A DNA stretch of 64,000 nt from Planctomycetes bacterium GWF2_41_51 (GTDB lineage: Bacteria > Planctomycetota > Phycisphaerae > Sedimentisphaerales > UBA12454). The stretch is from positions 1 to 64,000 of the forward strand of contig MHXZ01000005.1 of assembly GCA_001825665.1 (NCBI GenBank). The letters run 5' to 3'. The notes beneath the pieces are model-generated. The model made no database searches. It worked only from the letters and a program-made list of their open reading frames with translations, and was not told the origin of the DNA. Position 1 is the stretch's first letter, and each line of letters opens with the position of its first letter. The position numbers and the translations under genes are program-made. This document shows positions 1-64,000 of the stretch, piece by piece.

Positions 1-342
1 CTCTTAGAAATGAACTTCTTTTGTGCCATTCTTGCTGACGACATACACTATGACCTTGCATAGCTATTCGGACCGTTGATTTTAAGCCGGCGATTATAGG
101 AAGGAAATCTCGCAAAGTATCATACCATGCCCTTTGTTCATCTCTATAAACAGGATCGTTATCAAAAGCATGTATTTCATTACAAATATCCTGCCACTTT
201 GCTTTATCAAACCCCAATGTCAGTCCAATTGGATAATGTTGCAATGCAATATGGCGCGATTGGTAAAATGTTGGGATTCATCAAATTCAATTACAAAGTT
301 CGCTTTTGGAATATATAAATCGCACCTATGGAGATTTTTTAG
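1..342 (-). pseudogene. PD-(D/E)XK-like nuclease remnant, frameshifted, runs off left edge
   Basis: On the minus strand an open frame starting near 342 reads CDLYIPKANFVIEFDESQHF. This resembles the core of Vsr/DUF559-like PD-(D/E)XK nucleases (DxYIPxxNxVIEFDxxQHF). Around 250-275 the frame is lost (it would stop at a TGA near 216-218), and the protein continues in another frame as IALQHYPIGLTLGFDKAKW and then DNDPVYRDEQRAWYDTLRDF, which stays open to position 1. Upstream of 342 the same frame is closed by a stop at 343-345, so the N-terminus is missing or further shifted. The good protein-like character on both sides of the shift argues that this was a real gene. The nuclease assignment is by motif memory only. 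It is unrelated to the glycan genes that follow and may mark an eroded junction. Confidence 0.45.
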
Positions 343-524
343 TCAACAAAATCAATGTGACCTCTATAATTCTGAAGAGCCGTTAATATTTATAATGAAG
401 CATTCAACAGTTTGAGAATGGGTAATGCCTGCACCTACGCGATAATACTTTTTATTATAATATTTGTAGTTACGATGATTCAGTTAAAACTTTCTAAAAA
501 ATTTGTTCATACGGATTAGTTTAA

Positions 525-1783
525 ATGGTTTTGTCAGGCAAAAAAATATTTGTTTATATTGCACTGATTTTGACGGGATTGTTTTTTTGCATTTCCGTTC
601 TATTGAGTATTATCATCTTCTTTGAAATCAAGAGAGTGTATGTCAATGGTTCCGCCTGCGTATTATCCCAGCGAAATGAAAACGATTGACCTAAAAGTGC
701 AGGCAAAAGACAGGATATTTTCACAATCAGGCTCTTTATGGCTGAAACTATGTGAATCGACAGATTTAGTATCTAAATCATCAGTCCCAGGCGGATATTA
801 CCTGAAATTAAATCAAAACCAGCCTACATCTCAGGTCGAATGGTTTTCAAATAATGACATTAAAATTGAAAACCCGGAATTTGAGACAATTGAATTTTCC
901 AAAACCGCATGTCATCGTATCGAGGGCTTTAAACAGCCTATAGCCGTGCTTGCAGCTCGTCAGAAACAGCAGTAACGGTTTCGACGAAATAATGTTTACA
1001 TCGCTTTCTGACAATGACCAATCAAATGGATATTTCAAACCGCTTTTGAATATAAAGCATAACCCGATTAGAGATTTTAGTCCGCGATGGACAAACTACA
1101 AAGAAACGATGGAAGGCCCAGAAGCCACTTTCGGCGAAAAGTCAACCGGCTTCGCTGTATTTATGCGCAACAGCCTTTTTATTAGTATTGTCGCTGTTAT
1201 CGGCCAAACCTTTTCAAGCAGTTTCGTCGCTTATGGTTTTTCAAGAATAGATTTCAAAGGCAGGGAACCGCTTTTCATACTCGTTTTGGCAACGATGATG
1301 ATACCCATGGAAGTAACATTAATTCCTCTTTTTGCGATTTATAAATCCCTTGGATGGATAAATACTTTTCTCCCGCTGATAGTGCCGCATTTTACCGCAG
1401 GTGCGTTCAATATCTTTTTGATGCGCCAATATATGCTTACTCTGCCAAAAGAACTTGACGAATCAGCCGAGATAGATGGATGTGGTGCTATCCGAAGATT
1501 CTTTTATATAATTTTGCCCAATAGCATTCCTGTTCTGATAGTTGTCGCAATCTTTACTTTTGTTTATACCTGGCAAGATGTGATGGGCCCGCTTGTTTAT
1601 CTCGACAACCCGGCTTACAGAACTGTTACGCTTGGTCTGGAATATTTTCGTTCGCCGTACATCGATAACAGGCACCTGCTTATGACCGGTGCAGTATTGG
1701 CTATGCTGCCGGTTGCGATATTGTTTATATTTTTACAGAAACATATTATGTCCGGTATCGCTACTACCGGAATCAAAGGTTAA
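525..1783 (+). pseudogene. Carbohydrate ABC transporter permease (MalG/UgpE type), two frameshifts
   Basis: Three consecutive frames make one permease. From 525 comes the first membrane helix (MVLSGKKIFVYIALILTGLF). From about 604-622 the sequence continues in another frame with SLKSRECMSMVPPAYYP, the usual position after helix 1. From about 945 it continues in a third frame to 1783. The last part holds the remaining helices and the EAA-type loop (ELDESAEIDGCGAIRRFFYI, then ILPNSIP), where the permease contacts its ATPase. The family normally works with a second permease and a solute-binding protein; neither is present here, since the gene is preceded only by the nuclease remnant. The roughly 200-residue extracytoplasmic segment between helix 1 and the core is longer than in the classical family. 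With two frame breaks the gene is probably inactive unless the sequence has errors. Confidence 0.8.
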
Positions 1784-1801
1784 TTTTTTCAGGATTAATT
1801 T

Positions 1802-2806
1802 ATGACTTCGAGAGAACTTGTTTATCAAACGTTAAACAAAGAAAACCCAAAACGCATACCCCGCCAGTTATGGCCTCTGCCTTGGGCAAAAGATCATTAT
1901 CCGCAAAGATATGAACAGCTAAAACAAAAATATCCGGATGATATTGTCGGCCCTGATTCATGTTATATCAAACCGCCCGTTGTTAAAGGTGATATGTTCA
2001 AAGTCGGCAGCTATGTTGATGAATGGGGTTGTATCTGGGAAAATGAACAGGCAGGAATCGTCGGCCAGATAAAAGATCCGATTATTAAAAGCTGGAACGA
2101 TTTGAAAAAAATCCGACTTCCAAAAGAACTGCTCGGAGTAGATGTAGAATCCGTAAACGCTTTTTGCAAAAAGAGTGATAAATTTGTTATCGGCGGTGCA
2201 TGCCCAAGGCCGTTCGAGAGAATGCAGTTTTTGAGAGGAAGTGAAACCCTGCTGATGGATTTGGCTTTGAAAGAAGAAGGTTTATTCGAATTATTCGATA
2301 TCGTTCATAAATTCAATGTTAGCGAACTTAAAGCATGGGCAAAAACAAATGTTGATGCTTTGTGGTTTATGGATGATTGGGGCAGTCAAAGGGCACTTTT
2401 GATTTCACCGCAGGATTGGAGAAAATTTTATAAACCTCTTTATAAAGAATATATAGATATCGCACACAATAGCGGCAAAAAAGCTTTTATGCATTCCGAC
2501 GGCTATATCTTCGATATATTTCCTGATTTAATTGAAATAGGTCTCGATGCGATAAACAGCCAGATTTTCTGTATGGATATTAAAGAGCTTAGCAAGTTCA
2601 AAGGCAAAATTACTTTCTGGGGCGAGATTGATCGCCAGCAAACTTTACCTTATGGCAGTCGGCAGGATGTAGTCAACTCAGTTAAACAGGTAAAAGAACA
2701 CCTTTATGACAATGGCGGCGTTATAGCTCAATGTGAATTCGGAGCAGAAGTGAACCCTGATAATGTTGAAGCTGTTTTTGAAACCTGGGATAGCTTTTCT
2801 TTATGA
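1802..2806 (+). CDS. URO-D family protein 1 (uroporphyrinogen decarboxylase-like / methyltransferase-like)
   Basis: This 334-residue protein has the uroporphyrinogen decarboxylase fold. The start is MTSRELVYQTLNKENPKRIP, followed by the central WFMDDWGSQRALLISPQDWR segment and a late MHSDGYIFDIFPD and WGEID. Methylcobalamin:CoM methyltransferases of this family (MtaA/CmuA) bind zinc with His-x-Cys. Here the site reads His-Ser-Asp, so a zinc-thiolate role is doubtful. Related genes are common beside sugar ABC transporters and glycosidases in Planctomycetota and Lentisphaerota, where their substrate is unknown. It lies 18 bases after the broken permease and overlaps the next gene by four bases, so it belongs to that operon. 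True heme biosynthesis is unlikely because the three family members are tandem and divergent. Confidence 0.8.
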   Translation: MTSRELVYQTLNKENPKRIPRQLWPLPWAKDHYPQRYEQLKQKYPDDIVGPDSCYIKPPVVKGDMFKVGSYVDEWGCIWENEQAGIVGQIKDPIIKSWNDLKKIRLPKELLGVDVESVNAFCKKSDKFVIGGACPRPFERMQFLRGSETLLMDLALKEEGLFELFDIVHKFNVSELKAWAKTNVDALWFMDDWGSQRALLISPQDWRKFYKPLYKEYIDIAHNSGKKAFMHSDGYIFDIFPDLIEIGLDAINSQIFCMDIKELSKFKGKITFWGEIDRQQTLPYGSRQDVVNSVKQVKEHLYDNGGVIAQCEFGAEVNPDNVEAVFETWDSFSL

Positions 2807-3939
2807 TTATGACACCTCGTCAGCGATTACAAACCGTTCTTTCAGGTGAAATTCCCGATAGGATTCCTGTATCTCCTGATTTTTCAAATATGATTCCTGC
2901 CAGGCGTACCGGCAAGCCTTTTTGGGACATCTATCTTTATAATGACCCGCCGATTTGGGAAGCATATATAGATTGCGCTAAACATTTCGGTATCGATGCT
3001 CTCATGGATGGCTATTTTCCACTCAATTTTCCCGAAGAAAAAGATACCGAAGAATGGTTCACCGTGATAGTGGATAAAAGTGATGACCGGATAATAACAC
3101 AGAGATACAGATTGGCAAATAATAAAAATTTCTGGGAACCGTTTGTAAATGTTTATCCTAAAGACAATCCGCTTATCTATAAAGTTGACCCTGATAAAGT
3201 GGGTTTGGCGATTGAGCCGATTAAATGGGAAAAACTTTTAGGCGTTAATCCTTTGGATATAGGCCCGCAGGGTTTGACAAGAATAAAAAAAATGATGGGC
3301 GATCAGGGGCTTGTAGGTGTATTCGTTACTTATACTGTTGCATTTACAACTCAGGAAGATATTTTCAAATATTATGATGGTCAATTCGATATACACAAAA
3401 TGGCAGAAGAGAGAATCGAACATGCCGAAAAAAGATTTCATCGAATCATGGCTCTCGAAGATAAGCCAGACTTTCTCTGTGTCGGCGGTTCGGGCACACT
3501 TGTTTATCAAACAATGGATATGTTCCTCAAAGTAGCTTTTCCCGCAGTCAAAAGAGTAATTGAACTTGCCTCCAAAGCAGGCATTCCGACACATATTCAT
3601 TCCTGCGGGCCGGAAAAAGAACTCGTGAAATTATTTGCCGAGCAAACTTCTCTTACTGTTATTGACCCATTGGAAACACCGCCGGCAGGGGATTGCATCC
3701 TTGCAGATCTTAAAAAAAACTATGGCGATAAAATTGTTTTAAAAGGAAATTTGCATAGGACAAATACAATGCTGCTTGGCACTCGAAATGAGGTTATTCA
3801 GGCAAGTAGAAAAGCTATCGAAGATGCCGCTGAGGATGGAAAATTTATTCTATCTACTGCTGACCAGTGCGGCCGTGATACTCCCGATGAAAATATTTAT
3901 GCCATGATTGAAGCCGCCGAAAAATACGGGAAATATTGA
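2803..3939 (+). CDS. URO-D family protein 2
   Basis: This 378-residue URO-D family protein begins MTPRQRLQTVLSGEIPDRIP, the usual N-terminal signature in which GEIPDRIP follows the first helix. A His-x-Cys site is present (HIHSCGPEKELVKLF), as in zinc-dependent methyltransferases of the MtaA type, followed by KGNLHRTNTMLLGT near the C-terminus. Translation starts at ATG 2803, inside the end of the preceding gene (ATGA-type overlap), or at the in-frame ATG 2809. This suggests coupling. The protein is longer than gene 1 and shares little obvious sequence with it beyond the fold motifs, so this is an old paralogue rather than a recent duplicate. The substrate is unknown; transfer of a methyl or carboxyl group is a family-based guess. 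Confidence 0.8.
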   Translation: MIMTPRQRLQTVLSGEIPDRIPVSPDFSNMIPARRTGKPFWDIYLYNDPPIWEAYIDCAKHFGIDALMDGYFPLNFPEEKDTEEWFTVIVDKSDDRIITQRYRLANNKNFWEPFVNVYPKDNPLIYKVDPDKVGLAIEPIKWEKLLGVNPLDIGPQGLTRIKKMMGDQGLVGVFVTYTVAFTTQEDIFKYYDGQFDIHKMAEERIEHAEKRFHRIMALEDKPDFLCVGGSGTLVYQTMDMFLKVAFPAVKRVIELASKAGIPTHIHSCGPEKELVKLFAEQTSLTVIDPLETPPAGDCILADLKKNYGDKIVLKGNLHRTNTMLLGTRNEVIQASRKAIEDAAEDGKFILSTADQCGRDTPDENIYAMIEAAEKYGKY

Positions 3940-3948
3940 AAGGAATAT

Positions 3949-5013
3949 ATGTCAATTTCAGATTTTAAATGGAATAAGCCTGTAAAAAGCAGTCCTGATT
4001 TTGAAAACATGATAAAAATTCTGAAAAAGCAAAAGCCCTCAAGGGACTCTCTTTTTGAATTTTATATAAATCCTCGAATTTGCTCCATACTTGCTGATTC
4101 GCAGATAAATTCTTATTCGTTTGAAGAAAAATATCGTGATAAATTTCATACAGTACTTGCATTTAGAAACGCCGGGTATGATTTTGCCGTTATCAATGCT
4201 TCTGATTTCCATTTCCCTGTTGAATGTGAACATACGGAAAAGCAGACTATTTCCTTGAATCGCTCATGTATGATAAACGATTGACAGAGCTTTGAAAAAT
4301 ACAATTGGCCCAATCCTGAGGATTATTCTTACGATTGTCTTAAAAATATACTCGCGCCGATTGATGGCAATATGAAACTCATCACCCCCGGGCCTTATGG
4401 TATGCTCGAGATCACAATTCAATTGATGGGGTATAATAATCTTTGTTATTCGCTCGTTGATAATCCGGATTTAGTAAAAGCTGTTTGTGATTCGATCGGC
4501 GAAAGGCTTTTGAAGCATTATCAAATCTGTCTCGAATACGAAAGCGTAGGAGCCATATTCGTAAATGACGATTGGGGTTTTAAAACTCAAACGATGATTT
4601 CACCAGATGACATGAAAAAATATATTGCTCCTTGGCATAAAAAATTTGTCGCCGTTGCCCATAATGCCAACAGATACGCAGTGATGCATTCCTGCGGCAA
4701 TCTCAAAAATGTTATGGATGTAATTGTTGACGATATTGGCTTTGACGGCAAACATTCCTATGAAGATACTATTATGCCTGTCGAAGAAGCATATCAGAAA
4801 TATGGGAGACAATTAGCGATCCTCGGCGGAATCGATTTGGATTTCATCGTTCGCTCATCACCGCAGCAGGTATATGACAGATCGCTCAAAATGCTCGAAC
4901 TGGCAAGAGATAAAGGCGCTTATGCCCTTGGCACAGGAAATTCTGTGCCGGAGTATGTTCCTGATGAAAATTATTTCGCGATGATTCTCGCCGCCGTAAA
5001 AAATCGATTATAA
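3949..5013 (+). pseudogene. URO-D family protein 3, interrupted by an in-frame TGA
   Basis: The reading frame is continuous from 3949 to 5013 except for TGA at 4282-4284. Before it the protein ends ...SLNRSCMIND; after it QSFEKYNWPNPEDYSYDCL continues in the same frame and leads to a complete C-terminal half with FVNDDWGFKTQTMISPDDM, the HSCG zinc-type motif and ILGGIDLDF. Relatives usually have Trp before this (D/E)-S-F-E-x-Y segment, so a TGG to TGA change explains the stop. It does not look like a selenocysteine site, because the residue is not a catalytic Cys position. The gene ends exactly against the convergent GH2 gene with no spacer. A split two-protein version is possible but unlikely, as no ribosome-binding site precedes 4372. 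Confidence 0.85.
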
Positions 5014-6954
5014 TTATTTACTATTAAATATTTCACCAATTGCATAGGCTGCCGGTTTAAAATTTCCTTCAAAATCAATAATAGACGTATTCGTTGGGCA
5101 CGGAAAGCAATCGTGTCCCATCCATATAATAATTCCGCCGCATGCTGGAAATCTTTTCTTGCAGGCTCTAACTGCAATTCTCAGAGCCTCTGTCTGACGT
5201 GTCTGTCCCCATTGAACATATTCTTCAAGGTCTTTCGGCTCGCTGCCGTTTTCGGTTACAAACTCATGCCAGTCAATCCACCATGGCGCTCGCCGCCAAA
5301 GCGGATTTGCGAGAGTCGCAGGCAATTCATCGCACCGGCCTTTATATTTCCTTATCATCTCAACATCGCATGGCCCCGGACACCCGACTTCCGCCCTGAA
5401 CATCGCGTCATCGTTTTTCCAGTAATCAATCCATGTATCGCTGATTTCCCCAACCACCTTCCAAGGCCCCGTAACCGCCCAATGTACGCCTTTGCCGAAA
5501 TCTCTGCTATCTGCGCAAAATCTCGGCCCCGTCGGCAACGCAACTATGAATCTGCGCAGCGGGTCATTCGCCTTTACAATCGCATCAAGATTCCGCATCA
5601 TCGGATGTTCCAAACTGACCGTTGGGGAGTCTTCCGTTTTGCCGGATAATAATTCATTTCCACCGCACCATGCTATCAATGAAACATGATGCTGCCGCCT
5701 CTTAATAAAATCTTTCGCGATTTCTCCCATTTCTTGAATGCTTTTTTCATCATCCGGCGGAAATCTGTCACCGCCTGATGCCGATAACGGGAATTCCTGC
5801 ACAACCATAATTCCCATCTCGTCGCACAAATTATAAAAACATTCCTTCTCTAAAAATGATCCCGCCCATACCCGCATCATATTAAAACCAAGCTTCTTAT
5901 ATGAACCAAGCCTTTGAGCATAATCCTCAGTTTTGACATCCGCAAAATTTGGTAGGATTGGAGTCCAGTTCAGTCCCTGGATAAAAACCTTCTTTCCGTT
6001 GACAACGCAAAGCCACGGGTCCGCATTCGCCGGTGAATTTGCGCATCTCTCCCATCGAACATTTTTAAATCCGATACTTTTTTCCACACAATCAATTATT
6101 TTCCGTTCTCCATTCAGCAATTCTATTGTCAGCGTATATAAATTCTGTTCACCTTTTCCATTTGACTGCCAGCATTTAATTTTCAATCCATTCCACAACA
6201 GGGATTGATTTATTGCCGGATATTCTTCTGTTTTTATGATGTTCTCATCTTGTTTCAGGCAGATTCTCACACTATGATCTGCCGCAGCCTCAATTATAGT
6301 TACGAGCCTTAATATTCCTGTTTTTTTCGTAACATCATAATCGGTTATTATTTTGACATCCCTGATTTCCGAACTATCAGTTACTTTAAGAATGATATCA
6401 TCCCATATCCCGATTTGCACGAGCCTGCTGACCCAATCCCAAAAATAATTGAATCGTACTTTCCATTGTGTCATTTTGGAGGTATAGCCGAATTGCCCCA
6501 GCCATCTCGGCGGACATTCAAAGACGATTTCAAGCGAATTATCTTTTTGCTTTACGTATTTCGTTATATCTACATTGTGCACGATGTGAGAATTTTCAAA
6601 CGAATAAATTTTTCTATCGTTTACTCTTATCTGCCCGCAGTAATCCAATCCCTTAAAAGTAAGACTAAAATTTTTACCCCTTGAAAACCACTCATCCGGC
6701 ATAGTAGTTTTAAATATCCAATGCCTGTTTTCCACCCATTCGCAAAGCCTTCCGTTAAGGTCGATATTCCAGTTTTGAATCAAACCGGCCTTCAAAAGTG
6801 CAAGCTGAACCGAACCCGGTACTTCTGCGTCAATCTCCGGTATTTCTGCCCTCGACTGCACTCCCATATTTACATGTTCATCAAGATTCCATTCCCATGG
6901 ATTAAATCCCGCAAGTTTCCATTTCAATGATGCAAGTGAAAAACATCGATTCAT
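5014..6954 (-). CDS. GH2 family beta-mannosidase-like glycoside hydrolase
   Basis: This 646-residue protein has the order of family GH2: an N-terminal jelly roll (EVPGSVQLALLKAGLI, CEWVENRHWIF), an immunoglobulin-like domain, then a TIM barrel. The acid/base Glu lies in WCGGNE (Glu434) and the likely nucleophile in FRAEVG (Glu522). The VENRHWIF and GGNE surroundings fit the beta-mannosidase / exo-beta-glucosaminidase branch. There is no obvious signal peptide, so it is probably cytoplasmic or periplasmic by another route. Typical beta-mannosidases have 800-900 residues; this one ends right after the barrel and lacks the C-terminal beta domains, although the ending looks natural. It follows the GH3 gene by 12 bases on the same strand, so both are probably one transcript. 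Confidence 0.8.
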   Translation of the reverse strand: MNRCFSLASLKWKLAGFNPWEWNLDEHVNMGVQSRAEIPEIDAEVPGSVQLALLKAGLIQNWNIDLNGRLCEWVENRHWIFKTTMPDEWFSRGKNFSLTFKGLDYCGQIRVNDRKIYSFENSHIVHNVDITKYVKQKDNSLEIVFECPPRWLGQFGYTSKMTQWKVRFNYFWDWVSRLVQIGIWDDIILKVTDSSEIRDVKIITDYDVTKKTGILRLVTIIEAAADHSVRICLKQDENIIKTEEYPAINQSLLWNGLKIKCWQSNGKGEQNLYTLTIELLNGERKIIDCVEKSIGFKNVRWERCANSPANADPWLCVVNGKKVFIQGLNWTPILPNFADVKTEDYAQRLGSYKKLGFNMMRVWAGSFLEKECFYNLCDEMGIMVVQEFPLSASGGDRFPPDDEKSIQEMGEIAKDFIKRRQHHVSLIAWCGGNELLSGKTEDSPTVSLEHPMMRNLDAIVKANDPLRRFIVALPTGPRFCADSRDFGKGVHWAVTGPWKVVGEISDTWIDYWKNDDAMFRAEVGCPGPCDVEMIRKYKGRCDELPATLANPLWRRAPWWIDWHEFVTENGSEPKDLEEYVQWGQTRQTEALRIAVRACKKRFPACGGIIIWMGHDCFPCPTNTSIIDFEGNFKPAAYAIGEIFNSK

Positions 6955-6966
6955 TTTTATATACCC

Positions 6967-9546
6967 TTAATCTATTACTTCAACCGTGTCTTTAAGTAAA
7001 ATATTGTCTGATGAGCTTCCGATCATAATTTCAAATTTGCCCTGCTCAACCGTCCACCTTTTATTTTTAACATCATAAAACGCCAGGCTTTCTCGTGGCA
7101 GATTAAATTCAATAGTTTTCTTTTCGCCCGGCTTTAATCCAATTTTAGAAAATCCGCATAATTGTTTCAGCGGCCTTGTCGCACTTGCCTCGACATCATG
7201 AATATAAAGCTGAACGACTTCCTGCCCGAAAACTTTTCCTGTATTTTTAACATCCGCGAAAATCTTTACAGAATCATTCTGTTTGATTTTTGTCGGTTTG
7301 ATTTTCAAATTGCTGTAAGAAAAACTCGTATAGCTCAAACCGAATCCGAATGAGTATAATGGTGATTCTTTAAGATACATATATGTTCTGCCTTTGCGTA
7401 TATCGTAATCATCAAAAGACGGAAGCTGCGACATAGATGCATAAAAAGTTAGCGGCAGTCTCGCGGACGGATTATAATTCCCGAATATCACATCCGCTAC
7501 CGCATTGCCTCCTTCTTCGCCCGGATACCACGCGTCAAGAATTGCCGGCACATTGGCTTTTAGCCAGTTAATCGTTACGGCGCTTCCATTGATAAGAACA
7601 ACCGCAGTTTGCTGATTTGCTTTATACACTGCTTGAATTAATTCATTTTGTGCCGCAGGCAGATCAAGGTCCGCTCTATCATGCTCCTCACCTTCCAGCG
7701 TCTCGTCAAAACCTAAAACCACAATTGCCGTATCCGATGCAGCCGCCAATCGAGCCGCCTCTGCTATTTTTTCATCTTTATCTATTCCTGCTGTCCAGCC
7801 AAGCGAAACTCCCGCGTCTTTTTCATTCTCATAATATTCGAGTCTTATCGAATATTCCTCGCCTTTAGTCAGCTTTATCTCCGCACGGTCAAGCGTAAAT
7901 CCCCTCACCCACCAGCCATCGATTATCTTCTGATCATTTATAAATAATCGAATCCCGTCATCACTGCCTGCGCTGATGGTAAACGTTCCTGTCGCAGGCG
8001 AAATTAATTTGCCCATCCATCGAATCTAAAAATTATCTTTATTCAGTTCGGAAACCGGCGCCGTATCGCCCCAATCGAACTGTATCTTCTCATCTATGCG
8101 GATAATTTTTGCGGTTCCCTGAAAATCCTTGTTATCGAAATATTCACCTTTAAGTCCTCGCTTGCCATCTTCAGTTTTCAGATAAATAGATTCGATGGGT
8201 TCAAGATTACCAGTCCTCGCGCATCCCAAAGCGTATTTAACTTCTACATTTGAACCGGTATTATTTTTTATTCCTTCGAATATTGTAACGCCTCTCGTCG
8301 GTTTGCCTGAATAATTGCCCAGATATAAAACATTAGCATAAGGCCCAATCACCGCGATGCTCTTGATTTTACTTTTATCCAATGGCAGAAAATTATTTTC
8401 ATTTTTCAAAAGCACAATCGATTCACAGCTTGCCTGTCTCGCCAGTTGTCTGTGCTCTGGCGAATCCACAACGCTCTTTGGAATCCGATTATACGGCACC
8501 GAATCGAATGGGTCGAACATACCAAGTTTAAATCTCGCCCGCAAAATTCTGCTCAAAGCCAGATCAATTTCATCCTGCGAAACAAGACCCTTGTCCATCG
8601 CCTTAAGCACATAGTCATTTACATATTGTTTTGGTGCAGTTCCGCAATTAAGATCGCATCCCGCCTTTAATGCTGCCGCCGCGGCTTCTTCCGGCGTTGC
8701 GACATAATGATGATTCGCGTGGATATCGGTAATCGCGCCGCAATCCGAAACAACAATTCCGTCAAAACCCCACTCACCGCGCAAAATATCTATCAGCAAT
8801 CTCGAATTCGCACAACACGGAATTCCATTAACCGCATTATAAGCACCCATTATCGAATGTGCCTTTCCTTCAACTATACACACCTTAAAATGGGGCAGAT
8901 AATATTCCTGCAATACCTGCTCCGGCACTTCCGACGACCCGCTGTGTCTGCGGTATTCTTCATTATTTGCTGCGAAATGTTTCGGCGTCGCCACGAGTTT
9001 TAAATATTTCGGATCGTCTCCCTGCAATCCCTTCACAAAAACAACTCCAAGTCTTCCCGCCAGATAAGGATCTTCGCCATAACTTTCCTGCGTTCGTCCC
9101 CATCTCGGATCACGTGCCATATTTATCATCGGGCTCCAGTAAGTCAATCCTCCGCTGCCGATTCCGCCGTTGCTTCCATCGGGCCTGTAAACCGCTCGCG
9201 CTTCATCCGAAGTTGCCGTCGCGATTTTATAAAGTAAATCAGGATTCCACATCGCCGCCAAAGCTATCGCATGCGGAAACACTGTAACATCTCGACCCAT
9301 TACTCCATGCACACATTCGTTCCACCAGAAATAGGGCGGAATTCCAAGTCTCTCAATTCCCGCCGAATCGTTGCACATCTGCAGAATTTTTTCCTCGATT
9401 GTCATTCGAGAAATCAAATCTTCTATGCGTTTCTCCATCGGCAAAGAAGTATCTCTAAATAGAAAATTATTATTGTCTGTCTGTGCAGGAGAATTTGAAA
9501 AAATTAATCCTGACAACATCGTGAAAATAATTAATTGTGTTTTCAT
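6967..9546 (-). pseudogene. GH3 beta-glycosidase with PA14 insert, interrupted by an amber codon
   Basis: One frame runs from ATG 9546 to 6967 with a single TAG (8028-8026). Residues 1-22 are a signal peptide ending in NSPAQ. The GH3 barrel follows (GIPPYFWWNECVHGV, ARDPRWGRTQESYGEDP, KHFAANNEEYR), with the nucleophile Asp268 in VVSDCGAI. A PA14-type insert starts at LKGEYFDNKDFQG. The TAG replaces one residue between KDNF and IRWMGK, and the PA14 core (DDGIRLFINDQKIIDGWW), second GH3 sandwich and fibronectin-like tail (SFGFGLSYTSF) follow in frame. This architecture is common in GH3 beta-xylosidases/beta-glucosidases of about 860 residues. A GGAG site precedes the start. The truncated product would lack half of the active-site dome, so the gene is probably dead unless the stop is suppressed or a sequencing error. 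Confidence 0.85.
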
Positions 9547-9606
9547 TCTTGATCTCCAAAAATCATCCTTTTAAATATTACACTGATTTATATTTGCGCC
9601 AATTAG

Positions 9607-9635
9607 ATTTTAATTTTGACGATTTTGTCCATCAA
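9607..9635 (-). promoter_or_regulatory. Candidate promoter for the GH3-GH2 operon
   Basis: On the minus strand TTGATG, a 17-base spacer and TAAAAT lie about 60 bases upstream of the GH3 start. The match is reasonable but it is the only support. Confidence 0.4.
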
Positions 9636-9652
9636 AAAGCAATCCTGTCCAT
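9625..9652 (+). promoter_or_regulatory. Direct repeat TGTCCAT, AraC-type site candidate
   Basis: TTGTCCAT (9625-9632) and CTGTCCAT (9645-9652) are direct repeats 20 bases apart, about two helical turns. The second copy touches the -35 box of the plus-strand promoter at 9652. This is the classical arrangement for activation by AraC/XylS proteins. The first copy overlaps the divergent minus-strand promoter. Confidence 0.4.
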
Positions 9653-9680
9653 TGAACCAAAAGGCATTATCCGGTACAAT
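9652..9680 (+). promoter_or_regulatory. Candidate promoter for the GH106 gene
   Basis: TTGAAC, a 17-base spacer and TACAAT precede the GH106 start at 9737 by 56 bases. The -35 box abuts a TGTCCAT direct repeat. Confidence 0.45.
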
Positions 9681-9736
9681 TTTTATAATTAACCATTCTA
9701 TGTGGAGGTATTATAGTCTTTTTGGAATTTCGGAAG

Positions 9737-12700
9737 ATGAAACGGATAGTTTGCGCTCTGTCATTTCTGCTGATTTCTTTCTGCGCTCATACTTCGTTCG
9801 CATGGGTCGAATGGAATTACACCGGTGGCAGCCATAGCTGGAACAACACGGCAAATTGGGGCGGAACAATTCCAAATTCAGCATCCGATCCCATCATGCG
9901 CGGCCAAGGCGCAGGCTTCGAAGCCGAAATTTGATTCATCCGTCTCCACTGTTGGCCATCTAATGTTTGTCGGTTTCGACGGCAGGGCAGACCTTAACAT
10001 CTCCGGTGGCTCACTCACCCTCAATGCTTTTCGCCTCGGCGTCGATAATGGCATCGGATATGTCAATTTAAACAGCGGAAACGTAATCATAAACGGCGAT
10101 ACTGCCATCGGCGATGGCATCAATGGCATTGGAACTCTCACCATCACCTCCGGCACCTTCACTGTCGCTAATTCAGCTGGCTCTACATCGGCTTCAACGG
10201 TGCAGAAGGAACCATCAATCTCGATGGCGGAACATTAAGAACTTCCCGAATCATAATGTCAACCGGCACTCCCCGTTTAAACATTACCGCCGGCAAACTT
10301 ATAATAACCAATACCGATTCAATCGGAGTGGCAAATGAAATCAATAGTTTTATACAAGCTGGTTATCTTACTTTCTACAATGGCGACCCTCTCGCAGAAT
10401 ATTCAATAATCGTAAATGGCTCCGGCTTTACAGAAGTAACCGCTTCATCGCCTGAGAATATATTTGCTTTCAATCCAATCCCTGCAAACCTTTCAACCGA
10501 AATCGGCCTTAATCCGAATCTCACATGGTCAGCAGGTGCAGGTGCCGCTTCCCACGATGTTTACTTCGGCAATTTCAATCCCGGCGTCTTCAAGTGCAAT
10601 CAATTCACAACGAATTTCATTCCCATTGAGCTTTTACCAAATAGAACATACTATTGGCGCATCGATGAAAAATCCGCATCAGGCACAACTACAATCGGCA
10701 GCGTCTGGCAATTCACAACCATTGCTCTGCCATGGTCAGATAATTTCAACACGGTCAATTTCACCGCCGGCGGCTGGATAACTTCCGGTACAGGCACAGC
10801 TCTCTCCACCAATGCCGGATACCCCAGCGGCTACGGAGCGAGACTGCGAGGCAGCAGCGGAGCAAATTCCATCCGTAAAAACAAAAGCACCGAAGGTTAT
10901 AATTCCATTACCCTCCGTTACGACAGACGACTAAACAGCAGTACAAGTGTTACCTTAACAGTTGATTGGTCCGCAGATGTCGGCTCAAATTGGAACGTGC
11001 TCGAAACAATCAGGGCTCATCCGCAACACCATGGGCAAACAAAACCTGGTCTTTGCCTGCAAGTGCAGATAACAACCCAAATTTCTGCATCAGATTCAGA
11101 ACAACCGCAGGCTCTTCGAATTATGCATACATAGATAATGTACAAATTTCCGGAACCGAATTCGCATCCGCGTTCGTGCCCGCGATAACCGGCATGTCGC
11201 AAAACGATGCCCATACAGCCATTTTAAACGCAGGTCTGGACATCGGCCTGATTACAAATCTTTATAGCGATTCGATAGCTAAAGGTTTGGTTATAAGTCA
11301 AAATCCTATCGCAGGTACTGGCACAAAGTTGGATTCACCAGTTGATTTCACAATTTCTCTCGGCCAGGAAATTTCAGGCCAGGCATTGTATGATGGCTTT
11401 GTAAATCCTTCTTCCGAAGTCGGCCCTGATGTTTATTGGTTCTGGAATGCAAACGCCTTAAGCGAAAAGGAAATCGATCGCGAACTCGATGTTCTCCATG
11501 CTGCCGGCATTCGCGGCGTTTTGATCTTCCCGCTTCAGGAACCAATGGCCGCTACAAAAATTGACGAACAGCAATTGCAGTGGCTAAGCCCTCAATGGAA
11601 TGCGATGCTGCAATATACAATCGATGCTGTCCATCGGCATGATATGCACATTGACGTAATTGTTGGTACAGGCTGGCCGTTTGGCGGCCCATTCGTCCCC
11701 CAAGGTGATGGAATCAAAATTATCAAGCTTGGCAAAACGGAACTTACAGGCCCCGGAACTTTCAACGGCAACATTCGTGATTTAATGGTTCTTCCGCCCG
11801 GCGCTTATGGCGAAACAGATCATGGCTCAACTCCCGAATTGAAATTCCTGCGCCTCATTCCCAAAAATCCGCAAAACTTCACCGCCGGTACTGAATTAAT
11901 AAATCAGGTTCAGCCCGATGGTTCAATTTCATTTTCAATTCCGTCAGGTCAGCATATCCTATATTCTGGCACATATCGCGAAGGTTATATTGTTGTTAAT
12001 ATTGCAGCACCCGGTGGCCAAGGTCCCGTCATCGACCACTTAAGCAAGCCCGCACTCGATAATTATTTAGCTTATTTTGAAAATTCGCTAAAACCATATC
12101 TCGCCAATCAAATCGGCACAAATCTTTGTTCCCTGCATTGCGACAGCTTCGAACTTACAAATTCAAATTGGACACTCGACTTCTTGCAGGAATTTCAGAC
12201 TCGCAGAGGTTATTCGCTCGATCCATATCTACCGTTTATTCTCGAATGGCCTCCCGAATCCGGCGGCTCCGGATTCAGCAATGCCGTCAATCGCGTTCAA
12301 TACGATTTCTGGAAAACGCAGCAGGAAATTTTCCGCAAAAGATTCCTCATTCCGTTTTATCTCTGGTGCCATAATCAGGGCACCGATTGCCGCAACGAAG
12401 GCTACGGCTGCTACGAAATTGACCAGCTCGAAAACAAATTTATCGCAGATCGCCCAATGGGTGAAACATGGATCGCATTAAATAAAGACATCCCGCCGCA
12501 TGAAGTTCTCATTCCCGTCGATAAAGAAGTCCTGCCCACAAACGTCGGAATATGGAGCTGCAAAGCGAACAAATACGAATCGTCCGCCGCCCATCTCACC
12601 GGCAGACCAACCGTAAGCTGCGAAACAATGACAAGCGGTTCTTCCGCATTCCGCCTTCGTCTGCAGGATATCAAACTCGGCCTCGACATTGATTTTGTTT

Positions 12701-14037
12701 CCGGCATCAATCATACTTTCTTTCATGGTTTCAACTGGTCGCCTCAAAAAGCAGGCTTCCCTGGCTGGTTCTTCTGCGGCTCATACATGAGCGAGCACGA
12801 GCTTTGGTGGCCGTACTTCCATGAAGTAAATAAATATAATTCACGAATTTCGTATGTTCTGCAAAAATCTGTTTCACAGGCGCAAATCGGTATTATGTCA
12901 TGGGAAAATTTCCTCTGGGAAGCTCTCGCCCAACACGGCTATTGTTCCGATTATATCAACGAACGCGTTATACGTGATGGAATCAGCCAGTCCGGCAAAC
13001 TTATCTTCGGCCCGCAATCTTATGAATTATTAATTTTAAACAGAGTTTATGCCATCGAACCGGAAACCGCAACCGCTCTTTATGACTACGTTGCCGCAGG
13101 CGGAAAAATTATATTCGTTGATTATGCACCTTATACTATCCCCGGTCTCATTGATGCCGCAAGCAAAGGCGCTTTGGTAAACAGTACTATTTCATCAATG
13201 TTACAGCAGTATCCAAACAGGGCATTTGTTGTCACCGGTGTCGAGCAGAACGAATGGTTTAATTGGGTTCCATCAACATTAGCTCAAACAAGTATCAATC
13301 CTCTCGTACAAATTTCCGCCCCGGATAAGCTTCTCTATCAAATACATCAAATCTCCGGCGGCAAAGATATTTTCTTTTTCGCTAACCTCGATGTGAAAGA
13401 GTCAAAAACTTTTACCGCCAATTTCAATATCGCAAACAAAACTCCATGGAAATGGGATGCGATGACCGGCGCTCGCAGCGTAATGCCTCATACCGGCTCA
13501 ACCCTGAATATCAGACTCGCTCCAGCCGAATCGCTTTTGATTATATTTGAACCCGATTTAACCGGCACACCGACAATTGAACCCGCTATTAATTATAGCG
13601 ATTATTTCCAGATAAATTCACAATGGGATTTAACTCTCAATCGCGTAAACAATCAGGGTCCAACTGCAAACGTCAGCTATGATATTTATTTTGGACCAAA
13701 TTTTGAGGATGTAAATTCCGCCTCTCGTCTCGAATTAGATTTCGATGGCGATGGCTTCGTAAACTGTGCCGATTTAGTCGAGCTTGCTCTCCGCTGGCTT
13801 TCGTATGATGATGTGTTTGATTTGGATAATGATGGTGAAATTAATTTTGCCGACTTTGCCGTCTTTGCCGAGCAATTCAATGAAAGAGCGCCTGATGCCT
13901 TTTATCGAAATCAAACCGAAACGGAATTCAATCCGTCAGGTCTTAATCCGAATACCGTTTATTATTGGCGTATCGATGAAGTAACAGACACCGGCACATT
14001 CAAAGGCCCGATTTGGAATTTCAGAACTGGCCCATAA
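9737..14037 (+). pseudogene. GH106-type alpha-L-rhamnosidase-like secreted protein, three frameshifts, C-terminus replaced
   Basis: The start is ATG 9737 with signal peptide MKRIVCALSFLLISFCAHTS. Next come an AWVEWN...SWNNTANWGG beta-strand repeat region, a fibronectin-like module (YYWRIDE), a PASTA-like module (VPAITGMSQNDA, VISQNPIAGTGT) and a GH106-like catalytic region (DVYWFWNANALSEKEIDREL, VIVGTGWPFGGPFVPQG, DPYLPFILEWPPESGGSGF, YEIDQLENKF). GH106 enzymes remove rhamnose from pectin side chains and related glycans. Reading frame is lost near 9930 (extra T in AAATTT), near 10176 and near 11008; the translation resumes sensibly each time. The GH106 C-terminal lectin-like domain is cut after DLTLNRVNNQGPT (about 13672) and replaced by half of a fibronectin-like module containing a dockerin. 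The protein as encoded cannot be made. Confidence 0.75.
13735..13893 (+). other. Dockerin-like repeat pair nested inside a fibronectin-like module
   Basis: The two calcium-loop repeats read DFDGDGFVNCADLVELALRW and DLDNDGEINFADFAVFAEQF. They interrupt a fibronectin-like module between DIYFGPNFEDVNSASR and APDAFYRNQTETEFNPSGL. Dockerins normally sit at a protein terminus. This one is followed by another 45 or so residues of the host module (NTVYYWRIDEV ... FRTGP). Confidence 0.65.
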
Positions 14038-14048
14038 ATGAAATAAAA

Positions 14049-15155
14049 ATGAATAAATTTAAATATATATTTTGTATTTTGATAATGACATTCACCAATG
14101 CCTTTGCATGGGTCGAATGGAATCATATCACTGGCAACAGTCATAGCTGGAATAACCCGCAAAACTGGGGCGGCATAATTCCAACTTTATCAACCGATCC
14201 GATAATCCGCGGCCAAGGTTCCGGCCATGAAGCTGTAATAGATTCTTCCGTTTCAGCGACAGGCTGCACAATGTGGATGGGCTACTCCGGCCAGGCTGAT
14301 CTCACAATCTCCGGCGGAACTGTTACAGTTGGCAGTGATATCGTACTTGGCGACAGTGCACCCGGCATCGCAACAATGATAATGACCGATGGCTCATTCA
14401 ATCATACCAGCGGCTGGTTATATGTCGGCTTCAATGGTGCAAACGGTACGATTAATCTTCATGGCGGCACTCTTACTACGTTCAAAGTTCTATTGAGCAG
14501 TGCAAATGCACACATGGATATCACGCATGGCAAATTGATTATTACTAATCCCGATTCCATCGGTGTTATCAGTGAAATAAATGGTTACGTTCAATCAGGC
14601 CGGCTTACATTTTTCAATGGCAATCCGCAGGCAGCCTACAAAGCTACAGTCAATGCTCAAGGCCATACAGAGATTACAGCTTCAAAAAGAGCAGCAGATG
14701 TTTACAATCCATCGCCCGCTAATAATTCGACAGGTGTAAGCCGCAATCCGACTATCTCATGGCTGCCCGGCACGACAAGCAAAAGAGTTTTACCAGCATT
14801 GATTGATTTCAAAAATGATCAAACCCTTTGCGAATTTAGCGGAACAGCGATTTACAGTACACAATTTAACGTCTCAGATAACCAGCGCACCTTACTTTCA
14901 TTAGGTGAAGTTTTCGGAATTTCAGAAGTTACGTTAAACGGTATTAATCTCGGCCATCGCTGGTTTGGCGAGCACAATTACGATGTTTCAAACGCCTTGA
15001 TAATTGGCACAAATGTTTTGGAAATAAAAGTGATTACGACTTTGTCAAATTATTTCAGCGTTTGGGAAAATCCCGTAGCTCAAATATGGACGACCGACAG
15101 ACAACCTGTTTCCGAAGGAATGGTTGGCCCTGTTCTATTGCTGAAACAAGAATAA
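14049..15155 (+). CDS. Secreted chimera: AWVEWN repeat region plus half module plus GH106 C-terminal domain
   Basis: This 368-residue protein starts at ATG 14049 with a signal peptide (MNKFKYIFCILIMTFTNAFA). Residues 20-210 repeat the N-terminal region of the preceding gene (AWVEWNHITGNSHSWNNPQN). A fibronectin-like module begins (NPSPANNSTGVSRNPTISWL) but breaks off after PGTT. The protein then continues with KRVLPALIDFKNDQTL, EFSGTAIYSTQF and VNGINLGHRW-like text (here LNGINLGHRW), which is the C-terminal galactose-binding-like domain of GH106 enzymes, without any catalytic domain. The missing half of the module and the missing catalytic part are both in the preceding gene. It lies 11 bases downstream of that gene's stop. 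No enzyme activity is expected; carbohydrate binding is possible. Confidence 0.65.
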   Translation: MNKFKYIFCILIMTFTNAFAWVEWNHITGNSHSWNNPQNWGGIIPTLSTDPIIRGQGSGHEAVIDSSVSATGCTMWMGYSGQADLTISGGTVTVGSDIVLGDSAPGIATMIMTDGSFNHTSGWLYVGFNGANGTINLHGGTLTTFKVLLSSANAHMDITHGKLIITNPDSIGVISEINGYVQSGRLTFFNGNPQAAYKATVNAQGHTEITASKRAADVYNPSPANNSTGVSRNPTISWLPGTTSKRVLPALIDFKNDQTLCEFSGTAIYSTQFNVSDNQRTLLSLGEVFGISEVTLNGINLGHRWFGEHNYDVSNALIIGTNVLEIKVITTLSNYFSVWENPVAQIWTTDRQPVSEGMVGPVLLLKQE

Positions 15156-15169
15156 TAAATAAGCTATTG

Positions 15170-18100
15170 CTATCTTAGCCACACATCAATCTGATTGAAT
15201 TTTCTGTCACGGATATCTTCTGCAATAGATGATGGCAGCATTTCAGTTTCGTAAACTTTTCCATCAAGTTCATATTTCACGATTTTTGCCAGGTTTGCAC
15301 CAAAAGTATTTTTACCTGACTGGTTATGATATATCAATAATGTATCGCCGAATAAAACGCAAACAAACGAATTAGCTGGAATTTGAATATTTTTGCCTTT
15401 CCAATTTATTTGGTTTGTTTCTTTTGTGAACCATTCTGAAGGCAAAACGGGTTCAAGTTTGAATTGTAACTTATTGTCTTTCATATAAAATGGTTTGGCT
15501 CCGACCGTGAGTAAATTCCAGATGTGAATAAATTCCGCAGTTGAGCCTGAAAGTCTTGCGACGAAACCTCTGCCTCTCGCGGCTGGGTCGGGACAGACTG
15601 AAGAAGCCACGAAGGAGCAATTTTCCAGGATGCTTCTGCCATACACATCCGGATTCATAAATGGTACAAACATTGTACGAATATCTGTGAAGAATTCTTC
15701 ATATAACCCGGCCTTGAGCAATTCTAAAATATATTTATAAGACATGTGAAGCCAAACAGACTCATTCTCGTACCAACCCCGTGTAAAAGTTCTTGCCCTG
15801 CCGATTTCTTTTGGACAATTGTCAAGACATTCATTCAATTTGTACATTTTCAGTTCCGGGTCAAACAATGGAGAGTTTTTCACTGCTTGATAAATTTTGC
15901 CGGCTTTTTGGGGATCATTAATCATCCTAAGCAAATGTACCTGACCTTCGAGGAAAAGCGGCAGGGGAGTTTGCTTAAATCTTTCTACCTGTTCAAAAGT
16001 TACACCTTTTTTCAACTCTGTGAGGCTATAACTTCGTTCATTTTGTAATGCGGGTTCGTTTCTATAATACGTGTGAATTAATCCGCTTTGGGAATCAACA
16101 GATCTTTTTATTGCCCAATCAATCTTGTTTATAACGCATGCCAATAAATCTTCAAGCTTTTGTCCAGATACAAGTTTAATCTGACCGCTGATATTAAAAC
16201 GAACTCTTTTTCTATAATCTTCACGGATTTGTGCTGCATGGTGCCATGAATATTCAGCCTGATGAAGGTGTTTAATAACAATTTCTATTAAGTTTGCAGT
16301 TTCGATTGGGAAAGCTGTATCATGAATTTGTTTCATACTATCCAGGAGCCATGAAGCTAATCTGCCAAGTTCAATAACTTCACACGTTGATGAGCCAAAA
16401 AGACCCGGCAAACCATTCAGTGAATCATTCCAACCAGGTCTGCCTGCTTCCATTTCGAGACCGCGGCCTGTATAATCAAATGAAACAGCTTTAATAGCGA
16501 CTAAGGCACATAATTTTGCAAAAATTGTAACTGGAGGCATTGGAATTTTGTTATTATTCATTGCCGCATCAGTAATGGCATTAAGCTGAAGAGGTCCGAA
16601 TTTTTTAATAAAATATTTATCTTTTCTCGGAACAACGTAAGCGCCTTCGTCAAACCATATAATGTCAGCTTTTTCGGTCAGCATCCTTTCAACATTGTCA
16701 GGATATATCGCTTCATAGGCTTCAAGTAAATCAACGATATATGTCCAGTGGTCAATCCAATAACCACCATCATGAGCACCCGCTGTAAGTTTCCTTTGGC
16801 ATTTGCTTAATATGTTTTCAAGCCAGCCGAATTTATTTTCTAAAATAATATCATGTAAGTTTAGCCAATTCAGCAATTGGCCGGGGTGAAAAGGATTCTC
16901 AAAAATCCGAATAAATTCTGCTTTATCATTTTTATCTTCTGATGGGCAAAACTGGTCAGCGGTAATTTCTTGGGGCAATGTCCAGAGATAGCCTGTAATT
17001 CCAAGCGGATTAAAGCCGTCTGCCTGCAACAGATTGATAAAGATTTTTAAGTCTTCATCTTTGATATCAGGATAGAACCAGATATCATGTCTTCGATTCT
17101 GGCATATATCTCTGTAATTACCGGGTCCGCTTGAAAGGGGATGAGAAGCAAGTTCGAAATAATTATAATCGCGTTCCAAATCACCATGACGCCGAGAATA
17201 CAAATACAGGGGGGTTGAACCATTTTTTGAAGGAAGCATAAAAGGGATACCGCCCCTTAGAATATTATCGAGATAGTTTTGCCGGACATAACCATCAAGT
17301 TCGCGATTAGAAGATAGTGATAATGCCGGCCTTGTTATTTCTTCTATCAGATTGACGCTCTTGGCTTTTTCTGAGTTTATATCTGAGAAATTTTTGAATT
17401 TAGAAATATATTTTTCCAGCATCCTTTCAGTCGGAGCAAAACCAACCATAGAAATCAATGTCGTAGAATCCTCTGGATTCAGAGTGCATTGCGCTGGAGT
17501 GAGAGCGCATGGAAAACGATTTTCCCATATTTGCATATTTCTATTTAAAAAATCGTTTTCAATGAAATTATATGGTTTGATTAGAGAGTTGCCTGAACCA
17601 AAAATAACATCTGGGTCAACATAAGGTTCTGCCGGTATAATATTGTTTTGTTCTTTAAACCATGAAGCATAGAAATGGCCATAATCTATAGAAGTAACTT
17701 CCGCTTCGTCATGTGCCAAAACTTTAGAAGAATAAAAAGGGATAGAATTTTTTAAAAGCCGAACAGAGGCATATGCTTCACTCAGTCGCCGCATTGACTT
17801 TAGATTAAAATCTGTCATACCCGCAGGTATGATTAAAGCCAATCCATCGAGCAGAGATATTGTTTTAGGTTTGTTTGAGATGTTTTTTACTGTGATAAGC
17901 CTGATGAGAGATGCCAAAGATTGATTTATGGGGCTGAAGTATTCAATGTTGAAAGTAATTCCTAAATCAGAGTTTTTTTCTTCAATCTGTAAACAGTTCG
18001 GCTCAATCCACATTGTTCTTTGCGGACAGGATTTTGTTTTTTCAAACGAATTCTGAAAAGGTTCATAATAAAAACCATCGATTTTACAAAAAGTGCGGAA

Positions 18101-18346
18101 CCCCTGGATACCAACTAACTGATAAGCCCATGTAGCAGGCAAAAACTCGATAATTGCATGGTCTTTATCGCTTGTTCCCATAGATGCGATTGCTTGTCCT
18201 CTGTTGACATACATACACCAAAGCGGAACGCCTTCCACTCCTGCTATTCCCGGAAGAAAACTCGAAAAGGGTGCAGTTTTATCATAATTGCTGATTCTGT
18301 ATTTGCCGTCAGGTTCTAAACGATAATTGGAATCATTGAGTGTCAT
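15170..18346 (-). CDS. Large glycoside phosphorylase, GH161/GH94-like
   Basis: This 1058-residue protein has no signal peptide and is therefore cytoplasmic. It has an N-terminal beta-sandwich region (APFSSFLPGIAGVEGVPLWC), then an (alpha/alpha)6 region with RRHGDLERDYNYFELASHPL, SGPGNYRDICQNRRHDIWF and EAGRPGWNDSLNGLPG. The last motif matches the place of the general acid in the GH94 family (Asp641). Length and the GPGNYRDxxQNRR motif recall GH161 beta-1,3-oligoglucan phosphorylases, which convert oligoglucan and phosphate to glucose 1-phosphate and a shorter chain; GH94 remains possible. It is the last gene of a minus-strand operon after a LacI regulator (12-base gap) and a clan GH-A enzyme, and GH16 lies across the divergent region. 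This fits import and phosphorolysis of beta-1,3-glucan fragments. Confidence 0.65.
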   Translation of the reverse strand: MTLNDSNYRLEPDGKYRISNYDKTAPFSSFLPGIAGVEGVPLWCMYVNRGQAIASMGTSDKDHAIIEFLPATWAYQLVGIQGFRTFCKIDGFYYEPFQNSFEKTKSCPQRTMWIEPNCLQIEEKNSDLGITFNIEYFSPINQSLASLIRLITVKNISNKPKTISLLDGLALIIPAGMTDFNLKSMRRLSEAYASVRLLKNSIPFYSSKVLAHDEAEVTSIDYGHFYASWFKEQNNIIPAEPYVDPDVIFGSGNSLIKPYNFIENDFLNRNMQIWENRFPCALTPAQCTLNPEDSTTLISMVGFAPTERMLEKYISKFKNFSDINSEKAKSVNLIEEITRPALSLSSNRELDGYVRQNYLDNILRGGIPFMLPSKNGSTPLYLYSRRHGDLERDYNYFELASHPLSSGPGNYRDICQNRRHDIWFYPDIKDEDLKIFINLLQADGFNPLGITGYLWTLPQEITADQFCPSEDKNDKAEFIRIFENPFHPGQLLNWLNLHDIILENKFGWLENILSKCQRKLTAGAHDGGYWIDHWTYIVDLLEAYEAIYPDNVERMLTEKADIIWFDEGAYVVPRKDKYFIKKFGPLQLNAITDAAMNNNKIPMPPVTIFAKLCALVAIKAVSFDYTGRGLEMEAGRPGWNDSLNGLPGLFGSSTCEVIELGRLASWLLDSMKQIHDTAFPIETANLIEIVIKHLHQAEYSWHHAAQIREDYRKRVRFNISGQIKLVSGQKLEDLLACVINKIDWAIKRSVDSQSGLIHTYYRNEPALQNERSYSLTELKKGVTFEQVERFKQTPLPLFLEGQVHLLRMINDPQKAGKIYQAVKNSPLFDPELKMYKLNECLDNCPKEIGRARTFTRGWYENESVWLHMSYKYILELLKAGLYEEFFTDIRTMFVPFMNPDVYGRSILENCSFVASSVCPDPAARGRGFVARLSGSTAEFIHIWNLLTVGAKPFYMKDNKLQFKLEPVLPSEWFTKETNQINWKGKNIQIPANSFVCVLFGDTLLIYHNQSGKNTFGANLAKIVKYELDGKVYETEMLPSSIAEDIRDRKFNQIDVWLR

Positions 18347-18358
18347 AATCGCAACCAG

Positions 18359-19381
18359 TTATTTTATCTTTGTCGTCGAGGAACGAAGCACAAGCCTTTC
18401 CTGGAGAACATATTTATTTTCCCTGAAATTGAATTTTTTTTCTATTTTATCCAACAATAGTTCCGCAGCCTTCTCTCCTAATTTCAGTGACTGAATATCA
18501 ATAAAACTTAATTTGGGACTTAAGATACTCGCGGCATATTCATCACAGAAGCATAATAATGATAAATGCTCAGGTATTTTTATATTTAATTTATGAGATG
18601 CCTGCATTAAGTTCAGACCCCCCATATGACCGTAAGCTACGACTGCAGTAACATCATTTTTCAAAATATTGTCTTCAAGAAATTTTTCGGGTGAATCGAG
18701 CCACTGGTCAAATCCGGCAACGGGCTTCAATCCCAATTTAACCATTGTATCTACATAAGATTGCTGTCTGTCAGTAATGCTTTTATGCCTATAAAGATGG
18801 ACTGGAGGAGCATTCGCGTATGCGATTTTACGATGTCCAATCTCATACAGATATTCAATCGCAGTTTTCATACCGCCGGCATCATCCGGTACAACCGAAA
18901 CACCGGAATTACCGGCAGGGCCATTGACTACAACATAAGGAATATGATTCTGTTCAAGTTCATTTAATGTAATCTTATTTGTTTGAGCCAGGATAATTAC
19001 GCCGTCTATTTTCCATGCAGGAAGTTCACTTGAATCAGCCTGATGGCTTGACATGTCAACTGTAACATCGAAAACTTTTTCTGACGATTCGAGTATCCGA
19101 ATCGCACTGTTGACGACTGTCTGGTAAATATTGCCGAGGTCGGATAAAGCATGATGGCCGCCAACAACATGAATCATTCGGGATTTCTGCAGGCAGAGAC
19201 TCTTGGCAATTAAGTTAGGTTTGTAATTCAGCCTCTTAGCAGCTTCGATTACACGCAGGCGGATATCTTTTTTTACCGAAAAGTTATTTCCGGTTTTGTT
19301 GTTTAATATTCTGCTTACGGTTGATTTGCTGACCCCGGCGGCTTCAGCAACGTCTCCCAAAGTTGTTACGGATTTTGCCAT
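18359..19381 (-). CDS. LacI family transcriptional regulator 1
   Basis: This 340-residue regulator has an N-terminal helix-turn-helix (residues 7-30: TLGDVAEAAGVSKSTVSRIL), the hinge and a periplasmic-binding-protein-like sugar sensor (about residues 65-335). It sits 20 bases after the GH-A gene and before the phosphorylase, so it is in the operon it probably represses. A near-perfect palindrome overlapping that operon's promoter (21369-21384) is the likely operator. It is closely similar along its whole length to regulator 2 at 27197-28222; shared text includes HALSDLGNIYQT, FDVTVDMS and VVPDD. The helix that reads DNA is almost the same in both. Confidence 0.9.
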   Translation of the reverse strand: MAKSVTTLGDVAEAAGVSKSTVSRILNNKTGNNFSVKKDIRLRVIEAAKRLNYKPNLIAKSLCLQKSRMIHVVGGHHALSDLGNIYQTVVNSAIRILESSEKVFDVTVDMSSHQADSSELPAWKIDGVIILAQTNKITLNELEQNHIPYVVVNGPAGNSGVSVVPDDAGGMKTAIEYLYEIGHRKIAYANAPPVHLYRHKSITDRQQSYVDTMVKLGLKPVAGFDQWLDSPEKFLEDNILKNDVTAVVAYGHMGGLNLMQASHKLNIKIPEHLSLLCFCDEYAASILSPKLSFIDIQSLKLGEKAAELLLDKIEKKFNFRENKYVLQERLVLRSSTTKIK

Positions 19382-19401
19382 AATTAATCTATCTTTGATG
19401 G

Positions 19402-21315
19402 TTATCTAACCAGCTTTATGGAATAAAGGGTAATTTTCCCCCTTCCCTGGCCGCCGGCCATATATAACCCTATACCTTTCATTGCATTCATTGTTATTCT
19501 ACGTTGACCATTTTGATTTCCCCAGGAAATTCTGGGCTTTAAGTTTTTAAATTCAAATCTTTTTATTTCACGGCTTCCGCTTCCGAAATGATTGTTAAAT
19601 GTAAAAGATTCGCCATCATCGCCGGCTAGAGTATTATAATTCTTTTTGTCAGGCAAGTCCACACCGGCTTCATCAACGATAATTTCATAAGAAACATTTT
19701 CAGGCACAAACCAATCAATCTCTAACGCATCATAACCATCGAGATTTGTGGCATAAGCAGGTCCGCTGTTTACTGCATATTTTTCAGGACCAAAGATGAT
19801 TATTCCGCATCCCCACAAAGTGCCGGTATTATAATTCACAATCGCGTTTGCATTCAGCTTTTCAAGGGAAATGCCTGCATCTTCGGCGTGAAATAGTTCC
19901 GGGGATTGAATCCATTTCTCCCAGAGCAAATCAATTTGAGCAGGCCTTTCAGGATATTGCCCGGGTTCGAAAACAACAGCATTTTCAGAAGGTAATTTGT
20001 CAAAAGTTTTTAATTCAGATTGACTGTGAACTGTAAAGACTTGTTTATTGGCTTCGGCCATTGCATCGAGTAAAACGGTATATGGCCTGTTTTGAATATC
20101 TACCACACCATAATTAGAGTTTTCGCCATCAAATCGTCCTTGTGGAGATTGGTCTGCAAATTCAAACCAGTGAGTGCCTATCACCATAGGATATTCATAC
20201 ATAGCATTGACATATTTTTTGTAGTTTTCGGCTCTTTGTGCCTGAGTATCGACAACCGTTCCTGCTCCTCTATGGTTTGGACAGCCGCTGGTATTTTCTT
20301 TTGCTCTCCATGAGTATTCTGTAATCATAATCGGCTTTTTACCTAATATCCAGTAACGCGAAAGAAGCCTTTTGTTTACATCCGGTTCGACTTGATATTT
20401 GTTGTAGGACATTACATCGCAAAATTTTCCGCAAGCTTTAATTACACTGTCCGGGGCATCTCCTGCGAATCTTACGCCAAGGAGTAATTTGCCCGGCATT
20501 AGTTTTTGTACTGCTTTGGTAGATATTTCAAAGAATTTATCAGCGGCATATCCCGTAAATTCATCTCTATCCTTCATACTATTATCATTAAGCGAGCCTC
20601 TCAGAGTAGTTGATGTCAGATTGTTCCAACTGTCCAGATTTACATTCCAGGCTTTACTGAATGCTTCAGCGGTGTTATACTTTTTTATCAAAAAGTTTTT
20701 AGCTTCTTGTCTTGCAGTATCCTGCAGGGATGTGTCAAAAGCTAATTCGAGCAATGTGTAATTTGGAGTTACGTCCCAGGCACTCTTACCAAACCACTGC
20801 ATTTCGTTGTCCAGAAAAAAACCCATTATTGATTCAGGATATTTTTGTTCAGCAAGTCTGCTGCGTACATTCATTTCGACTCTTTCTTCAAAACCGCTCC
20901 TGAGACCTTCGAGGCATCTGTCAGCCGAATGGCCGGCAACATATAATATTACTGTTGAATAAAGACTTTTCGAATGTATCGCGCTGTTAGACCATGAACC
21001 GATGGTATTAAAGCTGCTTTTTTGCAGCAGGTCTGTAACAAAAGTGTTCCATTTTTCAAAATCTCCGCCGAATTGAGAATTAACAGCATCATAATATTTT
21101 GTATTTGGTTTGTGATTCCACGCTGCAGGGACTATGTTATTTATGCCTATAGATAGGAAACGGTTACCTTCAGGGTCGATAAACCAGAATTTTCCCTGAG
21201 AATCTTTTTGCACAGCAAACATTTTATTTTCCTGTGTTATTCTGCTTTCTGTTTCAGCTGCCAATAAAATAGATTGGCAAAGCAAGATAATGATTATAAT
21301 TGCGTTTAGTTTCAT
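19402..21315 (-). CDS. Secreted clan GH-A glycosidase, agarase/GH158-like
   Basis: This 637-residue protein has a signal peptide (residues 1-20, ending LLAAE). The catalytic part opens with FWFIDPEGNRFLSIGINNI, a phrase typical of GH50-like and related clan GH-A enzymes. A plausible acid/base Glu171 lies in LDNEMQWFG and a plausible nucleophile Glu333 in MITEYSWRA. From about residue 460 a C-terminal beta-sandwich follows, probably carbohydrate-binding. Exact family is not certain: GH50, GH158 (endo-beta-1,3-glucanase) and unclassified agarase-like groups all share these features. The operon partners (LacI, phosphorylase) and the neighbouring GH16 favour a beta-glucan substrate over agar. It is the first gene after a near-consensus promoter with an overlapping palindromic operator. 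Confidence 0.7.
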   Translation of the reverse strand: MKLNAIIIIILLCQSILLAAETESRITQENKMFAVQKDSQGKFWFIDPEGNRFLSIGINNIVPAAWNHKPNTKYYDAVNSQFGGDFEKWNTFVTDLLQKSSFNTIGSWSNSAIHSKSLYSTVILYVAGHSADRCLEGLRSGFEERVEMNVRSRLAEQKYPESIMGFFLDNEMQWFGKSAWDVTPNYTLLELAFDTSLQDTARQEAKNFLIKKYNTAEAFSKAWNVNLDSWNNLTSTTLRGSLNDNSMKDRDEFTGYAADKFFEISTKAVQKLMPGKLLLGVRFAGDAPDSVIKACGKFCDVMSYNKYQVEPDVNKRLLSRYWILGKKPIMITEYSWRAKENTSGCPNHRGAGTVVDTQAQRAENYKKYVNAMYEYPMVIGTHWFEFADQSPQGRFDGENSNYGVVDIQNRPYTVLLDAMAEANKQVFTVHSQSELKTFDKLPSENAVVFEPGQYPERPAQIDLLWEKWIQSPELFHAEDAGISLEKLNANAIVNYNTGTLWGCGIIIFGPEKYAVNSGPAYATNLDGYDALEIDWFVPENVSYEIIVDEAGVDLPDKKNYNTLAGDDGESFTFNNHFGSGSREIKRFEFKNLKPRISWGNQNGQRRITMNAMKGIGLYMAGGQGRGKITLYSIKLVR

Positions 21316-21368
21316 AATTACCTTTAAACAAAAAGGTTTACAATAAATATAATTTACTTGTAAATGTT

Positions 21369-21384
21369 TAGCAAGCGTTTGCTA
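21369..21384. promoter_or_regulatory. LacI-type operator TAGCAAGCGTTTGCTA
   Basis: This 16-base palindrome has a single mismatched pair next to the central CG, the usual form for LacI-family sites. Seen from the minus strand it starts at the -10 box and covers the likely transcription start of the GH-A/LacI/phosphorylase operon, a position suited to repression. Confidence 0.75.
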
Positions 21385-21411
21385 TTATATAAAAATGTAT
21401 TCTTTTGTCAA
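21384..21411 (-). promoter_or_regulatory. Near-consensus promoter of the GH-A operon
   Basis: On the minus strand TTGACA (21411-21406), a 16-base spacer and TATAAT (21389-21384) form a textbook sigma-70 promoter. It lies about 70 bases upstream of the gene starting at 21315. Confidence 0.75.
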
Positions 21412-21418
21412 GCACCTA

Positions 21419-21446
21419 TTGACAATAAGCTAATAATTGATATTTT
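21419..21446 (+). promoter_or_regulatory. Promoter candidate for the GPH symporter gene
   Basis: TTGACA, a 16-base spacer and TATTTT lie 101 bases upstream of ATG 21548. It is back to back with the minus-strand promoter, so a LacI protein at 21369-21384 could affect both. Confidence 0.5.
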
Positions 21447-21547
21447 ATTAAAATGAAAGTATCTGAGCTTTTTTGAATATAAAACTGAGATAAGCATGGA
21501 TGGATTGATTCTCCAAATATAATTTCTGTATTTAAAAGAAGGTTCAA

Positions 21548-23011
21548 ATGAGTAAATCAGAACATTACACAACAGCCCCGGAGGACCGTATTCCTATTAC
21601 ATACAAATCCGCCTATGCTATAGGTATGCTTGTTAATAATATGCAAGCTGCCGCACTGCCCGCTATGATGGTTATACTCAATCTTGGCTTGGGCATGAAT
21701 CCGGCTTTGGTGGGTCTTATCGCTTTTATCCCCCGCATTGTAGATGCCCTAACAGATCCCATGATGGGTTATATCTCTGATAATACACGGTCACGATTCG
21801 GCCGCCGCAGACCGTACATTTTCTGGGGCGCCATCTCTGCCGGGATTATTTTTGCCTTGATGTGGCAGCTTTATCCAGGTTACAGCCAAAGCTTCTATTT
21901 CTGGTTTTTCCTGATAGCATCTATTCTTTTCTTTTGTGCCTATACCGTTTATGCAACGCCGTTCGTAGCTCTGGGATTTGAAATGAGCCCTGATTACCAC
22001 GAAAGGACGCGGTTGCAGGGCACTGCTAATTGGATAGGGCAAATCGCTTGGATTACAGTTCCATGGTTTTATGCAATAATGTACAGCGAAAGGCTATTTG
22101 AAGGCCCTGTTCAGGGAGCACGTATTTTGGCAATCGCAGTTGGAATATTTATCGTGTTGGGCGGAATAGTGCCTGCCATTTTCACCCGAGAATATTTTGG
22201 TTCACAGCCGAAAAATGAAACCAGAAAAGGTTTCATGAATAATCTGCGAGAATTTTTTAAAGGCTTTGTTATTACTTTTAAATGCCTTCCGTTTGTCAAG
22301 CTTTGCGCAGCAACATTCCTGATTTTCAATGGTTTCCAGCTTGGGTCTTCTTTTTCCTTATATGTAATGATTTATTATGTATTCGGCGGAGACAACACTA
22401 ATGCAGGAATTTTACAGGGTTGGCTTGGTACTGTCACCTCGATTTGTACTTTCGGTGTAATTCCTTTGGCTGCATGGATTTCAACAAAAGTGGGGAAAAA
22501 GAGAGCTTTGTTATTAACAATTTCTCTCTCTCTGGTGGGATACGCACTTAAGTGGGTCGGCTACAATCCTAACTATCCATATTTACTGCTTATTGCCGCT
22601 CCGTTTGTTGCATTTGGAATTGGTTCATTGTTCACCTTGATTTGTGCAATGGTTGCTGATGTGTGTGATTATGATGAGCTTAAAACAGGCCGGCGTCGCG
22701 AAGGAATGTTCGGAGCTATTTACTGGTGGATGGTAAAAATCGGGATGTCTGTTGCGGGGTTGCTGACAGGATTAATGCTTAATGCATCGGGTTTTAATGT
22801 AGCTTTAGGCAGTGCTCAGCCTATAAAAACACTATTCTTTCTGAGAGTATTTGATGTTGGCACTACAATAATAACATCTTTAATAGCAATTCTTATTATC
22901 GCAACTTTCGATATAACGGAAGAAAAAGCGCACGATATCCGACTTGAACTCGAAAAACGCCGAGGTAAACCGGCCGGCGAAAGTGTGTCCACGAATTTGG
23001 TAGTCTCATAG
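21548..23011 (+). CDS. GPH family sugar:cation symporter 1
   Basis: This 487-residue membrane protein belongs to the glycoside-pentoside-hexuronide:cation symporters of the MFS superfamily. It has about twelve hydrophobic helices and the family signature after helix 2 (IVDALTDPMMGYISDNTRSR), then FGRRRPYIFWG. The later motif MVADVCDYDELKTGRRREGM is also characteristic. GPH proteins bring in disaccharides or oligosaccharides with Na+ or H+. It diverges from the GH-A/LacI/phosphorylase operon and so is the probable importer for the oligosaccharide phosphorolysed there. It is an older paralogue of the symporter at 43994-45439. Confidence 0.9.
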   Translation: MSKSEHYTTAPEDRIPITYKSAYAIGMLVNNMQAAALPAMMVILNLGLGMNPALVGLIAFIPRIVDALTDPMMGYISDNTRSRFGRRRPYIFWGAISAGIIFALMWQLYPGYSQSFYFWFFLIASILFFCAYTVYATPFVALGFEMSPDYHERTRLQGTANWIGQIAWITVPWFYAIMYSERLFEGPVQGARILAIAVGIFIVLGGIVPAIFTREYFGSQPKNETRKGFMNNLREFFKGFVITFKCLPFVKLCAATFLIFNGFQLGSSFSLYVMIYYVFGGDNTNAGILQGWLGTVTSICTFGVIPLAAWISTKVGKKRALLLTISLSLVGYALKWVGYNPNYPYLLLIAAPFVAFGIGSLFTLICAMVADVCDYDELKTGRRREGMFGAIYWWMVKIGMSVAGLLTGLMLNASGFNVALGSAQPIKTLFFLRVFDVGTTIITSLIAILIIATFDITEEKAHDIRLELEKRRGKPAGESVSTNLVVS

Positions 23012-23288
23012 TAGTATTGGATTTAATTCTAAGCATCTAATTTTCATTTAAGGCTGTTGTATACATACCTCTCAACACCGGGAAATTCTTGCAAGAATTC
23101 TTTGGAGATTATTCCCGCTGCAATTTTTTTCTTTGTTTTGAAAAAAAATATTAGAGGATTTTACCTAAGAGCAGCAAAGGCTAAAAACAAACCATCCTTA
23201 AAGATATTTACCACAAAAGAGTTATACTTAAGAGATAAAATAGACCTATAAAATATAATAAATTTTCAATTATTTTTCGATTTCTATA

Positions 23289-23318
23289 TTGACACAGACG
23301 GGTTTAAAATAGTAGAAT
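23289..23318 (+). promoter_or_regulatory. Promoter of the GH16/LacI 2 operon
   Basis: TTGACA (23289-23294), an 18-base spacer and TAGAAT (23313-23318). The LacI-type palindrome starts 11 bases after the -10 box, so transcription would start at its edge. Confidence 0.65.
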
Positions 23319-23328
23319 ATGAAAAATC

Positions 23329-23363
23329 AGCAAACGGTTGCTAAATATATAGCAACAGTGCTA
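23329..23363. promoter_or_regulatory. Two LacI-type operators just after the promoter
   Basis: AGCAAACGGTTGCT (23329-23342) and TAGCAACAGTGCTA (23350-23363) are inverted repeats with AGCA/TGCT arms. Centre-to-centre distance is 21 bases, so both face the same side of the helix. They match the arms of the operator at 21369-21384, and the LacI paralogue encoded in this operon is the natural partner. Confidence 0.65.
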
Positions 23364-23527
23364 ATTATCGACAAGAGCGGCATAGTTTTACAATTTCATA
23401 CGAAAATCTTCCATGAACTTAGATTAAATTGCGATGAAATACTTCAGAACGCGGTCAGAATTTTGAAGTTATTTAGTAAGAATTTAAATGAAAAAATAAT
23501 AAAAACTTTTTAATGGAGGACACAAAA

Positions 23528-24154
23528 ATGAAGAAGCTAATTATTTTATTGAGTTTATGTTTTGCTGCTACAGTAAGTGCCAATGTATCATTGAACAGTA
23601 TAGTTGCTAACAATGGTTTTGAATTCGGTAGTGGTGCGTTAGCGGATAATTGGATGCCGAATGCTATTGGTAATATAGCAACAGTGGAGCGAGTTGCCGA
23701 GGAAGCATTAAGCGGAACATATTCAGAGAAATTTTTCATCAATTACGTTTCTGAAACCGGAACAAAAGCAGAAATTCTTCAGCAAACCGCTGTTGGTTCG
23801 ATTACGCCAGGCACAGCTTATGACTTCAGTTTCTTTGCTAAAGGTTATGCCGGCCCCGGAGTAGTGGGATTTTTCCAGGTTCAATGGCTTGATGGCGATG
23901 GCAGCCATGGCGGCGGTGTTAAAGGTGTCGGCCCAATGACTCAATTTGGAACTTCACTGACATCCGTTTATCAGGAATTTAGCCAGACAGGTTTAATAGC
24001 AGCCGCTAATGCAGATTGTGCATTTATTTCCATTCGCCTCGAAGGCGGAGCATTCAGCGGTTCAACAGGTTATATGTATGTAGATGCAATTCCTGAACCG
24101 GCTACAATGGCCTTGTTAGGATTAGGCGGTCTGTTGCTGCGTAAACGTAAATAA
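23528..24154 (+). CDS. PEP-CTERM surface protein with carbohydrate-binding-like domain
   Basis: This 208-residue protein starts at ATG 23528, eight bases after GGAGG; an upstream in-frame ATG at 23513 overlaps the ribosome-binding site and is rejected. A signal peptide (MKKLIILLSLCFAATVSA) leads into a beta-rich domain of about 165 residues (NNGFEFGSGALADNWMPNAI) that resembles the CBM4/9-like fold. The C-terminus is PEPATMALLGLGGLLLRKRK, a PEP-CTERM signal recognised by exosortase systems: a PEP motif, a hydrophobic stretch and basic residues. It is the first gene of the LacI-controlled GH16 operon, so a role in holding beta-glucan at the cell surface is a reasonable inference. Confidence 0.85.
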   Translation: MKKLIILLSLCFAATVSANVSLNSIVANNGFEFGSGALADNWMPNAIGNIATVERVAEEALSGTYSEKFFINYVSETGTKAEILQQTAVGSITPGTAYDFSFFAKGYAGPGVVGFFQVQWLDGDGSHGGGVKGVGPMTQFGTSLTSVYQEFSQTGLIAAANADCAFISIRLEGGAFSGSTGYMYVDAIPEPATMALLGLGGLLLRKRK

Positions 24155-24163
24155 TCAAAAGCT

Positions 24164-24206
24164 AAGCTAAAGCTGCGGGGATAAAACCTTGCAGCTTTAG
24201 CTTTTA
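24164..24206 (+). terminator. 13-bp hairpin between PEP-CTERM gene and GH16 gene
   Basis: AAGCTAAAGCTGC (24164-24176) pairs perfectly with GCAGCTTTAGCTT (24191-24203) around a 14-base loop and is followed by a short T/A run. The T tract is weak, so it may be a partial terminator that lowers expression of the downstream genes, or an mRNA-stabilising stem. Confidence 0.55.
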
Positions 24207-24225
24207 AAAAATAAAAGGAAAAGCC

Positions 24226-27153
24226 ATGTATTCAAAATCAACAACTGTTTTTGTTATTTCCATTGTACTAATTCTTGCAATTAATCCTATATATGCTGAA
24301 GTTGTCTGGTCAGAAGAATTCGATGGACCTTCTATAGATTCGGCCAAATGGACTTATGATACAGGCAGTTGGGGTTTTGGAAATGGTGAGCTTCAGTATT
24401 ATACAGCTCGGCCTGAAAACGCATACATTGAAGATGGCGCTCTTGTTATCAAAGCCATGCGTGAAAATTACAAAGGTGCGGGAATGTCATTTAGTTCTGC
24501 TCGGTTGAAAACACAAGGCAGATTTGCATTCAAATATGGAACAATTGAAGCTCGCATAAAGGTGCCTGACCTTGCTAACGGCCTTTGGCCTGCTTTCTGG
24601 CTGCTTGGAAATAATATCGGCTCGCATACATGGCCTAAATGCGGCGAACTTGACATTCTCGAAATGGGAATGAAATCTGCTATTACTGCCGGACTTACAA
24701 ATAAACGGCATAGTGCTTATGCGCATTGGGATTATCAAAATTCTTATGCAAACCATGGAATAGCAGTTGATTCTTCGGTTAATCTCAACACTGATTATCA
24801 TCTTTATAAAATGTCCTGGACACCTACGACGATTAAGGCTTACATTGATGGTGTTGAATTCTGGGCTTTTGATATCAGTCCTGTAGTTACCAATTCGCTT
24901 GAGGAATTTCATCGGCCATTTTTTATTATCGCAAATCTCGCTGTCGGAGGTTACAACTTTGTTGACATTACAGATCCTGGCGCAATTACAGCTCCGTTTC
25001 CTGCCAGGATGTACATAGATTGGATTCGTGTTTCAAGCAATGCAAGCACGGTTCTGTATTATGGTGATGATATCATCGAAACTGGAAATTTTGGAGTTTT
25101 TACCGATACGACACCAGTAGAAAATCATATTACATACGGGACCGATGCGAATCTTTATATCTGGAACAACATGACTGCAAACACGGCAGTACCGTATGAA
25201 GGAACAGAGTCATGGTCGTTTGATGTCGGCGGCGGTCAATGGTTTGGAATGGGTGTATTATGTTCTCTCGACAGGAATATGAAAAACTACTCCGATGGTT
25301 ATCTTCACTTTCAAATGAAGACGACTTCTACTGCTGCGATGAAAGTAGGAATTAAAAGTTCAGCGGCAGGTGAGAGTTGGCTGCCTTTGATAAACGGCGG
25401 CGAATTTGGCCCCCTCCGTGACGGCAGTTGGCATGAGGTAATAATTCCTCTGAACAGATTTGCAAATATAGACTTCAGTGCAATAAGTCAAATTTTTATG
25501 ATAGCAGGCGATGCCCCGGCATCAGCACTTAATTTATCAATAGACAACGTATATTGGACTGAAAGTGTTGAAAGACCAACACCAGCAAACGGAAATTTCG
25601 GCGTACTTACCGAAACAGCAGCGCATAAAACATCAGGCGAATTTATGCCGACAATCAATGGCGATATTTTTGTTTGGGAAAATACTTTGGCTGCTGCAAC
25701 TCAGCATCCATACGAAGGCTCAGGCTGTCTTTCTTTTGCTTCAACACCGGGCCTGACCTGGTTTGGTGCGGCAATTACGCCGAATATAAAATACAATCTT
25801 ACCGCCTTTAGTTATCCTGAAAGTAAATTGCGTTTTGCCCTTAAAACCAGCTCTACGGTTACATTTATGATAGGAATGAAAAGCGGTAATGTGGAGGATA
25901 TCGGCCAAAAGTGGATTACGTTTGCTGCGGGCAATGATCCGTATGGTTTTGTTCGCGATGGAAACTGGCATGTCATAGAAATTCCAATGGCGGATATTTC
26001 AAATGCTGTTGACCTCTCACAGGTCAGCCAATTGTTCGAGATATTGGGAACCAATGGTCCAATAAGCGGAATTGAAATTGATGATATTTGTTTCACAGGC
26101 GGCGGTTCACCGATAAGCGGCGGCAACACAGCTCCAACAATAAGTATAACCAATCCGACAGAAGGCCAGATTTTCAACATTAACGATGATATTACTATCC
26201 AGGCGGATGCCGCCGATGTTGACGGTACTGTAGTAAAGGTTGAATTTTTCCAAGGCTCAACTTTGCTCGGTCAGGATTTAGTTGCACCGTATTCGTTTAC
26301 CTGGAATGATGTTCCTGCCGGCACATATCTTTTAACAGCAAAGGTAACTGATAATAATGATGCTTTCAGAAGTACCTCAGTAAGAGTGTATGTCGGTACT
26401 CCCGTGTTGACAAGCATTGCAGTATCGCCTTCTTCTGCTGCCATAGAAGTTGGCCAGACTCAGCAGTTTACAGCCAGCGGATTAAATCAATTTGGTTTTC
26501 CGATAGCAACAGATGCTGTATGGTCAGTAACAGGCGGTGGAACAATCGATTCTACAGGATTATTTACAGCAGAATATCCCGGCAGCAGGTTTGAAGTTAT
26601 TGCTCAGGATGGCTCTATTTCAGGCAGTGCGGATTTAACTACATATTTTACAGCTTTGCCGACTGGATGCACAGGTGGACCGGCCAATGGTGATTATACG
26701 TATGTAGTTAGTAACGATTCTGCAAACCCAACTATAACATTTATACCCGGCAGAGCAGGCGTTGGAAGTCCGACATGTATTTTTTATTATAACACATCAG
26801 CTTACGGAGTTTTCCCGGGATCCGGTGTATCGCCGAATGTTCCAAAACAGATAACAGCATCTGCGGGACAAACAATATATTTTTATTACACATACAGCAT
26901 TCCTGAAGGCGGCGAGAATTCAACCGTTAATTCAAAGCACATGATTACGGTAGGTTCCTGCGGCTCGGCTTTTCCTGCTGACTTGGATGGTAATGAATTT
27001 GTAGACTTTGCGGATTTCTATATTATGGCATCATATTGGCTGGAAGATGATTGTAATAGCAATAATGCGGATTGCAGCGGAGCTGATTATCAGCCTGATG
27101 GCAATGTTGATTTATATGATTTACAAATTTTTGCGGATTATTGGCTCCAGTAA
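24226..27153 (+). CDS. Secreted GH16 laminarinase-like enzyme with binding modules and dockerin
   Basis: This 975-residue protein has a signal peptide (residues 1-24) and then a GH16 domain (about 25-270) with the catalytic ExDxxE as ELDILE: Glu141 nucleophile, Asp143, Glu146 acid/base. WSEEFDGPSIDSAKWTYDTG and PAFWLLGNN are typical of beta-1,3-glucanases. Two similar beta-sandwich modules start at about 286 (GNFGVFTDTTPVE) and 455 (GNFGVLTETAAHK). An Ig-like module follows at about 634 (APTISITNPTEGQ), a Big2-like module at about 728 (IAVSPSSAAIEVGQTQQF), and a type-I dockerin pair at 918-975 (DLDGNEFVDFADF, PDGNVDLYDLQIF). It would cut laminarin-type glucan outside the cell; the dockerin implies attachment to a partner, but no cohesin was seen in this window. 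Confidence 0.9.
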   Translation: MYSKSTTVFVISIVLILAINPIYAEVVWSEEFDGPSIDSAKWTYDTGSWGFGNGELQYYTARPENAYIEDGALVIKAMRENYKGAGMSFSSARLKTQGRFAFKYGTIEARIKVPDLANGLWPAFWLLGNNIGSHTWPKCGELDILEMGMKSAITAGLTNKRHSAYAHWDYQNSYANHGIAVDSSVNLNTDYHLYKMSWTPTTIKAYIDGVEFWAFDISPVVTNSLEEFHRPFFIIANLAVGGYNFVDITDPGAITAPFPARMYIDWIRVSSNASTVLYYGDDIIETGNFGVFTDTTPVENHITYGTDANLYIWNNMTANTAVPYEGTESWSFDVGGGQWFGMGVLCSLDRNMKNYSDGYLHFQMKTTSTAAMKVGIKSSAAGESWLPLINGGEFGPLRDGSWHEVIIPLNRFANIDFSAISQIFMIAGDAPASALNLSIDNVYWTESVERPTPANGNFGVLTETAAHKTSGEFMPTINGDIFVWENTLAAATQHPYEGSGCLSFASTPGLTWFGAAITPNIKYNLTAFSYPESKLRFALKTSSTVTFMIGMKSGNVEDIGQKWITFAAGNDPYGFVRDGNWHVIEIPMADISNAVDLSQVSQLFEILGTNGPISGIEIDDICFTGGGSPISGGNTAPTISITNPTEGQIFNINDDITIQADAADVDGTVVKVEFFQGSTLLGQDLVAPYSFTWNDVPAGTYLLTAKVTDNNDAFRSTSVRVYVGTPVLTSIAVSPSSAAIEVGQTQQFTASGLNQFGFPIATDAVWSVTGGGTIDSTGLFTAEYPGSRFEVIAQDGSISGSADLTTYFTALPTGCTGGPANGDYTYVVSNDSANPTITFIPGRAGVGSPTCIFYYNTSAYGVFPGSGVSPNVPKQITASAGQTIYFYYTYSIPEGGENSTVNSKHMITVGSCGSAFPADLDGNEFVDFADFYIMASYWLEDDCNSNNADCSGADYQPDGNVDLYDLQIFADYWLQ

Positions 27154-27196
27154 AGAGTGCTTTATGAAATTAATGATTCGGGAATGGTGATAAGAA

Positions 27197-28222
27197 ATGG
27201 CTAAAAGCGTAGCTAATCTCAGTGATGTGGCAACATTAGCAAAAGTTAGTAAATCTACTGTAAGTAGAGTTCTGAATAACAAACTCGGCAATGGTTTTAG
27301 TGTAACTGCGGAAGTAAAAGAAAGAATTCTCAAAGTCATAGAGGAACTCAACTACAAGCCGAATTTGATAGCACAGGATTTGACAAAACAGCGGACAAGA
27401 ATGATATCCGTTCTCGGCGGCGCGCATGCTTTAAGTGATTTGGGTAACATTTATCAAACCGCTATCAACAGTATTACTAATATTTTAGACAATGCACCGG
27501 GCGGCTTCGATGTTACTGTTGATATGTCTCACCATCCGGACGGAAGCAGTGAAATACCTGCATGGAGAATTGATGGTGCGATTGTTCTTGCAAGATGCAG
27601 TGATGAAACTTTCGAGGAATTGGAACAGAGAAATGTTCCGTATGTCGTAGTTAACGGCTCGAGTTGGGAAAAAGGTTCAACTGTTGTGCCGGACGATATA
27701 CAGGGAATGAAATTATCGGTTGACCATCTTGTCAAACTCGGACATAAGAGAATTGCGTATGCATCTGCACCGCTCGGACATCTTATAGGCCATAGCAGCA
27801 TTGAAGAAAGACATCAGACCTATGTAAGTGAAATTAAAAAACTTGGTCTCCCGGTTATTGAAGGGCACGATAAGCTTTTTACTTCCGCTGAGGATTATTT
27901 GAAAAGCATCATTTTCAAAAACAAGGCAACTGCGATTATTACATACGGACATATGAACGCTCTGAATCTTATGCAGGCCGCTCATTTTTTAGGTATTTCC
28001 ATCCCCCAAAATTTCAGCTTGATGGCTTTCTGTGATAAATGCGCTACCGATATTATGAGTCCTGGTTTGACATTCATAGATTTGCAATCGAAAAAAATGG
28101 GTGAAATAGCGGCGAGTATGCTTTTGGAGATGATTAAAAATCCCGGTTCTGCGAGAAAGCAAATCAAGATTCAGGAACAATTGGTTTTTAGAGATACGAC
28201 TTCTGCACCGGAAAATAGTTAA
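27197..28222 (+). CDS. LacI family transcriptional regulator 2
   Basis: This 341-residue protein is paralogous to regulator 1 (18359-19381). The helix-turn-helix reads NLSDVATLAKVSKSTVSRVL and the sensor domain shares long similar stretches (HALSDLGNIYQTAINS, FDVTVDMSHHPDGSSE, VVPDD). The gene lies 43 bases after GH16 and 26 before the next gene, inside the operon whose promoter carries two matching operators at 23329-23363, so autoregulation is likely. Since both paralogues have almost identical DNA-reading helices, each may bind the operators of both operons and differ mainly in the inducer. Confidence 0.9.
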   Translation: MAKSVANLSDVATLAKVSKSTVSRVLNNKLGNGFSVTAEVKERILKVIEELNYKPNLIAQDLTKQRTRMISVLGGAHALSDLGNIYQTAINSITNILDNAPGGFDVTVDMSHHPDGSSEIPAWRIDGAIVLARCSDETFEELEQRNVPYVVVNGSSWEKGSTVVPDDIQGMKLSVDHLVKLGHKRIAYASAPLGHLIGHSSIEERHQTYVSEIKKLGLPVIEGHDKLFTSAEDYLKSIIFKNKATAIITYGHMNALNLMQAAHFLGISIPQNFSLMAFCDKCATDIMSPGLTFIDLQSKKMGEIAASMLLEMIKNPGSARKQIKIQEQLVFRDTTSAPENS

Positions 28223-28248
28223 TTATATTTATTTTAGGAGAATACAAT

Positions 28249-29553
28249 ATGAAGAAGAAAATTATTACAGGCAGAATTATCAGTTTTATTGTGCTTCTGG
28301 TATTTAGCGGCTTGGTTAATGCTCAGACGGTATTCAACATTGATATTAATGGTGAGATAGAACCAGGCGTACCGGATCTTGCACCTTTTGGTGAATATAC
28401 AGATGGCGCACCAGGTGTCTTCAATGACGGCATCAATAAATGGAACGTATTTGTCGGCGGCTGGGCTGTTAGGCTTGTTCCAGATGAGATTCCGCAAGGA
28501 GCAAACTGGCAGATAACAAAAACCTATGTCGGCTGGCTGAATCCGGAAAATGTAATTTCCACACAGGACGGCAGCGGAACACTATTCCTTGATTATGCAT
28601 CGAAAACCGGCACTACTACTCCGACACTTGCTGTTATTGGTGGTGTTAATATTGACAACGGTACTAATTTCAGTCAGGGTGTCTATGATGTATATCTCTA
28701 TGGCAATGGTATCTGTGATTTCAATGTAATTGGTACTCCGCCCCAAAGCGGCCCGGACGAACCAGTTGCGGTTGAATATGTGGTTACTCTTGCCGGACAT
28801 AATCCGATTGATTCGAATTATATTATTAATGAAAACTATGCAATGATTCCGGGTCTTGATTCATCAAGAGGAATAAGCATACAAATAAAAAGCGGCGGCC
28901 TTGCAGGTTTGCAGCTGGTAGATAAAGGTATTCTGGTTCCACAGGCTTATCCTCTTCCGGGTGATACGCGGGTAGGGACCGATTTCAATCCGGCATGGTG
29001 TTCGTTTGCGTACGAAAAAAATCGCATAGGTACTGGCCCATTTGTAAGTACATGGTCGGATATGTTCGGGCTCTATGGTATCCTTGCTCAGGTTGTTCCC
29101 GGCGAATGGGTTACTTATGAATTGTATGTTGTTGGTGATGCCAATGCGGGATTTTATGAGATAAATTGTGCTTACAATGCAGACCCCGGCAATGATGGAA
29201 CACCGGGCGGACCAATCGGAGAAGTTGGATTCCAAATTGATGATGGTCCCACAGTTTATGCAGCAGTTAATGATACCGGCAGATGGGATTTCGCAAACGG
29301 CTGGACTCCTTTCAAACGATTATATCTGTCAAAAGGTTATCACAGATTGAAATATTCTTTAGGAGCTGCTGTAAACGTTTTTGGCTTTAGAATTAGAAAA
29401 GCTGATAATCAGGCTGTTTCAAGCTGTCTGGATGCTCAATTGAAAGGCTCTGATTTGTTAGCAAGCGACTTTAACAAAGATTGTATCACCAATTTCAAAG
29501 ATTTAGCTTCATTTGCATCAGAATGGCTTAATAAATGTGCGGGATGTCCGTAA
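28249..29553 (+). CDS. Secreted protein of unknown function with C-terminal dockerin
   Basis: This 434-residue protein has a signal peptide ending in VNAQ (residue 25). The body is beta-rich (VFNIDINGEIEPGVPDLAPF) and a later part (about 290-395: GEWVTYELYVVGDANAGFYE, WTPFKRLYLSKGYHRLKYSL) resembles CBM6/35-like sandwich domains. The C-terminus (about 404-434: SDFNKDCITNFKDLASFASE) is a dockerin-type repeat; only one clear calcium loop is visible. It is in the GH16/LacI operon, so it probably binds or processes the same glucan. No catalytic motif was recognised. Confidence 0.7.
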   Translation: MKKKIITGRIISFIVLLVFSGLVNAQTVFNIDINGEIEPGVPDLAPFGEYTDGAPGVFNDGINKWNVFVGGWAVRLVPDEIPQGANWQITKTYVGWLNPENVISTQDGSGTLFLDYASKTGTTTPTLAVIGGVNIDNGTNFSQGVYDVYLYGNGICDFNVIGTPPQSGPDEPVAVEYVVTLAGHNPIDSNYIINENYAMIPGLDSSRGISIQIKSGGLAGLQLVDKGILVPQAYPLPGDTRVGTDFNPAWCSFAYEKNRIGTGPFVSTWSDMFGLYGILAQVVPGEWVTYELYVVGDANAGFYEINCAYNADPGNDGTPGGPIGEVGFQIDDGPTVYAAVNDTGRWDFANGWTPFKRLYLSKGYHRLKYSLGAAVNVFGFRIRKADNQAVSSCLDAQLKGSDLLASDFNKDCITNFKDLASFASEWLNKCAGCP

Positions 29554-29615
29554 AAATACACTAAAACATTGTTGTTTTATGTGAAACCGATAAAAATTAT
29601 TTGGAGGATAGAAAA

Positions 29616-30224
29616 ATGAGAAAGATTTTGGTTATGGTTGTAGTTGTTCTTGTAACAGCCGCTGTTGGCAATGCGGCAGTGAATCTGCTGAATAACAGCA
29701 GTTTTGAATCTCATGCTGATGACGGTTACGGCAGAGAAATGCCAACGGGTTTTGGTCTTTGGACGGAAGGCTGGAACTGGAATTATATTCCAAACACTGA
29801 AGTTGTCACCCTTGATGCACGTACCGGTTCAGCTTCTTTTCAAATTGACGACAGCCAGGGAATAGGCGGTGCTGCTGTGGCTCTGACATACACGCTGGGA
29901 CAATTGCCTGTCGGCTACTATCATGTCGGCGGTTGGTTTAAAGGTGACGGAACAGGCGGAACGGTTGGCGTTGATATGTTTGCACCGGACTGGAGTTCAT
30001 GGTATTGGGGTGGCGGCACAAGTTTAGCCGGCATTAGCGCCGATACGTGGACTTACGCAGGCTTTGATTTCCAGGTTACAGATCCTGCCGTTCAGTTTAA
30101 TTTCGTAGTTAAAGGCACAGCTGCGACTCCTGCGTTTTTGGTTGATGATGTAATCGCAGTTCCGGAGCCGGTTTCTTTATCTTTGCTTGCTCTTGGCGCT
30201 TTATTACTTCGTCGCCGTAAATAA
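29616..30224 (+). CDS. PEP-CTERM surface protein, second in the operon
   Basis: This 202-residue protein starts at ATG 29616, after GGAGG at 29602-29606 (a TTG at 29601 overlaps that site). A signal peptide (MRKILVMVVVVLVTAAVGNA) leads into a CBM4/9-like domain (NLLNNSSFESHADDGYGREM, FQIDDSQG, GWFKGDG) and a C-terminal PEP-CTERM signal (PEPVSLSLLALGALLLRRRK). Same plan as the operon's first gene but different in sequence. It lies 62 bases after the dockerin gene. Confidence 0.85.
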   Translation: MRKILVMVVVVLVTAAVGNAAVNLLNNSSFESHADDGYGREMPTGFGLWTEGWNWNYIPNTEVVTLDARTGSASFQIDDSQGIGGAAVALTYTLGQLPVGYYHVGGWFKGDGTGGTVGVDMFAPDWSSWYWGGGTSLAGISADTWTYAGFDFQVTDPAVQFNFVVKGTAATPAFLVDDVIAVPEPVSLSLLALGALLLRRRK

Positions 30225-30234
30225 GTTTTTTAAG

Positions 30235-30270
30235 AAGTGGACGCCGGTTGCGAACAGCCGGTGTTCACTT
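30235..30270. repeat. 15-bp inverted repeat between PEP-CTERM and pseudopilin genes
   Basis: Arms 30235-30249 and 30256-30270 pair over 15 positions, mostly Watson-Crick with a few G-U pairs, around a 6-base loop. No T run follows, so it looks like an RNA-processing or mRNA-stabilising stem rather than a terminator. It leaves 35 bases before the next start codon. Confidence 0.5.
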
Positions 30271-30305
30271 CAATTTGTAAATATTGCAAGAAACGGAGGC
30301 GTTTT

Positions 30306-31133
30306 ATGCGTAAAAAAAATGGCTTTACATTGGTCGAACTTTTAGTGGTGATTTCTATCATTGCTATGCTGCTTGCTATCCTTATTCCAAGTTTGAACAA
30401 AGCAAGAGGCAGTGCGCAAAGAGTGGTTTGCCTAAATCAGCTTAAGACCATCGGTATGAACAACATACTTTACGCAAATGATTTCAATGGCCGCTACGTA
30501 CCCGCTTGCGACATGACTGTGGTAAAAGACGGAGAACGTTCGTGGAATGTAAATGTCGCTTTTCTAAAGTATATGGGATTGGCTAATAGTCAGGGCAAAG
30601 CCGCAGTTGATGGTTATCAGATGCAGGATAAATATATGTGTCCTACTGATTTGCAGCTTCGTAATCCAAACGTCTGGAAAATAACCAATAAAGTCAGTTA
30701 TGGTTATAACATGTCTGATTGGACATGGCGAGAAACGAAAGAGCAGTTTCTCCTTGCCAGCAATATACCTTATGCACCTCCGCATTGGCGTGGATTAGTT
30801 GTTAACAAAATCAAAAAACCATCTGAAAAAGTTTTCTTTTGCGATTCACAGGATATATGGGTTTTAGAAAACCAGGCAAATTACAAAACCTTGTGGGATA
30901 AGGCCGGAAGCGATACCAAACGATATAAAGATAAAAACTTTTGGCAGGTTGTTTATTACCGTCATTTTGAAGGAGCGAATGTACTTTTCTGCGATGGCCG
31001 AGCTGTTAAAATGAAAAAGGAAGATATGTTCTTCTATGACTCAACAGGTTCGCCTGATACGCCTCGCAACGATAAACTATGGTTTACTGACCCTTCGAAT
31101 AGAACCAGTCCGGCTACAGTGAGCAGGCTATAG
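30306..31133 (+). CDS. Pseudopilin-like protein (prepilin N-terminus, H-X9-DG type)
   Basis: This 275-residue protein starts at ATG 30306, after GGAGG at 30295-30299. The N-terminus is [20 protein letters not shown], a type-IV prepilin/pseudopilin signal cleaved before Phe with conserved Glu5. The body has Cys residues and ends with a [19 protein letters not shown] segment, the H-x-DG pattern of the large planctomycete DUF1559-like pseudopilin family. These proteins are numerous in planctomycetes, with unknown roles linked to type II secretion or surface fibres. Its place at the end of a LacI-controlled CAZyme operon suggests substrate-induced expression. Confidence 0.85.
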
Positions 31134-31150
31134 ATTTTGTGAATGTTACA

Positions 31151-31182
31151 AAAAGGTGAGAGCTTTCAGGTTTTCATCTTTT
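31151..31182. terminator. Possible bidirectional terminator between convergent operons
   Basis: AAAAGGTGA (31151-31159) pairs with TCATCTTTT (31174-31182), with one G-U pair, and is followed by T/A-rich sequence. It lies between the pseudopilin gene and the convergent gene ending at 31182. The stem is weak, so confidence is low. Confidence 0.35.
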
Positions 31183-32933
31183 TATTTAAAAATAATTTTT
31201 TCAATAACGAGTTTACCTGATTTTGCGGTGGTGCGCTGATTTGTGTAGTACCATGGTTTAGCCCAAAGTTTTATTACAAACTTATTGACCGCAAAAGATT
31301 TTGCGAGCATCCCATAAATTGAAGATTCGAAAATGATATACTTTTTCATTTCCGGTTTAATATCATCTATGAAGGTATATTGTGATTGTCCCTGGTCATC
31401 ATACAAATAAAGTCTCATACCTCCGAAATTTTCTTTACAACTGCCGCTGCATACTGCTTCGATACTGTTGAGATTTCTTATATCGATTTCCGGAAAGGAA
31501 ATCTCAATGTTAGCTTCGCTTTCCTTCTCGCTGCCAAAATCAAATTCTGCAATCAAACCTTCTTCCGCGAATTTCGCTTCAATCTTTCCGCCGCCCCAAA
31601 CATTAGTATTCAATTCAAGTTCATTCGGCTGTTTCATATCCATAACAAAATCCGATGATTTCTTTGGCGGCAATTGCTGCGGCTCTGAAGCATCTCGCCG
31701 GTTCCATTTTTCTATTAGGCTTGGATTCTCCGACAACCGGCTGCCTAAAATTTCAAAACCCGTTTTTACCATCGTATCTTTCGCAAAATATTTTCGCACC
31801 ATTCCGTCTTCAAGATAATTCGTCAAAGACAAAAACAGCATCGCCTGGTCGAGCGATAAATATCGGTCATCGACTTTGCCGGTTTTTAAATCAATTGAAT
31901 CGCGGAAGCCAAAATTTTTATTTTCGATTATAGGCGCCGTCATTCCCATCTCGTCGAGCCGATGTAAATTCTTGATTACATGCTGTGGATAATATTCTAT
32001 CACAAGAGCCGATGCGTGCGGCGTCACAACCCGCCACGGCAGATAACCACCTTCGGTGTAACCCTTTCCAGGTATATTGCAATTCGACCATCCCCAAACT
32101 TTTAAATCTCGGTCTTTTGCCTGCGTAATTTGATGCCATGCAAAGTCGCCGATAATACTGCCCATTTCTTCTCTGCTCGGCGGGTCTAAAAATATAGCAT
32201 CCATAGCCGACATAAACAGCCCGCCGAATCCATACCCCGGTTCGTAAAAAGTTAAACCTTCAACGCAGACCTTCACACGTTTCGCATCGTCCCAGATTTT
32301 CACAGGCTGCCCTCTTGCAATCATATAAAACATCACCAGCCTGCAATCCGACGCAAGCCAGAAATTGCCGAGACCGACAGGCGTATCATTTTTTATATCA
32401 TAACCCCAATAAGTTTTGCCGCTTTGTTTATCATAAAGTACGTTCCAGTTAACGCGTTCAATCAATGGCGAAGCCCAGTCCGCCAGTTCCGGAAAAAATT
32501 GTCGAACAAGTATCAATCCGGTGATAAGTTTATTGAAATCTGAAACTGCCATAACGCCTTCGCCCATTTTCGTATCGCCGCCGACGTCAATCCAGTTATA
32601 AATAAACCCGTTTCGAGATTCTATTTTCTTAACGGACTCGGTAATTTTTATTATACGTTCAAGCGCATCTGCTCGGGATATAAGCCCCATTTTCTCCGCA
32701 GGCCCTATAGCGGCAAGATATAAACCGATGTTCGTCGTATTGGTCGTGCCGCCGGTGTGCTGTGAATCGGTAGGAAAGCCTGTTTCTTTCGCGAGATGAT
32801 TATCAAGATAAGCCCACGTCTCTCTTAGAATCTGCCGCAAATACTTTTCGTCCTGACTTGAACATCGTGGATTGCCGAAAACATTTGAGCAGCCAATCAT
32901 AATCAATCCGCAAAAGAATAATTTGCTTTTCAT
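31182..32933 (-). CDS. Secreted (alpha/alpha)6 protein, GH144/DUF3131-like
   Basis: This 583-residue protein starts at ATG 32933, six bases after GGAGGA. The signal peptide contains a cysteine (LIMIGCSNVFG), possibly a lipoprotein site. The catalytic-like region (about 25-410) has TTNTTNIGLYLAAIGPAEKM, NGFIYNWIDV and SLDQAMLFLSLTNYLEDGMV, the pattern of the glucoamylase-like (PF10091/DUF3131) (alpha/alpha)6 group that includes GH144. A C-terminal beta-sandwich (about 440-583) probably binds carbohydrate. It is the third gene of the minus operon after GH35, so it likely acts on the same glycan. The exact reaction is not known; it is divergent from the three clear GH144-like proteins of this window. 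Confidence 0.6.
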   Translation of the reverse strand: MKSKLFFCGLIMIGCSNVFGNPRCSSQDEKYLRQILRETWAYLDNHLAKETGFPTDSQHTGGTTNTTNIGLYLAAIGPAEKMGLISRADALERIIKITESVKKIESRNGFIYNWIDVGGDTKMGEGVMAVSDFNKLITGLILVRQFFPELADWASPLIERVNWNVLYDKQSGKTYWGYDIKNDTPVGLGNFWLASDCRLVMFYMIARGQPVKIWDDAKRVKVCVEGLTFYEPGYGFGGLFMSAMDAIFLDPPSREEMGSIIGDFAWHQITQAKDRDLKVWGWSNCNIPGKGYTEGGYLPWRVVTPHASALVIEYYPQHVIKNLHRLDEMGMTAPIIENKNFGFRDSIDLKTGKVDDRYLSLDQAMLFLSLTNYLEDGMVRKYFAKDTMVKTGFEILGSRLSENPSLIEKWNRRDASEPQQLPPKKSSDFVMDMKQPNELELNTNVWGGGKIEAKFAEEGLIAEFDFGSEKESEANIEISFPEIDIRNLNSIEAVCSGSCKENFGGMRLYLYDDQGQSQYTFIDDIKPEMKKYIIFESSIYGMLAKSFAVNKFVIKLWAKPWYYTNQRTTAKSGKLVIEKIIFK

Positions 32934-32952
32934 TTGATAATCCTCCAAAAAA

Positions 32953-35142
32953 TCAAAGTCGCTCAAATGGCATTATCAACCCGCTAAATGGCGCCAAAGC
33001 GATTTTCTTACTATTAATAGAAATTTTCCCTTCAAGATGCTGATTATGATAATTCAACATAAAGAAATGTCCGCCGCCTTTTTTATTCAATCGTGTTCGT
33101 GTGATTATAAGCGGATTATCGCACGTAATCGGCCCTCTGAAATTTTCATTAAGACTTAAATTCTGCCATGCAAATTTATGCGCAGCCGCCTGATACATAA
33201 AGCCGCTCCCGAAGACAACCGCCGAACCTTTGCCGCAATTAACTTTTACACAGCAGGATTTTTTTTCTCGTGTTTGCGCAATCACTTTGCCGTTCTTTGC
33301 ATTGAAAGTTTCAATGTAACTAATTGCGTGAATTTCTTCTTTTGCCTCAATCCAGCTAATCATTCCATCGCTTTCAGTTTGCACCTGTTCGCTTTGAACA
33401 TTCAATCCATCCGCAAGCACGCTGCACCTTTTACCGTCGAGATTGAATTTCGGCAAAGTTGGGAAACAAATCAAATGTCTGCCTTGCCTCACATAATTAA
33501 GTAATCGCTGCTGACTGTCCGCATCCATTCTTTCCGTACATGCCGCCCAGATTTGTTTGTATTCCTCGAGTTGCGTCGTCTCTGTATTTGTAACATCGAC
33601 CGCGTCAAATTCCTGGTTATCCATCGCGAGCAGTTTCCCGAGACTTTCAAAAAGCAGTTCATCTGTAACAATCCGCTCATCGAGTCTGCATCCTCCGAGC
33701 GAGCAGTCATCGAGATTTTCCCCCGTAAAAAGCGGATTCGTAAATTCACGATAGTAATAAGGTGGATAAAACATCAGCGCCTGCGATGCCTTATTCTGAC
33801 ATTCGCAAATCTTTTGACCATGCGTTCTGAGGAACTCGCCGATATTTTTCGTCACAGTATAATGCTCCGAAGGCTCACCCCGCACATTTAAAGGCGTTTG
33901 AAGATAAAACGATGAATCGTAAATTCCCCAGCCGTCAGGATTCTGTCCCTGGCTGAACATATAAAAATTCATCGCCGTCGCGCCGTTCGCCAGGCATGCT
34001 TTATAGAACAATTCCATTTCATTCGGATAAACTCGCACATTCGCCTCGCGGGTTCCCGCCTGGAGTTCCGCGATATAAGTCGGACCGCGATTTCCCTGTA
34101 TTGCCTTCGTAAATGCGTTAATTAGCCTGTCATCGTGAAAATTTCGGTATGATGGATTTTCCGGAATATGATCAACCCCCAGCAGAATATCCGGATACAG
34201 CCGCGACAGCTTATGATACATCGACAAACAAACAGGCATGCTCTTTGCTCGCGAATAAACCCACCCCGGCACATTATGAAACAGCGGCACATCAACATTT
34301 CGCGCGCGGATTTCCTTTATCATCCTGCCGATATACTCCGCATAAAAATCTCTGTGAAAACTTTCCCAGTCCCGATACGCAAGATGATTTGCTTTAGTAA
34401 CAGCTTTTCCTGCCGGTGCTTTTACATCGTCGAAGTTCGAATAATTGCTTCCGTAATGATTATTAAGTTCGCTGATATTTTTATATCGCTGTTGGAGATA
34501 TTTTCGATATTCCTTTAGCGATGCCGGGCTGTAATCGCCGCTTCCTCCGAGCCATTGAAAAAGCCCGACCTCATTGCAAACCTGCACCATCGCAACAGGC
34601 CCGCCGTTTGAAAGCTGGTTCTTTGCGATAAGCGGCATAACCGCGTCATACCACTGCATTGCCTTCCTCGTATAATCCTGATGAACAAGGCAGGTGTATT
34701 TTACTAGATAAGGTTTGCCGTTGAAATCACACGCCATTGCCGCCGGATATTTTTCGAAAAACCATTTCGGTATCCCATGCATTGCAAGTTCCGCAAGGAT
34801 ATAAGGCCCCGGCTTCAAAATAAGATTCAGCCCTGTCTTGCTGCAAAGCTCTATAAATTTTTCAAGATTCAGATTTTCCGCGTACTTTCCGCCAAAATCC
34901 GGCTCACCTTCAACCTGCTCGTGCAGAGACCACGGCACATAAGTAGAAACTGTATTTAGACCTGCTTCTTTTATCATTCGAAGATGCTTAGACCATAGTT
35001 TTGCATCGATTCGGAAATAATGCATCTCTCCGCTGAGAATAAAATAACTTTCGCCATTTTGAACAAATGATTGATTGTTAAAAGATAAATTGCTTTTTTG
35101 TTTAAGCTTTAATTTTTTAATTTTTACTGCGGAAGGCACCAA
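32953..35142 (-). CDS. GH35 beta-galactosidase-like enzyme
   Basis: This 729-residue protein shows the GH35 signature near the N-terminus (ILSGEMHYFRI, GLNTVSTYVPWSLHE, LKPGPYILAELAM). The acid/base Glu191 is in VCNEVG and the nucleophile Glu359 in YIAELQAG. GH35 includes beta-galactosidases and some exo-beta-glucosaminidases and beta-1,3-galactosidases. The start is TTG 35142 or GTG 35139; GGAG lies inside the end of the upstream gene, two bases away, indicating translational coupling. There is no signal peptide. An N-terminal lysine-rich stretch (KIKKLKLKQKS) precedes the fold. Confidence 0.85.
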   Translation of the reverse strand: MVPSAVKIKKLKLKQKSNLSFNNQSFVQNGESYFILSGEMHYFRIDAKLWSKHLRMIKEAGLNTVSTYVPWSLHEQVEGEPDFGGKYAENLNLEKFIELCSKTGLNLILKPGPYILAELAMHGIPKWFFEKYPAAMACDFNGKPYLVKYTCLVHQDYTRKAMQWYDAVMPLIAKNQLSNGGPVAMVQVCNEVGLFQWLGGSGDYSPASLKEYRKYLQQRYKNISELNNHYGSNYSNFDDVKAPAGKAVTKANHLAYRDWESFHRDFYAEYIGRMIKEIRARNVDVPLFHNVPGWVYSRAKSMPVCLSMYHKLSRLYPDILLGVDHIPENPSYRNFHDDRLINAFTKAIQGNRGPTYIAELQAGTREANVRVYPNEMELFYKACLANGATAMNFYMFSQGQNPDGWGIYDSSFYLQTPLNVRGEPSEHYTVTKNIGEFLRTHGQKICECQNKASQALMFYPPYYYREFTNPLFTGENLDDCSLGGCRLDERIVTDELLFESLGKLLAMDNQEFDAVDVTNTETTQLEEYKQIWAACTERMDADSQQRLLNYVRQGRHLICFPTLPKFNLDGKRCSVLADGLNVQSEQVQTESDGMISWIEAKEEIHAISYIETFNAKNGKVIAQTREKKSCCVKVNCGKGSAVVFGSGFMYQAAAHKFAWQNLSLNENFRGPITCDNPLIITRTRLNKKGGGHFFMLNYHNQHLEGKISINSKKIALAPFSGLIMPFERL

Positions 35143-35144
35143 GT

Positions 35145-38060
35145 TTATATCTCCTTAAATTTAAATTCTGTTCCGGCCGGCACGATAAACCCGTTCGGCG
35201 GCAGTTTTGTGCAGCCTGCTTCGATAATTATTTTATTATTTTCGCGTTTGATGCTGTAGCTCAAAGAACCGTATAACGTCTGCAAATTTCTCACAGATAT
35301 TTTTTTATTAAGCCATTCATCTGGAATTCCGGCCGCAAGGACGAGCCTTCCGCGGTCTTCATAAACGAGCATATCCCGAATTGCGTTAATCAGCTCCGCG
35401 CCAACCCATGTATGCGGCATATCCCCAATATAACTCGGCGTGCGAAGGTCTCCGTGCACAACTTCTGCAAGATGATTCCATGCCGTCGGTCTTACTCCGT
35501 CATTCACGAAAAAATTCAAAAGCATTCTTGCGTCTTCGCTTCTTCCAAGCCGAATTAACGCGCCGATATTGCGAACTTCGTATGGTGTGTATGAGCTTCT
35601 TTTCTCCGAAGGCAATGCAGCTCTTTTTTTGCAATCCTGCATATACCTGTCGTACGTCGCTTTTAGCGCGGCGGCTGGCAGGTGGTCTCGTTCATCGGCA
35701 ATCATTATTCCAATCGATGTCGATGTCGGGTCGAAGTCCCCGAGTTCTGCGCAGGCAGGCAGGGTATCAAGATTGTCTCGCTTCTGAACTTTTGATATTG
35801 AGTCGAGCAGAGAACTGCGAAGTTCATTTTCAAAACAGGCGAGCCATTTAGCGTCATCTTTAAGCCCGAGTCTTAGTGCGATTATCTGAGCATCCTGCAA
35901 TCCTTTTAAAGCAAGAAAATCGTCCCAGTAACTATGCTTTGCAGGAAAATATCCTTCATGACTGTTCGACTGCGGCAAAATTCCCTCGTATTCCGTTCCT
36001 TTGTATTGCTCAGTCAAACGCTGATTGCGAAGGTTCTCCATATATTTCATTGCGGCTTTTAATCTCGGCCAACAGGTATTGGCGATATTGTTGTCGTCAG
36101 TTATTTCCGTAACTTCACGAACAAGAAACGCGTATTCTCCAAAAGAATCATATTCACCCCATGTTTCCGCAAATCCCACAGGCTTGCCCGTTTTTGTTTC
36201 CACGATAAACGGGACAAACCCGTCATCCTTAATTAACTGCGTAAACCATTGCAGATAATTTTTGCCGAAATCAATCATCCCGAACCGCATCATTGCAGTT
36301 GCGCTGATTGCCCCGTCGCGAATCCACGAATGATTGTAATTCCGTGAGCCGGGCTGTGTCGCAGGCCCATCTGCGTTAATCAAAAGATAAGCCAGATTCG
36401 AGCGAATGATATTGACCAGCTTCCTGTCGGGAATATTGATATCCCAGTCGCCTGTCAGCCGCTTCCAGTATTCAAGCGATTTGTTTATTTCGATTTTAAA
36501 AAATTCTTCATAATTGCCGCTGATTGAAATCATTGAACTATCTGAATTTGGATAAATTGCCAGAACTGTTTTTGTCTCACCTGCCGCAAAATGTAAATCA
36601 TATCTCACTCCTGCCGAAATTATTCCATCTGGCGAAGAAACGGAATTTCCATCGGTTGTTTTGTTTTCAAGGCACTCGACTATATCCATAGATTCGAAAT
36701 TCGGCTTTTGGCTGTAAAGCGAAACGAATGACGGTGTGGGATAAAAGCGTATCGCGGGTCTCTGATTGAGAATTAAAGTATTGTCGCTGTCTTGCCACGC
36801 TGCGTTATTGATTGAAGAATATCCGCCGAACTGCCAGGGCGGGTTTATTTGCAGCGGTCTTGCGGCAAGCAGAAAAGAAATATCGCACTCCTCTTTGCTT
36901 CTGTTTGTCATCGAGTAAAGCACAATTGTCGTATCAGGCTCGATTGTGTTTGCGGTGATTGCAATATTGATTTGATGGCTTTGTCCTTTCACTGTTGGAA
37001 TAGGTGCCCATCTCTGCAAAAGCGACTGTTCGAACATAAAACTTTTTGGGGATTCTATTTTGCCGTTGATTATGATTGCCGGTGTCGTGCTGAAATTTCT
37101 AAGTCCGGATTCTATCCTTCCATATTCATCTATAAGAGATTCATTAAAACTATCAGCAAGACCGGTAACAGTCCAGAAGTTTTGCTCACGCTTGAGCCAC
37201 CCCGGAAAAATCCCATCTGGCAGTCGTTGTGCGAGCATTTCAAAATGCCTGACTGGTGTCCACGCCTCGCTTGCTCCTTTAATTTGTATATCTGCTACAC
37301 AGGCAATTTCGTTATCGAAAACAAGCCGCAGCTTTTCTGTATCGATAGCGGGGAAAAATAAATCCTCGCTATTGTTAACTCCCGCCCTTTTATTCATTAT
37401 AGTCTGCCATTGATTATTGTCTGAAGCAGGAATTTCAATTTTGCAGGCAGGGGAGTGCTGCTGCGCCCAATTGATTTGAATTCCCCCGATTAACATTTTA
37501 TGTGGAAAGACAAGTTCAAGATATGAGTTTTCTTTGCTGCTCGGCTTCCAGTAAGTTTCCCTTTTGCCGTCGAGCACATTTTGGGGATAACTATTAAAAG
37601 CGGATGATGATGCGTTTGCCAGGATTTGATTTTCTTTCCCGAGAATTTCAATTTCCCAGATTGAGTATCCCCAGTCTGTTCCGCGTTTGTATCCGACAAA
37701 TTTGATGGCTTTGGTTTTTCTTAGGCCGAAATAAATTTCGTCAACACCGCCGTCGCCATATTGAATTTTGCTTGCCGTTTGCCAAACCCCGTCATCGCAG
37801 AGAGTTTGAATTTCATAATCTCTGCCGTAAGCGGTTTCCCAATGCAGCCGAACTCCGACCATTTCGACAGGGGAGTTGAAATCGACTTGCAGCCATTGAT
37901 TATCATTAAAATCGCTCGACCAGCGGGTATCCATTTTGCCATCTATTGCCATTGTCGAGGCAAGTTCATTTTGCTGAGAACTGGCTTTAATAGATTCTAT
38001 ACTACCTGAAAAACAGGTCGAAAAACATACCAAAATGATCGCTAAAATCGTTGTTTTCAT
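35145..38060 (-). CDS. Secreted protein with two F5/8C (CBM32-like) modules and an (alpha/alpha)6 catalytic-like domain
   Basis: This 971-residue protein starts at ATG 38060 after AAGGA; an upstream in-frame ATG at 38084 has no ribosome-binding site. The signal peptide ends at about residue 19 (CFSTCFSGS). Two discoidin-type modules follow (TMAIDGKMDTRWSSDFNDNQ; PQNVLDGKRETYWKPSSKEN). The region from about 540 to 880 is an (alpha/alpha)6 toroid with NYNHSWIRDGAISATAMMRF, HEGYFPAKHSYWDDFLALKG and PHTWVGAELINAIRDMLVYE. It resembles GH15/GH65-like hydrolases, but I cannot name the family. First gene of the minus operon with GH35, controlled by the promoter/operator at 38133-38161. Confidence 0.7.
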   Translation of the reverse strand: MKTTILAIILVCFSTCFSGSIESIKASSQQNELASTMAIDGKMDTRWSSDFNDNQWLQVDFNSPVEMVGVRLHWETAYGRDYEIQTLCDDGVWQTASKIQYGDGGVDEIYFGLRKTKAIKFVGYKRGTDWGYSIWEIEILGKENQILANASSSAFNSYPQNVLDGKRETYWKPSSKENSYLELVFPHKMLIGGIQINWAQQHSPACKIEIPASDNNQWQTIMNKRAGVNNSEDLFFPAIDTEKLRLVFDNEIACVADIQIKGASEAWTPVRHFEMLAQRLPDGIFPGWLKREQNFWTVTGLADSFNESLIDEYGRIESGLRNFSTTPAIIINGKIESPKSFMFEQSLLQRWAPIPTVKGQSHQINIAITANTIEPDTTIVLYSMTNRSKEECDISFLLAARPLQINPPWQFGGYSSINNAAWQDSDNTLILNQRPAIRFYPTPSFVSLYSQKPNFESMDIVECLENKTTDGNSVSSPDGIISAGVRYDLHFAAGETKTVLAIYPNSDSSMISISGNYEEFFKIEINKSLEYWKRLTGDWDINIPDRKLVNIIRSNLAYLLINADGPATQPGSRNYNHSWIRDGAISATAMMRFGMIDFGKNYLQWFTQLIKDDGFVPFIVETKTGKPVGFAETWGEYDSFGEYAFLVREVTEITDDNNIANTCWPRLKAAMKYMENLRNQRLTEQYKGTEYEGILPQSNSHEGYFPAKHSYWDDFLALKGLQDAQIIALRLGLKDDAKWLACFENELRSSLLDSISKVQKRDNLDTLPACAELGDFDPTSTSIGIMIADERDHLPAAALKATYDRYMQDCKKRAALPSEKRSSYTPYEVRNIGALIRLGRSEDARMLLNFFVNDGVRPTAWNHLAEVVHGDLRTPSYIGDMPHTWVGAELINAIRDMLVYEDRGRLVLAAGIPDEWLNKKISVRNLQTLYGSLSYSIKRENNKIIIEAGCTKLPPNGFIVPAGTEFKFKEI

Positions 38061-38132
38061 GGCAAAATCCTTCTTTTTTTTCACTTTTTTTGCATTTTTT
38101 TGAAATTCGTGAATAGTTGGAATTTATATTTT

Positions 38133-38161
38133 ATAAAAACGTTTTTACAAACAAAAGTCAA
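38133..38161 (-). promoter_or_regulatory. Promoter of the minus-strand GH35 operon
   Basis: On the minus strand TTGACT (38161-38156), a 17-base spacer and TTTTAT (38138-38133). A TATAAA slightly downstream is an alternative -10 box. The operator AAAAACGTTTTT overlaps the -10 region. Confidence 0.5.
38135..38146. promoter_or_regulatory. LacI-type operator AAAAACGTTTTT
   Basis: Perfect 12-base palindrome centred on CG, overlapping the minus-strand -10 box and 124 bases upstream of the divergent lacI-type gene. A 10-base version, AAAACGTTTT, occurs at the promoter 51043-51070. Confidence 0.6.
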
Positions 38162-38189
38162 GTAAAAAATGCTAAAAACAGGGTTTTTG

Positions 38190-38209
38190 ATAATTGTCTT
38201 GACAATTAT
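38190..38209. promoter_or_regulatory. Inverted repeat covering the -35 box of the LacI 3 promoter
   Basis: ATAATTGTC and GACAATTAT are perfect 9-base arms separated by TT. The right arm contains the -35 hexamer TTGACA, so a dimeric protein bound here would block or shape that promoter. Confidence 0.45.
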
Positions 38210-38227
38210 TTAAGAATATTGTAAAAA
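38199..38227 (+). promoter_or_regulatory. Promoter of the LacI 3/GH144/GH94 operon
   Basis: TTGACA, a 17-base spacer and TAAAAA lie 43 bases before ATG 38270. The region from the -35 box into the leader is similar to the promoter at 51043: both have TTGACAATTAT and further on a TCATA-GG-TTGATAG-type stretch. Confidence 0.55.
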
Positions 38228-38269
38228 GGCTTTCATAGGTTTGATAGTTTCAAGTTTTGAGGTAAATGA

Positions 38270-39313
38270 ATGGAAGCAGAAACAACAAGTATAACAATTC
38301 ATAACGTCGCAAAGACTGCTGGCGTCTCGATTTCCACCGTTTCCCGTGTGGTAAATAATCTTGGCCGTGTTGCGCCTGAAACGCGAAAAAAAGTCGAAAA
38401 CGCAATCCGCCGCCTCGATTTTCATCCAAATAGTCGCGCGCAAGCCCTTAGCAGGAAAAGAAATGACACAATTGGCCTCATCGTCCCAGATTTCGAAGGC
38501 CAGTATTTCGCGATGTTAATGGAAGGCGCCCACGAAGAAGCCCAGGCAAACGGCATCAATATTATGGTTTTGAAAGCAAAAGGCGCCGAGTCGCAAATCG
38601 ATGTTGTTAAAAAGGTTAACTCTGAAGGCCGAACCGATGGCGTGATACTTATGCTTTCGGAACTATACGACCAGGTGCTCGAAGGCATTGGGAATATTAA
38701 TGGCCCGCTGGTAATTCTTGATAAAGATGTAAATCTCTGGCGGCTCGATAACATACTGGTTGACAATAGATTAGGTGCTTTTGAAGCTGCTCGCCATTTC
38801 ATAGATGTTCACGGAATTACAAACGTGTTTTTCGTCGGTGGTTCCGAACACAATGTCGATACAACAGCTCGCGCAAGAGGTTTCGCTGATGCGCTCGCAT
38901 CCATAAAAATAGATGCTAATGACAAAAAATTCTTTGGCAGCAATTACAGTTACGATGAGGGTTATCGGCTTGCCTTCGAAAAGATATCTCCTCTTATTAA
39001 GCCCAATGAGCGATATGGTATCGTTTCCGGTAATGACGATATTGCGTGCGGTATCATTGATGCTCTTATGGATAAAGGAGTTAAGGTTCCGCAACAAGTT
39101 GGTGTAATAGGTTTCGACGATTCTGATATCGCGATTCATCGCAGATTAAAACTAACGACAATGCGCATACCAACAAAAGAAATTGGCCGAATCGCTGTAA
39201 GAATGATTCTGAATAGGCAATCTGGGCAGGTTTCTGAACCATCGAAAGTTGTATTAAAAGCTCGGCTTATAGTTCGTGATTCGTGCGGCTGCGGAAAACA
39301 CGATAGTCAGTAA
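38270..39313 (+). CDS. LacI family transcriptional regulator 3
   Basis: This 347-residue regulator has the helix-turn-helix at residues 7-28 (TIHNVAKTAGVSISTVSRVV) and a complete sugar-sensor domain (TIGLIVPDFEGQYFAMLMEG, DGVILMLSE, GVIGFDDSDIA). The recognition helix differs from regulators 1 and 2 (SIST instead of SKST), matching the different palindrome found at 38135-38146 and 51036-51045. The C-terminus has two close cysteines (DSCGCGK). It heads the plus-strand beta-1,2-glucan operon and diverges from the GH35 operon, so it probably controls both plus the 51-kb unit. Confidence 0.9.
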   Translation: MEAETTSITIHNVAKTAGVSISTVSRVVNNLGRVAPETRKKVENAIRRLDFHPNSRAQALSRKRNDTIGLIVPDFEGQYFAMLMEGAHEEAQANGINIMVLKAKGAESQIDVVKKVNSEGRTDGVILMLSELYDQVLEGIGNINGPLVILDKDVNLWRLDNILVDNRLGAFEAARHFIDVHGITNVFFVGGSEHNVDTTARARGFADALASIKIDANDKKFFGSNYSYDEGYRLAFEKISPLIKPNERYGIVSGNDDIACGIIDALMDKGVKVPQQVGVIGFDDSDIAIHRRLKLTTMRIPTKEIGRIAVRMILNRQSGQVSEPSKVVLKARLIVRDSCGCGKHDSQ

Positions 39314-39328
39314 ATTTTTGGAGAGAAG

Positions 39329-40630
39329 GTGAATAAAAAACATTACATATTCTTTGTAAATGTTCTGCTTGCCTGTAGTTGCTTTGCGGCGTTCACCGCC
39401 GATAATGAACGGTTGCTTGAAGAAATCAGCGAAGCGTCTTTTCAATTTTTCTGGAAAGAAGCAAATCCTGATTCAGGTTTGATTCGTGACAGAACAGGAA
39501 AAGAGGTTTGCAGTGTTGCTTCTCTGGGATTTGGGTTGGCTGCGCTTCCAATTGGTGTGAAAAGAGGATATGTTTCATTTGAACAAGCTAAGACACGAGC
39601 CTTAAATGCTTTACGAACTTTGGAAAAATCAAATGCTCAATATAAAGGCATTTACTGTCATTTTATTGATTTCAATGACGGCAATACAACAAACCTGGGT
39701 TATGAACGAGTAACCTCAACGATTGATACCGCCTTAATGATTGCCGGCTCGATAGTTGCGGCCGAATATTTCGGCGGCGAAGTAAAACAGGCCGCGGAAC
39801 AAATTTTTGCGCAAGCCAATTGGTCCGCTTATGTAAATCCTGTAAACGGTCAGGTTTACATGGCTTATGATATTGATAAAAACCAGTTCGAAAAACAAAC
39901 CTGGGACTGGTACACCGATGAAACTCTTTTAATTGTTTTGCTCGGCCAGTCCGCACCGAATGCCCAATATCGTCTTGCTCCTGAAACGATGACAAACTGG
40001 AATCGGCCTATTGGAAAATATAAAGACGGTCAGCCGTTTATTTATTCGCATCCCGGCACATTATTTACTTATATGTTTGCTCATTGTTTCTATGATTTTC
40101 AGAAAACCGGCGTTGACTCGCTTGACGTTGATTGGTTTGAAAATACTCGCAGAGCGGTTTTGGCAAACCGTGATTGGTGTCGTGACAATTGCTCTGAATA
40201 TAAAAGTTATGGCCAAAATCTTTGGGGAATTACCGCCGGCAGCGGACCAGACGACAAATATGTTGTGCTTGGTCATCCGCCGCGCGGAGCAAATGACAAC
40301 CAGGGACAATACGGTACGCTGCATCCTTATGGTGCTGGTATGTCGCTTCCTTTTGCACAGAGCGATGCAATTTCAGCTCTTCGCGAAATGCGCAAGTTAA
40401 AAATCGAAGGCAAAACCGTTTGGCAATCAGTTGATGATGGCGGTTATGGTTTTTGGGATGGTTTTGATATTGATAAGCATTGGGTTTCGGATCAGGTAAT
40501 CGGAATTGCACAGGGACCTATGCTTTTATTGATAGAAAATGCTCGTACAGGTCTTGTTTGGAAACTGATGATGAAAAATCACTATGTCAAACAGGGACTT
40601 GCAAGAGCAGGCTTTAAGGGAAAATTCTGA
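39329..40630 (+). CDS. GH144-like endo-beta-1,2-glucanase, short form
   Basis: This 433-residue secreted protein starts at GTG 39329 after GGAGAG. A signal peptide (NVLLACSCFA) precedes a glucoamylase-like (PF10091) (alpha/alpha)6 domain: EASFQFFWKEANPDSGLIRD, SVASLGFGLAALPIGVKRGY, SHPGTLFTYMFAHCFYDFQK, SYGQNLWGITAGSGP and the closing IAQGPMLLLIENARTGLVWK. GH144 enzymes with this domain cut linear beta-1,2-glucan into sophoro-oligosaccharides, and the next gene is a phosphorylase of the size known for those oligosaccharides. No extra module is present; the cysteine in the signal region (LACS) suggests a lipoprotein. Family members with other substrates exist, so the substrate is inferred from context. 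Confidence 0.75.
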   Translation: MNKKHYIFFVNVLLACSCFAAFTADNERLLEEISEASFQFFWKEANPDSGLIRDRTGKEVCSVASLGFGLAALPIGVKRGYVSFEQAKTRALNALRTLEKSNAQYKGIYCHFIDFNDGNTTNLGYERVTSTIDTALMIAGSIVAAEYFGGEVKQAAEQIFAQANWSAYVNPVNGQVYMAYDIDKNQFEKQTWDWYTDETLLIVLLGQSAPNAQYRLAPETMTNWNRPIGKYKDGQPFIYSHPGTLFTYMFAHCFYDFQKTGVDSLDVDWFENTRRAVLANRDWCRDNCSEYKSYGQNLWGITAGSGPDDKYVVLGHPPRGANDNQGQYGTLHPYGAGMSLPFAQSDAISALREMRKLKIEGKTVWQSVDDGGYGFWDGFDIDKHWVSDQVIGIAQGPMLLLIENARTGLVWKLMMKNHYVKQGLARAGFKGKF

Positions 40631-40642
40631 TACAGGTATTCT

Positions 40643-43600
40643 ATGGATTTAAAAGACAACATTTTGATTGAGAAGCCGCAGGTTCATAGCTTGAGAAATT
40701 CTGCCGGTCTGAAATTCTCTATTTTTGAGAATGGCAGTATAAAAAATATCGAACAGGGATTAGTACAGATAAATCTTTTGACCGGCAGTCCTCTTGAGCC
40801 GGGATGCAGTAATTTATATTTGAGAATACGCGGTAATAAAATAAAGGCGGTTCCAATGATTGGGCCGAAAAGTTTCAGCAATCACATAATAAATAAAAAT
40901 ACATTCGAAATTAAAGGTGAAGTTGAAGGAATACTGTACTCGTGCAGACTGCTTCTTGCGAAAAAAGAAAATTCCTGGCTTTGGGATGTACATCTTACAA
41001 ATACAAATACAAATGCAAAAAAATTAGAACTTGATATTTTGTATGTACAGGATGTTGGTTTATCATCTGCAGATGGGAACGAAAAAAATGAGTTGTATAT
41101 AAGTCAATATATTGATTATACATCGCTTAGTCATCAGGAACACGGACAAATTGTATGCTGCCGACAAAATGAGCATGGTTCCGGCAGCTTTCCATGGTTG
41201 GCTTTAGGATCGATTTCTCAGACAAATAGTTTTTCAACAGATGGTATGCAGTTTTTCGGCCAAGCCTTTAAACAAACAGGAATTCCTAAGGCGTTGTCGG
41301 CATCTGAATTAGATGGATTATGCCAGCAGGAATTTGCGATTGCGGCGCTACAGGAAAAACCATTTATTCTGGAATCCGGCCATAGCCGCAGTTTAGGTTT
41401 TTTTGGCGTTTACTGTCCCAATCATGTAGTTCCTACCTCATCAGACGATTTAATGATGATTGATACGAGACTTTGTGAACTTAAAAATATCTCTGTTCAG
41501 CCATGGTCGGATGAATACGATTACCAGGAGCCTGTGAAAAGTTTGTTCTCCGAATCGGATTTATTTATTTCAGAAGACCTCACTGACGATGAATTGAATA
41601 AATTATTCACGGGTGAACGCAGGCATTGCGAATTTTCAAACAACGAATTGCTTTCATTTTTTTATGGAGAAAATAGTCATGTTGTTTTGCGAACCAAAGA
41701 GCTCCTGTCCGAACGGCCTCACGGTCATATCTTAAAAACAGGCAGCGGGTTATTGCCAGATGAATCGATAATGAGCTTTACTGCTTATATGTTCGGAGTT
41801 TTCCAATCTCATATAGCACAAGGAAATGTAAATTTTAATAGATTTTTGACATTAAATTCAAACCCCCTGAACATACCTCGGCATACAGGCCAACGGATTT
41901 TTATTCGTCAAAACGGCGAATATCAGCAATTGGGAATTCCTTCGGTATTTGAGATGACTCTTAATGGATGCAGATGGATATACAAACGAGGCAATTTATT
42001 ATTTGAGATTATTTCTTCTGCTGCACAAGATAGAGCAGAAATTACTCTCCATCTTCGTGTGCTTAGCGGACAAGCACCGGAATGGTTTATAACAAATCAA
42101 CTTACTTCCGAGCATAACTGGCAGCTTGATAGTGATATTAAAAATGGTGCAAGGATATTGAAGTTTATCCCAGGGGGAAAAAGTTTACTATCCAAGATGT
42201 ATCCTGATGGTTTCTTTGCATTTCAGTTTGAGAATTCCGAAACAATTAAGCAAGTTGGCGGCGATGAATTGCTTTTCGTTGATGGAAAAAGCAGGGGGAT
42301 GCAATTTTTGAATGTTGAATTGACAGCAGCAAAAGAATTTTTAATGACTATTTGCGGCGGACTTGTTAAACAAAACGCAATTAAAAAAATTAAACACAAT
42401 TATAACTTAAATATTTTACAAAATAAAACCAGGTCATCAATTAATGAGATAAGCGAAATTCTGCCATGGTTCATCCATAACTCGCAGATACATTATCTTT
42501 CGCCTCACGGACTGGAACAGTACGGCGGGGCAGCATGGGGCACACGTGATATATGCCAGGGCCCTGTAGAGATGCTATTGAGTATGGAGCAGTATTCTTC
42601 TGTTAGGGACATCCTTTGCAAAGTATTCTCGAATCAAAATATAAATGGCAATTGGTCTCAATGGTGGATGTTTGACAGATACAAAGAAATAAGAAATCAC
42701 GAATCTCACGGCGATGTAATTCTTTGGCCGATACTTGCAACAAGTCAATATATTCGCAGCAGCGAAGATTACGATTTTCTCAATCAAAAGCTGCCGTATT
42801 ATGAAGAATCTCAGCCTTGCAAAATCATAGACCATATTCTTCGTGCTATTAAACATATCAAAGCAAACCGATTCATTCATAATACATCTCTTGTAAATTA
42901 TGATGGCGGCGATTGGAATGATGCGATGCAGCCCGCCAATCCGGAATTAAAAAATAAACTAATCAGTTCATGGACAGTAATTTTAAGTTTTCATGCGTTC
43001 ACAGAATTTGCCCAGATATGCCGCAGGGCAGGTTATGAAAAAATCGCAGAAGAATTGGAAAATCTCTGTGATGCTATTAAAAATGATTTCAATCGTTTTC
43101 TGCTTCGGGACGGCGTTACAGCAGGATTCGGTTATGTCAATCAAAATGGACAAATAGAGTTAATGCTTCATCCGTCGGACGAATCAACCGGCGTAAATTA
43201 CAGCTTATTACCTATGACCCGGGGAATAATCAGCGGAATATTTACAGAACAGCAGGCGAAATTACATCTGGGATTGGTAGCCCAGCATCTTAAAGGGCCA
43301 GACGGTGCAAGATTGATGGACCGTTCTCCAAAATATCACGGCGGATTGCAGCGATATTTTAAAAGGGCTGAAAGCTGCCCATTCTTCGGGCGTGAAATCG
43401 GCCTGATGTACACTCATGCACATCTACGTTATGCGGAAGCATTGGCTTGTATGGGGCAATCTGAATTATTTGTGAAAACGTTACGACAAGCTGTTCCTAT
43501 AGACATACAGAAAGTAATTCCACAGGCTAATGTGCGGCAATCAAATTGTTATTACAGCAGCAGCGATGCAGGATTTATGAATCGCTATGAAGCGAACAGA

Positions 43601-43984
43601 AGATACGACGATTTGCTCGCAGGTATAATACCGCTCAAAGGCGGATGGAGAATATATTCAAGCGGTCCGGGATTATTTGTCAGGTATGTAATCTCTCATT
43701 TGCTCGGAATTCGTAAAGATTTTGACAAATATACATTTGATCCTGTGATGCCCAAAGAACTCGAGGGTTTGAATGTGCAAATGCAGTTGGCGGGACGAAG
43801 TGTCCAGATGATATACGAAGTAAGCGGAAATGAACGAGGCATAAGAGGAATAGAAATTAACAGAACAGGTGTTGAGTTAAGCAGACAAAATAATCCATAC
43901 CGTCTGGGAGGCGCATCCATAGATACTAAAAAACTAAAAGCGTTATTAAACAAAGAAGATAATACGATAAAAATTAGTTTATAA
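40643..43984 (+). CDS. GH94-type phosphorylase, likely 1,2-beta-oligoglucan phosphorylase
   Basis: This 1113-residue protein has no signal peptide. The GH94 pattern is clear: NYDGGDWNDAM with the general acid Asp757, KYHGGLQRYFKRAESCPFFG, REIGLMYTHAHLRYAEAL, YSSSDAGFMNRY and GWRIYSSGPG near the C-terminus. Ordinary cellobiose phosphorylases have about 800 residues, whereas characterised 1,2-beta-oligoglucan phosphorylases (for example from Listeria) have about 1100. The GH149 beta-1,3 family has similar size and is an alternative. It lies 12 bases after the GH144-like gene and 9 before a GPH symporter, the expected set for importing and phosphorolysing sophoro-oligosaccharides to glucose 1-phosphate. 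Confidence 0.8.
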   Translation: MDLKDNILIEKPQVHSLRNSAGLKFSIFENGSIKNIEQGLVQINLLTGSPLEPGCSNLYLRIRGNKIKAVPMIGPKSFSNHIINKNTFEIKGEVEGILYSCRLLLAKKENSWLWDVHLTNTNTNAKKLELDILYVQDVGLSSADGNEKNELYISQYIDYTSLSHQEHGQIVCCRQNEHGSGSFPWLALGSISQTNSFSTDGMQFFGQAFKQTGIPKALSASELDGLCQQEFAIAALQEKPFILESGHSRSLGFFGVYCPNHVVPTSSDDLMMIDTRLCELKNISVQPWSDEYDYQEPVKSLFSESDLFISEDLTDDELNKLFTGERRHCEFSNNELLSFFYGENSHVVLRTKELLSERPHGHILKTGSGLLPDESIMSFTAYMFGVFQSHIAQGNVNFNRFLTLNSNPLNIPRHTGQRIFIRQNGEYQQLGIPSVFEMTLNGCRWIYKRGNLLFEIISSAAQDRAEITLHLRVLSGQAPEWFITNQLTSEHNWQLDSDIKNGARILKFIPGGKSLLSKMYPDGFFAFQFENSETIKQVGGDELLFVDGKSRGMQFLNVELTAAKEFLMTICGGLVKQNAIKKIKHNYNLNILQNKTRSSINEISEILPWFIHNSQIHYLSPHGLEQYGGAAWGTRDICQGPVEMLLSMEQYSSVRDILCKVFSNQNINGNWSQWWMFDRYKEIRNHESHGDVILWPILATSQYIRSSEDYDFLNQKLPYYEESQPCKIIDHILRAIKHIKANRFIHNTSLVNYDGGDWNDAMQPANPELKNKLISSWTVILSFHAFTEFAQICRRAGYEKIAEELENLCDAIKNDFNRFLLRDGVTAGFGYVNQNGQIELMLHPSDESTGVNYSLLPMTRGIISGIFTEQQAKLHLGLVAQHLKGPDGARLMDRSPKYHGGLQRYFKRAESCPFFGREIGLMYTHAHLRYAEALACMGQSELFVKTLRQAVPIDIQKVIPQANVRQSNCYYSSSDAGFMNRYEANRRYDDLLAGIIPLKGGWRIYSSGPGLFVRYVISHLLGIRKDFDKYTFDPVMPKELEGLNVQMQLAGRSVQMIYEVSGNERGIRGIEINRTGVELSRQNNPYRLGGASIDTKKLKALLNKEDNTIKISL

Positions 43985-43993
43985 AGTGAAAAA

Positions 43994-45439
43994 ATGACTC
44001 GAATGGATCATCATATTACGGAAAGTAAAGACAAGATTCCTGTCAAACAGAAGGTTGCATACGGATTGGGCTGGATGTCAACCAATGTTGCGGTGAATTC
44101 TTTCAGTAATATGACACTGCTGATTTATAATTCAGGGTTGGGATTAAATCCTATACTCCTTGGTGTTGCGCAATTTGTTCCGCGATTATGGGATGCGTTT
44201 ACAGATCCTATGATTGGCAACTTATCTGACAATACACGTTCGAAATTCGGAAGAAGAATACCATATATATTCTTTGGCGCATTTCTTCTCGGCCTTGCTT
44301 TTACGCTTCTATGGATGGCTCCCAAAGGCTGGAGTGAGTATGTTACATTCGGTTACATTATGGTCGTTTCGTTATTTTTCTTTACAGCAGCGACAATATA
44401 CGATGTGCCGCGCGGTGCGCTTGGTTTTGAAATGACAGACGATTATCACGAAAGAACACGATTATTTGCTTATGGCAGCTTCTTCATAAATGTCGGCGCT
44501 CTAACCACTCCATGGCTTTATTTTGCCGCAACTCGGAAAGTATTCAAAGATGAAGTGGAAGGAATGAAATACGTTGGCTACTTTATGGGAGGTCTGATGC
44601 TGTTCGGAGGTCTTGTTTGCTCGTTTATATGCAAGGAAAGAAAGACACAGCAAGTCAAACATCAGGCAAGAGTCAAATTCTGGGACAGTATCAGCATGAC
44701 TTCAAAAAATCGTACGTTTATCTGGCTGCTTGCCATAGTACTTCCGGTAACAATTGGTTTTTATTTTGTTAATGGGTTTAGCCAATACATAATGTTGTAT
44801 TATGTTTATGGAGGCGATAAAGCAAACGCATCTGTTCTTATGGGATGGGCAGGAACATTATGGGCAGGGCTTTCTCTGCCGGGCGTTTTTGTTATGACTT
44901 ATATAGCAACGCGTATCGGTAAATCTAAAACTGTAATGCTGTTTTTAATAATTATGGCTTTGGGCAATTCTCTTAAAATAGTATGTTACAGCAAAGTGCA
45001 TCCGTGGCTTGTTTTGATTCCGACAGCTTCATTGTCCCTGGGAATGCTCGTATTGTTTTCACTTGTTTATGCAATGCTTGCAGATATCTGCGATGAAGAT
45101 GAATTGAAAACAGGCAAACGCAGGGAAGGCAGTTATCAGGCGGTTTACGGATGGTGGTGGAAAATAGGAATAGCAGGAGGCCTTCTTATTTCCGGCATTC
45201 TTCTGAAAGCTACGGGTTTTGATGCAAAATTTGCGATTCAGTCCGAGTCAACGCTGTTTTGGCTTCGGTTCTGGGAAATCGGTTTGCCGTCGGTTATGTG
45301 CTTAATAAGCGTTTTGTTATTGATCAAATACCCGCTTACAGAACAGCGTGCTTATGAAATTAAGGATTTACTTGAAAAACGAAAACGTGCTTCATTGGAA
45401 GCTCTTACGGTTGAGCAGGAAAATGTACAGAAAACATAG
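43994..45439 (+). CDS. GPH family sugar:cation symporter 2
   Basis: This 481-residue membrane protein with about twelve helices carries the GPH signatures LWDAFTDPMIGNLSDNTRSK plus FGRRIPYIFFG and MLADICDEDELKTGKRREGS. It is clearly related to symporter 1 at 21548-23011 over its whole length. Position between the GH94 gene and the AraC-type gene makes it the probable importer of beta-1,2-oligoglucans. The stop codon overlaps the next gene's GTG start by one base. Confidence 0.9.
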   Translation: MTRMDHHITESKDKIPVKQKVAYGLGWMSTNVAVNSFSNMTLLIYNSGLGLNPILLGVAQFVPRLWDAFTDPMIGNLSDNTRSKFGRRIPYIFFGAFLLGLAFTLLWMAPKGWSEYVTFGYIMVVSLFFFTAATIYDVPRGALGFEMTDDYHERTRLFAYGSFFINVGALTTPWLYFAATRKVFKDEVEGMKYVGYFMGGLMLFGGLVCSFICKERKTQQVKHQARVKFWDSISMTSKNRTFIWLLAIVLPVTIGFYFVNGFSQYIMLYYVYGGDKANASVLMGWAGTLWAGLSLPGVFVMTYIATRIGKSKTVMLFLIIMALGNSLKIVCYSKVHPWLVLIPTASLSLGMLVLFSLVYAMLADICDEDELKTGKRREGSYQAVYGWWWKIGIAGGLLISGILLKATGFDAKFAIQSESTLFWLRFWEIGLPSVMCLISVLLLIKYPLTEQRAYEIKDLLEKRKRASLEALTVEQENVQKT

Positions 45440-45813
45440 TGTATGATTTGCCGAAAATCTTTATGGATTCAGACAATAACCATATAACGGATATCGTGGT
45501 TGCCAGGGCGCTGGAGTATATCCGGAGCAATGTTCGAAAACCGATACAAGTCAGCGAAATAGCGGAGTTTGTTTCGGTTTCGCGAAGAGAGCTTGAACGG
45601 AGATTTAAAAAAACTTTGCAAAGCTCGATTCATCAGGAAATTAAAATTGCCAGAGTGCATCTGATAAAAAGGATGCTGCTCGAAACGCCTGACAGTGTTT
45701 CCGAAATAGCAGTTAAACTGGGTTTTTTGGAAAATCATATTGCCAGATATTTCAGAGACGTCGAAGGAATAAGTCCTGTCGAGTACAGGAGAAAGAATTT
45801 ATGTGCTGTATGA
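45439..45813 (+). CDS. Minimal AraC-type DNA-binding protein (XylR-like tail without sensor)
   Basis: This 124-residue protein consists almost only of the double helix-turn-helix AraC domain (about residues 20-120): RKPIQVSEIAEFVSVSRREL, ERRFKKTL, VSEIAVKLGFLENHIARYFR, GISPVEYRRKN. Planctomycete XylR-type regulators end with exactly this kind of domain, preceded by a LacI-like sugar sensor of about 270 residues that is absent here. The start is GTG 45439, overlapping the symporter stop; ATG 45463 is possible. Its end overlaps the next gene. Without a sensor it may act as a constitutive DNA binder, pair with another protein, or be a functional remnant. The direct repeats at 50964-50995 are candidate sites. 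Confidence 0.8.
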   Translation: MYDLPKIFMDSDNNHITDIVVARALEYIRSNVRKPIQVSEIAEFVSVSRRELERRFKKTLQSSIHQEIKIARVHLIKRMLLETPDSVSEIAVKLGFLENHIARYFRDVEGISPVEYRRKNLCAV

Positions 45814-48413
45814 TGAAAAAATTATTTTTATATGCAATTATATTGAGCTGGGCTTCGATTGCTGCCGCTGCTGAAGTTATAGTCGCAAGTTATGAACCTA
45901 CTGAAACGAATCTCATTGTTTCATCCAGCAATATACACACTATAGAAAAAATTCAGGGCGGAGTTGCGGGAGCACCGTTTGCGACCAATGGCGGATATGT
46001 GCTGAAACTTTCATGGACAAACCAGACTAACCGTAAAGTCGAAATAATGCAAAACGGTTTGAATTACAATTTTGCAGGCTACAACAAAATGCTTATCGAT
46101 GTTTTCGTACCAGCAGGTCAGGCCTTGTTTCAGCCAAACGGCATAATAGGCATCTGGAGTTATAACTGGCAGCCCGGTAATTGGGCAGGCGGAAACATTG
46201 TCCCGATGCAAAATAATAAATGGTTCACTATCGAAATTGATATAACACCTTTCAATACCGGTTTGCTGGATTATATTTCTGCGATTGTCTTTGAAAATTA
46301 TGGCAGCGACTCGGGAACAATATATATCGATAATCTAAGGCTCGCTAATAATATTCCAATTGTTTCAGCCGCAGGTCACGACAGCAGAATCGATTTAAGC
46401 TGGCAGCCGGTCAGTGGTTCACAGAGTTATAACATTTATCGTGCGGACTCATTCACTGGTCCCTTTGCGAAAATCAATACTGCTGCTTGTGATATCAGTT
46501 TATATAGCGACTTTGTCGGCTTAAATGGTCAGACAGAATTTTATTATGTAACTTCAGTTATTGACGGCTTTGAATCTTCCGGATCCGAAGTTGTCTCAGG
46601 CTCTACGTTCGCGATGACCGATGAGCAATTACTAAATTCTGTTGAAGAAGCGACTTTTAGATATTTCTGGGATTATGCTCATCCTTCAAGCGGTGTTACA
46701 CGGGATACCTACTATCCCGGTGGTATTACAAATACCTGCGCGGTCGGCGGAACCGGAATGGGCCTTATGGCTATTTGCATCGGCATCGAGCGAGGATTTA
46801 TTACCAGGCAGGATGCCATACAAAGAATTTTGAAGATTCTCGATTTTCTTGAAAACACAGCCTCACGTTATCATGGAGCTTGGGCTCATTTTGCAGACTG
46901 TGTCACAGGTCAGACTCTGCCGTTTATCAGTCCCTATGATGATGGCGCAGACCTTGTTGAAACAGCTTACGTTGCGCAGGGACTGCTTACTGTTCGCCAA
47001 TATTTTAATTCTGACGATGCAGCCGAAACATCTCTTCGCGATAAAGCGACGCAGCTTTGGGAAGGAATCGACTGGTATTGGTATCTGCGGCGGTCGGAGG
47101 ATGGTTTTGAAAACAGCGAGATACTTTACTGGCACTGGTCGCCGAACTATGGCTGGATTATGAATGCTCCGATTTCAAATTATTATAACGAAGTAATGAT
47201 TACCTATCTTTTGGCAATCGCTTCCCCAACGCATCCTATTCCAGCGTCGTGCTATTACAATGGCTGGATTGGCGCAGGCGACAGATATAAAAACGGCATC
47301 AGATATTATGGCTATACTCAATGGGTCGGCAGCTTTGAAGCCCCGATGTTCTGGACTCATTACACATTTATGACGTTTGACCCTCGCAATAAATGGGATA
47401 ACTACTGCAATTACTTCGAGAACAGCAGAAACATCGCGCTTATCGATCGCGCATACTGCATCGACAATCCCAAAGGGTTCACCGATTACGGCGAAAATGT
47501 TTGGGGGCTGACTGCAAGCGTCAATCCATGGGGCTACAGTGCTCACGCTCCGGGCGATGCAGATAACGGCACTATTTCTCCGACAGCGGCTCTTAGTTCG
47601 ATCGCGTTCACTTCTGACCAGTCGATTACGGCAATGAAATATTTTTATCACCATTACGGTGCAAGCGTCTGGAATGCGTTCGGTTTTGTCGATGCGTTCA
47701 ACCCGACAGTAAACTGGTTTGCGTCAGGGCAGTTGGCAATCGATCAGGGGCCAATTATAGTAATGATGGAAAATTATCGAACGGGTCTGTGCTGGGATTT
47801 ATTCATGTCCAATCCCGAAATTTCAACAATGCTCGAAAATATCGAATGGGCGACAAGAGCGGATAATGGTCTGAATTATGAATATTACGAAGGTGCGTGG
47901 AATTCACTGCCCGATTTTAATTCTCTGATTCCAGTTGCGCAAGGCAAAGCAAATAATTTTGATATTGCGTTGCGGCAGCGAGACGAAAATTACGCACTTC
48001 GCTTTATCGGCTTTATAGAAGTGCCAGCTACAGGTAGTTATACTTTTTACACTAATTCCGACGACGGCAGCAAATTATATATCGATGAAAATCTTGTAGT
48101 TGATAATGATGGTTTGCATGGAATGCAGGAGCGAAGTGGAAATATAAATCTAACCGCCGGCAAACATCAGATTACTGTTACCTTTTTTGAAAAGGACGGC
48201 TCTGAAGAATTGCTCGTTAGTTTCTCCGGCCCCGGCTTTTCCAAAAAACAGGTTCCTGTAAATATTTTATTCAGATGTGATTTTGCCGGCGATTACACGA
48301 GCGACTGCAAAGTTGATTTCGATGATGTAAAGCTGATGGCGGACGATTGGCTCAATGGTTATACATATTTAGATTTTTCTAAATTGGCTAAAAACTGGTT
48401 GGAATATAGGTGA
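45801..48413 (+). CDS. Secreted GH144-like enzyme with N-terminal module, PA14 and dockerin
   Basis: This 870-residue protein starts at ATG 45801, nine bases after AGGAG, overlapping the end of the AraC gene. Signal peptide to about residue 24 (AAAAE), beta-sandwich module about 25-180, fibronectin-like module about 185-270, then a PF10091/GH144-like domain from 272 (MTDEQLLNSVEEATFRYFWD, VGGTGMGLMAICIGIERGF, WTHYTFMTFDPRNKWDNYCN, LAIDQGPIIVMMENYRTGLC). A PA14-like module lies around 690-825 (TFYTNSDDGSKLYIDENLV) and a dockerin pair at 827-870 (TSDCKVDFDDVKLM ... FSKLAKNWL). It probably cuts beta-1,2-glucan outside the cell while tethered by the dockerin. Closest relative in the window is the protein at 52588-54723. 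Confidence 0.8.
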   Translation: MCCMMKKLFLYAIILSWASIAAAAEVIVASYEPTETNLIVSSSNIHTIEKIQGGVAGAPFATNGGYVLKLSWTNQTNRKVEIMQNGLNYNFAGYNKMLIDVFVPAGQALFQPNGIIGIWSYNWQPGNWAGGNIVPMQNNKWFTIEIDITPFNTGLLDYISAIVFENYGSDSGTIYIDNLRLANNIPIVSAAGHDSRIDLSWQPVSGSQSYNIYRADSFTGPFAKINTAACDISLYSDFVGLNGQTEFYYVTSVIDGFESSGSEVVSGSTFAMTDEQLLNSVEEATFRYFWDYAHPSSGVTRDTYYPGGITNTCAVGGTGMGLMAICIGIERGFITRQDAIQRILKILDFLENTASRYHGAWAHFADCVTGQTLPFISPYDDGADLVETAYVAQGLLTVRQYFNSDDAAETSLRDKATQLWEGIDWYWYLRRSEDGFENSEILYWHWSPNYGWIMNAPISNYYNEVMITYLLAIASPTHPIPASCYYNGWIGAGDRYKNGIRYYGYTQWVGSFEAPMFWTHYTFMTFDPRNKWDNYCNYFENSRNIALIDRAYCIDNPKGFTDYGENVWGLTASVNPWGYSAHAPGDADNGTISPTAALSSIAFTSDQSITAMKYFYHHYGASVWNAFGFVDAFNPTVNWFASGQLAIDQGPIIVMMENYRTGLCWDLFMSNPEISTMLENIEWATRADNGLNYEYYEGAWNSLPDFNSLIPVAQGKANNFDIALRQRDENYALRFIGFIEVPATGSYTFYTNSDDGSKLYIDENLVVDNDGLHGMQERSGNINLTAGKHQITVTFFEKDGSEELLVSFSGPGFSKKQVPVNILFRCDFAGDYTSDCKVDFDDVKLMADDWLNGYTYLDFSKLAKNWLEYR

Positions 48414-48416
48414 TTT

Positions 48417-49274
48417 ATGAAATGCAGAAAAATAATTCCGGGTTTTACATTAGTTGAATTGCTGGTTGTTGTTTCAATTATCGCGATACTGCTTGCAATT
48501 CTGATTCCATCGATGCGCCGGGCTAAAGAACAGGCAAATTGCGTTGTATGTAAAAGCAATCTTCGTAATTACAGCCTTGCAGGAGCTATGTATCTTGAAG
48601 CAAACAATAATAAGTTTCCGCATCCCAAAACTTGTGTCGACGGCCGAGCAACATTTGAACCTGATTATCTGAATGCGCATCAAAAAGAATGCCGCTGGCA
48701 TGATGCCGGTGTTGAACCGCAGGGACCTTACTGGCCCTATCTTAAGGCTAAAGGAGTACACGTCTGTCCAACTTTCGCAAATATTACTAAAAACAAAAGA
48801 TCGCTCCACGAGGATTATCTAAATAGTATAGGAGCAAATGTAAACTTCTGTCGGACTCTCTCTATGCAGCCGCGGCTTTCTTACAGTATGAATGGTTATC
48901 TCGGATCAGGTATTCCCAATGACCCAATAGAAAATGAACTCAATAATAAAGAACAAATGCCTAAAGTTACTAATGTAAAACGACCTTATGCAACTCTCTT
49001 TCTTACTGAGGAGAATATATGGACCATAACAAGATTAAAAGACGGGATTCAGGTTAGCAGCCATGCATGGAACGATATGTATTTTATAGCCCAAAAATAT
49101 GGCAATGGTGACAGTATCGCAACATTCCATAAAGCTTCCGATTCAAAACTCAATAAAGGCATCAGTAATGTTTTGTTTGTCGATGGTCATATAGATGAAA
49201 GAAAAGCATTCGACAATATTGACCTTGCAAATCGTTCATCTGGGAAAAGTTATAATTTGATTATAGGTAAATGA
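48417..49274 (+). CDS. Pseudopilin-like protein 2
   Basis: This 285-residue protein begins [20 protein letters not shown], a prepilin-type N-terminus cleaved before Phe, followed by [20 protein letters not shown], a conserved Cys pair (CVVCKSN) and a late NVLFVDGHIDERK segment of the H-x-DG family. Related to the pseudopilin at 30306-31133 in plan and in the first 50 residues. It follows the GH144-PA14-dockerin gene by three bases and overlaps the next gene by four, so it is strictly co-expressed with the glucanase set. Confidence 0.85.
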   Translation: MKCRKIIPGFTLVELLVVVSIIAILLAILIPSMRRAKEQANCVVCKSNLRNYSLAGAMYLEANNNKFPHPKTCVDGRATFEPDYLNAHQKECRWHDAGVEPQGPYWPYLKAKGVHVCPTFANITKNKRSLHEDYLNSIGANVNFCRTLSMQPRLSYSMNGYLGSGIPNDPIENELNNKEQMPKVTNVKRPYATLFLTEENIWTITRLKDGIQVSSHAWNDMYFIAQKYGNGDSIATFHKASDSKLNKGISNVLFVDGHIDERKAFDNIDLANRSSGKSYNLIIGK

Positions 49275-50944
49275 AAATAATGAACATTAAAATATTTATA
49301 ATTATTTTTTTAGCTGGTAATGCTTTTTGTGCAGACTTTAACTCCTGGCAAAGTGCGCATAGCAGCGGCGGCACAATAAACTTCAGCCAATCAGATAATA
49401 TCCTGACAATTGATTATGTTTTGCAAGGTAATGAAGACTGGGTTATGATTGAAACCGACAGTCCCGATTTTCCTGCGAAAAATATTCCGCTCATCTTCGA
49501 TGTAAAAGCTGATTCGAATGAATTTCTTGAAATTAAATTCATCGATAATGACGGAACAATCTTTTGGAGAAAGATAAGCCTTAAAGATAAATACAAGAAT
49601 TGGACAAAACTTGTTTTTAGCCTTAGTTCGACCGAATACGGATGGGGCGGCAAAGATTCTTCATTCGATATTCTTTCCAAATTAAATTTTGCTGTCTCTG
49701 GCGCCGGCAAAGGCACTGTATCAATTAAAAATGTAAAATTCGGTTCTGCTGATGAAAAGTCAACATTCCCTCTCATTGGTCCGGTACTTGACCCGAACAG
49801 AGAACTGCCCGGTTTCGGCTTTGAGCAAAGGCGCAATGAAAAGCTACTTCCTGAAGATAAACTCGTGCTTGAATATTTAAAACAGGTACAGGACGCCGGT
49901 TCAAAAGAAAAACAGCTCCTGCCTTCGATGGGGCTTGAAGATATCGAGGCACAGACTTTTAATAATTCGCTTGTTGCGATGGCTTTTATGCTACATAACG
50001 AAAAAGAACGAGCAGAACGCATTTTGAATTTGTATGCAAATGCAATTGATGAAAATAATACTGATATTGCTCTGCAAAATTTTTATTACAATGGCGAGGC
50101 TCGCGGGTTTTTCCAGTGGGTCGCGATAAGAGACTGTAACGGTCCCAGTGATGGAGAATTACATACAGGCAACTGCAAAGCAAAAGCATGGCATCATATC
50201 GGCAAAGCCGACCGGTGGATGGGCGATATGGTCTGGCTGATGTTCGCCTATAAATTTTATGAGAAAGAATATAATTCTAATAAGTATGATGAAATAACAT
50301 CTCTGATAAAAAATCTTCTCGTCTCGTGGTACAAAGACGACCTCGCAGGCGGCGGTTACATTCAGCACGGCTGGCGAAAAGGTGACAGCAGACTTCACGA
50401 AGACGGCGGCCATCACGAAGGAAACATCGATGCTTATGCTCTTTTCAAACTCACAGGTGATTTGCAGATTGCTGAAAAGATAAAACAATGGTTAGATTTG
50501 CAATTTAAAGATAAAAAAGATTTGCCTCTTGATTTATACACATGGCGAGTCCTTGCTTACGGCACTAATCCCGAACTGCTCGATATTCCAGATTATGATT
50601 TACGATTTCGAAAAACTCTCACATTCAACGGCAAAAAAGTTACCGGCTTTTATCATTATCCTGACTTCGAAATCGAAAACATCTGGCTCGACGGCACAGG
50701 TCATATTGCCTGCGCATACATTGCTTACGGTGATAAATTGAGAGGATATTTCTACGCAAACCAGCTTGATAACTTCCTCATAGAAAAAACAATAAATAAT
50801 GTCAACGTGAAAACCTTGCCATATACGGCAAACAAAACTGGCGGTTATGAATGGGTTGACAGTAACAAGGGGTTTATATCGGTTTGCGCATGGTACATTA
50901 TCGCAAAAAATAAGTTTAATCCGATGAATCTCGAAAGGTATTAA
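49271..50944 (+). CDS. Secreted protein with beta-sandwich module and (alpha/alpha)6-like domain, unknown family
   Basis: This 557-residue protein starts at ATG 49271 (ATGA overlap) or ATG 49280. It has a signal peptide ending in AFCAD. A carbohydrate-binding-like sandwich follows (about 20-160: DFNSWQSAHSSGGTINFSQS, then SIKNVKFGS). The rest is helical with repeated aromatic stretches: GLEDIEAQTFNNSLVAMAFM, AWHHIGKADRWMGDMVWLMF, HEDGGHHEGNIDAYALFKLT and EIENIWLDGTGHIACAYIAY. This is the look of an (alpha/alpha)6 glycosidase, but I recognise no named family. It is the last gene of the beta-1,2-glucan operon. Confidence 0.6.
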   Translation: MKIMNIKIFIIIFLAGNAFCADFNSWQSAHSSGGTINFSQSDNILTIDYVLQGNEDWVMIETDSPDFPAKNIPLIFDVKADSNEFLEIKFIDNDGTIFWRKISLKDKYKNWTKLVFSLSSTEYGWGGKDSSFDILSKLNFAVSGAGKGTVSIKNVKFGSADEKSTFPLIGPVLDPNRELPGFGFEQRRNEKLLPEDKLVLEYLKQVQDAGSKEKQLLPSMGLEDIEAQTFNNSLVAMAFMLHNEKERAERILNLYANAIDENNTDIALQNFYYNGEARGFFQWVAIRDCNGPSDGELHTGNCKAKAWHHIGKADRWMGDMVWLMFAYKFYEKEYNSNKYDEITSLIKNLLVSWYKDDLAGGGYIQHGWRKGDSRLHEDGGHHEGNIDAYALFKLTGDLQIAEKIKQWLDLQFKDKKDLPLDLYTWRVLAYGTNPELLDIPDYDLRFRKTLTFNGKKVTGFYHYPDFEIENIWLDGTGHIACAYIAYGDKLRGYFYANQLDNFLIEKTINNVNVKTLPYTANKTGGYEWVDSNKGFISVCAWYIIAKNKFNPMNLERY

Positions 50945-50963
50945 TCAGATATAAGTATTTAGT

Positions 50964-50995
50964 CGCAAAATGGTTGAAACCATCCGCAAAATGGT
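50964..50995 (+). promoter_or_regulatory. Direct repeat CGCAAAATGGT, two helical turns apart
   Basis: Two exact 11-base copies at 50964-50974 and 50985-50995 start 21 bases apart, as for an AraC-family dimer or two monomers on one face of DNA. They lie about 48 bases before the -35 box at 51043. Confidence 0.55.
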
Positions 50996-51035
50996 GTTCT
51001 TTCAAACATTAAGGTAAGTTAAAATCAAATTGTGA

Positions 51036-51045
51036 AAACGTTTTG
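51036..51045. promoter_or_regulatory. LacI-type operator AAAACGTTTT
   Basis: Perfect 10-base palindrome centred on CG that overlaps the start of the -35 box at 51043. Same core as the 12-base palindrome at 38135-38146. Confidence 0.6.
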
Positions 51046-51070
51046 ACAATTATCGGACGGAGTATAAAAC
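51043..51070 (+). promoter_or_regulatory. Promoter of the PEP-CTERM/dockerin unit
   Basis: TTGACA, a 16-base spacer and TAAAAC (TATAAA begins two bases earlier). The ATG at 51134 has a GGAGG-type site. Similar in sequence to the promoter at 38199. Confidence 0.5.
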
Positions 51071-51133
51071 CTGTCATAAGGTTGATAGGTTTATAAGTAA
51101 AAAAATAGAAATTTAGGATTAGGAGGAAAAGAA

Positions 51134-51781
51134 ATGACGAAATTAATGTATGTAAGTTTATGTGTGTGTTTGGGCGTAGTTCTGTGCGGAATTGCCCAAG
51201 CGAATCTTCTGCAAAACGGAGACTTTGAACAAGGCGATGTGGCTTGGCTTGGCGACCATCCGTCTATTCCGGGTTGGACATATTGGGGTACTGATGGCTG
51301 GCACATGAGCGATGCAGGATATGTAAAGGATGCAAAAGGCATGCTTGTTTGGTGGGACTCTGTTGGTATGTACCAGGATGTTTTTGATGTGATCGTCGGA
51401 CAGGAGTACGAATTCAGTGTGGAAGCTATCACTAAATCAGCAGATAAACTCAAAGGCTGGGATTTGGTTATGAGGGCTGAATGGACTGCTGAAAATTGGG
51501 CCACGATATCTTCAACTGACATCGGCCGTTTCGTAGGTGCTAAAAGTGAATCCGACCCCGGTGATGGAACTGATACATGGAAATTAATTTCTGGTACAAG
51601 CATAGCTCCAGAAGGTGCTGCTCACGGTAAAATTTATTTTCAACTCGTTCAGGCTGGAGACTGGGGCTACACAGGCGGTTCGGTTTGTTTCGATAACGCA
51701 AGCGTAGTTCTTGTTCCTGAACCGATGACAATGGCGTTACTCGGAATCGGCGGATTGCTCTTTGTTAGAAGAAGGAAATAA
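51134..51781 (+). CDS. PEP-CTERM surface protein with CBM-like domain
   Basis: This 215-residue protein starts after AGGAGG. Signal peptide (to GIAQA), then a beta-sandwich domain (NLLQNGDFEQGDVAWLGDHP, IPGWTYWGTDGWHMSDAGYV, LVWWDSVGMYQDV, VCFDNASVVLV) and a C-terminal PEP-CTERM signal (PEPMTMALLGIGGLLFVRRR). The next gene encodes the same domain with a dockerin instead of the PEP-CTERM tail. The CBM-like fold and regulation with GH144 genes suggest glucan binding at the surface. Confidence 0.85.
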   Translation: MTKLMYVSLCVCLGVVLCGIAQANLLQNGDFEQGDVAWLGDHPSIPGWTYWGTDGWHMSDAGYVKDAKGMLVWWDSVGMYQDVFDVIVGQEYEFSVEAITKSADKLKGWDLVMRAEWTAENWATISSTDIGRFVGAKSESDPGDGTDTWKLISGTSIAPEGAAHGKIYFQLVQAGDWGYTGGSVCFDNASVVLVPEPMTMALLGIGGLLFVRRRK

Positions 51782-51802
51782 TTCTTGAAAGGAAGGATAA
51801 TT

Positions 51803-52534
51803 ATGAAAATAAGAATTTTAATTATGTTATTAGTCCTGTGTGCCTCCGGCAATTTAATTGCCGAAAACCTTTTAGTTAATCCCGGTTTTGAGCAGGGGAA
51901 CGTCAGTTGGTTTGGAGAATCGGGTTTTTCAATCCCCGGCTGGACTTTCTGGGGTACTGATGGCTGGTGCCACAATAATGCAGGTGCATTCTTCGATAAC
52001 AGGGCTATTTTGACCTGGTCGGATTCCGTTGGTGTTGCTGTATATCAGGATATTCCTGTTGTGGCAGGTAACGAATATAGATTCAGTGCATATATGTATT
52101 CACCTTCCAATGATGCTAACGGTCTTCACGGAAGAGATGCCTATTTTTCTGTTGAATGGTATGACAGCAATCCCCCGGTTTATGAAGGTAAGATTTATGC
52201 TGATGATGTAGGAATTTTTTATGGAGCTCTCACCGATTCAAATCCGATAGATCCATACAATACATGGAAAAATGTCTCTGCTGTACTTGAAGCTCCAACT
52301 CCGGCCGTTGTCGCAAGAGTCTATCTGCATCAGGAGATTAATGCGGGTTCCGAAAATGGCACTGGTGGAGTGGTTAGCTGGGATAATATATTTGCCGGAA
52401 CAGGCCCGGCCTGCGGCACGTCTTACTTAGCCGGAGACGTAAACAAAGATTGCTATGTCAATTTTACTGATTTTGCTCTAATGGCCGAAAACTGGCTCAA
52501 ATGCAACGATGTCTTTAATACGAATTGCCAATAA
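51803..52534 (+). CDS. Dockerin-bearing sister of the preceding CBM-like protein
   Basis: This 243-residue protein starts at ATG 51803 after GGAAGG (the in-frame TTG at 51785 lies before that site). Signal peptide, then the same domain as the preceding gene: NLLVNPGFEQGNVSWFGESG, IPGWTFWGTDGWCHNNAGAF, DSVGVAVYQDI, VVSWDNIF. From about residue 207 a dockerin pair replaces the PEP-CTERM tail (AGDVNKDCYVNFTDFALMAE). It is a clear tandem duplicate whose C-terminal localisation tag differs. Confidence 0.8.
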   Translation: MKIRILIMLLVLCASGNLIAENLLVNPGFEQGNVSWFGESGFSIPGWTFWGTDGWCHNNAGAFFDNRAILTWSDSVGVAVYQDIPVVAGNEYRFSAYMYSPSNDANGLHGRDAYFSVEWYDSNPPVYEGKIYADDVGIFYGALTDSNPIDPYNTWKNVSAVLEAPTPAVVARVYLHQEINAGSENGTGGVVSWDNIFAGTGPACGTSYLAGDVNKDCYVNFTDFALMAENWLKCNDVFNTNCQ

Positions 52535-52550
52535 TTAATTGAATTGATTA

Positions 52551-52584
52551 AAGGGCGCTTGCTTTTTAAGCGCCCTTATTTTTC
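52551..52584 (+). terminator. Strong rho-independent terminator directly before the next start codon
   Basis: AAGGGCGCTT (52551-52560) pairs perfectly with AAGCGCCCTT (52568-52577), 7-base loop, followed by ATTTTTC. The next gene's ATG is at 52588, three bases after the T run. Confidence 0.85.
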
Positions 52585-52587
52585 AAA

Positions 52588-54723
52588 ATGCGAACCTTAA
52601 TTTACATATTGATTATTCTGAGTTTTCTTGTCTCGCCGATTTTCGCGCAATCCCTCATCACTGGTCTTTATGCCGAAGGTCACGATTGCAGAATAGATTT
52701 GGTTTGGCAGCCTGTTTCTGACCCGGGTCTCGATGGATATTATATTTACAGAAGCAGATACGAAAATGGCAATTACATAAAAATAAATACGGATGAACAT
52801 ACTGTTTCAGTATATAGTAATTTTATAGGTGATAATGTAAGACCTTATTGGTATTACGTCAGACCTAAGATAAACGGGGTTGAAGGCGAAGCATCTGCCA
52901 AAGTTACCGCCACACCTTATACGATGACAGATGACGAACTTTTGACTTCTATTCAAAAAGCCACCTTTAGATATTTTTGGGATTTCGCGCATCCCGATTG
53001 CGGAATGGCTCGCGAAAGATTCGCAACCTACGACCGCCACAAGGTAACAACCGGCGGAACTGGTATGGGATTGATGACAATTGTCGTTGGTGCTGAACGA
53101 GGTTTTGTTACAAGAGCGCAGGCCGCCCAAAGAGTTCTTCAGATTATAACTTTTCTTCAGGACACCGCGCCAAGATATCATGGTGCATGGCCGCATTGGA
53201 TGAATGGAACGACCGGTGCGATTATTCCTGCTGATTATGTCAATGGCGTTCCAGTTATCGCTTCCGACATTATAGAAACTGCCGATATGATTCAGGGAAT
53301 GCTTGTTTGCCGACAATATTTTGACTCTGACGATTCCGTTGAAACTGAAATTCGCAGCCGTGCGACGCAGCTTTATGAGGACGTGGATTGGGAATGGTAT
53401 CGCAGAGCTAATGAAACCGACGGCAAGCGTCTATGGTGGTCATGGTCGCCTGACCCTAATTTCGGTTGGAATGAAAGTTTTTCATTTGGCGGCGGCGAAA
53501 CAATGAATGTCTATCTTCTTGCGATTGCTTCACCCACGCACCCAATACCCGCAAGCTGCTATTATGATGGTTTCGGCTTCGAAGGTGGCTACAAAAACGG
53601 AAATAGATATTATGGCTATACCCAGTGGGTCAGCTATTTTGAGACGCCAATGTTCTGGACTCATTATTCTTTTCTCGGTTTTGATCCTCGTAATAAATGG
53701 GACAACTACTGCAATTATTTCGAGAACAGCAGGAACATTGCTTTAATAGATAGGGCGTATTGTATGGCCAAGGGTTATCCCGGCTACGGCCCTGATACTT
53801 GGGGTCTGACTTCCAGTAATAATCCATGGGGTTACGGCGCTCACTCGCCGGGAAAGGCAGCTTGGGCCGAGGACAACAATACGGTTGCTCCAACCGCTGC
53901 GATTAGTTCGATGCCGTACACTCCGACCGAATCAATTTCTGCGATGAAAAATTTTTATTATAATTATGGCCATTTCTTGTGGGGTCCATTAGGTTTTTAC
54001 GACGCCTTTAATTTCGACGTCCCATTCGATCCGGACTGGAGCGATTATCTGGCGATTGACCAGGGCACAATCGTTCCTATGATAGAAAACTATCGAACCG
54101 GCCTGTGCTGGAATCTGTTTATGTCAAATCCAGAGATTAAACCTATGCTCGAAAGTATCGGCTGGGCGACAAGAGCTGATAACGGTTTAAATTACGAATA
54201 TTATGAAGGCGTATGGAATGCTCTTCCTGATTTTGATTCGCTAACTCCTGTTGCACAGGGCAAAGCGAATAATTTTGATATCGGCTTGCGCCAGAGAGAT
54301 GATTATTTTGCTTTTCGGTTCAAAGGCTACATTGATGTACCAAGAGCCAGCATTTATACTTTTTACATTTCTTCTGATAACGGAAGCCAATTGTTTATTG
54401 ATGATGTAATGGTAGTAAACAATGATGGTTTGCATGATCTCTTGAAAAAAAGCGGAAATAGAAATCTCACCAAGGGAAGACATTCAATTACTGTTACTTA
54501 TTTTGATAATGATAGTGATCAGGATTTGATCGTTAGTTATTCAGGAGGCGGAATTACGGAAAAGCAAATCCAGGTAAACAATTTATTCAGATGTCCTGAA
54601 AATCTGCCCGGTGATTTCAGCGGAGATTGCCTTGTTAATATAGATGATTTAAAGATAATTGCCGATAATTGGCTCAATGGTTATACGTTTATTGATTTCG
54701 CTGAAATGGCGGAACATTTTTAA
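52588..54723 (+). CDS. Secreted GH144-like enzyme with PA14 and shortened dockerin
   Basis: This 711-residue protein has a signal peptide (to IFAQS), a fibronectin-like module (about 22-110), a PF10091/GH144-like domain from 113 (MTDDELLTSIQKATFRYFWD, TGGTGMGLMTIVVGAERGFV, WTHYSFLGFDPRNKWDNYCN, LAIDQGTIVPMIENYRTGLC), a PA14-like module about 545-670 and a dockerin at 674-711. Compared with the protein at 45801 it lacks the N-terminal sandwich module and its dockerin stops at FAEMAEHF where the other continues KNWLEYR, so the second calcium helix is shortened. No ribosome-binding site precedes the ATG; the terminator does. It may be read through or regulated by that hairpin. Confidence 0.8.
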   Translation: MRTLIYILIILSFLVSPIFAQSLITGLYAEGHDCRIDLVWQPVSDPGLDGYYIYRSRYENGNYIKINTDEHTVSVYSNFIGDNVRPYWYYVRPKINGVEGEASAKVTATPYTMTDDELLTSIQKATFRYFWDFAHPDCGMARERFATYDRHKVTTGGTGMGLMTIVVGAERGFVTRAQAAQRVLQIITFLQDTAPRYHGAWPHWMNGTTGAIIPADYVNGVPVIASDIIETADMIQGMLVCRQYFDSDDSVETEIRSRATQLYEDVDWEWYRRANETDGKRLWWSWSPDPNFGWNESFSFGGGETMNVYLLAIASPTHPIPASCYYDGFGFEGGYKNGNRYYGYTQWVSYFETPMFWTHYSFLGFDPRNKWDNYCNYFENSRNIALIDRAYCMAKGYPGYGPDTWGLTSSNNPWGYGAHSPGKAAWAEDNNTVAPTAAISSMPYTPTESISAMKNFYYNYGHFLWGPLGFYDAFNFDVPFDPDWSDYLAIDQGTIVPMIENYRTGLCWNLFMSNPEIKPMLESIGWATRADNGLNYEYYEGVWNALPDFDSLTPVAQGKANNFDIGLRQRDDYFAFRFKGYIDVPRASIYTFYISSDNGSQLFIDDVMVVNNDGLHDLLKKSGNRNLTKGRHSITVTYFDNDSDQDLIVSYSGGGITEKQIQVNNLFRCPENLPGDFSGDCLVNIDDLKIIADNWLNGYTFIDFAEMAEHF

Positions 54724-54746
54724 TATCATCAACTATCTTTACCATA

Positions 54747-55781
54747 TCATTTTGTAAAAATATATCTATCCGCATTGTTGCTTTTAATGAGTTTATTTTT
54801 ATTTTCAGCGGGAACAATTATTGCTTCGATATTTTTTCTTTGTTCTATAAACTCTAATCCCTTTTCAATACCCATTACACTTATTGCGGTAGCAAGTGCG
54901 TCAGATTCACTGCCGATTGGGCATATAATAGTAACGCTTGAAATTTCTTCGGCACTAATCTCGGTTTGAGGGTTGAAGATGTGGCTGAAACGCTGCTGAC
55001 CTATTTTATAAAATCTTTCATAATTTCCGCTTGTTGCGACTGCCATATTTGATAATGCAAGTTTCATAAGAATTTTATTATCTTTTTTGACTGGATTGCG
55101 GATGCCAATAATCCATTTATCTGAATTTTTCGGATTTCCAAAACATGCTATTTGTCCGCCAAGGTCAATGAGACCGCCGGCAGCGCCGAATTTTTTCATA
55201 ATTTCTTGTGCTTTGTCGGCTGCAAAACCTTTGGCGATTCCACCCAAATCTAACCGTATTCCATCTATCGTAAATCGAACTGAAAAATTATTGGAATCGA
55301 GAACCAATTTATCATAACCGATTATTTTTTTAATATCTGCAAGCTGCTGCTCGGTCGGCATCGAATTGGCCTGGGCACATTTTCTCCACATATCCACAAG
55401 CGGGCCGACGGTAATATCGAAAGCGCCGGCTGTTTCTTTACTGTAATAAATTGATAATTTCAGAATTTCGAAAAGATCTTTATCGATTTTTACAGGTTCT
55501 TTAGCTGCAAAACGGTTAATCTGTGATAACTGTGAATTGGGGTCAAACCTATTCATCAATTTTTCAAGCCGATATACCTCTTTGAAAGCGGCATCAATAC
55601 TTGATTGCGCAATCTTTTCGTCCGGTGCCACAGCGATGATTTTCGCAATTGTATTCATCACAAGCCTGTTCGGACTTTCAATAGATACAAATCTTCGGCT
55701 TTCTATTTGTTTCATTATCAGGTATAGAATGAAAATAGCCGTTGCCGACAATAGTAAGATTTTAATTTTCTTAGACTTCAT
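54747..55781 (-). CDS. apbE: FAD:protein FMN transferase (ApbE)
   Basis: This 344-residue protein has one N-terminal membrane anchor (ILLLSATAIFILYLIM), then the ApbE fold: NRFDPNSQLSQINRFA, AFDITVGPLVDMWR, LDLGGIAKGFAADKAQEIMK and ATSGNYERFYKIGQQRFSHI. ApbE attaches FMN to threonine of RnfG/NqrC-type proteins outside the cytoplasmic membrane, using FAD. No Rnf or Nqr gene is in the window. It converges with the GH144 gene and diverges from the radical SAM gene 21 bases away. Confidence 0.9.
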   Translation of the reverse strand: MKSKKIKILLLSATAIFILYLIMKQIESRRFVSIESPNRLVMNTIAKIIAVAPDEKIAQSSIDAAFKEVYRLEKLMNRFDPNSQLSQINRFAAKEPVKIDKDLFEILKLSIYYSKETAGAFDITVGPLVDMWRKCAQANSMPTEQQLADIKKIIGYDKLVLDSNNFSVRFTIDGIRLDLGGIAKGFAADKAQEIMKKFGAAGGLIDLGGQIACFGNPKNSDKWIIGIRNPVKKDNKILMKLALSNMAVATSGNYERFYKIGQQRFSHIFNPQTEISAEEISSVTIICPIGSESDALATAISVMGIEKGLEFIEQRKNIEAIIVPAENKNKLIKSNNADRYIFTK

Positions 55782-55802
55782 TTTTCCAATTATAATGTTA
55801 AA

Positions 55803-57539
55803 ATGCCGGGTATGAAAAACAAAAAACCAGTTATTTTAGACGAATTAATACAACAGCAATTGCTGCCGTTTGTGCGGACACCGTCACGCTATATCGGAGG
55901 CGAGTTTAATCAGATAAAAAAAGACCTTAACAAATGCGATTTGAGAATAGCTTTGTGCTTTCCTGATGCATATGAAATAGGGATGAGCCATACAGGAATG
56001 GCGATTATCTACGAGGTATTGAATAGGCAGCCCGACATTGCCGCCGAGCGAGTTTTCCTGCCATGGCTTGATGCGCAGGAAATTATGAAGCAGAAAAATA
56101 TCCCGCTATACACCCTTGAATCGAAAGCGGCGGTAAAAGACTTCGATGTCATAGGCTTCAGCCTTACTAATGAATTATGTTATACCGGCGTGCTTAACGC
56201 GCTCGACCTGGCGAATATTCCTCTTCGAAGCAAAGACCGAAGTGAAGAATACCCTATTATTCTGGGCGGAGCGGGAATGGCAAATTGCTGTGAACCTGTT
56301 GCTCCATTTTTCGATATGTTCCTGCTTGGTCAGGCCGAGGATGCAGTTGTTGAGTTATCAAAATTTTTGATTGAGAATAAAAGCAATTCAAAGAAAGATA
56401 TTTTGAAAAAGGCAGCGGAAAAATTTCCGTTTATTTATGTTCCATCACTTTATGAAAATTCACCGCCAAAAATTTCAGATGCTGTTGTTGACGATTTGGA
56501 TAATTCTGTCGTTCCGGAAAAACCAATTGTTCCCTTTATGCAGCCTGTTCACGAACGAATCAGTATAGAAGTTATGCGAGGCTGCCCCGGCAGATGTAAT
56601 TTCTGCCAGGCGAGTTTTTGCCGCAGACCAGTGCGTTTCAGAAAACCGCAGCGAATTTTAGACATTGCCAAAAAAGCTTATGAAGCGACAGGTTTCGATA
56701 CAATCGGCCTTTTGAGTTTATCGACGGCAGATTATCCATATCTTGAAGAGACTATAAATTTGCTGAATGAATATTTCGAGCCGCGCAGAGTCGGAATATC
56801 TCTGCCGAGTTTACGCGTTGATGTTCAATTGAAACTTTTGCCCAGACTCGCTGCATCTGTGCGTAAGAGCGGTTTGACGATTGCTGTTGAAGCCGCAAGC
56901 GAAAGAATGAGAAAGGTTATAAACAAACCGATTACAGATGAAAATCTTTTTGCCGCAGTAGAAGAAGCTTATAAAAACGGGTTTGAAACAGTAAAACTGT
57001 ATTTTATGGCGGGACTTCCTGGCGAAACGGAAGATGACATAAAAAATATCGTTAAACTTTGTTTTGAACTTGGGATTTTACGGAAAAAAGTATGCGGCAA
57101 AGCTGCAAGTATAAACGCCGCCGTAAGCTGGTTCGTTCCCAAAGCTCATACTCCGTTCGGATGGGAATCGCAGCAAAGTGAAGAATATTTCAGGAGAGCG
57201 AAAGAAATAGTCCTCGATGAGAAAAAGAGATATAACGCAAGATTTTTAAATTTCAAATTTCATCACATTCAGCGCAGCGTTCTCGAATCCGCAATCGGCA
57301 GGGGAGACAGGAAAATAGCGGATGTGATTGAGTACGCATACAGAAGCGGCGCTAAATTCGATTTGTGGAATGAGTGCTTCAATTTTGAAATATGGCTAAA
57401 GGCTTTTGAGCAAGCTGGACTCGACTTATATCAGCTTGCAGGCAGAAAATTTGATAAAGATGAAATTCTCCCTTGGGAACACCTCGGCGGACCGGATAAA
57501 GAATATCTGTTTAAACAGCTAAATGATGCCGCAAGATAA
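55803..57539 (+). CDS. B12-type radical SAM protein of the TIGR03960 family
   Basis: This 578-residue protein has an N-terminal B12-binding-like region (about 40-200: ALCFPDAYEIGMSHTGMAII, GAGMANCCEPVAPFFDMF) and a radical SAM barrel with CxxxCxxC at Cys261, Cys265 and Cys268 (RGCPGRCNFCQASFC). Members are widespread, usually next to a DUF2344 protein and ribosomal or RNase E genes, but their reaction is not established. The start is ATG 55803 or the in-frame ATG 55812; no strong ribosome-binding site is visible. No DUF2344 partner is present here. Confidence 0.85.
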   Translation: MPGMKNKKPVILDELIQQQLLPFVRTPSRYIGGEFNQIKKDLNKCDLRIALCFPDAYEIGMSHTGMAIIYEVLNRQPDIAAERVFLPWLDAQEIMKQKNIPLYTLESKAAVKDFDVIGFSLTNELCYTGVLNALDLANIPLRSKDRSEEYPIILGGAGMANCCEPVAPFFDMFLLGQAEDAVVELSKFLIENKSNSKKDILKKAAEKFPFIYVPSLYENSPPKISDAVVDDLDNSVVPEKPIVPFMQPVHERISIEVMRGCPGRCNFCQASFCRRPVRFRKPQRILDIAKKAYEATGFDTIGLLSLSTADYPYLEETINLLNEYFEPRRVGISLPSLRVDVQLKLLPRLAASVRKSGLTIAVEAASERMRKVINKPITDENLFAAVEEAYKNGFETVKLYFMAGLPGETEDDIKNIVKLCFELGILRKKVCGKAASINAAVSWFVPKAHTPFGWESQQSEEYFRRAKEIVLDEKKRYNARFLNFKFHHIQRSVLESAIGRGDRKIADVIEYAYRSGAKFDLWNECFNFEIWLKAFEQAGLDLYQLAGRKFDKDEILPWEHLGGPDKEYLFKQLNDAAR

Positions 57540-57579
57540 ATGATTTAAGAATTGAAAAATTTTCCAATGGGTTAAACAT

Positions 57580-57608
57580 TTGACAAAAATAGGGTTACAG
57601 GATAAAAA
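57580..57608 (+). promoter_or_regulatory. Promoter of the MlaE/MlaF operon
   Basis: TTGACA, a 17-base spacer and TAAAAA, 21 bases before ATG 57630. The start codon has a GGAAGG ribosome-binding site. Confidence 0.55.
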
Positions 57609-57629
57609 GGAAGTGCATCAGGAAGGAAA

Positions 57630-58466
57630 ATGGCAGAAAATCAGCAAAAAGTTACGATGATAGAGCTTTTTGGGGCTGGTGTTATTCGATCAGTCACAAA
57701 TTGCGGTAGATTTGCGCGTTTCCAGACTGACTCATTGTTCGCATCTGCTGCGGCGTGTGTATCGCCAAAGACTTATTCGCTTATTTGGAACCAGATGCTC
57801 GCAATCGGGGTGCTAAGCGTGCCGGTGGTGATGATAACTGGCGCGTTTGTCGGAATGGTGCTTGCTATTCAGGCCTACGATCAGCTTGCGGGGCTTGGAA
57901 TTGAGGAACATCTTGGTGTGCTGATAAATCTTTCGGTTGTTAAGGAACTTGGGCCGGTACTTGCGGCTGTTATGCTTGCCGGCAGAGTCGGCGGGGCACT
58001 GACCGCTGAACTTGGCACTATGAATGTAACAGAACAGATAATGGCGGTTCGGAGTATGGGGACGGATCCGATTCGGTATCTTGTTGCGCCAAGACTGATT
58101 GCGTGTTTGCTTCTTACACCGGTTCTGATTATTTACGCCGATTTTCTTGGTATTATTGGCGGATATCTAATTAGCGTGCCTTACCTTGATATTAACAGCA
58201 GGGCGTATTGGAATTTCAGCGCAAGCGGCGTTGAACTTTGGGATATCACCATCGGAATTGCGAAAGGATTTTTCTTTGGTGCCGCGATTGCCGGTGTGAG
58301 CTGCTATAAAGGATTTCACTGCAGGGAAGGTGCTCAGGGCGTCGGGCAGGCGTGCACGGAAGGTTTTGTAGGCAGCTTTATAATAATACTGGCAATCGAT
58401 TTTGTGCTCGTTGTAGTTTTCAAGGCGATTTACGCATCGGTATGGCCGGTGAAACTTCTATTATAA
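57630..58466 (+). CDS. mlaE: MlaE family lipid ABC transporter permease
   Basis: This 278-residue membrane protein shows the MlaE pattern: ALSVPVVM-like start (here VLSVPVVMITGAFVGMVLAI), ELGPVLAAVMLAGRVGGALT, AELGTMNVTEQIMAVRSMGT and FFFGAAIAGVSCYKGFHCRE near the C-terminus. With MlaF it moves phospholipids or similar lipids between membranes. The MCE-domain partner MlaD normally follows the ATPase gene but is absent here. Confidence 0.9.
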   Translation: MAENQQKVTMIELFGAGVIRSVTNCGRFARFQTDSLFASAAACVSPKTYSLIWNQMLAIGVLSVPVVMITGAFVGMVLAIQAYDQLAGLGIEEHLGVLINLSVVKELGPVLAAVMLAGRVGGALTAELGTMNVTEQIMAVRSMGTDPIRYLVAPRLIACLLLTPVLIIYADFLGIIGGYLISVPYLDINSRAYWNFSASGVELWDITIGIAKGFFFGAAIAGVSCYKGFHCREGAQGVGQACTEGFVGSFIIILAIDFVLVVVFKAIYASVWPVKLLL

Positions 58467-58486
58467 AAACAGACATACACTGATCT

Positions 58487-59302
58487 ATGAATTCAGAAAA
58501 TAATAACTATTTAATAACTCTTAAGAATCTGACGAAACGGTTCGGCAAATTGGCTGTTCTGGACGATGTGTCGCTTTCGTTCGAGAAAGGGAAAACAACA
58601 GTTATTATAGGACCCAGTGGGTGCGGCAAAACGGTTTTGATTAAACATATTATCGTTCTGCTTCGGCCGAGTGAAGGTGAAGTTTATTTTCATAATGAGA
58701 GAATAGATAATCTGCACGAGAAACAGCTTGCGAAGGTGCGAACGCAAATGGGATTTCTTTTTCAGAGCGGGGCTCTCTTCGATAGTATGACTGTTGAGGA
58801 AAATATTTTGTTTCCGGTTATGCAGCATACGAAAATTAGAGATCGTGCGAAATTGCAGGAGATTGCGAAAGCAAAACTTGCGATGGTGGGATTGGATGGT
58901 TTTCAGGAGTATTATCCGGCGAAGCTTTCGGGCGGGCAGAAAAAAAGGGTTGCGCTGGCAAGAGCTATAGCTCTTGAGCCTGAGGTGATTCTTTATGATG
59001 AGCCGACGACAGGGCTTGACCCGATTCGCTCAGATGTTATTAACGAATTGATAATAAAGCTGAAAAAAGATCTCGGCATAACCAGCATTGTTGTAACGCA
59101 CGATATGAAAAGCGCCACTAAAATCGCCGATAGGATTATAATGCTGCATAAAGGCAGGATCGAAGCGGATGGCGATGCGGAGTCCATACAGAATAGTCCT
59201 TCGCAGGTAGTTCAGCGGTTTATCAAGGGTGAGATTAGCGAAGGAGATATACAATCGATGCAGGTTTCCTTCGAAGATATAAAGACGAACGGCAAAAAAT
59301 AA
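58487..59302 (+). CDS. mlaF: MlaF family lipid ABC transporter ATPase
   Basis: This 271-residue ABC ATPase has Walker A GPSGCGKT (residues 42-49), the signature LSGGQKKRVALARA, Walker B VILYDEPTTGLDP and the switch histidine in VVTHDM. Gap of 20 bases from mlaE. It energises the MlaE permease in lipid transport. Confidence 0.9.
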   Translation: MNSENNNYLITLKNLTKRFGKLAVLDDVSLSFEKGKTTVIIGPSGCGKTVLIKHIIVLLRPSEGEVYFHNERIDNLHEKQLAKVRTQMGFLFQSGALFDSMTVEENILFPVMQHTKIRDRAKLQEIAKAKLAMVGLDGFQEYYPAKLSGGQKKRVALARAIALEPEVILYDEPTTGLDPIRSDVINELIIKLKKDLGITSIVVTHDMKSATKIADRIIMLHKGRIEADGDAESIQNSPSQVVQRFIKGEISEGDIQSMQVSFEDIKTNGKK

Positions 59303-59326
59303 TCATATTTAAATTCAAATCCAGGA

Positions 59327-62176
59327 ATGATAAAAAATTCAGAACAAATTGCCAAAGCACTCTCAGGTTTAATTTCCGGCCAATGTTACGGGGATATTTT
59401 TGACCGTGTAGTTTACAGCACCGATGGGAGTATCTATCAAATAATTCCTCAATGTATTGTTGCGCCGAAAAATGCGGAAGATGTTTCGGCTGTTATCAAA
59501 TATGCGGCTGAGAATAGTATTCCTGTTGCGCCGCGCGGAGCGGGAAGCGGGCTTGGGGGGGAGTCGCTGACCGGCGGCATTATGCTGGATATGACGCGAT
59601 TTATGAACAGAATAATCAGCACAAGCAGCGATGGAAGTACGGTTTGCTGTGAAGTTGGAGTTGTACTCGATGATGTGAACAAGCATCTTGCGAAATACGA
59701 CAAGAAAATCGGGCCTGACCCATCGAGCGGAAATCGCGCGGTAATAGGGGGAGTTGTCGCAAATAACTCAACGGGAGCACATTCGCTGAGTTATGGTTAT
59801 ATCTCGAATTTTGTCGAAAAAATAAAATGCGTTCTGCCGGATGGAAGAATTACGGAGTTTGAAAATAATATCGGCAGTGGTGAGAAAAAAATTACGAGAG
59901 ACTGCTTTGAACTTTTAAATTCAAATGCCGAGCTTATTGCAAAAGTCCAACCTTCAACTAAGAGAAATCACAGCGGATATAATATTGCCGATGTTGTGCA
60001 TAACGGCAGAATTGATATGGCAAAAATGCTGGCAGGTTCGGAGGGAACCCTCGCGGTTTTTACCGAAGTAACGCTGCGGACGGTAGATATTCCCAAAATT
60101 GCAGCGGTTGTACAGTTCGAGTTTGATTCACTGGATAAGATGGCTCATGCAGTTCCGCTGATTGTTAATTGTGGGGCGGCGGCTTGCGAATTGATGGGCA
60201 GGGATTTGATACACATTGCGCGTGAGGCCTTTGCGCAGTACCATGATATTCTCAATCCTGATTCTGTGGCAAGTCTGCTTGTCGAATTTACGGGTGCGAA
60301 AGTCGATGAGATAAAAAATAAAATTGAAAAAACGATTTTGGCGGTAGGCGAGCTTTGCTTTGACAGGAAAATTGTTTTTGACCCTGCGATTCAAAAAAGA
60401 CTTTTCAAGTGCCGAAAAGATGCTGTCCCGCTGCTGACAAGAAAAAAAGGATTAAAACAGCCGGTGCCGTTTATCGAAGATGTTTCGGTTGATAGCGGAA
60501 AATTGGCGGAGTATCTGGCGGGGCTGGTGAAGATCGGCGAGAAATTTAAAGTCGATATGGTTTATTATGGGCACGCAGGGGATGGCGAAATTCATGTTCG
60601 GCCTTATCTCGATTTGTCCGATCCTGCTGATTTGAAGAAAATGACGGAAATCGCGGAGGAAGTTTTTTCACTTGCGCTTTCGCTTGGCGGGTCGCTTAGC
60701 GGCGAGCACGCGGATGGATTGATTCACGCGGCATTTATGGAAAAACATTTCGGCAAAGAATATTGCGATATTCTGAAAAAGCTTAAAAAAATATTCGACC
60801 CCAAAAATATTCTCAATCCAGGCAAAATTATAAGCGATAACGCGGATGTGATGATTCAAAATTTGAGGGTAGAAAACAAATTAATCGGCGAACGAATTAC
60901 GCCAATGCTGAATTTTAAAAATGATGAATTTAAATTTGAGGTTATCCAGTGCAGCGGATGCGGGCTTTGCAGAAGTACCGACGCTGTAATCAGAATGTGT
61001 CCGGTTTACAGGGCAAAAGGTGAAGAAATTTATTCATCGAGAGGGAGGGCAAATCTTTTGGCGGCATGGGCTAAGGGACTGCTGACGGAAAAGGATTTCG
61101 AGTCGGAAAGATTCAGGGAATTTCTGGCGACGTGTTTGAATTGCAAGGCGTGCCTTTTCGATTGTCCATCGGGTGTCGATGTTTCGAAGATGATAATCGA
61201 AGCGAGGACGAGACTTGCCCGAAAATGCGGACTCGGCAGGACGGCGAAAGTTTTGGCGAATAATCGATATATGAGTATGCTCGCTTCGAATTTTGCACCA
61301 ATCAGTAATTATTTTATGAGCCTTGCATTTGTTAAAGAGGTGATGGAGATTGTTACGGGTATCGATAGAAGAAGATCGATGCCGAGATTCGGGTTTTCAA
61401 ACTTTATTAAAAAAGCGAATAAATACTTGGCATCACTGCCTGTGCTGGAAAATCCTATCGATAAGGTCGCGTATTTTACGGATACTTATGTAAATTATAA
61501 TGATCACGAACTTGGTTTTGCGGTTATAAAATTTTTGCGTGCAAACAATATCGATGTGATTGTTCCGCAGCAAAGGCCCGCGCCTCTGCCGGCGGCAGTT
61601 TACGGCGATATAAAAACAAGCAGGAAAGATTTGCAATACAATACGAGGCATTTATCCAAAGCGGTAAGAACTGGGTATAAAATTATTTGTTCTGAGCCGA
61701 GCGCTGCTTTGTGTTTGAAGGAAGATCTGAGATTTTTTGTCAATAGTCCTGATGCAAAAATGGTTTCTGAAAATACGTTTGAGTTCTTTGAGTATTTAAA
61801 AAAAATTGATTTGAATCAACCTCCTGCATATGTCCCAGGGTTAAACGAAAAAATTTACGCACATCATACGCCTTGTCATCTTAATGCACTGGAGAAAAAC
61901 CCTGCTACATTGGAAGTAATGGAAAAGTTTATAGGCATTAAGGCACAAGAACTTAACGGCGGATGCTGCGGAATCGCGGGAACATTCGGAATGCAGAAAA
62001 AAAATTATGAGCTTTCAATGCAAATCGGGCAAAAACTTGCAGATAAAGTAAAAGAATCAAATGCTGATGTTGTTCTTACGGAATGTTCGACGTGCAAAAT
62101 GCAGATTGAACATTTGACAGGCAAGGAAACAACGCATCCAATTAAAATCTTGGCTAAAGCTTACGGCCTGATATAA
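59327..62176 (+). CDS. FAD-linked oxidase fused to Fe-S subunit (D-lactate / D-2-hydroxyacid dehydrogenase type)
   Basis: This 949-residue protein fuses a GlcD-like FAD domain (about 1-510: PRGAGSGLGGESLTGGIMLD, GNRAVIGGVVANNSTGAHSL, MLAGSEGTLAVFTEVTLRTV, VYYGHAGDGEIHVRP) to a double 4Fe-4S region (Cys542, 545, 548, 558 and Cys603, 606, 609, 613) and a CCG-type domain (THTPC-like HHTPCHLNALEKN, NGGCCGIAGTFGMQK). This is the Dld2/YdiJ architecture that oxidises D-lactate or D-2-hydroxyglutarate and feeds electrons to the membrane pool. Gap of 24 bases from mlaF; no functional link is evident. Confidence 0.85.
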   Translation: MIKNSEQIAKALSGLISGQCYGDIFDRVVYSTDGSIYQIIPQCIVAPKNAEDVSAVIKYAAENSIPVAPRGAGSGLGGESLTGGIMLDMTRFMNRIISTSSDGSTVCCEVGVVLDDVNKHLAKYDKKIGPDPSSGNRAVIGGVVANNSTGAHSLSYGYISNFVEKIKCVLPDGRITEFENNIGSGEKKITRDCFELLNSNAELIAKVQPSTKRNHSGYNIADVVHNGRIDMAKMLAGSEGTLAVFTEVTLRTVDIPKIAAVVQFEFDSLDKMAHAVPLIVNCGAAACELMGRDLIHIAREAFAQYHDILNPDSVASLLVEFTGAKVDEIKNKIEKTILAVGELCFDRKIVFDPAIQKRLFKCRKDAVPLLTRKKGLKQPVPFIEDVSVDSGKLAEYLAGLVKIGEKFKVDMVYYGHAGDGEIHVRPYLDLSDPADLKKMTEIAEEVFSLALSLGGSLSGEHADGLIHAAFMEKHFGKEYCDILKKLKKIFDPKNILNPGKIISDNADVMIQNLRVENKLIGERITPMLNFKNDEFKFEVIQCSGCGLCRSTDAVIRMCPVYRAKGEEIYSSRGRANLLAAWAKGLLTEKDFESERFREFLATCLNCKACLFDCPSGVDVSKMIIEARTRLARKCGLGRTAKVLANNRYMSMLASNFAPISNYFMSLAFVKEVMEIVTGIDRRRSMPRFGFSNFIKKANKYLASLPVLENPIDKVAYFTDTYVNYNDHELGFAVIKFLRANNIDVIVPQQRPAPLPAAVYGDIKTSRKDLQYNTRHLSKAVRTGYKIICSEPSAALCLKEDLRFFVNSPDAKMVSENTFEFFEYLKKIDLNQPPAYVPGLNEKIYAHHTPCHLNALEKNPATLEVMEKFIGIKAQELNGGCCGIAGTFGMQKKNYELSMQIGQKLADKVKESNADVVLTECSTCKMQIEHLTGKETTHPIKILAKAYGLI

Positions 62177-62183
62177 TTATGGT

Positions 62184-63215
62184 ATGGTTGAGAAGCATTA
62201 TAAAGAGGCGGTTTTGTATGAATCGATCGGCGATAAAAAAGTACATTGCTTTTTGTGCAATTGGCATTGCCGCATAAGCGATGGAAGTCTTGGACATTGC
62301 AACGTTCGCAAAAACATAGGTGGTAAATTATACTCTCTTAACTACAACAAACTCTGTGCGGCGAATAGCGACCCAATAGAAAAAAAACCATTGTTTCATT
62401 TTTTGCCCGGAAGTAAGAGTTTTTCAATCGCGGCGCCTGGATGTAATTTCAAATGTGATTTTTGTCAGAATTGGCACATCAGCCAGATTATAAAAGCGGA
62501 AAGTGAAATAGAAGGTGAGGCGATTGAACCGGCGAGGCTTGTAGATTTCGCAATCAGAGAAGGCTGTAAAAGTATGGCTTATACTTATACAGAGCCGACA
62601 ATTTTTATGGAACTTGCAGCTGAGTGCGGAATAATCGCAAAGCGAAAAGGGCTTGCCAACGTTTTTGTGTCGAACGGATATATGACAAAAGAAGCGATAG
62701 ATTTCGCAAAAGATTGGCTCGACGGAATCAACGTCGATTTGAAGGGCTTCAGCGAGGAATATTATAGGAATCTTTGCAAGGCAAAGTTAAAGCCTGTTCT
62801 CGATACGATTGAATATATAGCCAAACATACGAAAATTTGGATGGAATTAACGACTTTGATTGTGCCAGGGCAAAACGATTCGGAAACGAAATTGAAACAA
62901 ATCGCAGAATTCATTTTTAATACATGTGGTGCGGATACGCCATGGCACATCAGTAGATTTTACCCGCAGTTCAGGCGTACGGATTCGGAGGTAACACCGT
63001 CTGAAACATTGCAAACGGCTTTTGATATCGCAAAACAGGTTGGATTGCACTATGTTTATATAGGGAATTTACGCACAAGGAAAGGGGAAAATACTTATTG
63101 TCCGGAATGTGGACATTTGATTATAGAAAGAGAAGGTTATTTAATCAGGAAAAACAGGACGAAAGATAAACTTTGCCCCGATTGTAATGAGAAAATCGCG
63201 GGTTTTGCACTTTAG
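62184..63215 (+). CDS. AmmeMemoRadiSam-type radical SAM enzyme
   Basis: This 343-residue protein has an N-terminal Cys cluster (CFLCNWHCRI ... GHCNVR), the radical SAM motif CxxxCxxC at Cys87, Cys91 and Cys94 (APGCNFKCDFCQNWHIS) and a C-terminal Cys pair region (YCPECGHL ... LCPDCNEK) that could bind zinc or another cluster. It matches the radical SAM member of the AmmeMemoRadiSam set (related to pyruvate formate-lyase activases). The AMMECR1 and Memo partners are not in this window; the reaction is not established. The C-terminal zinc-ribbon-like tail makes it a full-length member. Confidence 0.85.
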   Translation: MVEKHYKEAVLYESIGDKKVHCFLCNWHCRISDGSLGHCNVRKNIGGKLYSLNYNKLCAANSDPIEKKPLFHFLPGSKSFSIAAPGCNFKCDFCQNWHISQIIKAESEIEGEAIEPARLVDFAIREGCKSMAYTYTEPTIFMELAAECGIIAKRKGLANVFVSNGYMTKEAIDFAKDWLDGINVDLKGFSEEYYRNLCKAKLKPVLDTIEYIAKHTKIWMELTTLIVPGQNDSETKLKQIAEFIFNTCGADTPWHISRFYPQFRRTDSEVTPSETLQTAFDIAKQVGLHYVYIGNLRTRKGENTYCPECGHLIIEREGYLIRKNRTKDKLCPDCNEKIAGFAL

Positions 63216-63231
63216 GAAAAAAATATAAGTG

Positions 63232-63260
63232 TTTACCGTCAGAGATAAAGGTGGTACAAT
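63232..63260 (+). promoter_or_regulatory. Promoter candidate for the right-edge gene
   Basis: TTTACC, a 17-base spacer and TACAAT, 125 bases before ATG 63386. The leader in between shows no gene. Confidence 0.4.
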
Positions 63261-63385
63261 CAAATCTTAAAGGATTGTCGCGAAATGGCATTGAACTCAT
63301 TTATTAGCCTGGACGATTAGTTTTCGATACCTATCATTGACGACATTTTTCACTGTAACAAATTTAATAATAAAGGTTTACGTCT

Positions 63386-64000
63386 ATGACTAATATACCT
63401 CCTCTTAAAATAGGGAATCTTGAAATAAATCCGCCGATAATTCAGGGTGGGATGGGAATTAGAGTATCGGGAGCAAAACTCGCTTCAGCAGTTGCAAATA
63501 CAGGATGTGCCGGGGTAATCGCAAGCACAGGCATCGGGATGTTTGAGGAATTGAGGGGTGATGATTTGTGGGCTTTTAACGGCGAATCCCTAAGAGGCGA
63601 GATTCGAAAAGCCAGAAGTCTTTCCAAAGGAATAATCGGCGTCAATATAATGGTCGCGCTAACTGATTACGAAAACCTTGTTAAAGTATCAGTCGAAGAA
63701 AACGTCGATATGATTATTTGCGGCGCAGGACTCCCTCTGGAGCTGCCGAAATTTCTCAACGGCAAAGATATTAAACTGATTCCGATTGTATCCTCAGCCA
63801 AAGCGCTTGCATTGATAATCAAAAGATGGAAAGGCCGATATGACAAGATGCCTGATGCTGTGATTGTCGAAGGCATTCATGCGGGTGGACATTTGGGTTA
63901 TTCGGCTGAAAGCCTTGAGGACGGTACGGCAATGGGACTTGAGGAAATAGTAAAGGAAGTGGTTGAGCTTTCAAATTCATTCGAAAATAAAATACCTGTT
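63386..64000 (+). CDS. Nitronate monooxygenase / FabK-like FMN enzyme, cut by right edge
   Basis: The first 205 residues are visible. The N-terminus NPPIIQGGMGIRVSGAKLAS, GCAGVIASTGIG, GIIGVNIMVALTDY and EGIHAGGHLGYS are typical of the nitronate monooxygenase / enoyl-ACP reductase II superfamily, an FMN-binding TIM barrel. Related proteins oxidise nitronates or reduce enoyl-ACP; which applies here cannot be told from this half. The frame stays open to the last base. Confidence 0.85.
   Translation, partial: MTNIPPLKIGNLEINPPIIQGGMGIRVSGAKLASAVANTGCAGVIASTGIGMFEELRGDDLWAFNGESLRGEIRKARSLSKGIIGVNIMVALTDYENLVKVSVEENVDMIICGAGLPLELPKFLNGKDIKLIPIVSSAKALALIIKRWKGRYDKMPDAVIVEGIHAGGHLGYSAESLEDGTAMGLEEIVKEVVELSNSFENKIPV

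What the first reader, a model, noticed from the sequence alone, without database searches (positions are those of the whole stretch)
31182..54723. A three-unit regulon that looks dedicated to beta-1,2-glucan, with dockerin and PEP-CTERM parts
Seen: three GH144/PF10091-like genes (39329, 45801, 52588), a 1113-residue GH94 with GGDWND, a GPH symporter, LacI and AraC regulators, dockerins and a PEP-CTERM protein under similar promoters. Known: GH144 enzymes make sophoro-oligosaccharides and long GH94 proteins phosphorolyse them. Inference: a planctomycete beta-1,2-glucan system combining surface-tethered enzymes with phosphorolysis. The GH35 and two orphan (alpha/alpha)6 proteins may handle substituted or mixed chains.
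Basis: partly seen in the sequence, partly recalled or inferred. Interest (0 to 1): 0.75.

Follow-up and report, generated by a model that had tools for sequence, protein, structure and literature searches.

The report
Planctomycete beta-1,2-glucan utilization locus
This stretch of a planctomycete genome is a co-regulated set of genes for eating an uncommon bacterial sugar polymer (beta-1,2-glucan), and it carries three unstudied protein types that gene order and gene fusions tie to the same polymer.

Summary
Three genes are GH144 beta-1,2-glucanases that keep the catalytic and clan residues. The 1113-residue protein is a 1,2-beta-oligoglucan phosphorylase (12 of 12 mapped LpSOGP ligand residues kept). 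All four PF10091 genes of this 4.8 Mb genome lie in this cluster. A LacI-type palindrome sits in the divergent promoter and before gene 51134; it recurs at the divergent position in six related clusters and is missing from the one cluster without LacI. Three proteins have no assigned role. P0006, a secreted (alpha/alpha)6 protein in no Pfam glycosidase family, lies within 13 kb of a PF10091 gene in 22 of 26 genomes (0.45 expected) and is fused to one elsewhere. P0009, a second (alpha/alpha)6 protein, is fused to P0006-type domains elsewhere. P0005 is a beta-1,2-glucanase-clan relative with Asp where the clan has its catalytic Glu, and without the GH189 nucleophile. The dockerin reading is weak: no cohesin was found. 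Everything is inferred from sequence and predicted structure; no activity was tested.

The parts
31182..32966 (-). P0005: secreted, divergent beta-1,2-glucanase-clan protein, closest to GH189 but without its nucleophile; Asp207 in place of the clan catalytic Glu
   Evidence: PF10091 40 bits; CGS 8rf9 68.8 bits, 8wy1 63.7 bits; residue tables; tree
32953..35142 (-). P0007: GH35 of the IaSGT (beta-1,2-glucosyltransferase) type, no signal peptide seen
   Evidence: 7vkw 541 bits; 13 of 13 residues identical
35145..38084 (-). P0006: secreted protein with two F5/8C domains and an (alpha/alpha)6 glycosidase-like barrel, family unassigned
   Evidence: AF2 pLDDT 92.6; folds; linkage
38131..38150 (.). 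LacI-type operator palindrome TTATAAAAACGTTTTTACAA in the divergent promoter region
   Evidence: conserved in six related clusters
38270..39313 (+). LacI-family regulator, first gene of the second unit
   Evidence: PF00356, PF13377; syntenic orthologues 65-77% identical
39329..40630 (+). P0001: secreted (possibly lipoprotein) GH144, XcSGL-like
   Evidence: 8xul 174 bits; residues
40643..43984 (+). [quoted passage not shown]
   Evidence: SOGP_N, SOGP_2nd, SOGP_4th; 5h3z 646 bits; 12 of 12 residues
43994..45439 (+). GPH-family sugar:cation symporter
   Evidence: PF13347 254.5 bits; syntenic orthologues
45439..45813 (+). AraC-type DNA-binding domain alone, 124 aa
   Evidence: HTH_18 64 bits
45801..48413 (+). 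P0002: secreted GH144 with PA14 and a dockerin-like tail below Pfam threshold
   Evidence: 5z06 442 bits; residues
48417..49274 (+). P0008: pseudopilin-like protein with N-terminal methylation motif
   Evidence: PF07963 24.6 bits
49271..50944 (+). P0009: secreted protein with an (alpha/alpha)6 domain, family unassigned
   Evidence: model and folds; fusions with P0006-type domains in L132 and L155
51030..51049 (.). second operator palindrome TTGTGAAAACGTTTTGACAA before the third unit
51134..51781 (+). P0010: PEP-CTERM protein, first gene of the third unit
   Evidence: PF07589, TIGR02595
51785..52534 (+). P0011: secreted CBM4_9-like protein with a sub-threshold dockerin-like tail
52588..54723 (+). 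P0003: secreted GH144 with PA14 and a dockerin-like tail below Pfam threshold
   Evidence: 4gl3 375 bits; residues

Best explanation
A co-regulated locus of a Phycisphaerae planctomycete for taking up and using beta-1,2-glucan made by other organisms. Secreted GH144 enzymes (P0001, P0002, P0003) cut the polymer to beta-1,2-glucooligosaccharides; P0006, P0009 and P0005 probably deal with ends, branches or other forms of the same polymer outside the cytosol. A GPH symporter imports oligosaccharides. In the cytosol the SOGP phosphorolyses those of three or more units to glucose 1-phosphate and shorter oligomers, ending at sophorose, and the IaSGT-type GH35 passes glucose from sophorose to other glucosides. 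LacI binds a palindrome in the divergent promoter and before 51134 and represses until an oligosaccharide binds it. Shown by sequence: family, residues, gene order, operator conservation. Inferred: substrate in vivo, direction of flow, the role of LacI and of the three unassigned proteins.
For: GH144 identity and residues (residues from PMC12102758). SOGP domains and 12 of 12 residues (residues from PMC5309861). IaSGT residues 13 of 13, including Arg349 and Leu100, which are not conserved in many homologues (PMC8861115). All four PF10091 genes of the genome are here, so there is no cyclic glucan synthase of that kind, and no OpgG: no sign that the host makes this glucan itself. Synteny: in G105, G190, G214, G280, L114 and L115 an IaSGT gene is divergent from LacI-GH144-SOGP-GPH; L114 and L115 also carry P0005 in the same unit. 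IaSGT orthologues of 57% or more are in 7 of 298 class genomes, 6 of them with SOGP. Operator ATAAAAACGTTTTTAC or a close form at the divergent position in G105, G190, G214 and G280, a 15/16 match in L114 and L115, none in G140, which lacks LacI there.
Against: No beta-glucosidase lies in the three units, so the final use of sophorose is unexplained (the same gap is noted for Ignavibacterium in PMC8861115). No outer-membrane receptor was found in the cluster. No enzyme here has been assayed. SOGP is rare in the class (14 of 298 genomes), so the locus is patchy. The 14-base operator pattern is not enriched genome-wide (4 hits against 18 for its control); only its place and its conservation speak for it.
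Confidence: 0.9

Rival explanations
1. The locus mainly serves osmoregulated periplasmic, branched or alpha-1,6-cyclized beta-1,2-glucans of other bacteria, and P0006 and P0009 are the debranching or ring-opening enzymes that make them accessible. This is a narrower version of the best explanation.
For: P0006 homologues sit beside opgG and an opgH-like glycosyltransferase in two Nitrospirales loci. Beta-1,2-glucans in nature are mainly cyclic (PMC12102758), and OPGs and alpha-1,6-cyclized forms exist (PMC11842490). The P0006 barrel resembles GH15 isomaltose glucohydrolase, Z 31.7, rmsd 3.1 over 322 residues.
Against: The fold is shared with GH65, GH94, GH78 and GH116 and does not fix linkage or anomer. 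There is no substrate evidence.
Confidence: 0.35
2. The system is for another glucan, such as laminarin or a mixed-linkage chain, and the beta-1,2 families are side activities or misassigned.
For: The neighbouring unit at 24226-27153 has a GH16, a family with many beta-1,3-glucanases.
Against: GH144, SOGP and IaSGT residues are all kept. [quoted passage not shown] The GH16 lies outside the regulon and lacks the operator.
Confidence: 0.04
3. P0006, P0009 and P0005 are bystanders, or non-catalytic binding proteins, of the locus, not further enzymes of the pathway.
For: P0005 has lost the clan Glu. P0009 occurs in few genomes (7 of 298). In about half of the long loci from other phyla P0006 has no beta-1,2-glucan gene near it (21 of 43 have one).
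Against: P0006 is near a PF10091 gene in 22 of 26 class genomes; fusions P0006-PF10091, P0006-P0009 and GH144-P0005; ten invariant acidic residues in P0006.
Confidence: 0.2

Closest known systems
Ignavibacterium album IALB_1185 (IaSGT) gene cluster (PMC8861115)
   Same: GH144 enzymes with an IaSGT-type GH35 and no beta-glucosidase in the cluster; GH35 without signal peptide
   Different: There: TonB-dependent and ABC transport and a protein like the C-terminal SOGP domain of cyclic glucan synthase. Here: stand-alone SOGP, GPH symporter, LacI/AraC control, PEP-CTERM, plus P0005, P0006 and P0009
Listeria innocua lin1839 (SOGP) cluster, as described in PMC12369401
   Same: SOGP as the intracellular phosphorolytic step
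   Different: Listeria has an ABC binding protein for the oligosaccharides and a GH3 beta-glucosidase, and no IaSGT is described there; here a GPH symporter and IaSGT and no beta-glucosidase in the units
GH144 XcSGL, CpSGL and BDI_3064
   Same: Catalytic domain, general-acid Glu, base position, clan Phe and Tyr
   Different: P0002 and P0003 add PA14 domains and a dockerin-like tail; endo or exo action not known
GH189 transglycosylase domain of cyclic glucan synthases
   Same: Closest solved relatives of P0005 and sister group in the tree
   Different: P0005 is a stand-alone secreted protein, lacks the WGxSE Glu and has Asp for the clan Glu

Membership tests
GH144 (P0001, P0002, P0003) | PF10091 catalytic domain above the curated cut-off, nearest solved relatives GH144 | tested here: met
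   GH192 (8xuj) and GH194 (8xuk) were not among their listed hits at E 0.01
GH144 (P0001, P0002, P0003) | General-acid Glu, acidic residue at CpSGL E142, clan Phe and Tyr | tested here: met
   All three keep all four; the Tyr of P0001 depends on the alignment
GH144 (P0001, P0002, P0003) | Hydrolysis of beta-1,2-glucan with inversion | not testable with these tools
   Needs assay
GH94 1,2-beta-oligoglucan phosphorylase (P0004) | SOGP-type N-terminal and other SOGP domains with the GH94 catalytic domain | tested here: met
   PF21958, PF21250, PF21270 and PF17167 over their cut-offs
GH94 1,2-beta-oligoglucan phosphorylase (P0004) | LpSOGP residues at subsites -1, +1, +2 and the phosphate site | tested here: met
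   12 of 12 mapped residues identical; Y1004 and S1005 only seen in the match line
GH35 beta-1,2-glucosyltransferase, IaSGT type (P0007) | IaSGT catalytic and sophorose-binding residues | tested here: met
   13 of 13 identical: E191 and E359 catalytic, N190, R365, L116 and others
GH35 beta-1,2-glucosyltransferase, IaSGT type (P0007) | Transglucosylation from sophorose without hydrolysis | not testable with these tools
   Needs assay
[quoted passage not shown]
   Asp207 in P0005; Asp in six of seven relatives, Gly in L166
[quoted passage not shown]
   Phe251, Tyr303 (alignment-dependent), Asp143
GH189 (P0005) | Glu nucleophile, in the WGxSE motif of cyclic glucan synthases | tested here: not met
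   WGWSN in P0005 and no Glu in any relative. That this Glu is the nucleophile is from memory of TiCGS
GH192, GH193, GH194 (P0005) | Grouping with reference members | tested here: inconclusive
   8xuj (GH192) only 32.5 bits; no reference sequences of these families were in the tree
Known GH families (P0006) | Barrel match over the cut-off to a Pfam glycosidase family | tested here: not met
   Bac_rhamnosid6H 22 bits against 24.5; best barrel match in the PDB by profile is MmpH, E 0.016. CAZy itself was not available
Known GH families (P0009) | Match to a Pfam or PDB family by sequence | tested here: inconclusive
   No Pfam match, best PDB profile match E 0.7; fold is an (alpha/alpha)6 barrel of moderate confidence
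Cellulosome-type dockerin proteins | Dockerin domain over the cut-off and a cohesin partner in the genome | tested here: not met
   Best tail 19.2 bits against 22.9; no cohesin in a 95.6% complete genome

The most novel reading that the evidence does not exclude
P0006 and P0009 found two new glycoside hydrolase families that act on beta-1,2-glucan or its branched, cyclic or periplasmic forms, and P0005 represents a new group of the beta-1,2-glucanase clan with an Asp general acid. Together they would add three enzyme steps to a pathway in which few are known.
Probability: 0.5. Interest if true: 0.68.

Novelty: new variant of a known kind. Interest (0 to 1): 0.55.

Why it matters
Few enzymes for beta-1,2-glucans are known and their environmental consumers are poorly mapped; the paper search found no description of such a locus in Phycisphaerae. 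The locus joins the phosphorolytic route (SOGP) with the GH35 transferase in one regulated block, which makes the unexplained role of IaSGT testable. It also points to three protein types, one of them (P0006) with more than 500 relatives across many phyla, that are unstudied as far as these tools show.

Tried and rejected
1) Another GH94 specificity for the phosphorylase: rejected on residues and bit scores. 2) Worry that P0001 lacks the clan Tyr: a pairwise alignment put His there, the multiple alignment places a Tyr; this stays alignment-dependent. 3) The third genome-wide operator site (C15:16349) lies inside the start of a SurA/PpiC-like gene, so probably chance. 4) Sigma-70 promoter scan: not above shuffles. 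5) Cellulosome idea: no cohesin. 6) The P0009 model is of low confidence overall (pLDDT 65.9); only its barrel part (about 188-557) was used. 7) P0006 homologues of xanthomonads (L173, L175, L185) showed no clear beta-1,2-glucan genes nearby. 8) GH192-194 could not be placed for lack of reference sequences. 9) NCBIfam gave no specific name for the GH144, SOGP or P0005 proteins. 10) A tree and alignment first failed on a bad row and were rerun.
Full report
Observation. The region 31182-54723 holds 14 genes. The AraC regulator is a 124-residue DNA-binding domain at 45439-45813 that overlaps both neighbours. A fourth, weaker PF10091 gene lies at 31182 (P0005). A search of the whole genome (4.83 Mb, 95.6% complete) found these four PF10091 genes and no others, no OpgG and no cohesin, but two exosortases.

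Enzymes with a known counterpart. P0001, P0002 and P0003 match GH144 structures (174, 442 and 375 bits) and keep the residues that define the beta-1,2-glucanase clan and the candidate base position (residues from PMC12102758). Whether they act endo or exo is open: P0002 and P0003 also align with the N-terminal part of 5z06 (BDI_3064), and an exo-acting, sophorose-releasing enzyme is known within GH144 (PMC12369401, PMC11842490; that BDI_3064 is this enzyme is my recollection). P0004 carries the SOGP-specific Pfam domains, matches LpSOGP at 646 bits against 47 for the next GH94, and keeps 12 of 12 mapped ligand residues (PMC5309861). The GH35, P0007, matches IaSGT at 541 bits against 232 for the nearest glucosaminidase, and 13 of 13 substrate and catalytic residues are identical, including Arg349 and Leu100, which the authors report as not conserved in many homologues (PMC8861115).

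Conserved block. In G105, G190, G214 and G280 of the same order, and in the named records L114 (Planctomycetota) and L115 (labelled Omnitrophota), an IaSGT gene is divergent from LacI-GH144-SOGP-GPH. A close P0006 orthologue (54-71%) lies before IaSGT in G105, G140, G214, L114 and L115; G190 has only a divergent relative (28%) next to IaSGT, and G280 has none. P0005 orthologues (66%) complete the same unit in L114 and L115. Among 298 genomes of the class, IaSGT orthologues of 57% or more occur in 7, of which 6 also have SOGP, and all six SOGP genomes of this order have IaSGT.

Operator. The window has a 20-base near-palindrome at 38131 and another at 51030; their core AAAACGTTTT occurs nowhere else in the 64 kb. 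ATAAAAACGTTTTTAC or a close form lies at the divergent position in G105, G190, G214 (two) and G280, and a 15/16 match in L114 (one) and L115 (two). In G140, where LacI is missing from that position, there is none. Genome-wide the 14-base pattern is not enriched, and the third site lies in a coding start. I conclude a LacI-controlled regulon of three units: 38084 down to 31182, 38270 to 50944, and 51134 to 54723. That this LacI is the binder is inferred.

P0006. Its AF2 model is confident (pLDDT 92.6): two F5/8C domains, a beta-sandwich and an (alpha/alpha)6 barrel. The nearest folds are of GH15, GH65, GH94, GH78 and GH116 types at Z about 25-32 with 10-16% identity, so the fold does not give the specificity. 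Ten acidic residues are invariant in 59 homologues; Glu644 and Glu874 are my candidates for acid and base (inference). In 22 of 26 class genomes with a full homologue the gene lies within 13 kb of a PF10091 gene, with 0.45 expected for random placement (the estimate treats genomes as independent and ignores other causes of clustering). In L122 it is fused to a PF10091 domain. In two Nitrospirales loci it lies beside opgG, an opgH-like gene and a GH1 gene. Against this, 22 of 43 long loci from a broad scan show no beta-1,2-glucan gene of the window's types.

P0009 and P0005. P0009 has an (alpha/alpha)6 domain, nearest MmpH and GH15 (Z 27-30), from a model that is poor in its N-terminal third. 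Relatives are fused to P0006-type domains in L132 and L155, and in L155 an SOGP gene follows. P0005 sits in a clade beside GH189 (support 97/96, long branches). It has Asp at the catalytic Glu position, as do six of its seven relatives, and none has the GH189-type Glu. In L128, L133 and L166 a P0005-type domain follows a GH144-type domain in one protein. P0005 may be a differently acting hydrolase, a transferase or a binding protein; I cannot tell.

Model and limits. Secreted GH144 enzymes and the unassigned proteins break the polymer; the symporter imports oligosaccharides; SOGP yields glucose 1-phosphate and finally sophorose; IaSGT moves glucose from sophorose to other glucosides. The fate of sophorose is the main gap, as in Ignavibacterium (PMC8861115). 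All of this rests on sequence and predicted structure; no assay exists for any protein of this locus as far as I could find.

Noticed in passing
window 6967-9546 (-): One GH3+PA14 gene is split into two ORFs, with the GH3 C-terminal domain divided between them: probable frameshift, pseudogene or assembly error.
   Followed up: no
window 5014-21547: A second carbohydrate cluster: GH106 with a weak dockerin-like tail, GH2, LacI, and two large proteins (15170-18346, 19402-21315) with no Pfam match; palindrome TAGCAAGCGTTTGCTA at 21369.
   Followed up: no
window 23513-31133: PEP-CTERM protein, GH16 with Ig-like domains, LacI, a 434-aa protein with no Pfam match and a pseudopilin-like protein: possibly a separate glucan unit.
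   Followed up: no
window 45439-45813; L049 12814-13971: The AraC regulator is reduced to its DNA-binding domain here and is short in G105 and G280 (139-142 aa), while G190 keeps a full XylR-like 385-aa form: the sensor domain has been lost, perhaps more than once.
   Followed up: partly
L167 and L176 (Nitrospirales): P0006-type genes, a GH1 gene and a sugar-binding protein gene next to opgG and an opgH-like gene, which suggests turnover of periplasmic glucan.
   Followed up: partly
L128 6671-9700, L133 3351-6449, L166 4201-6756: Tandem fusion of a GH144-type domain and a P0005-type domain in one protein, in records labelled Lentisphaerae, Verrucomicrobia and uncultured bacterium.
   Followed up: partly
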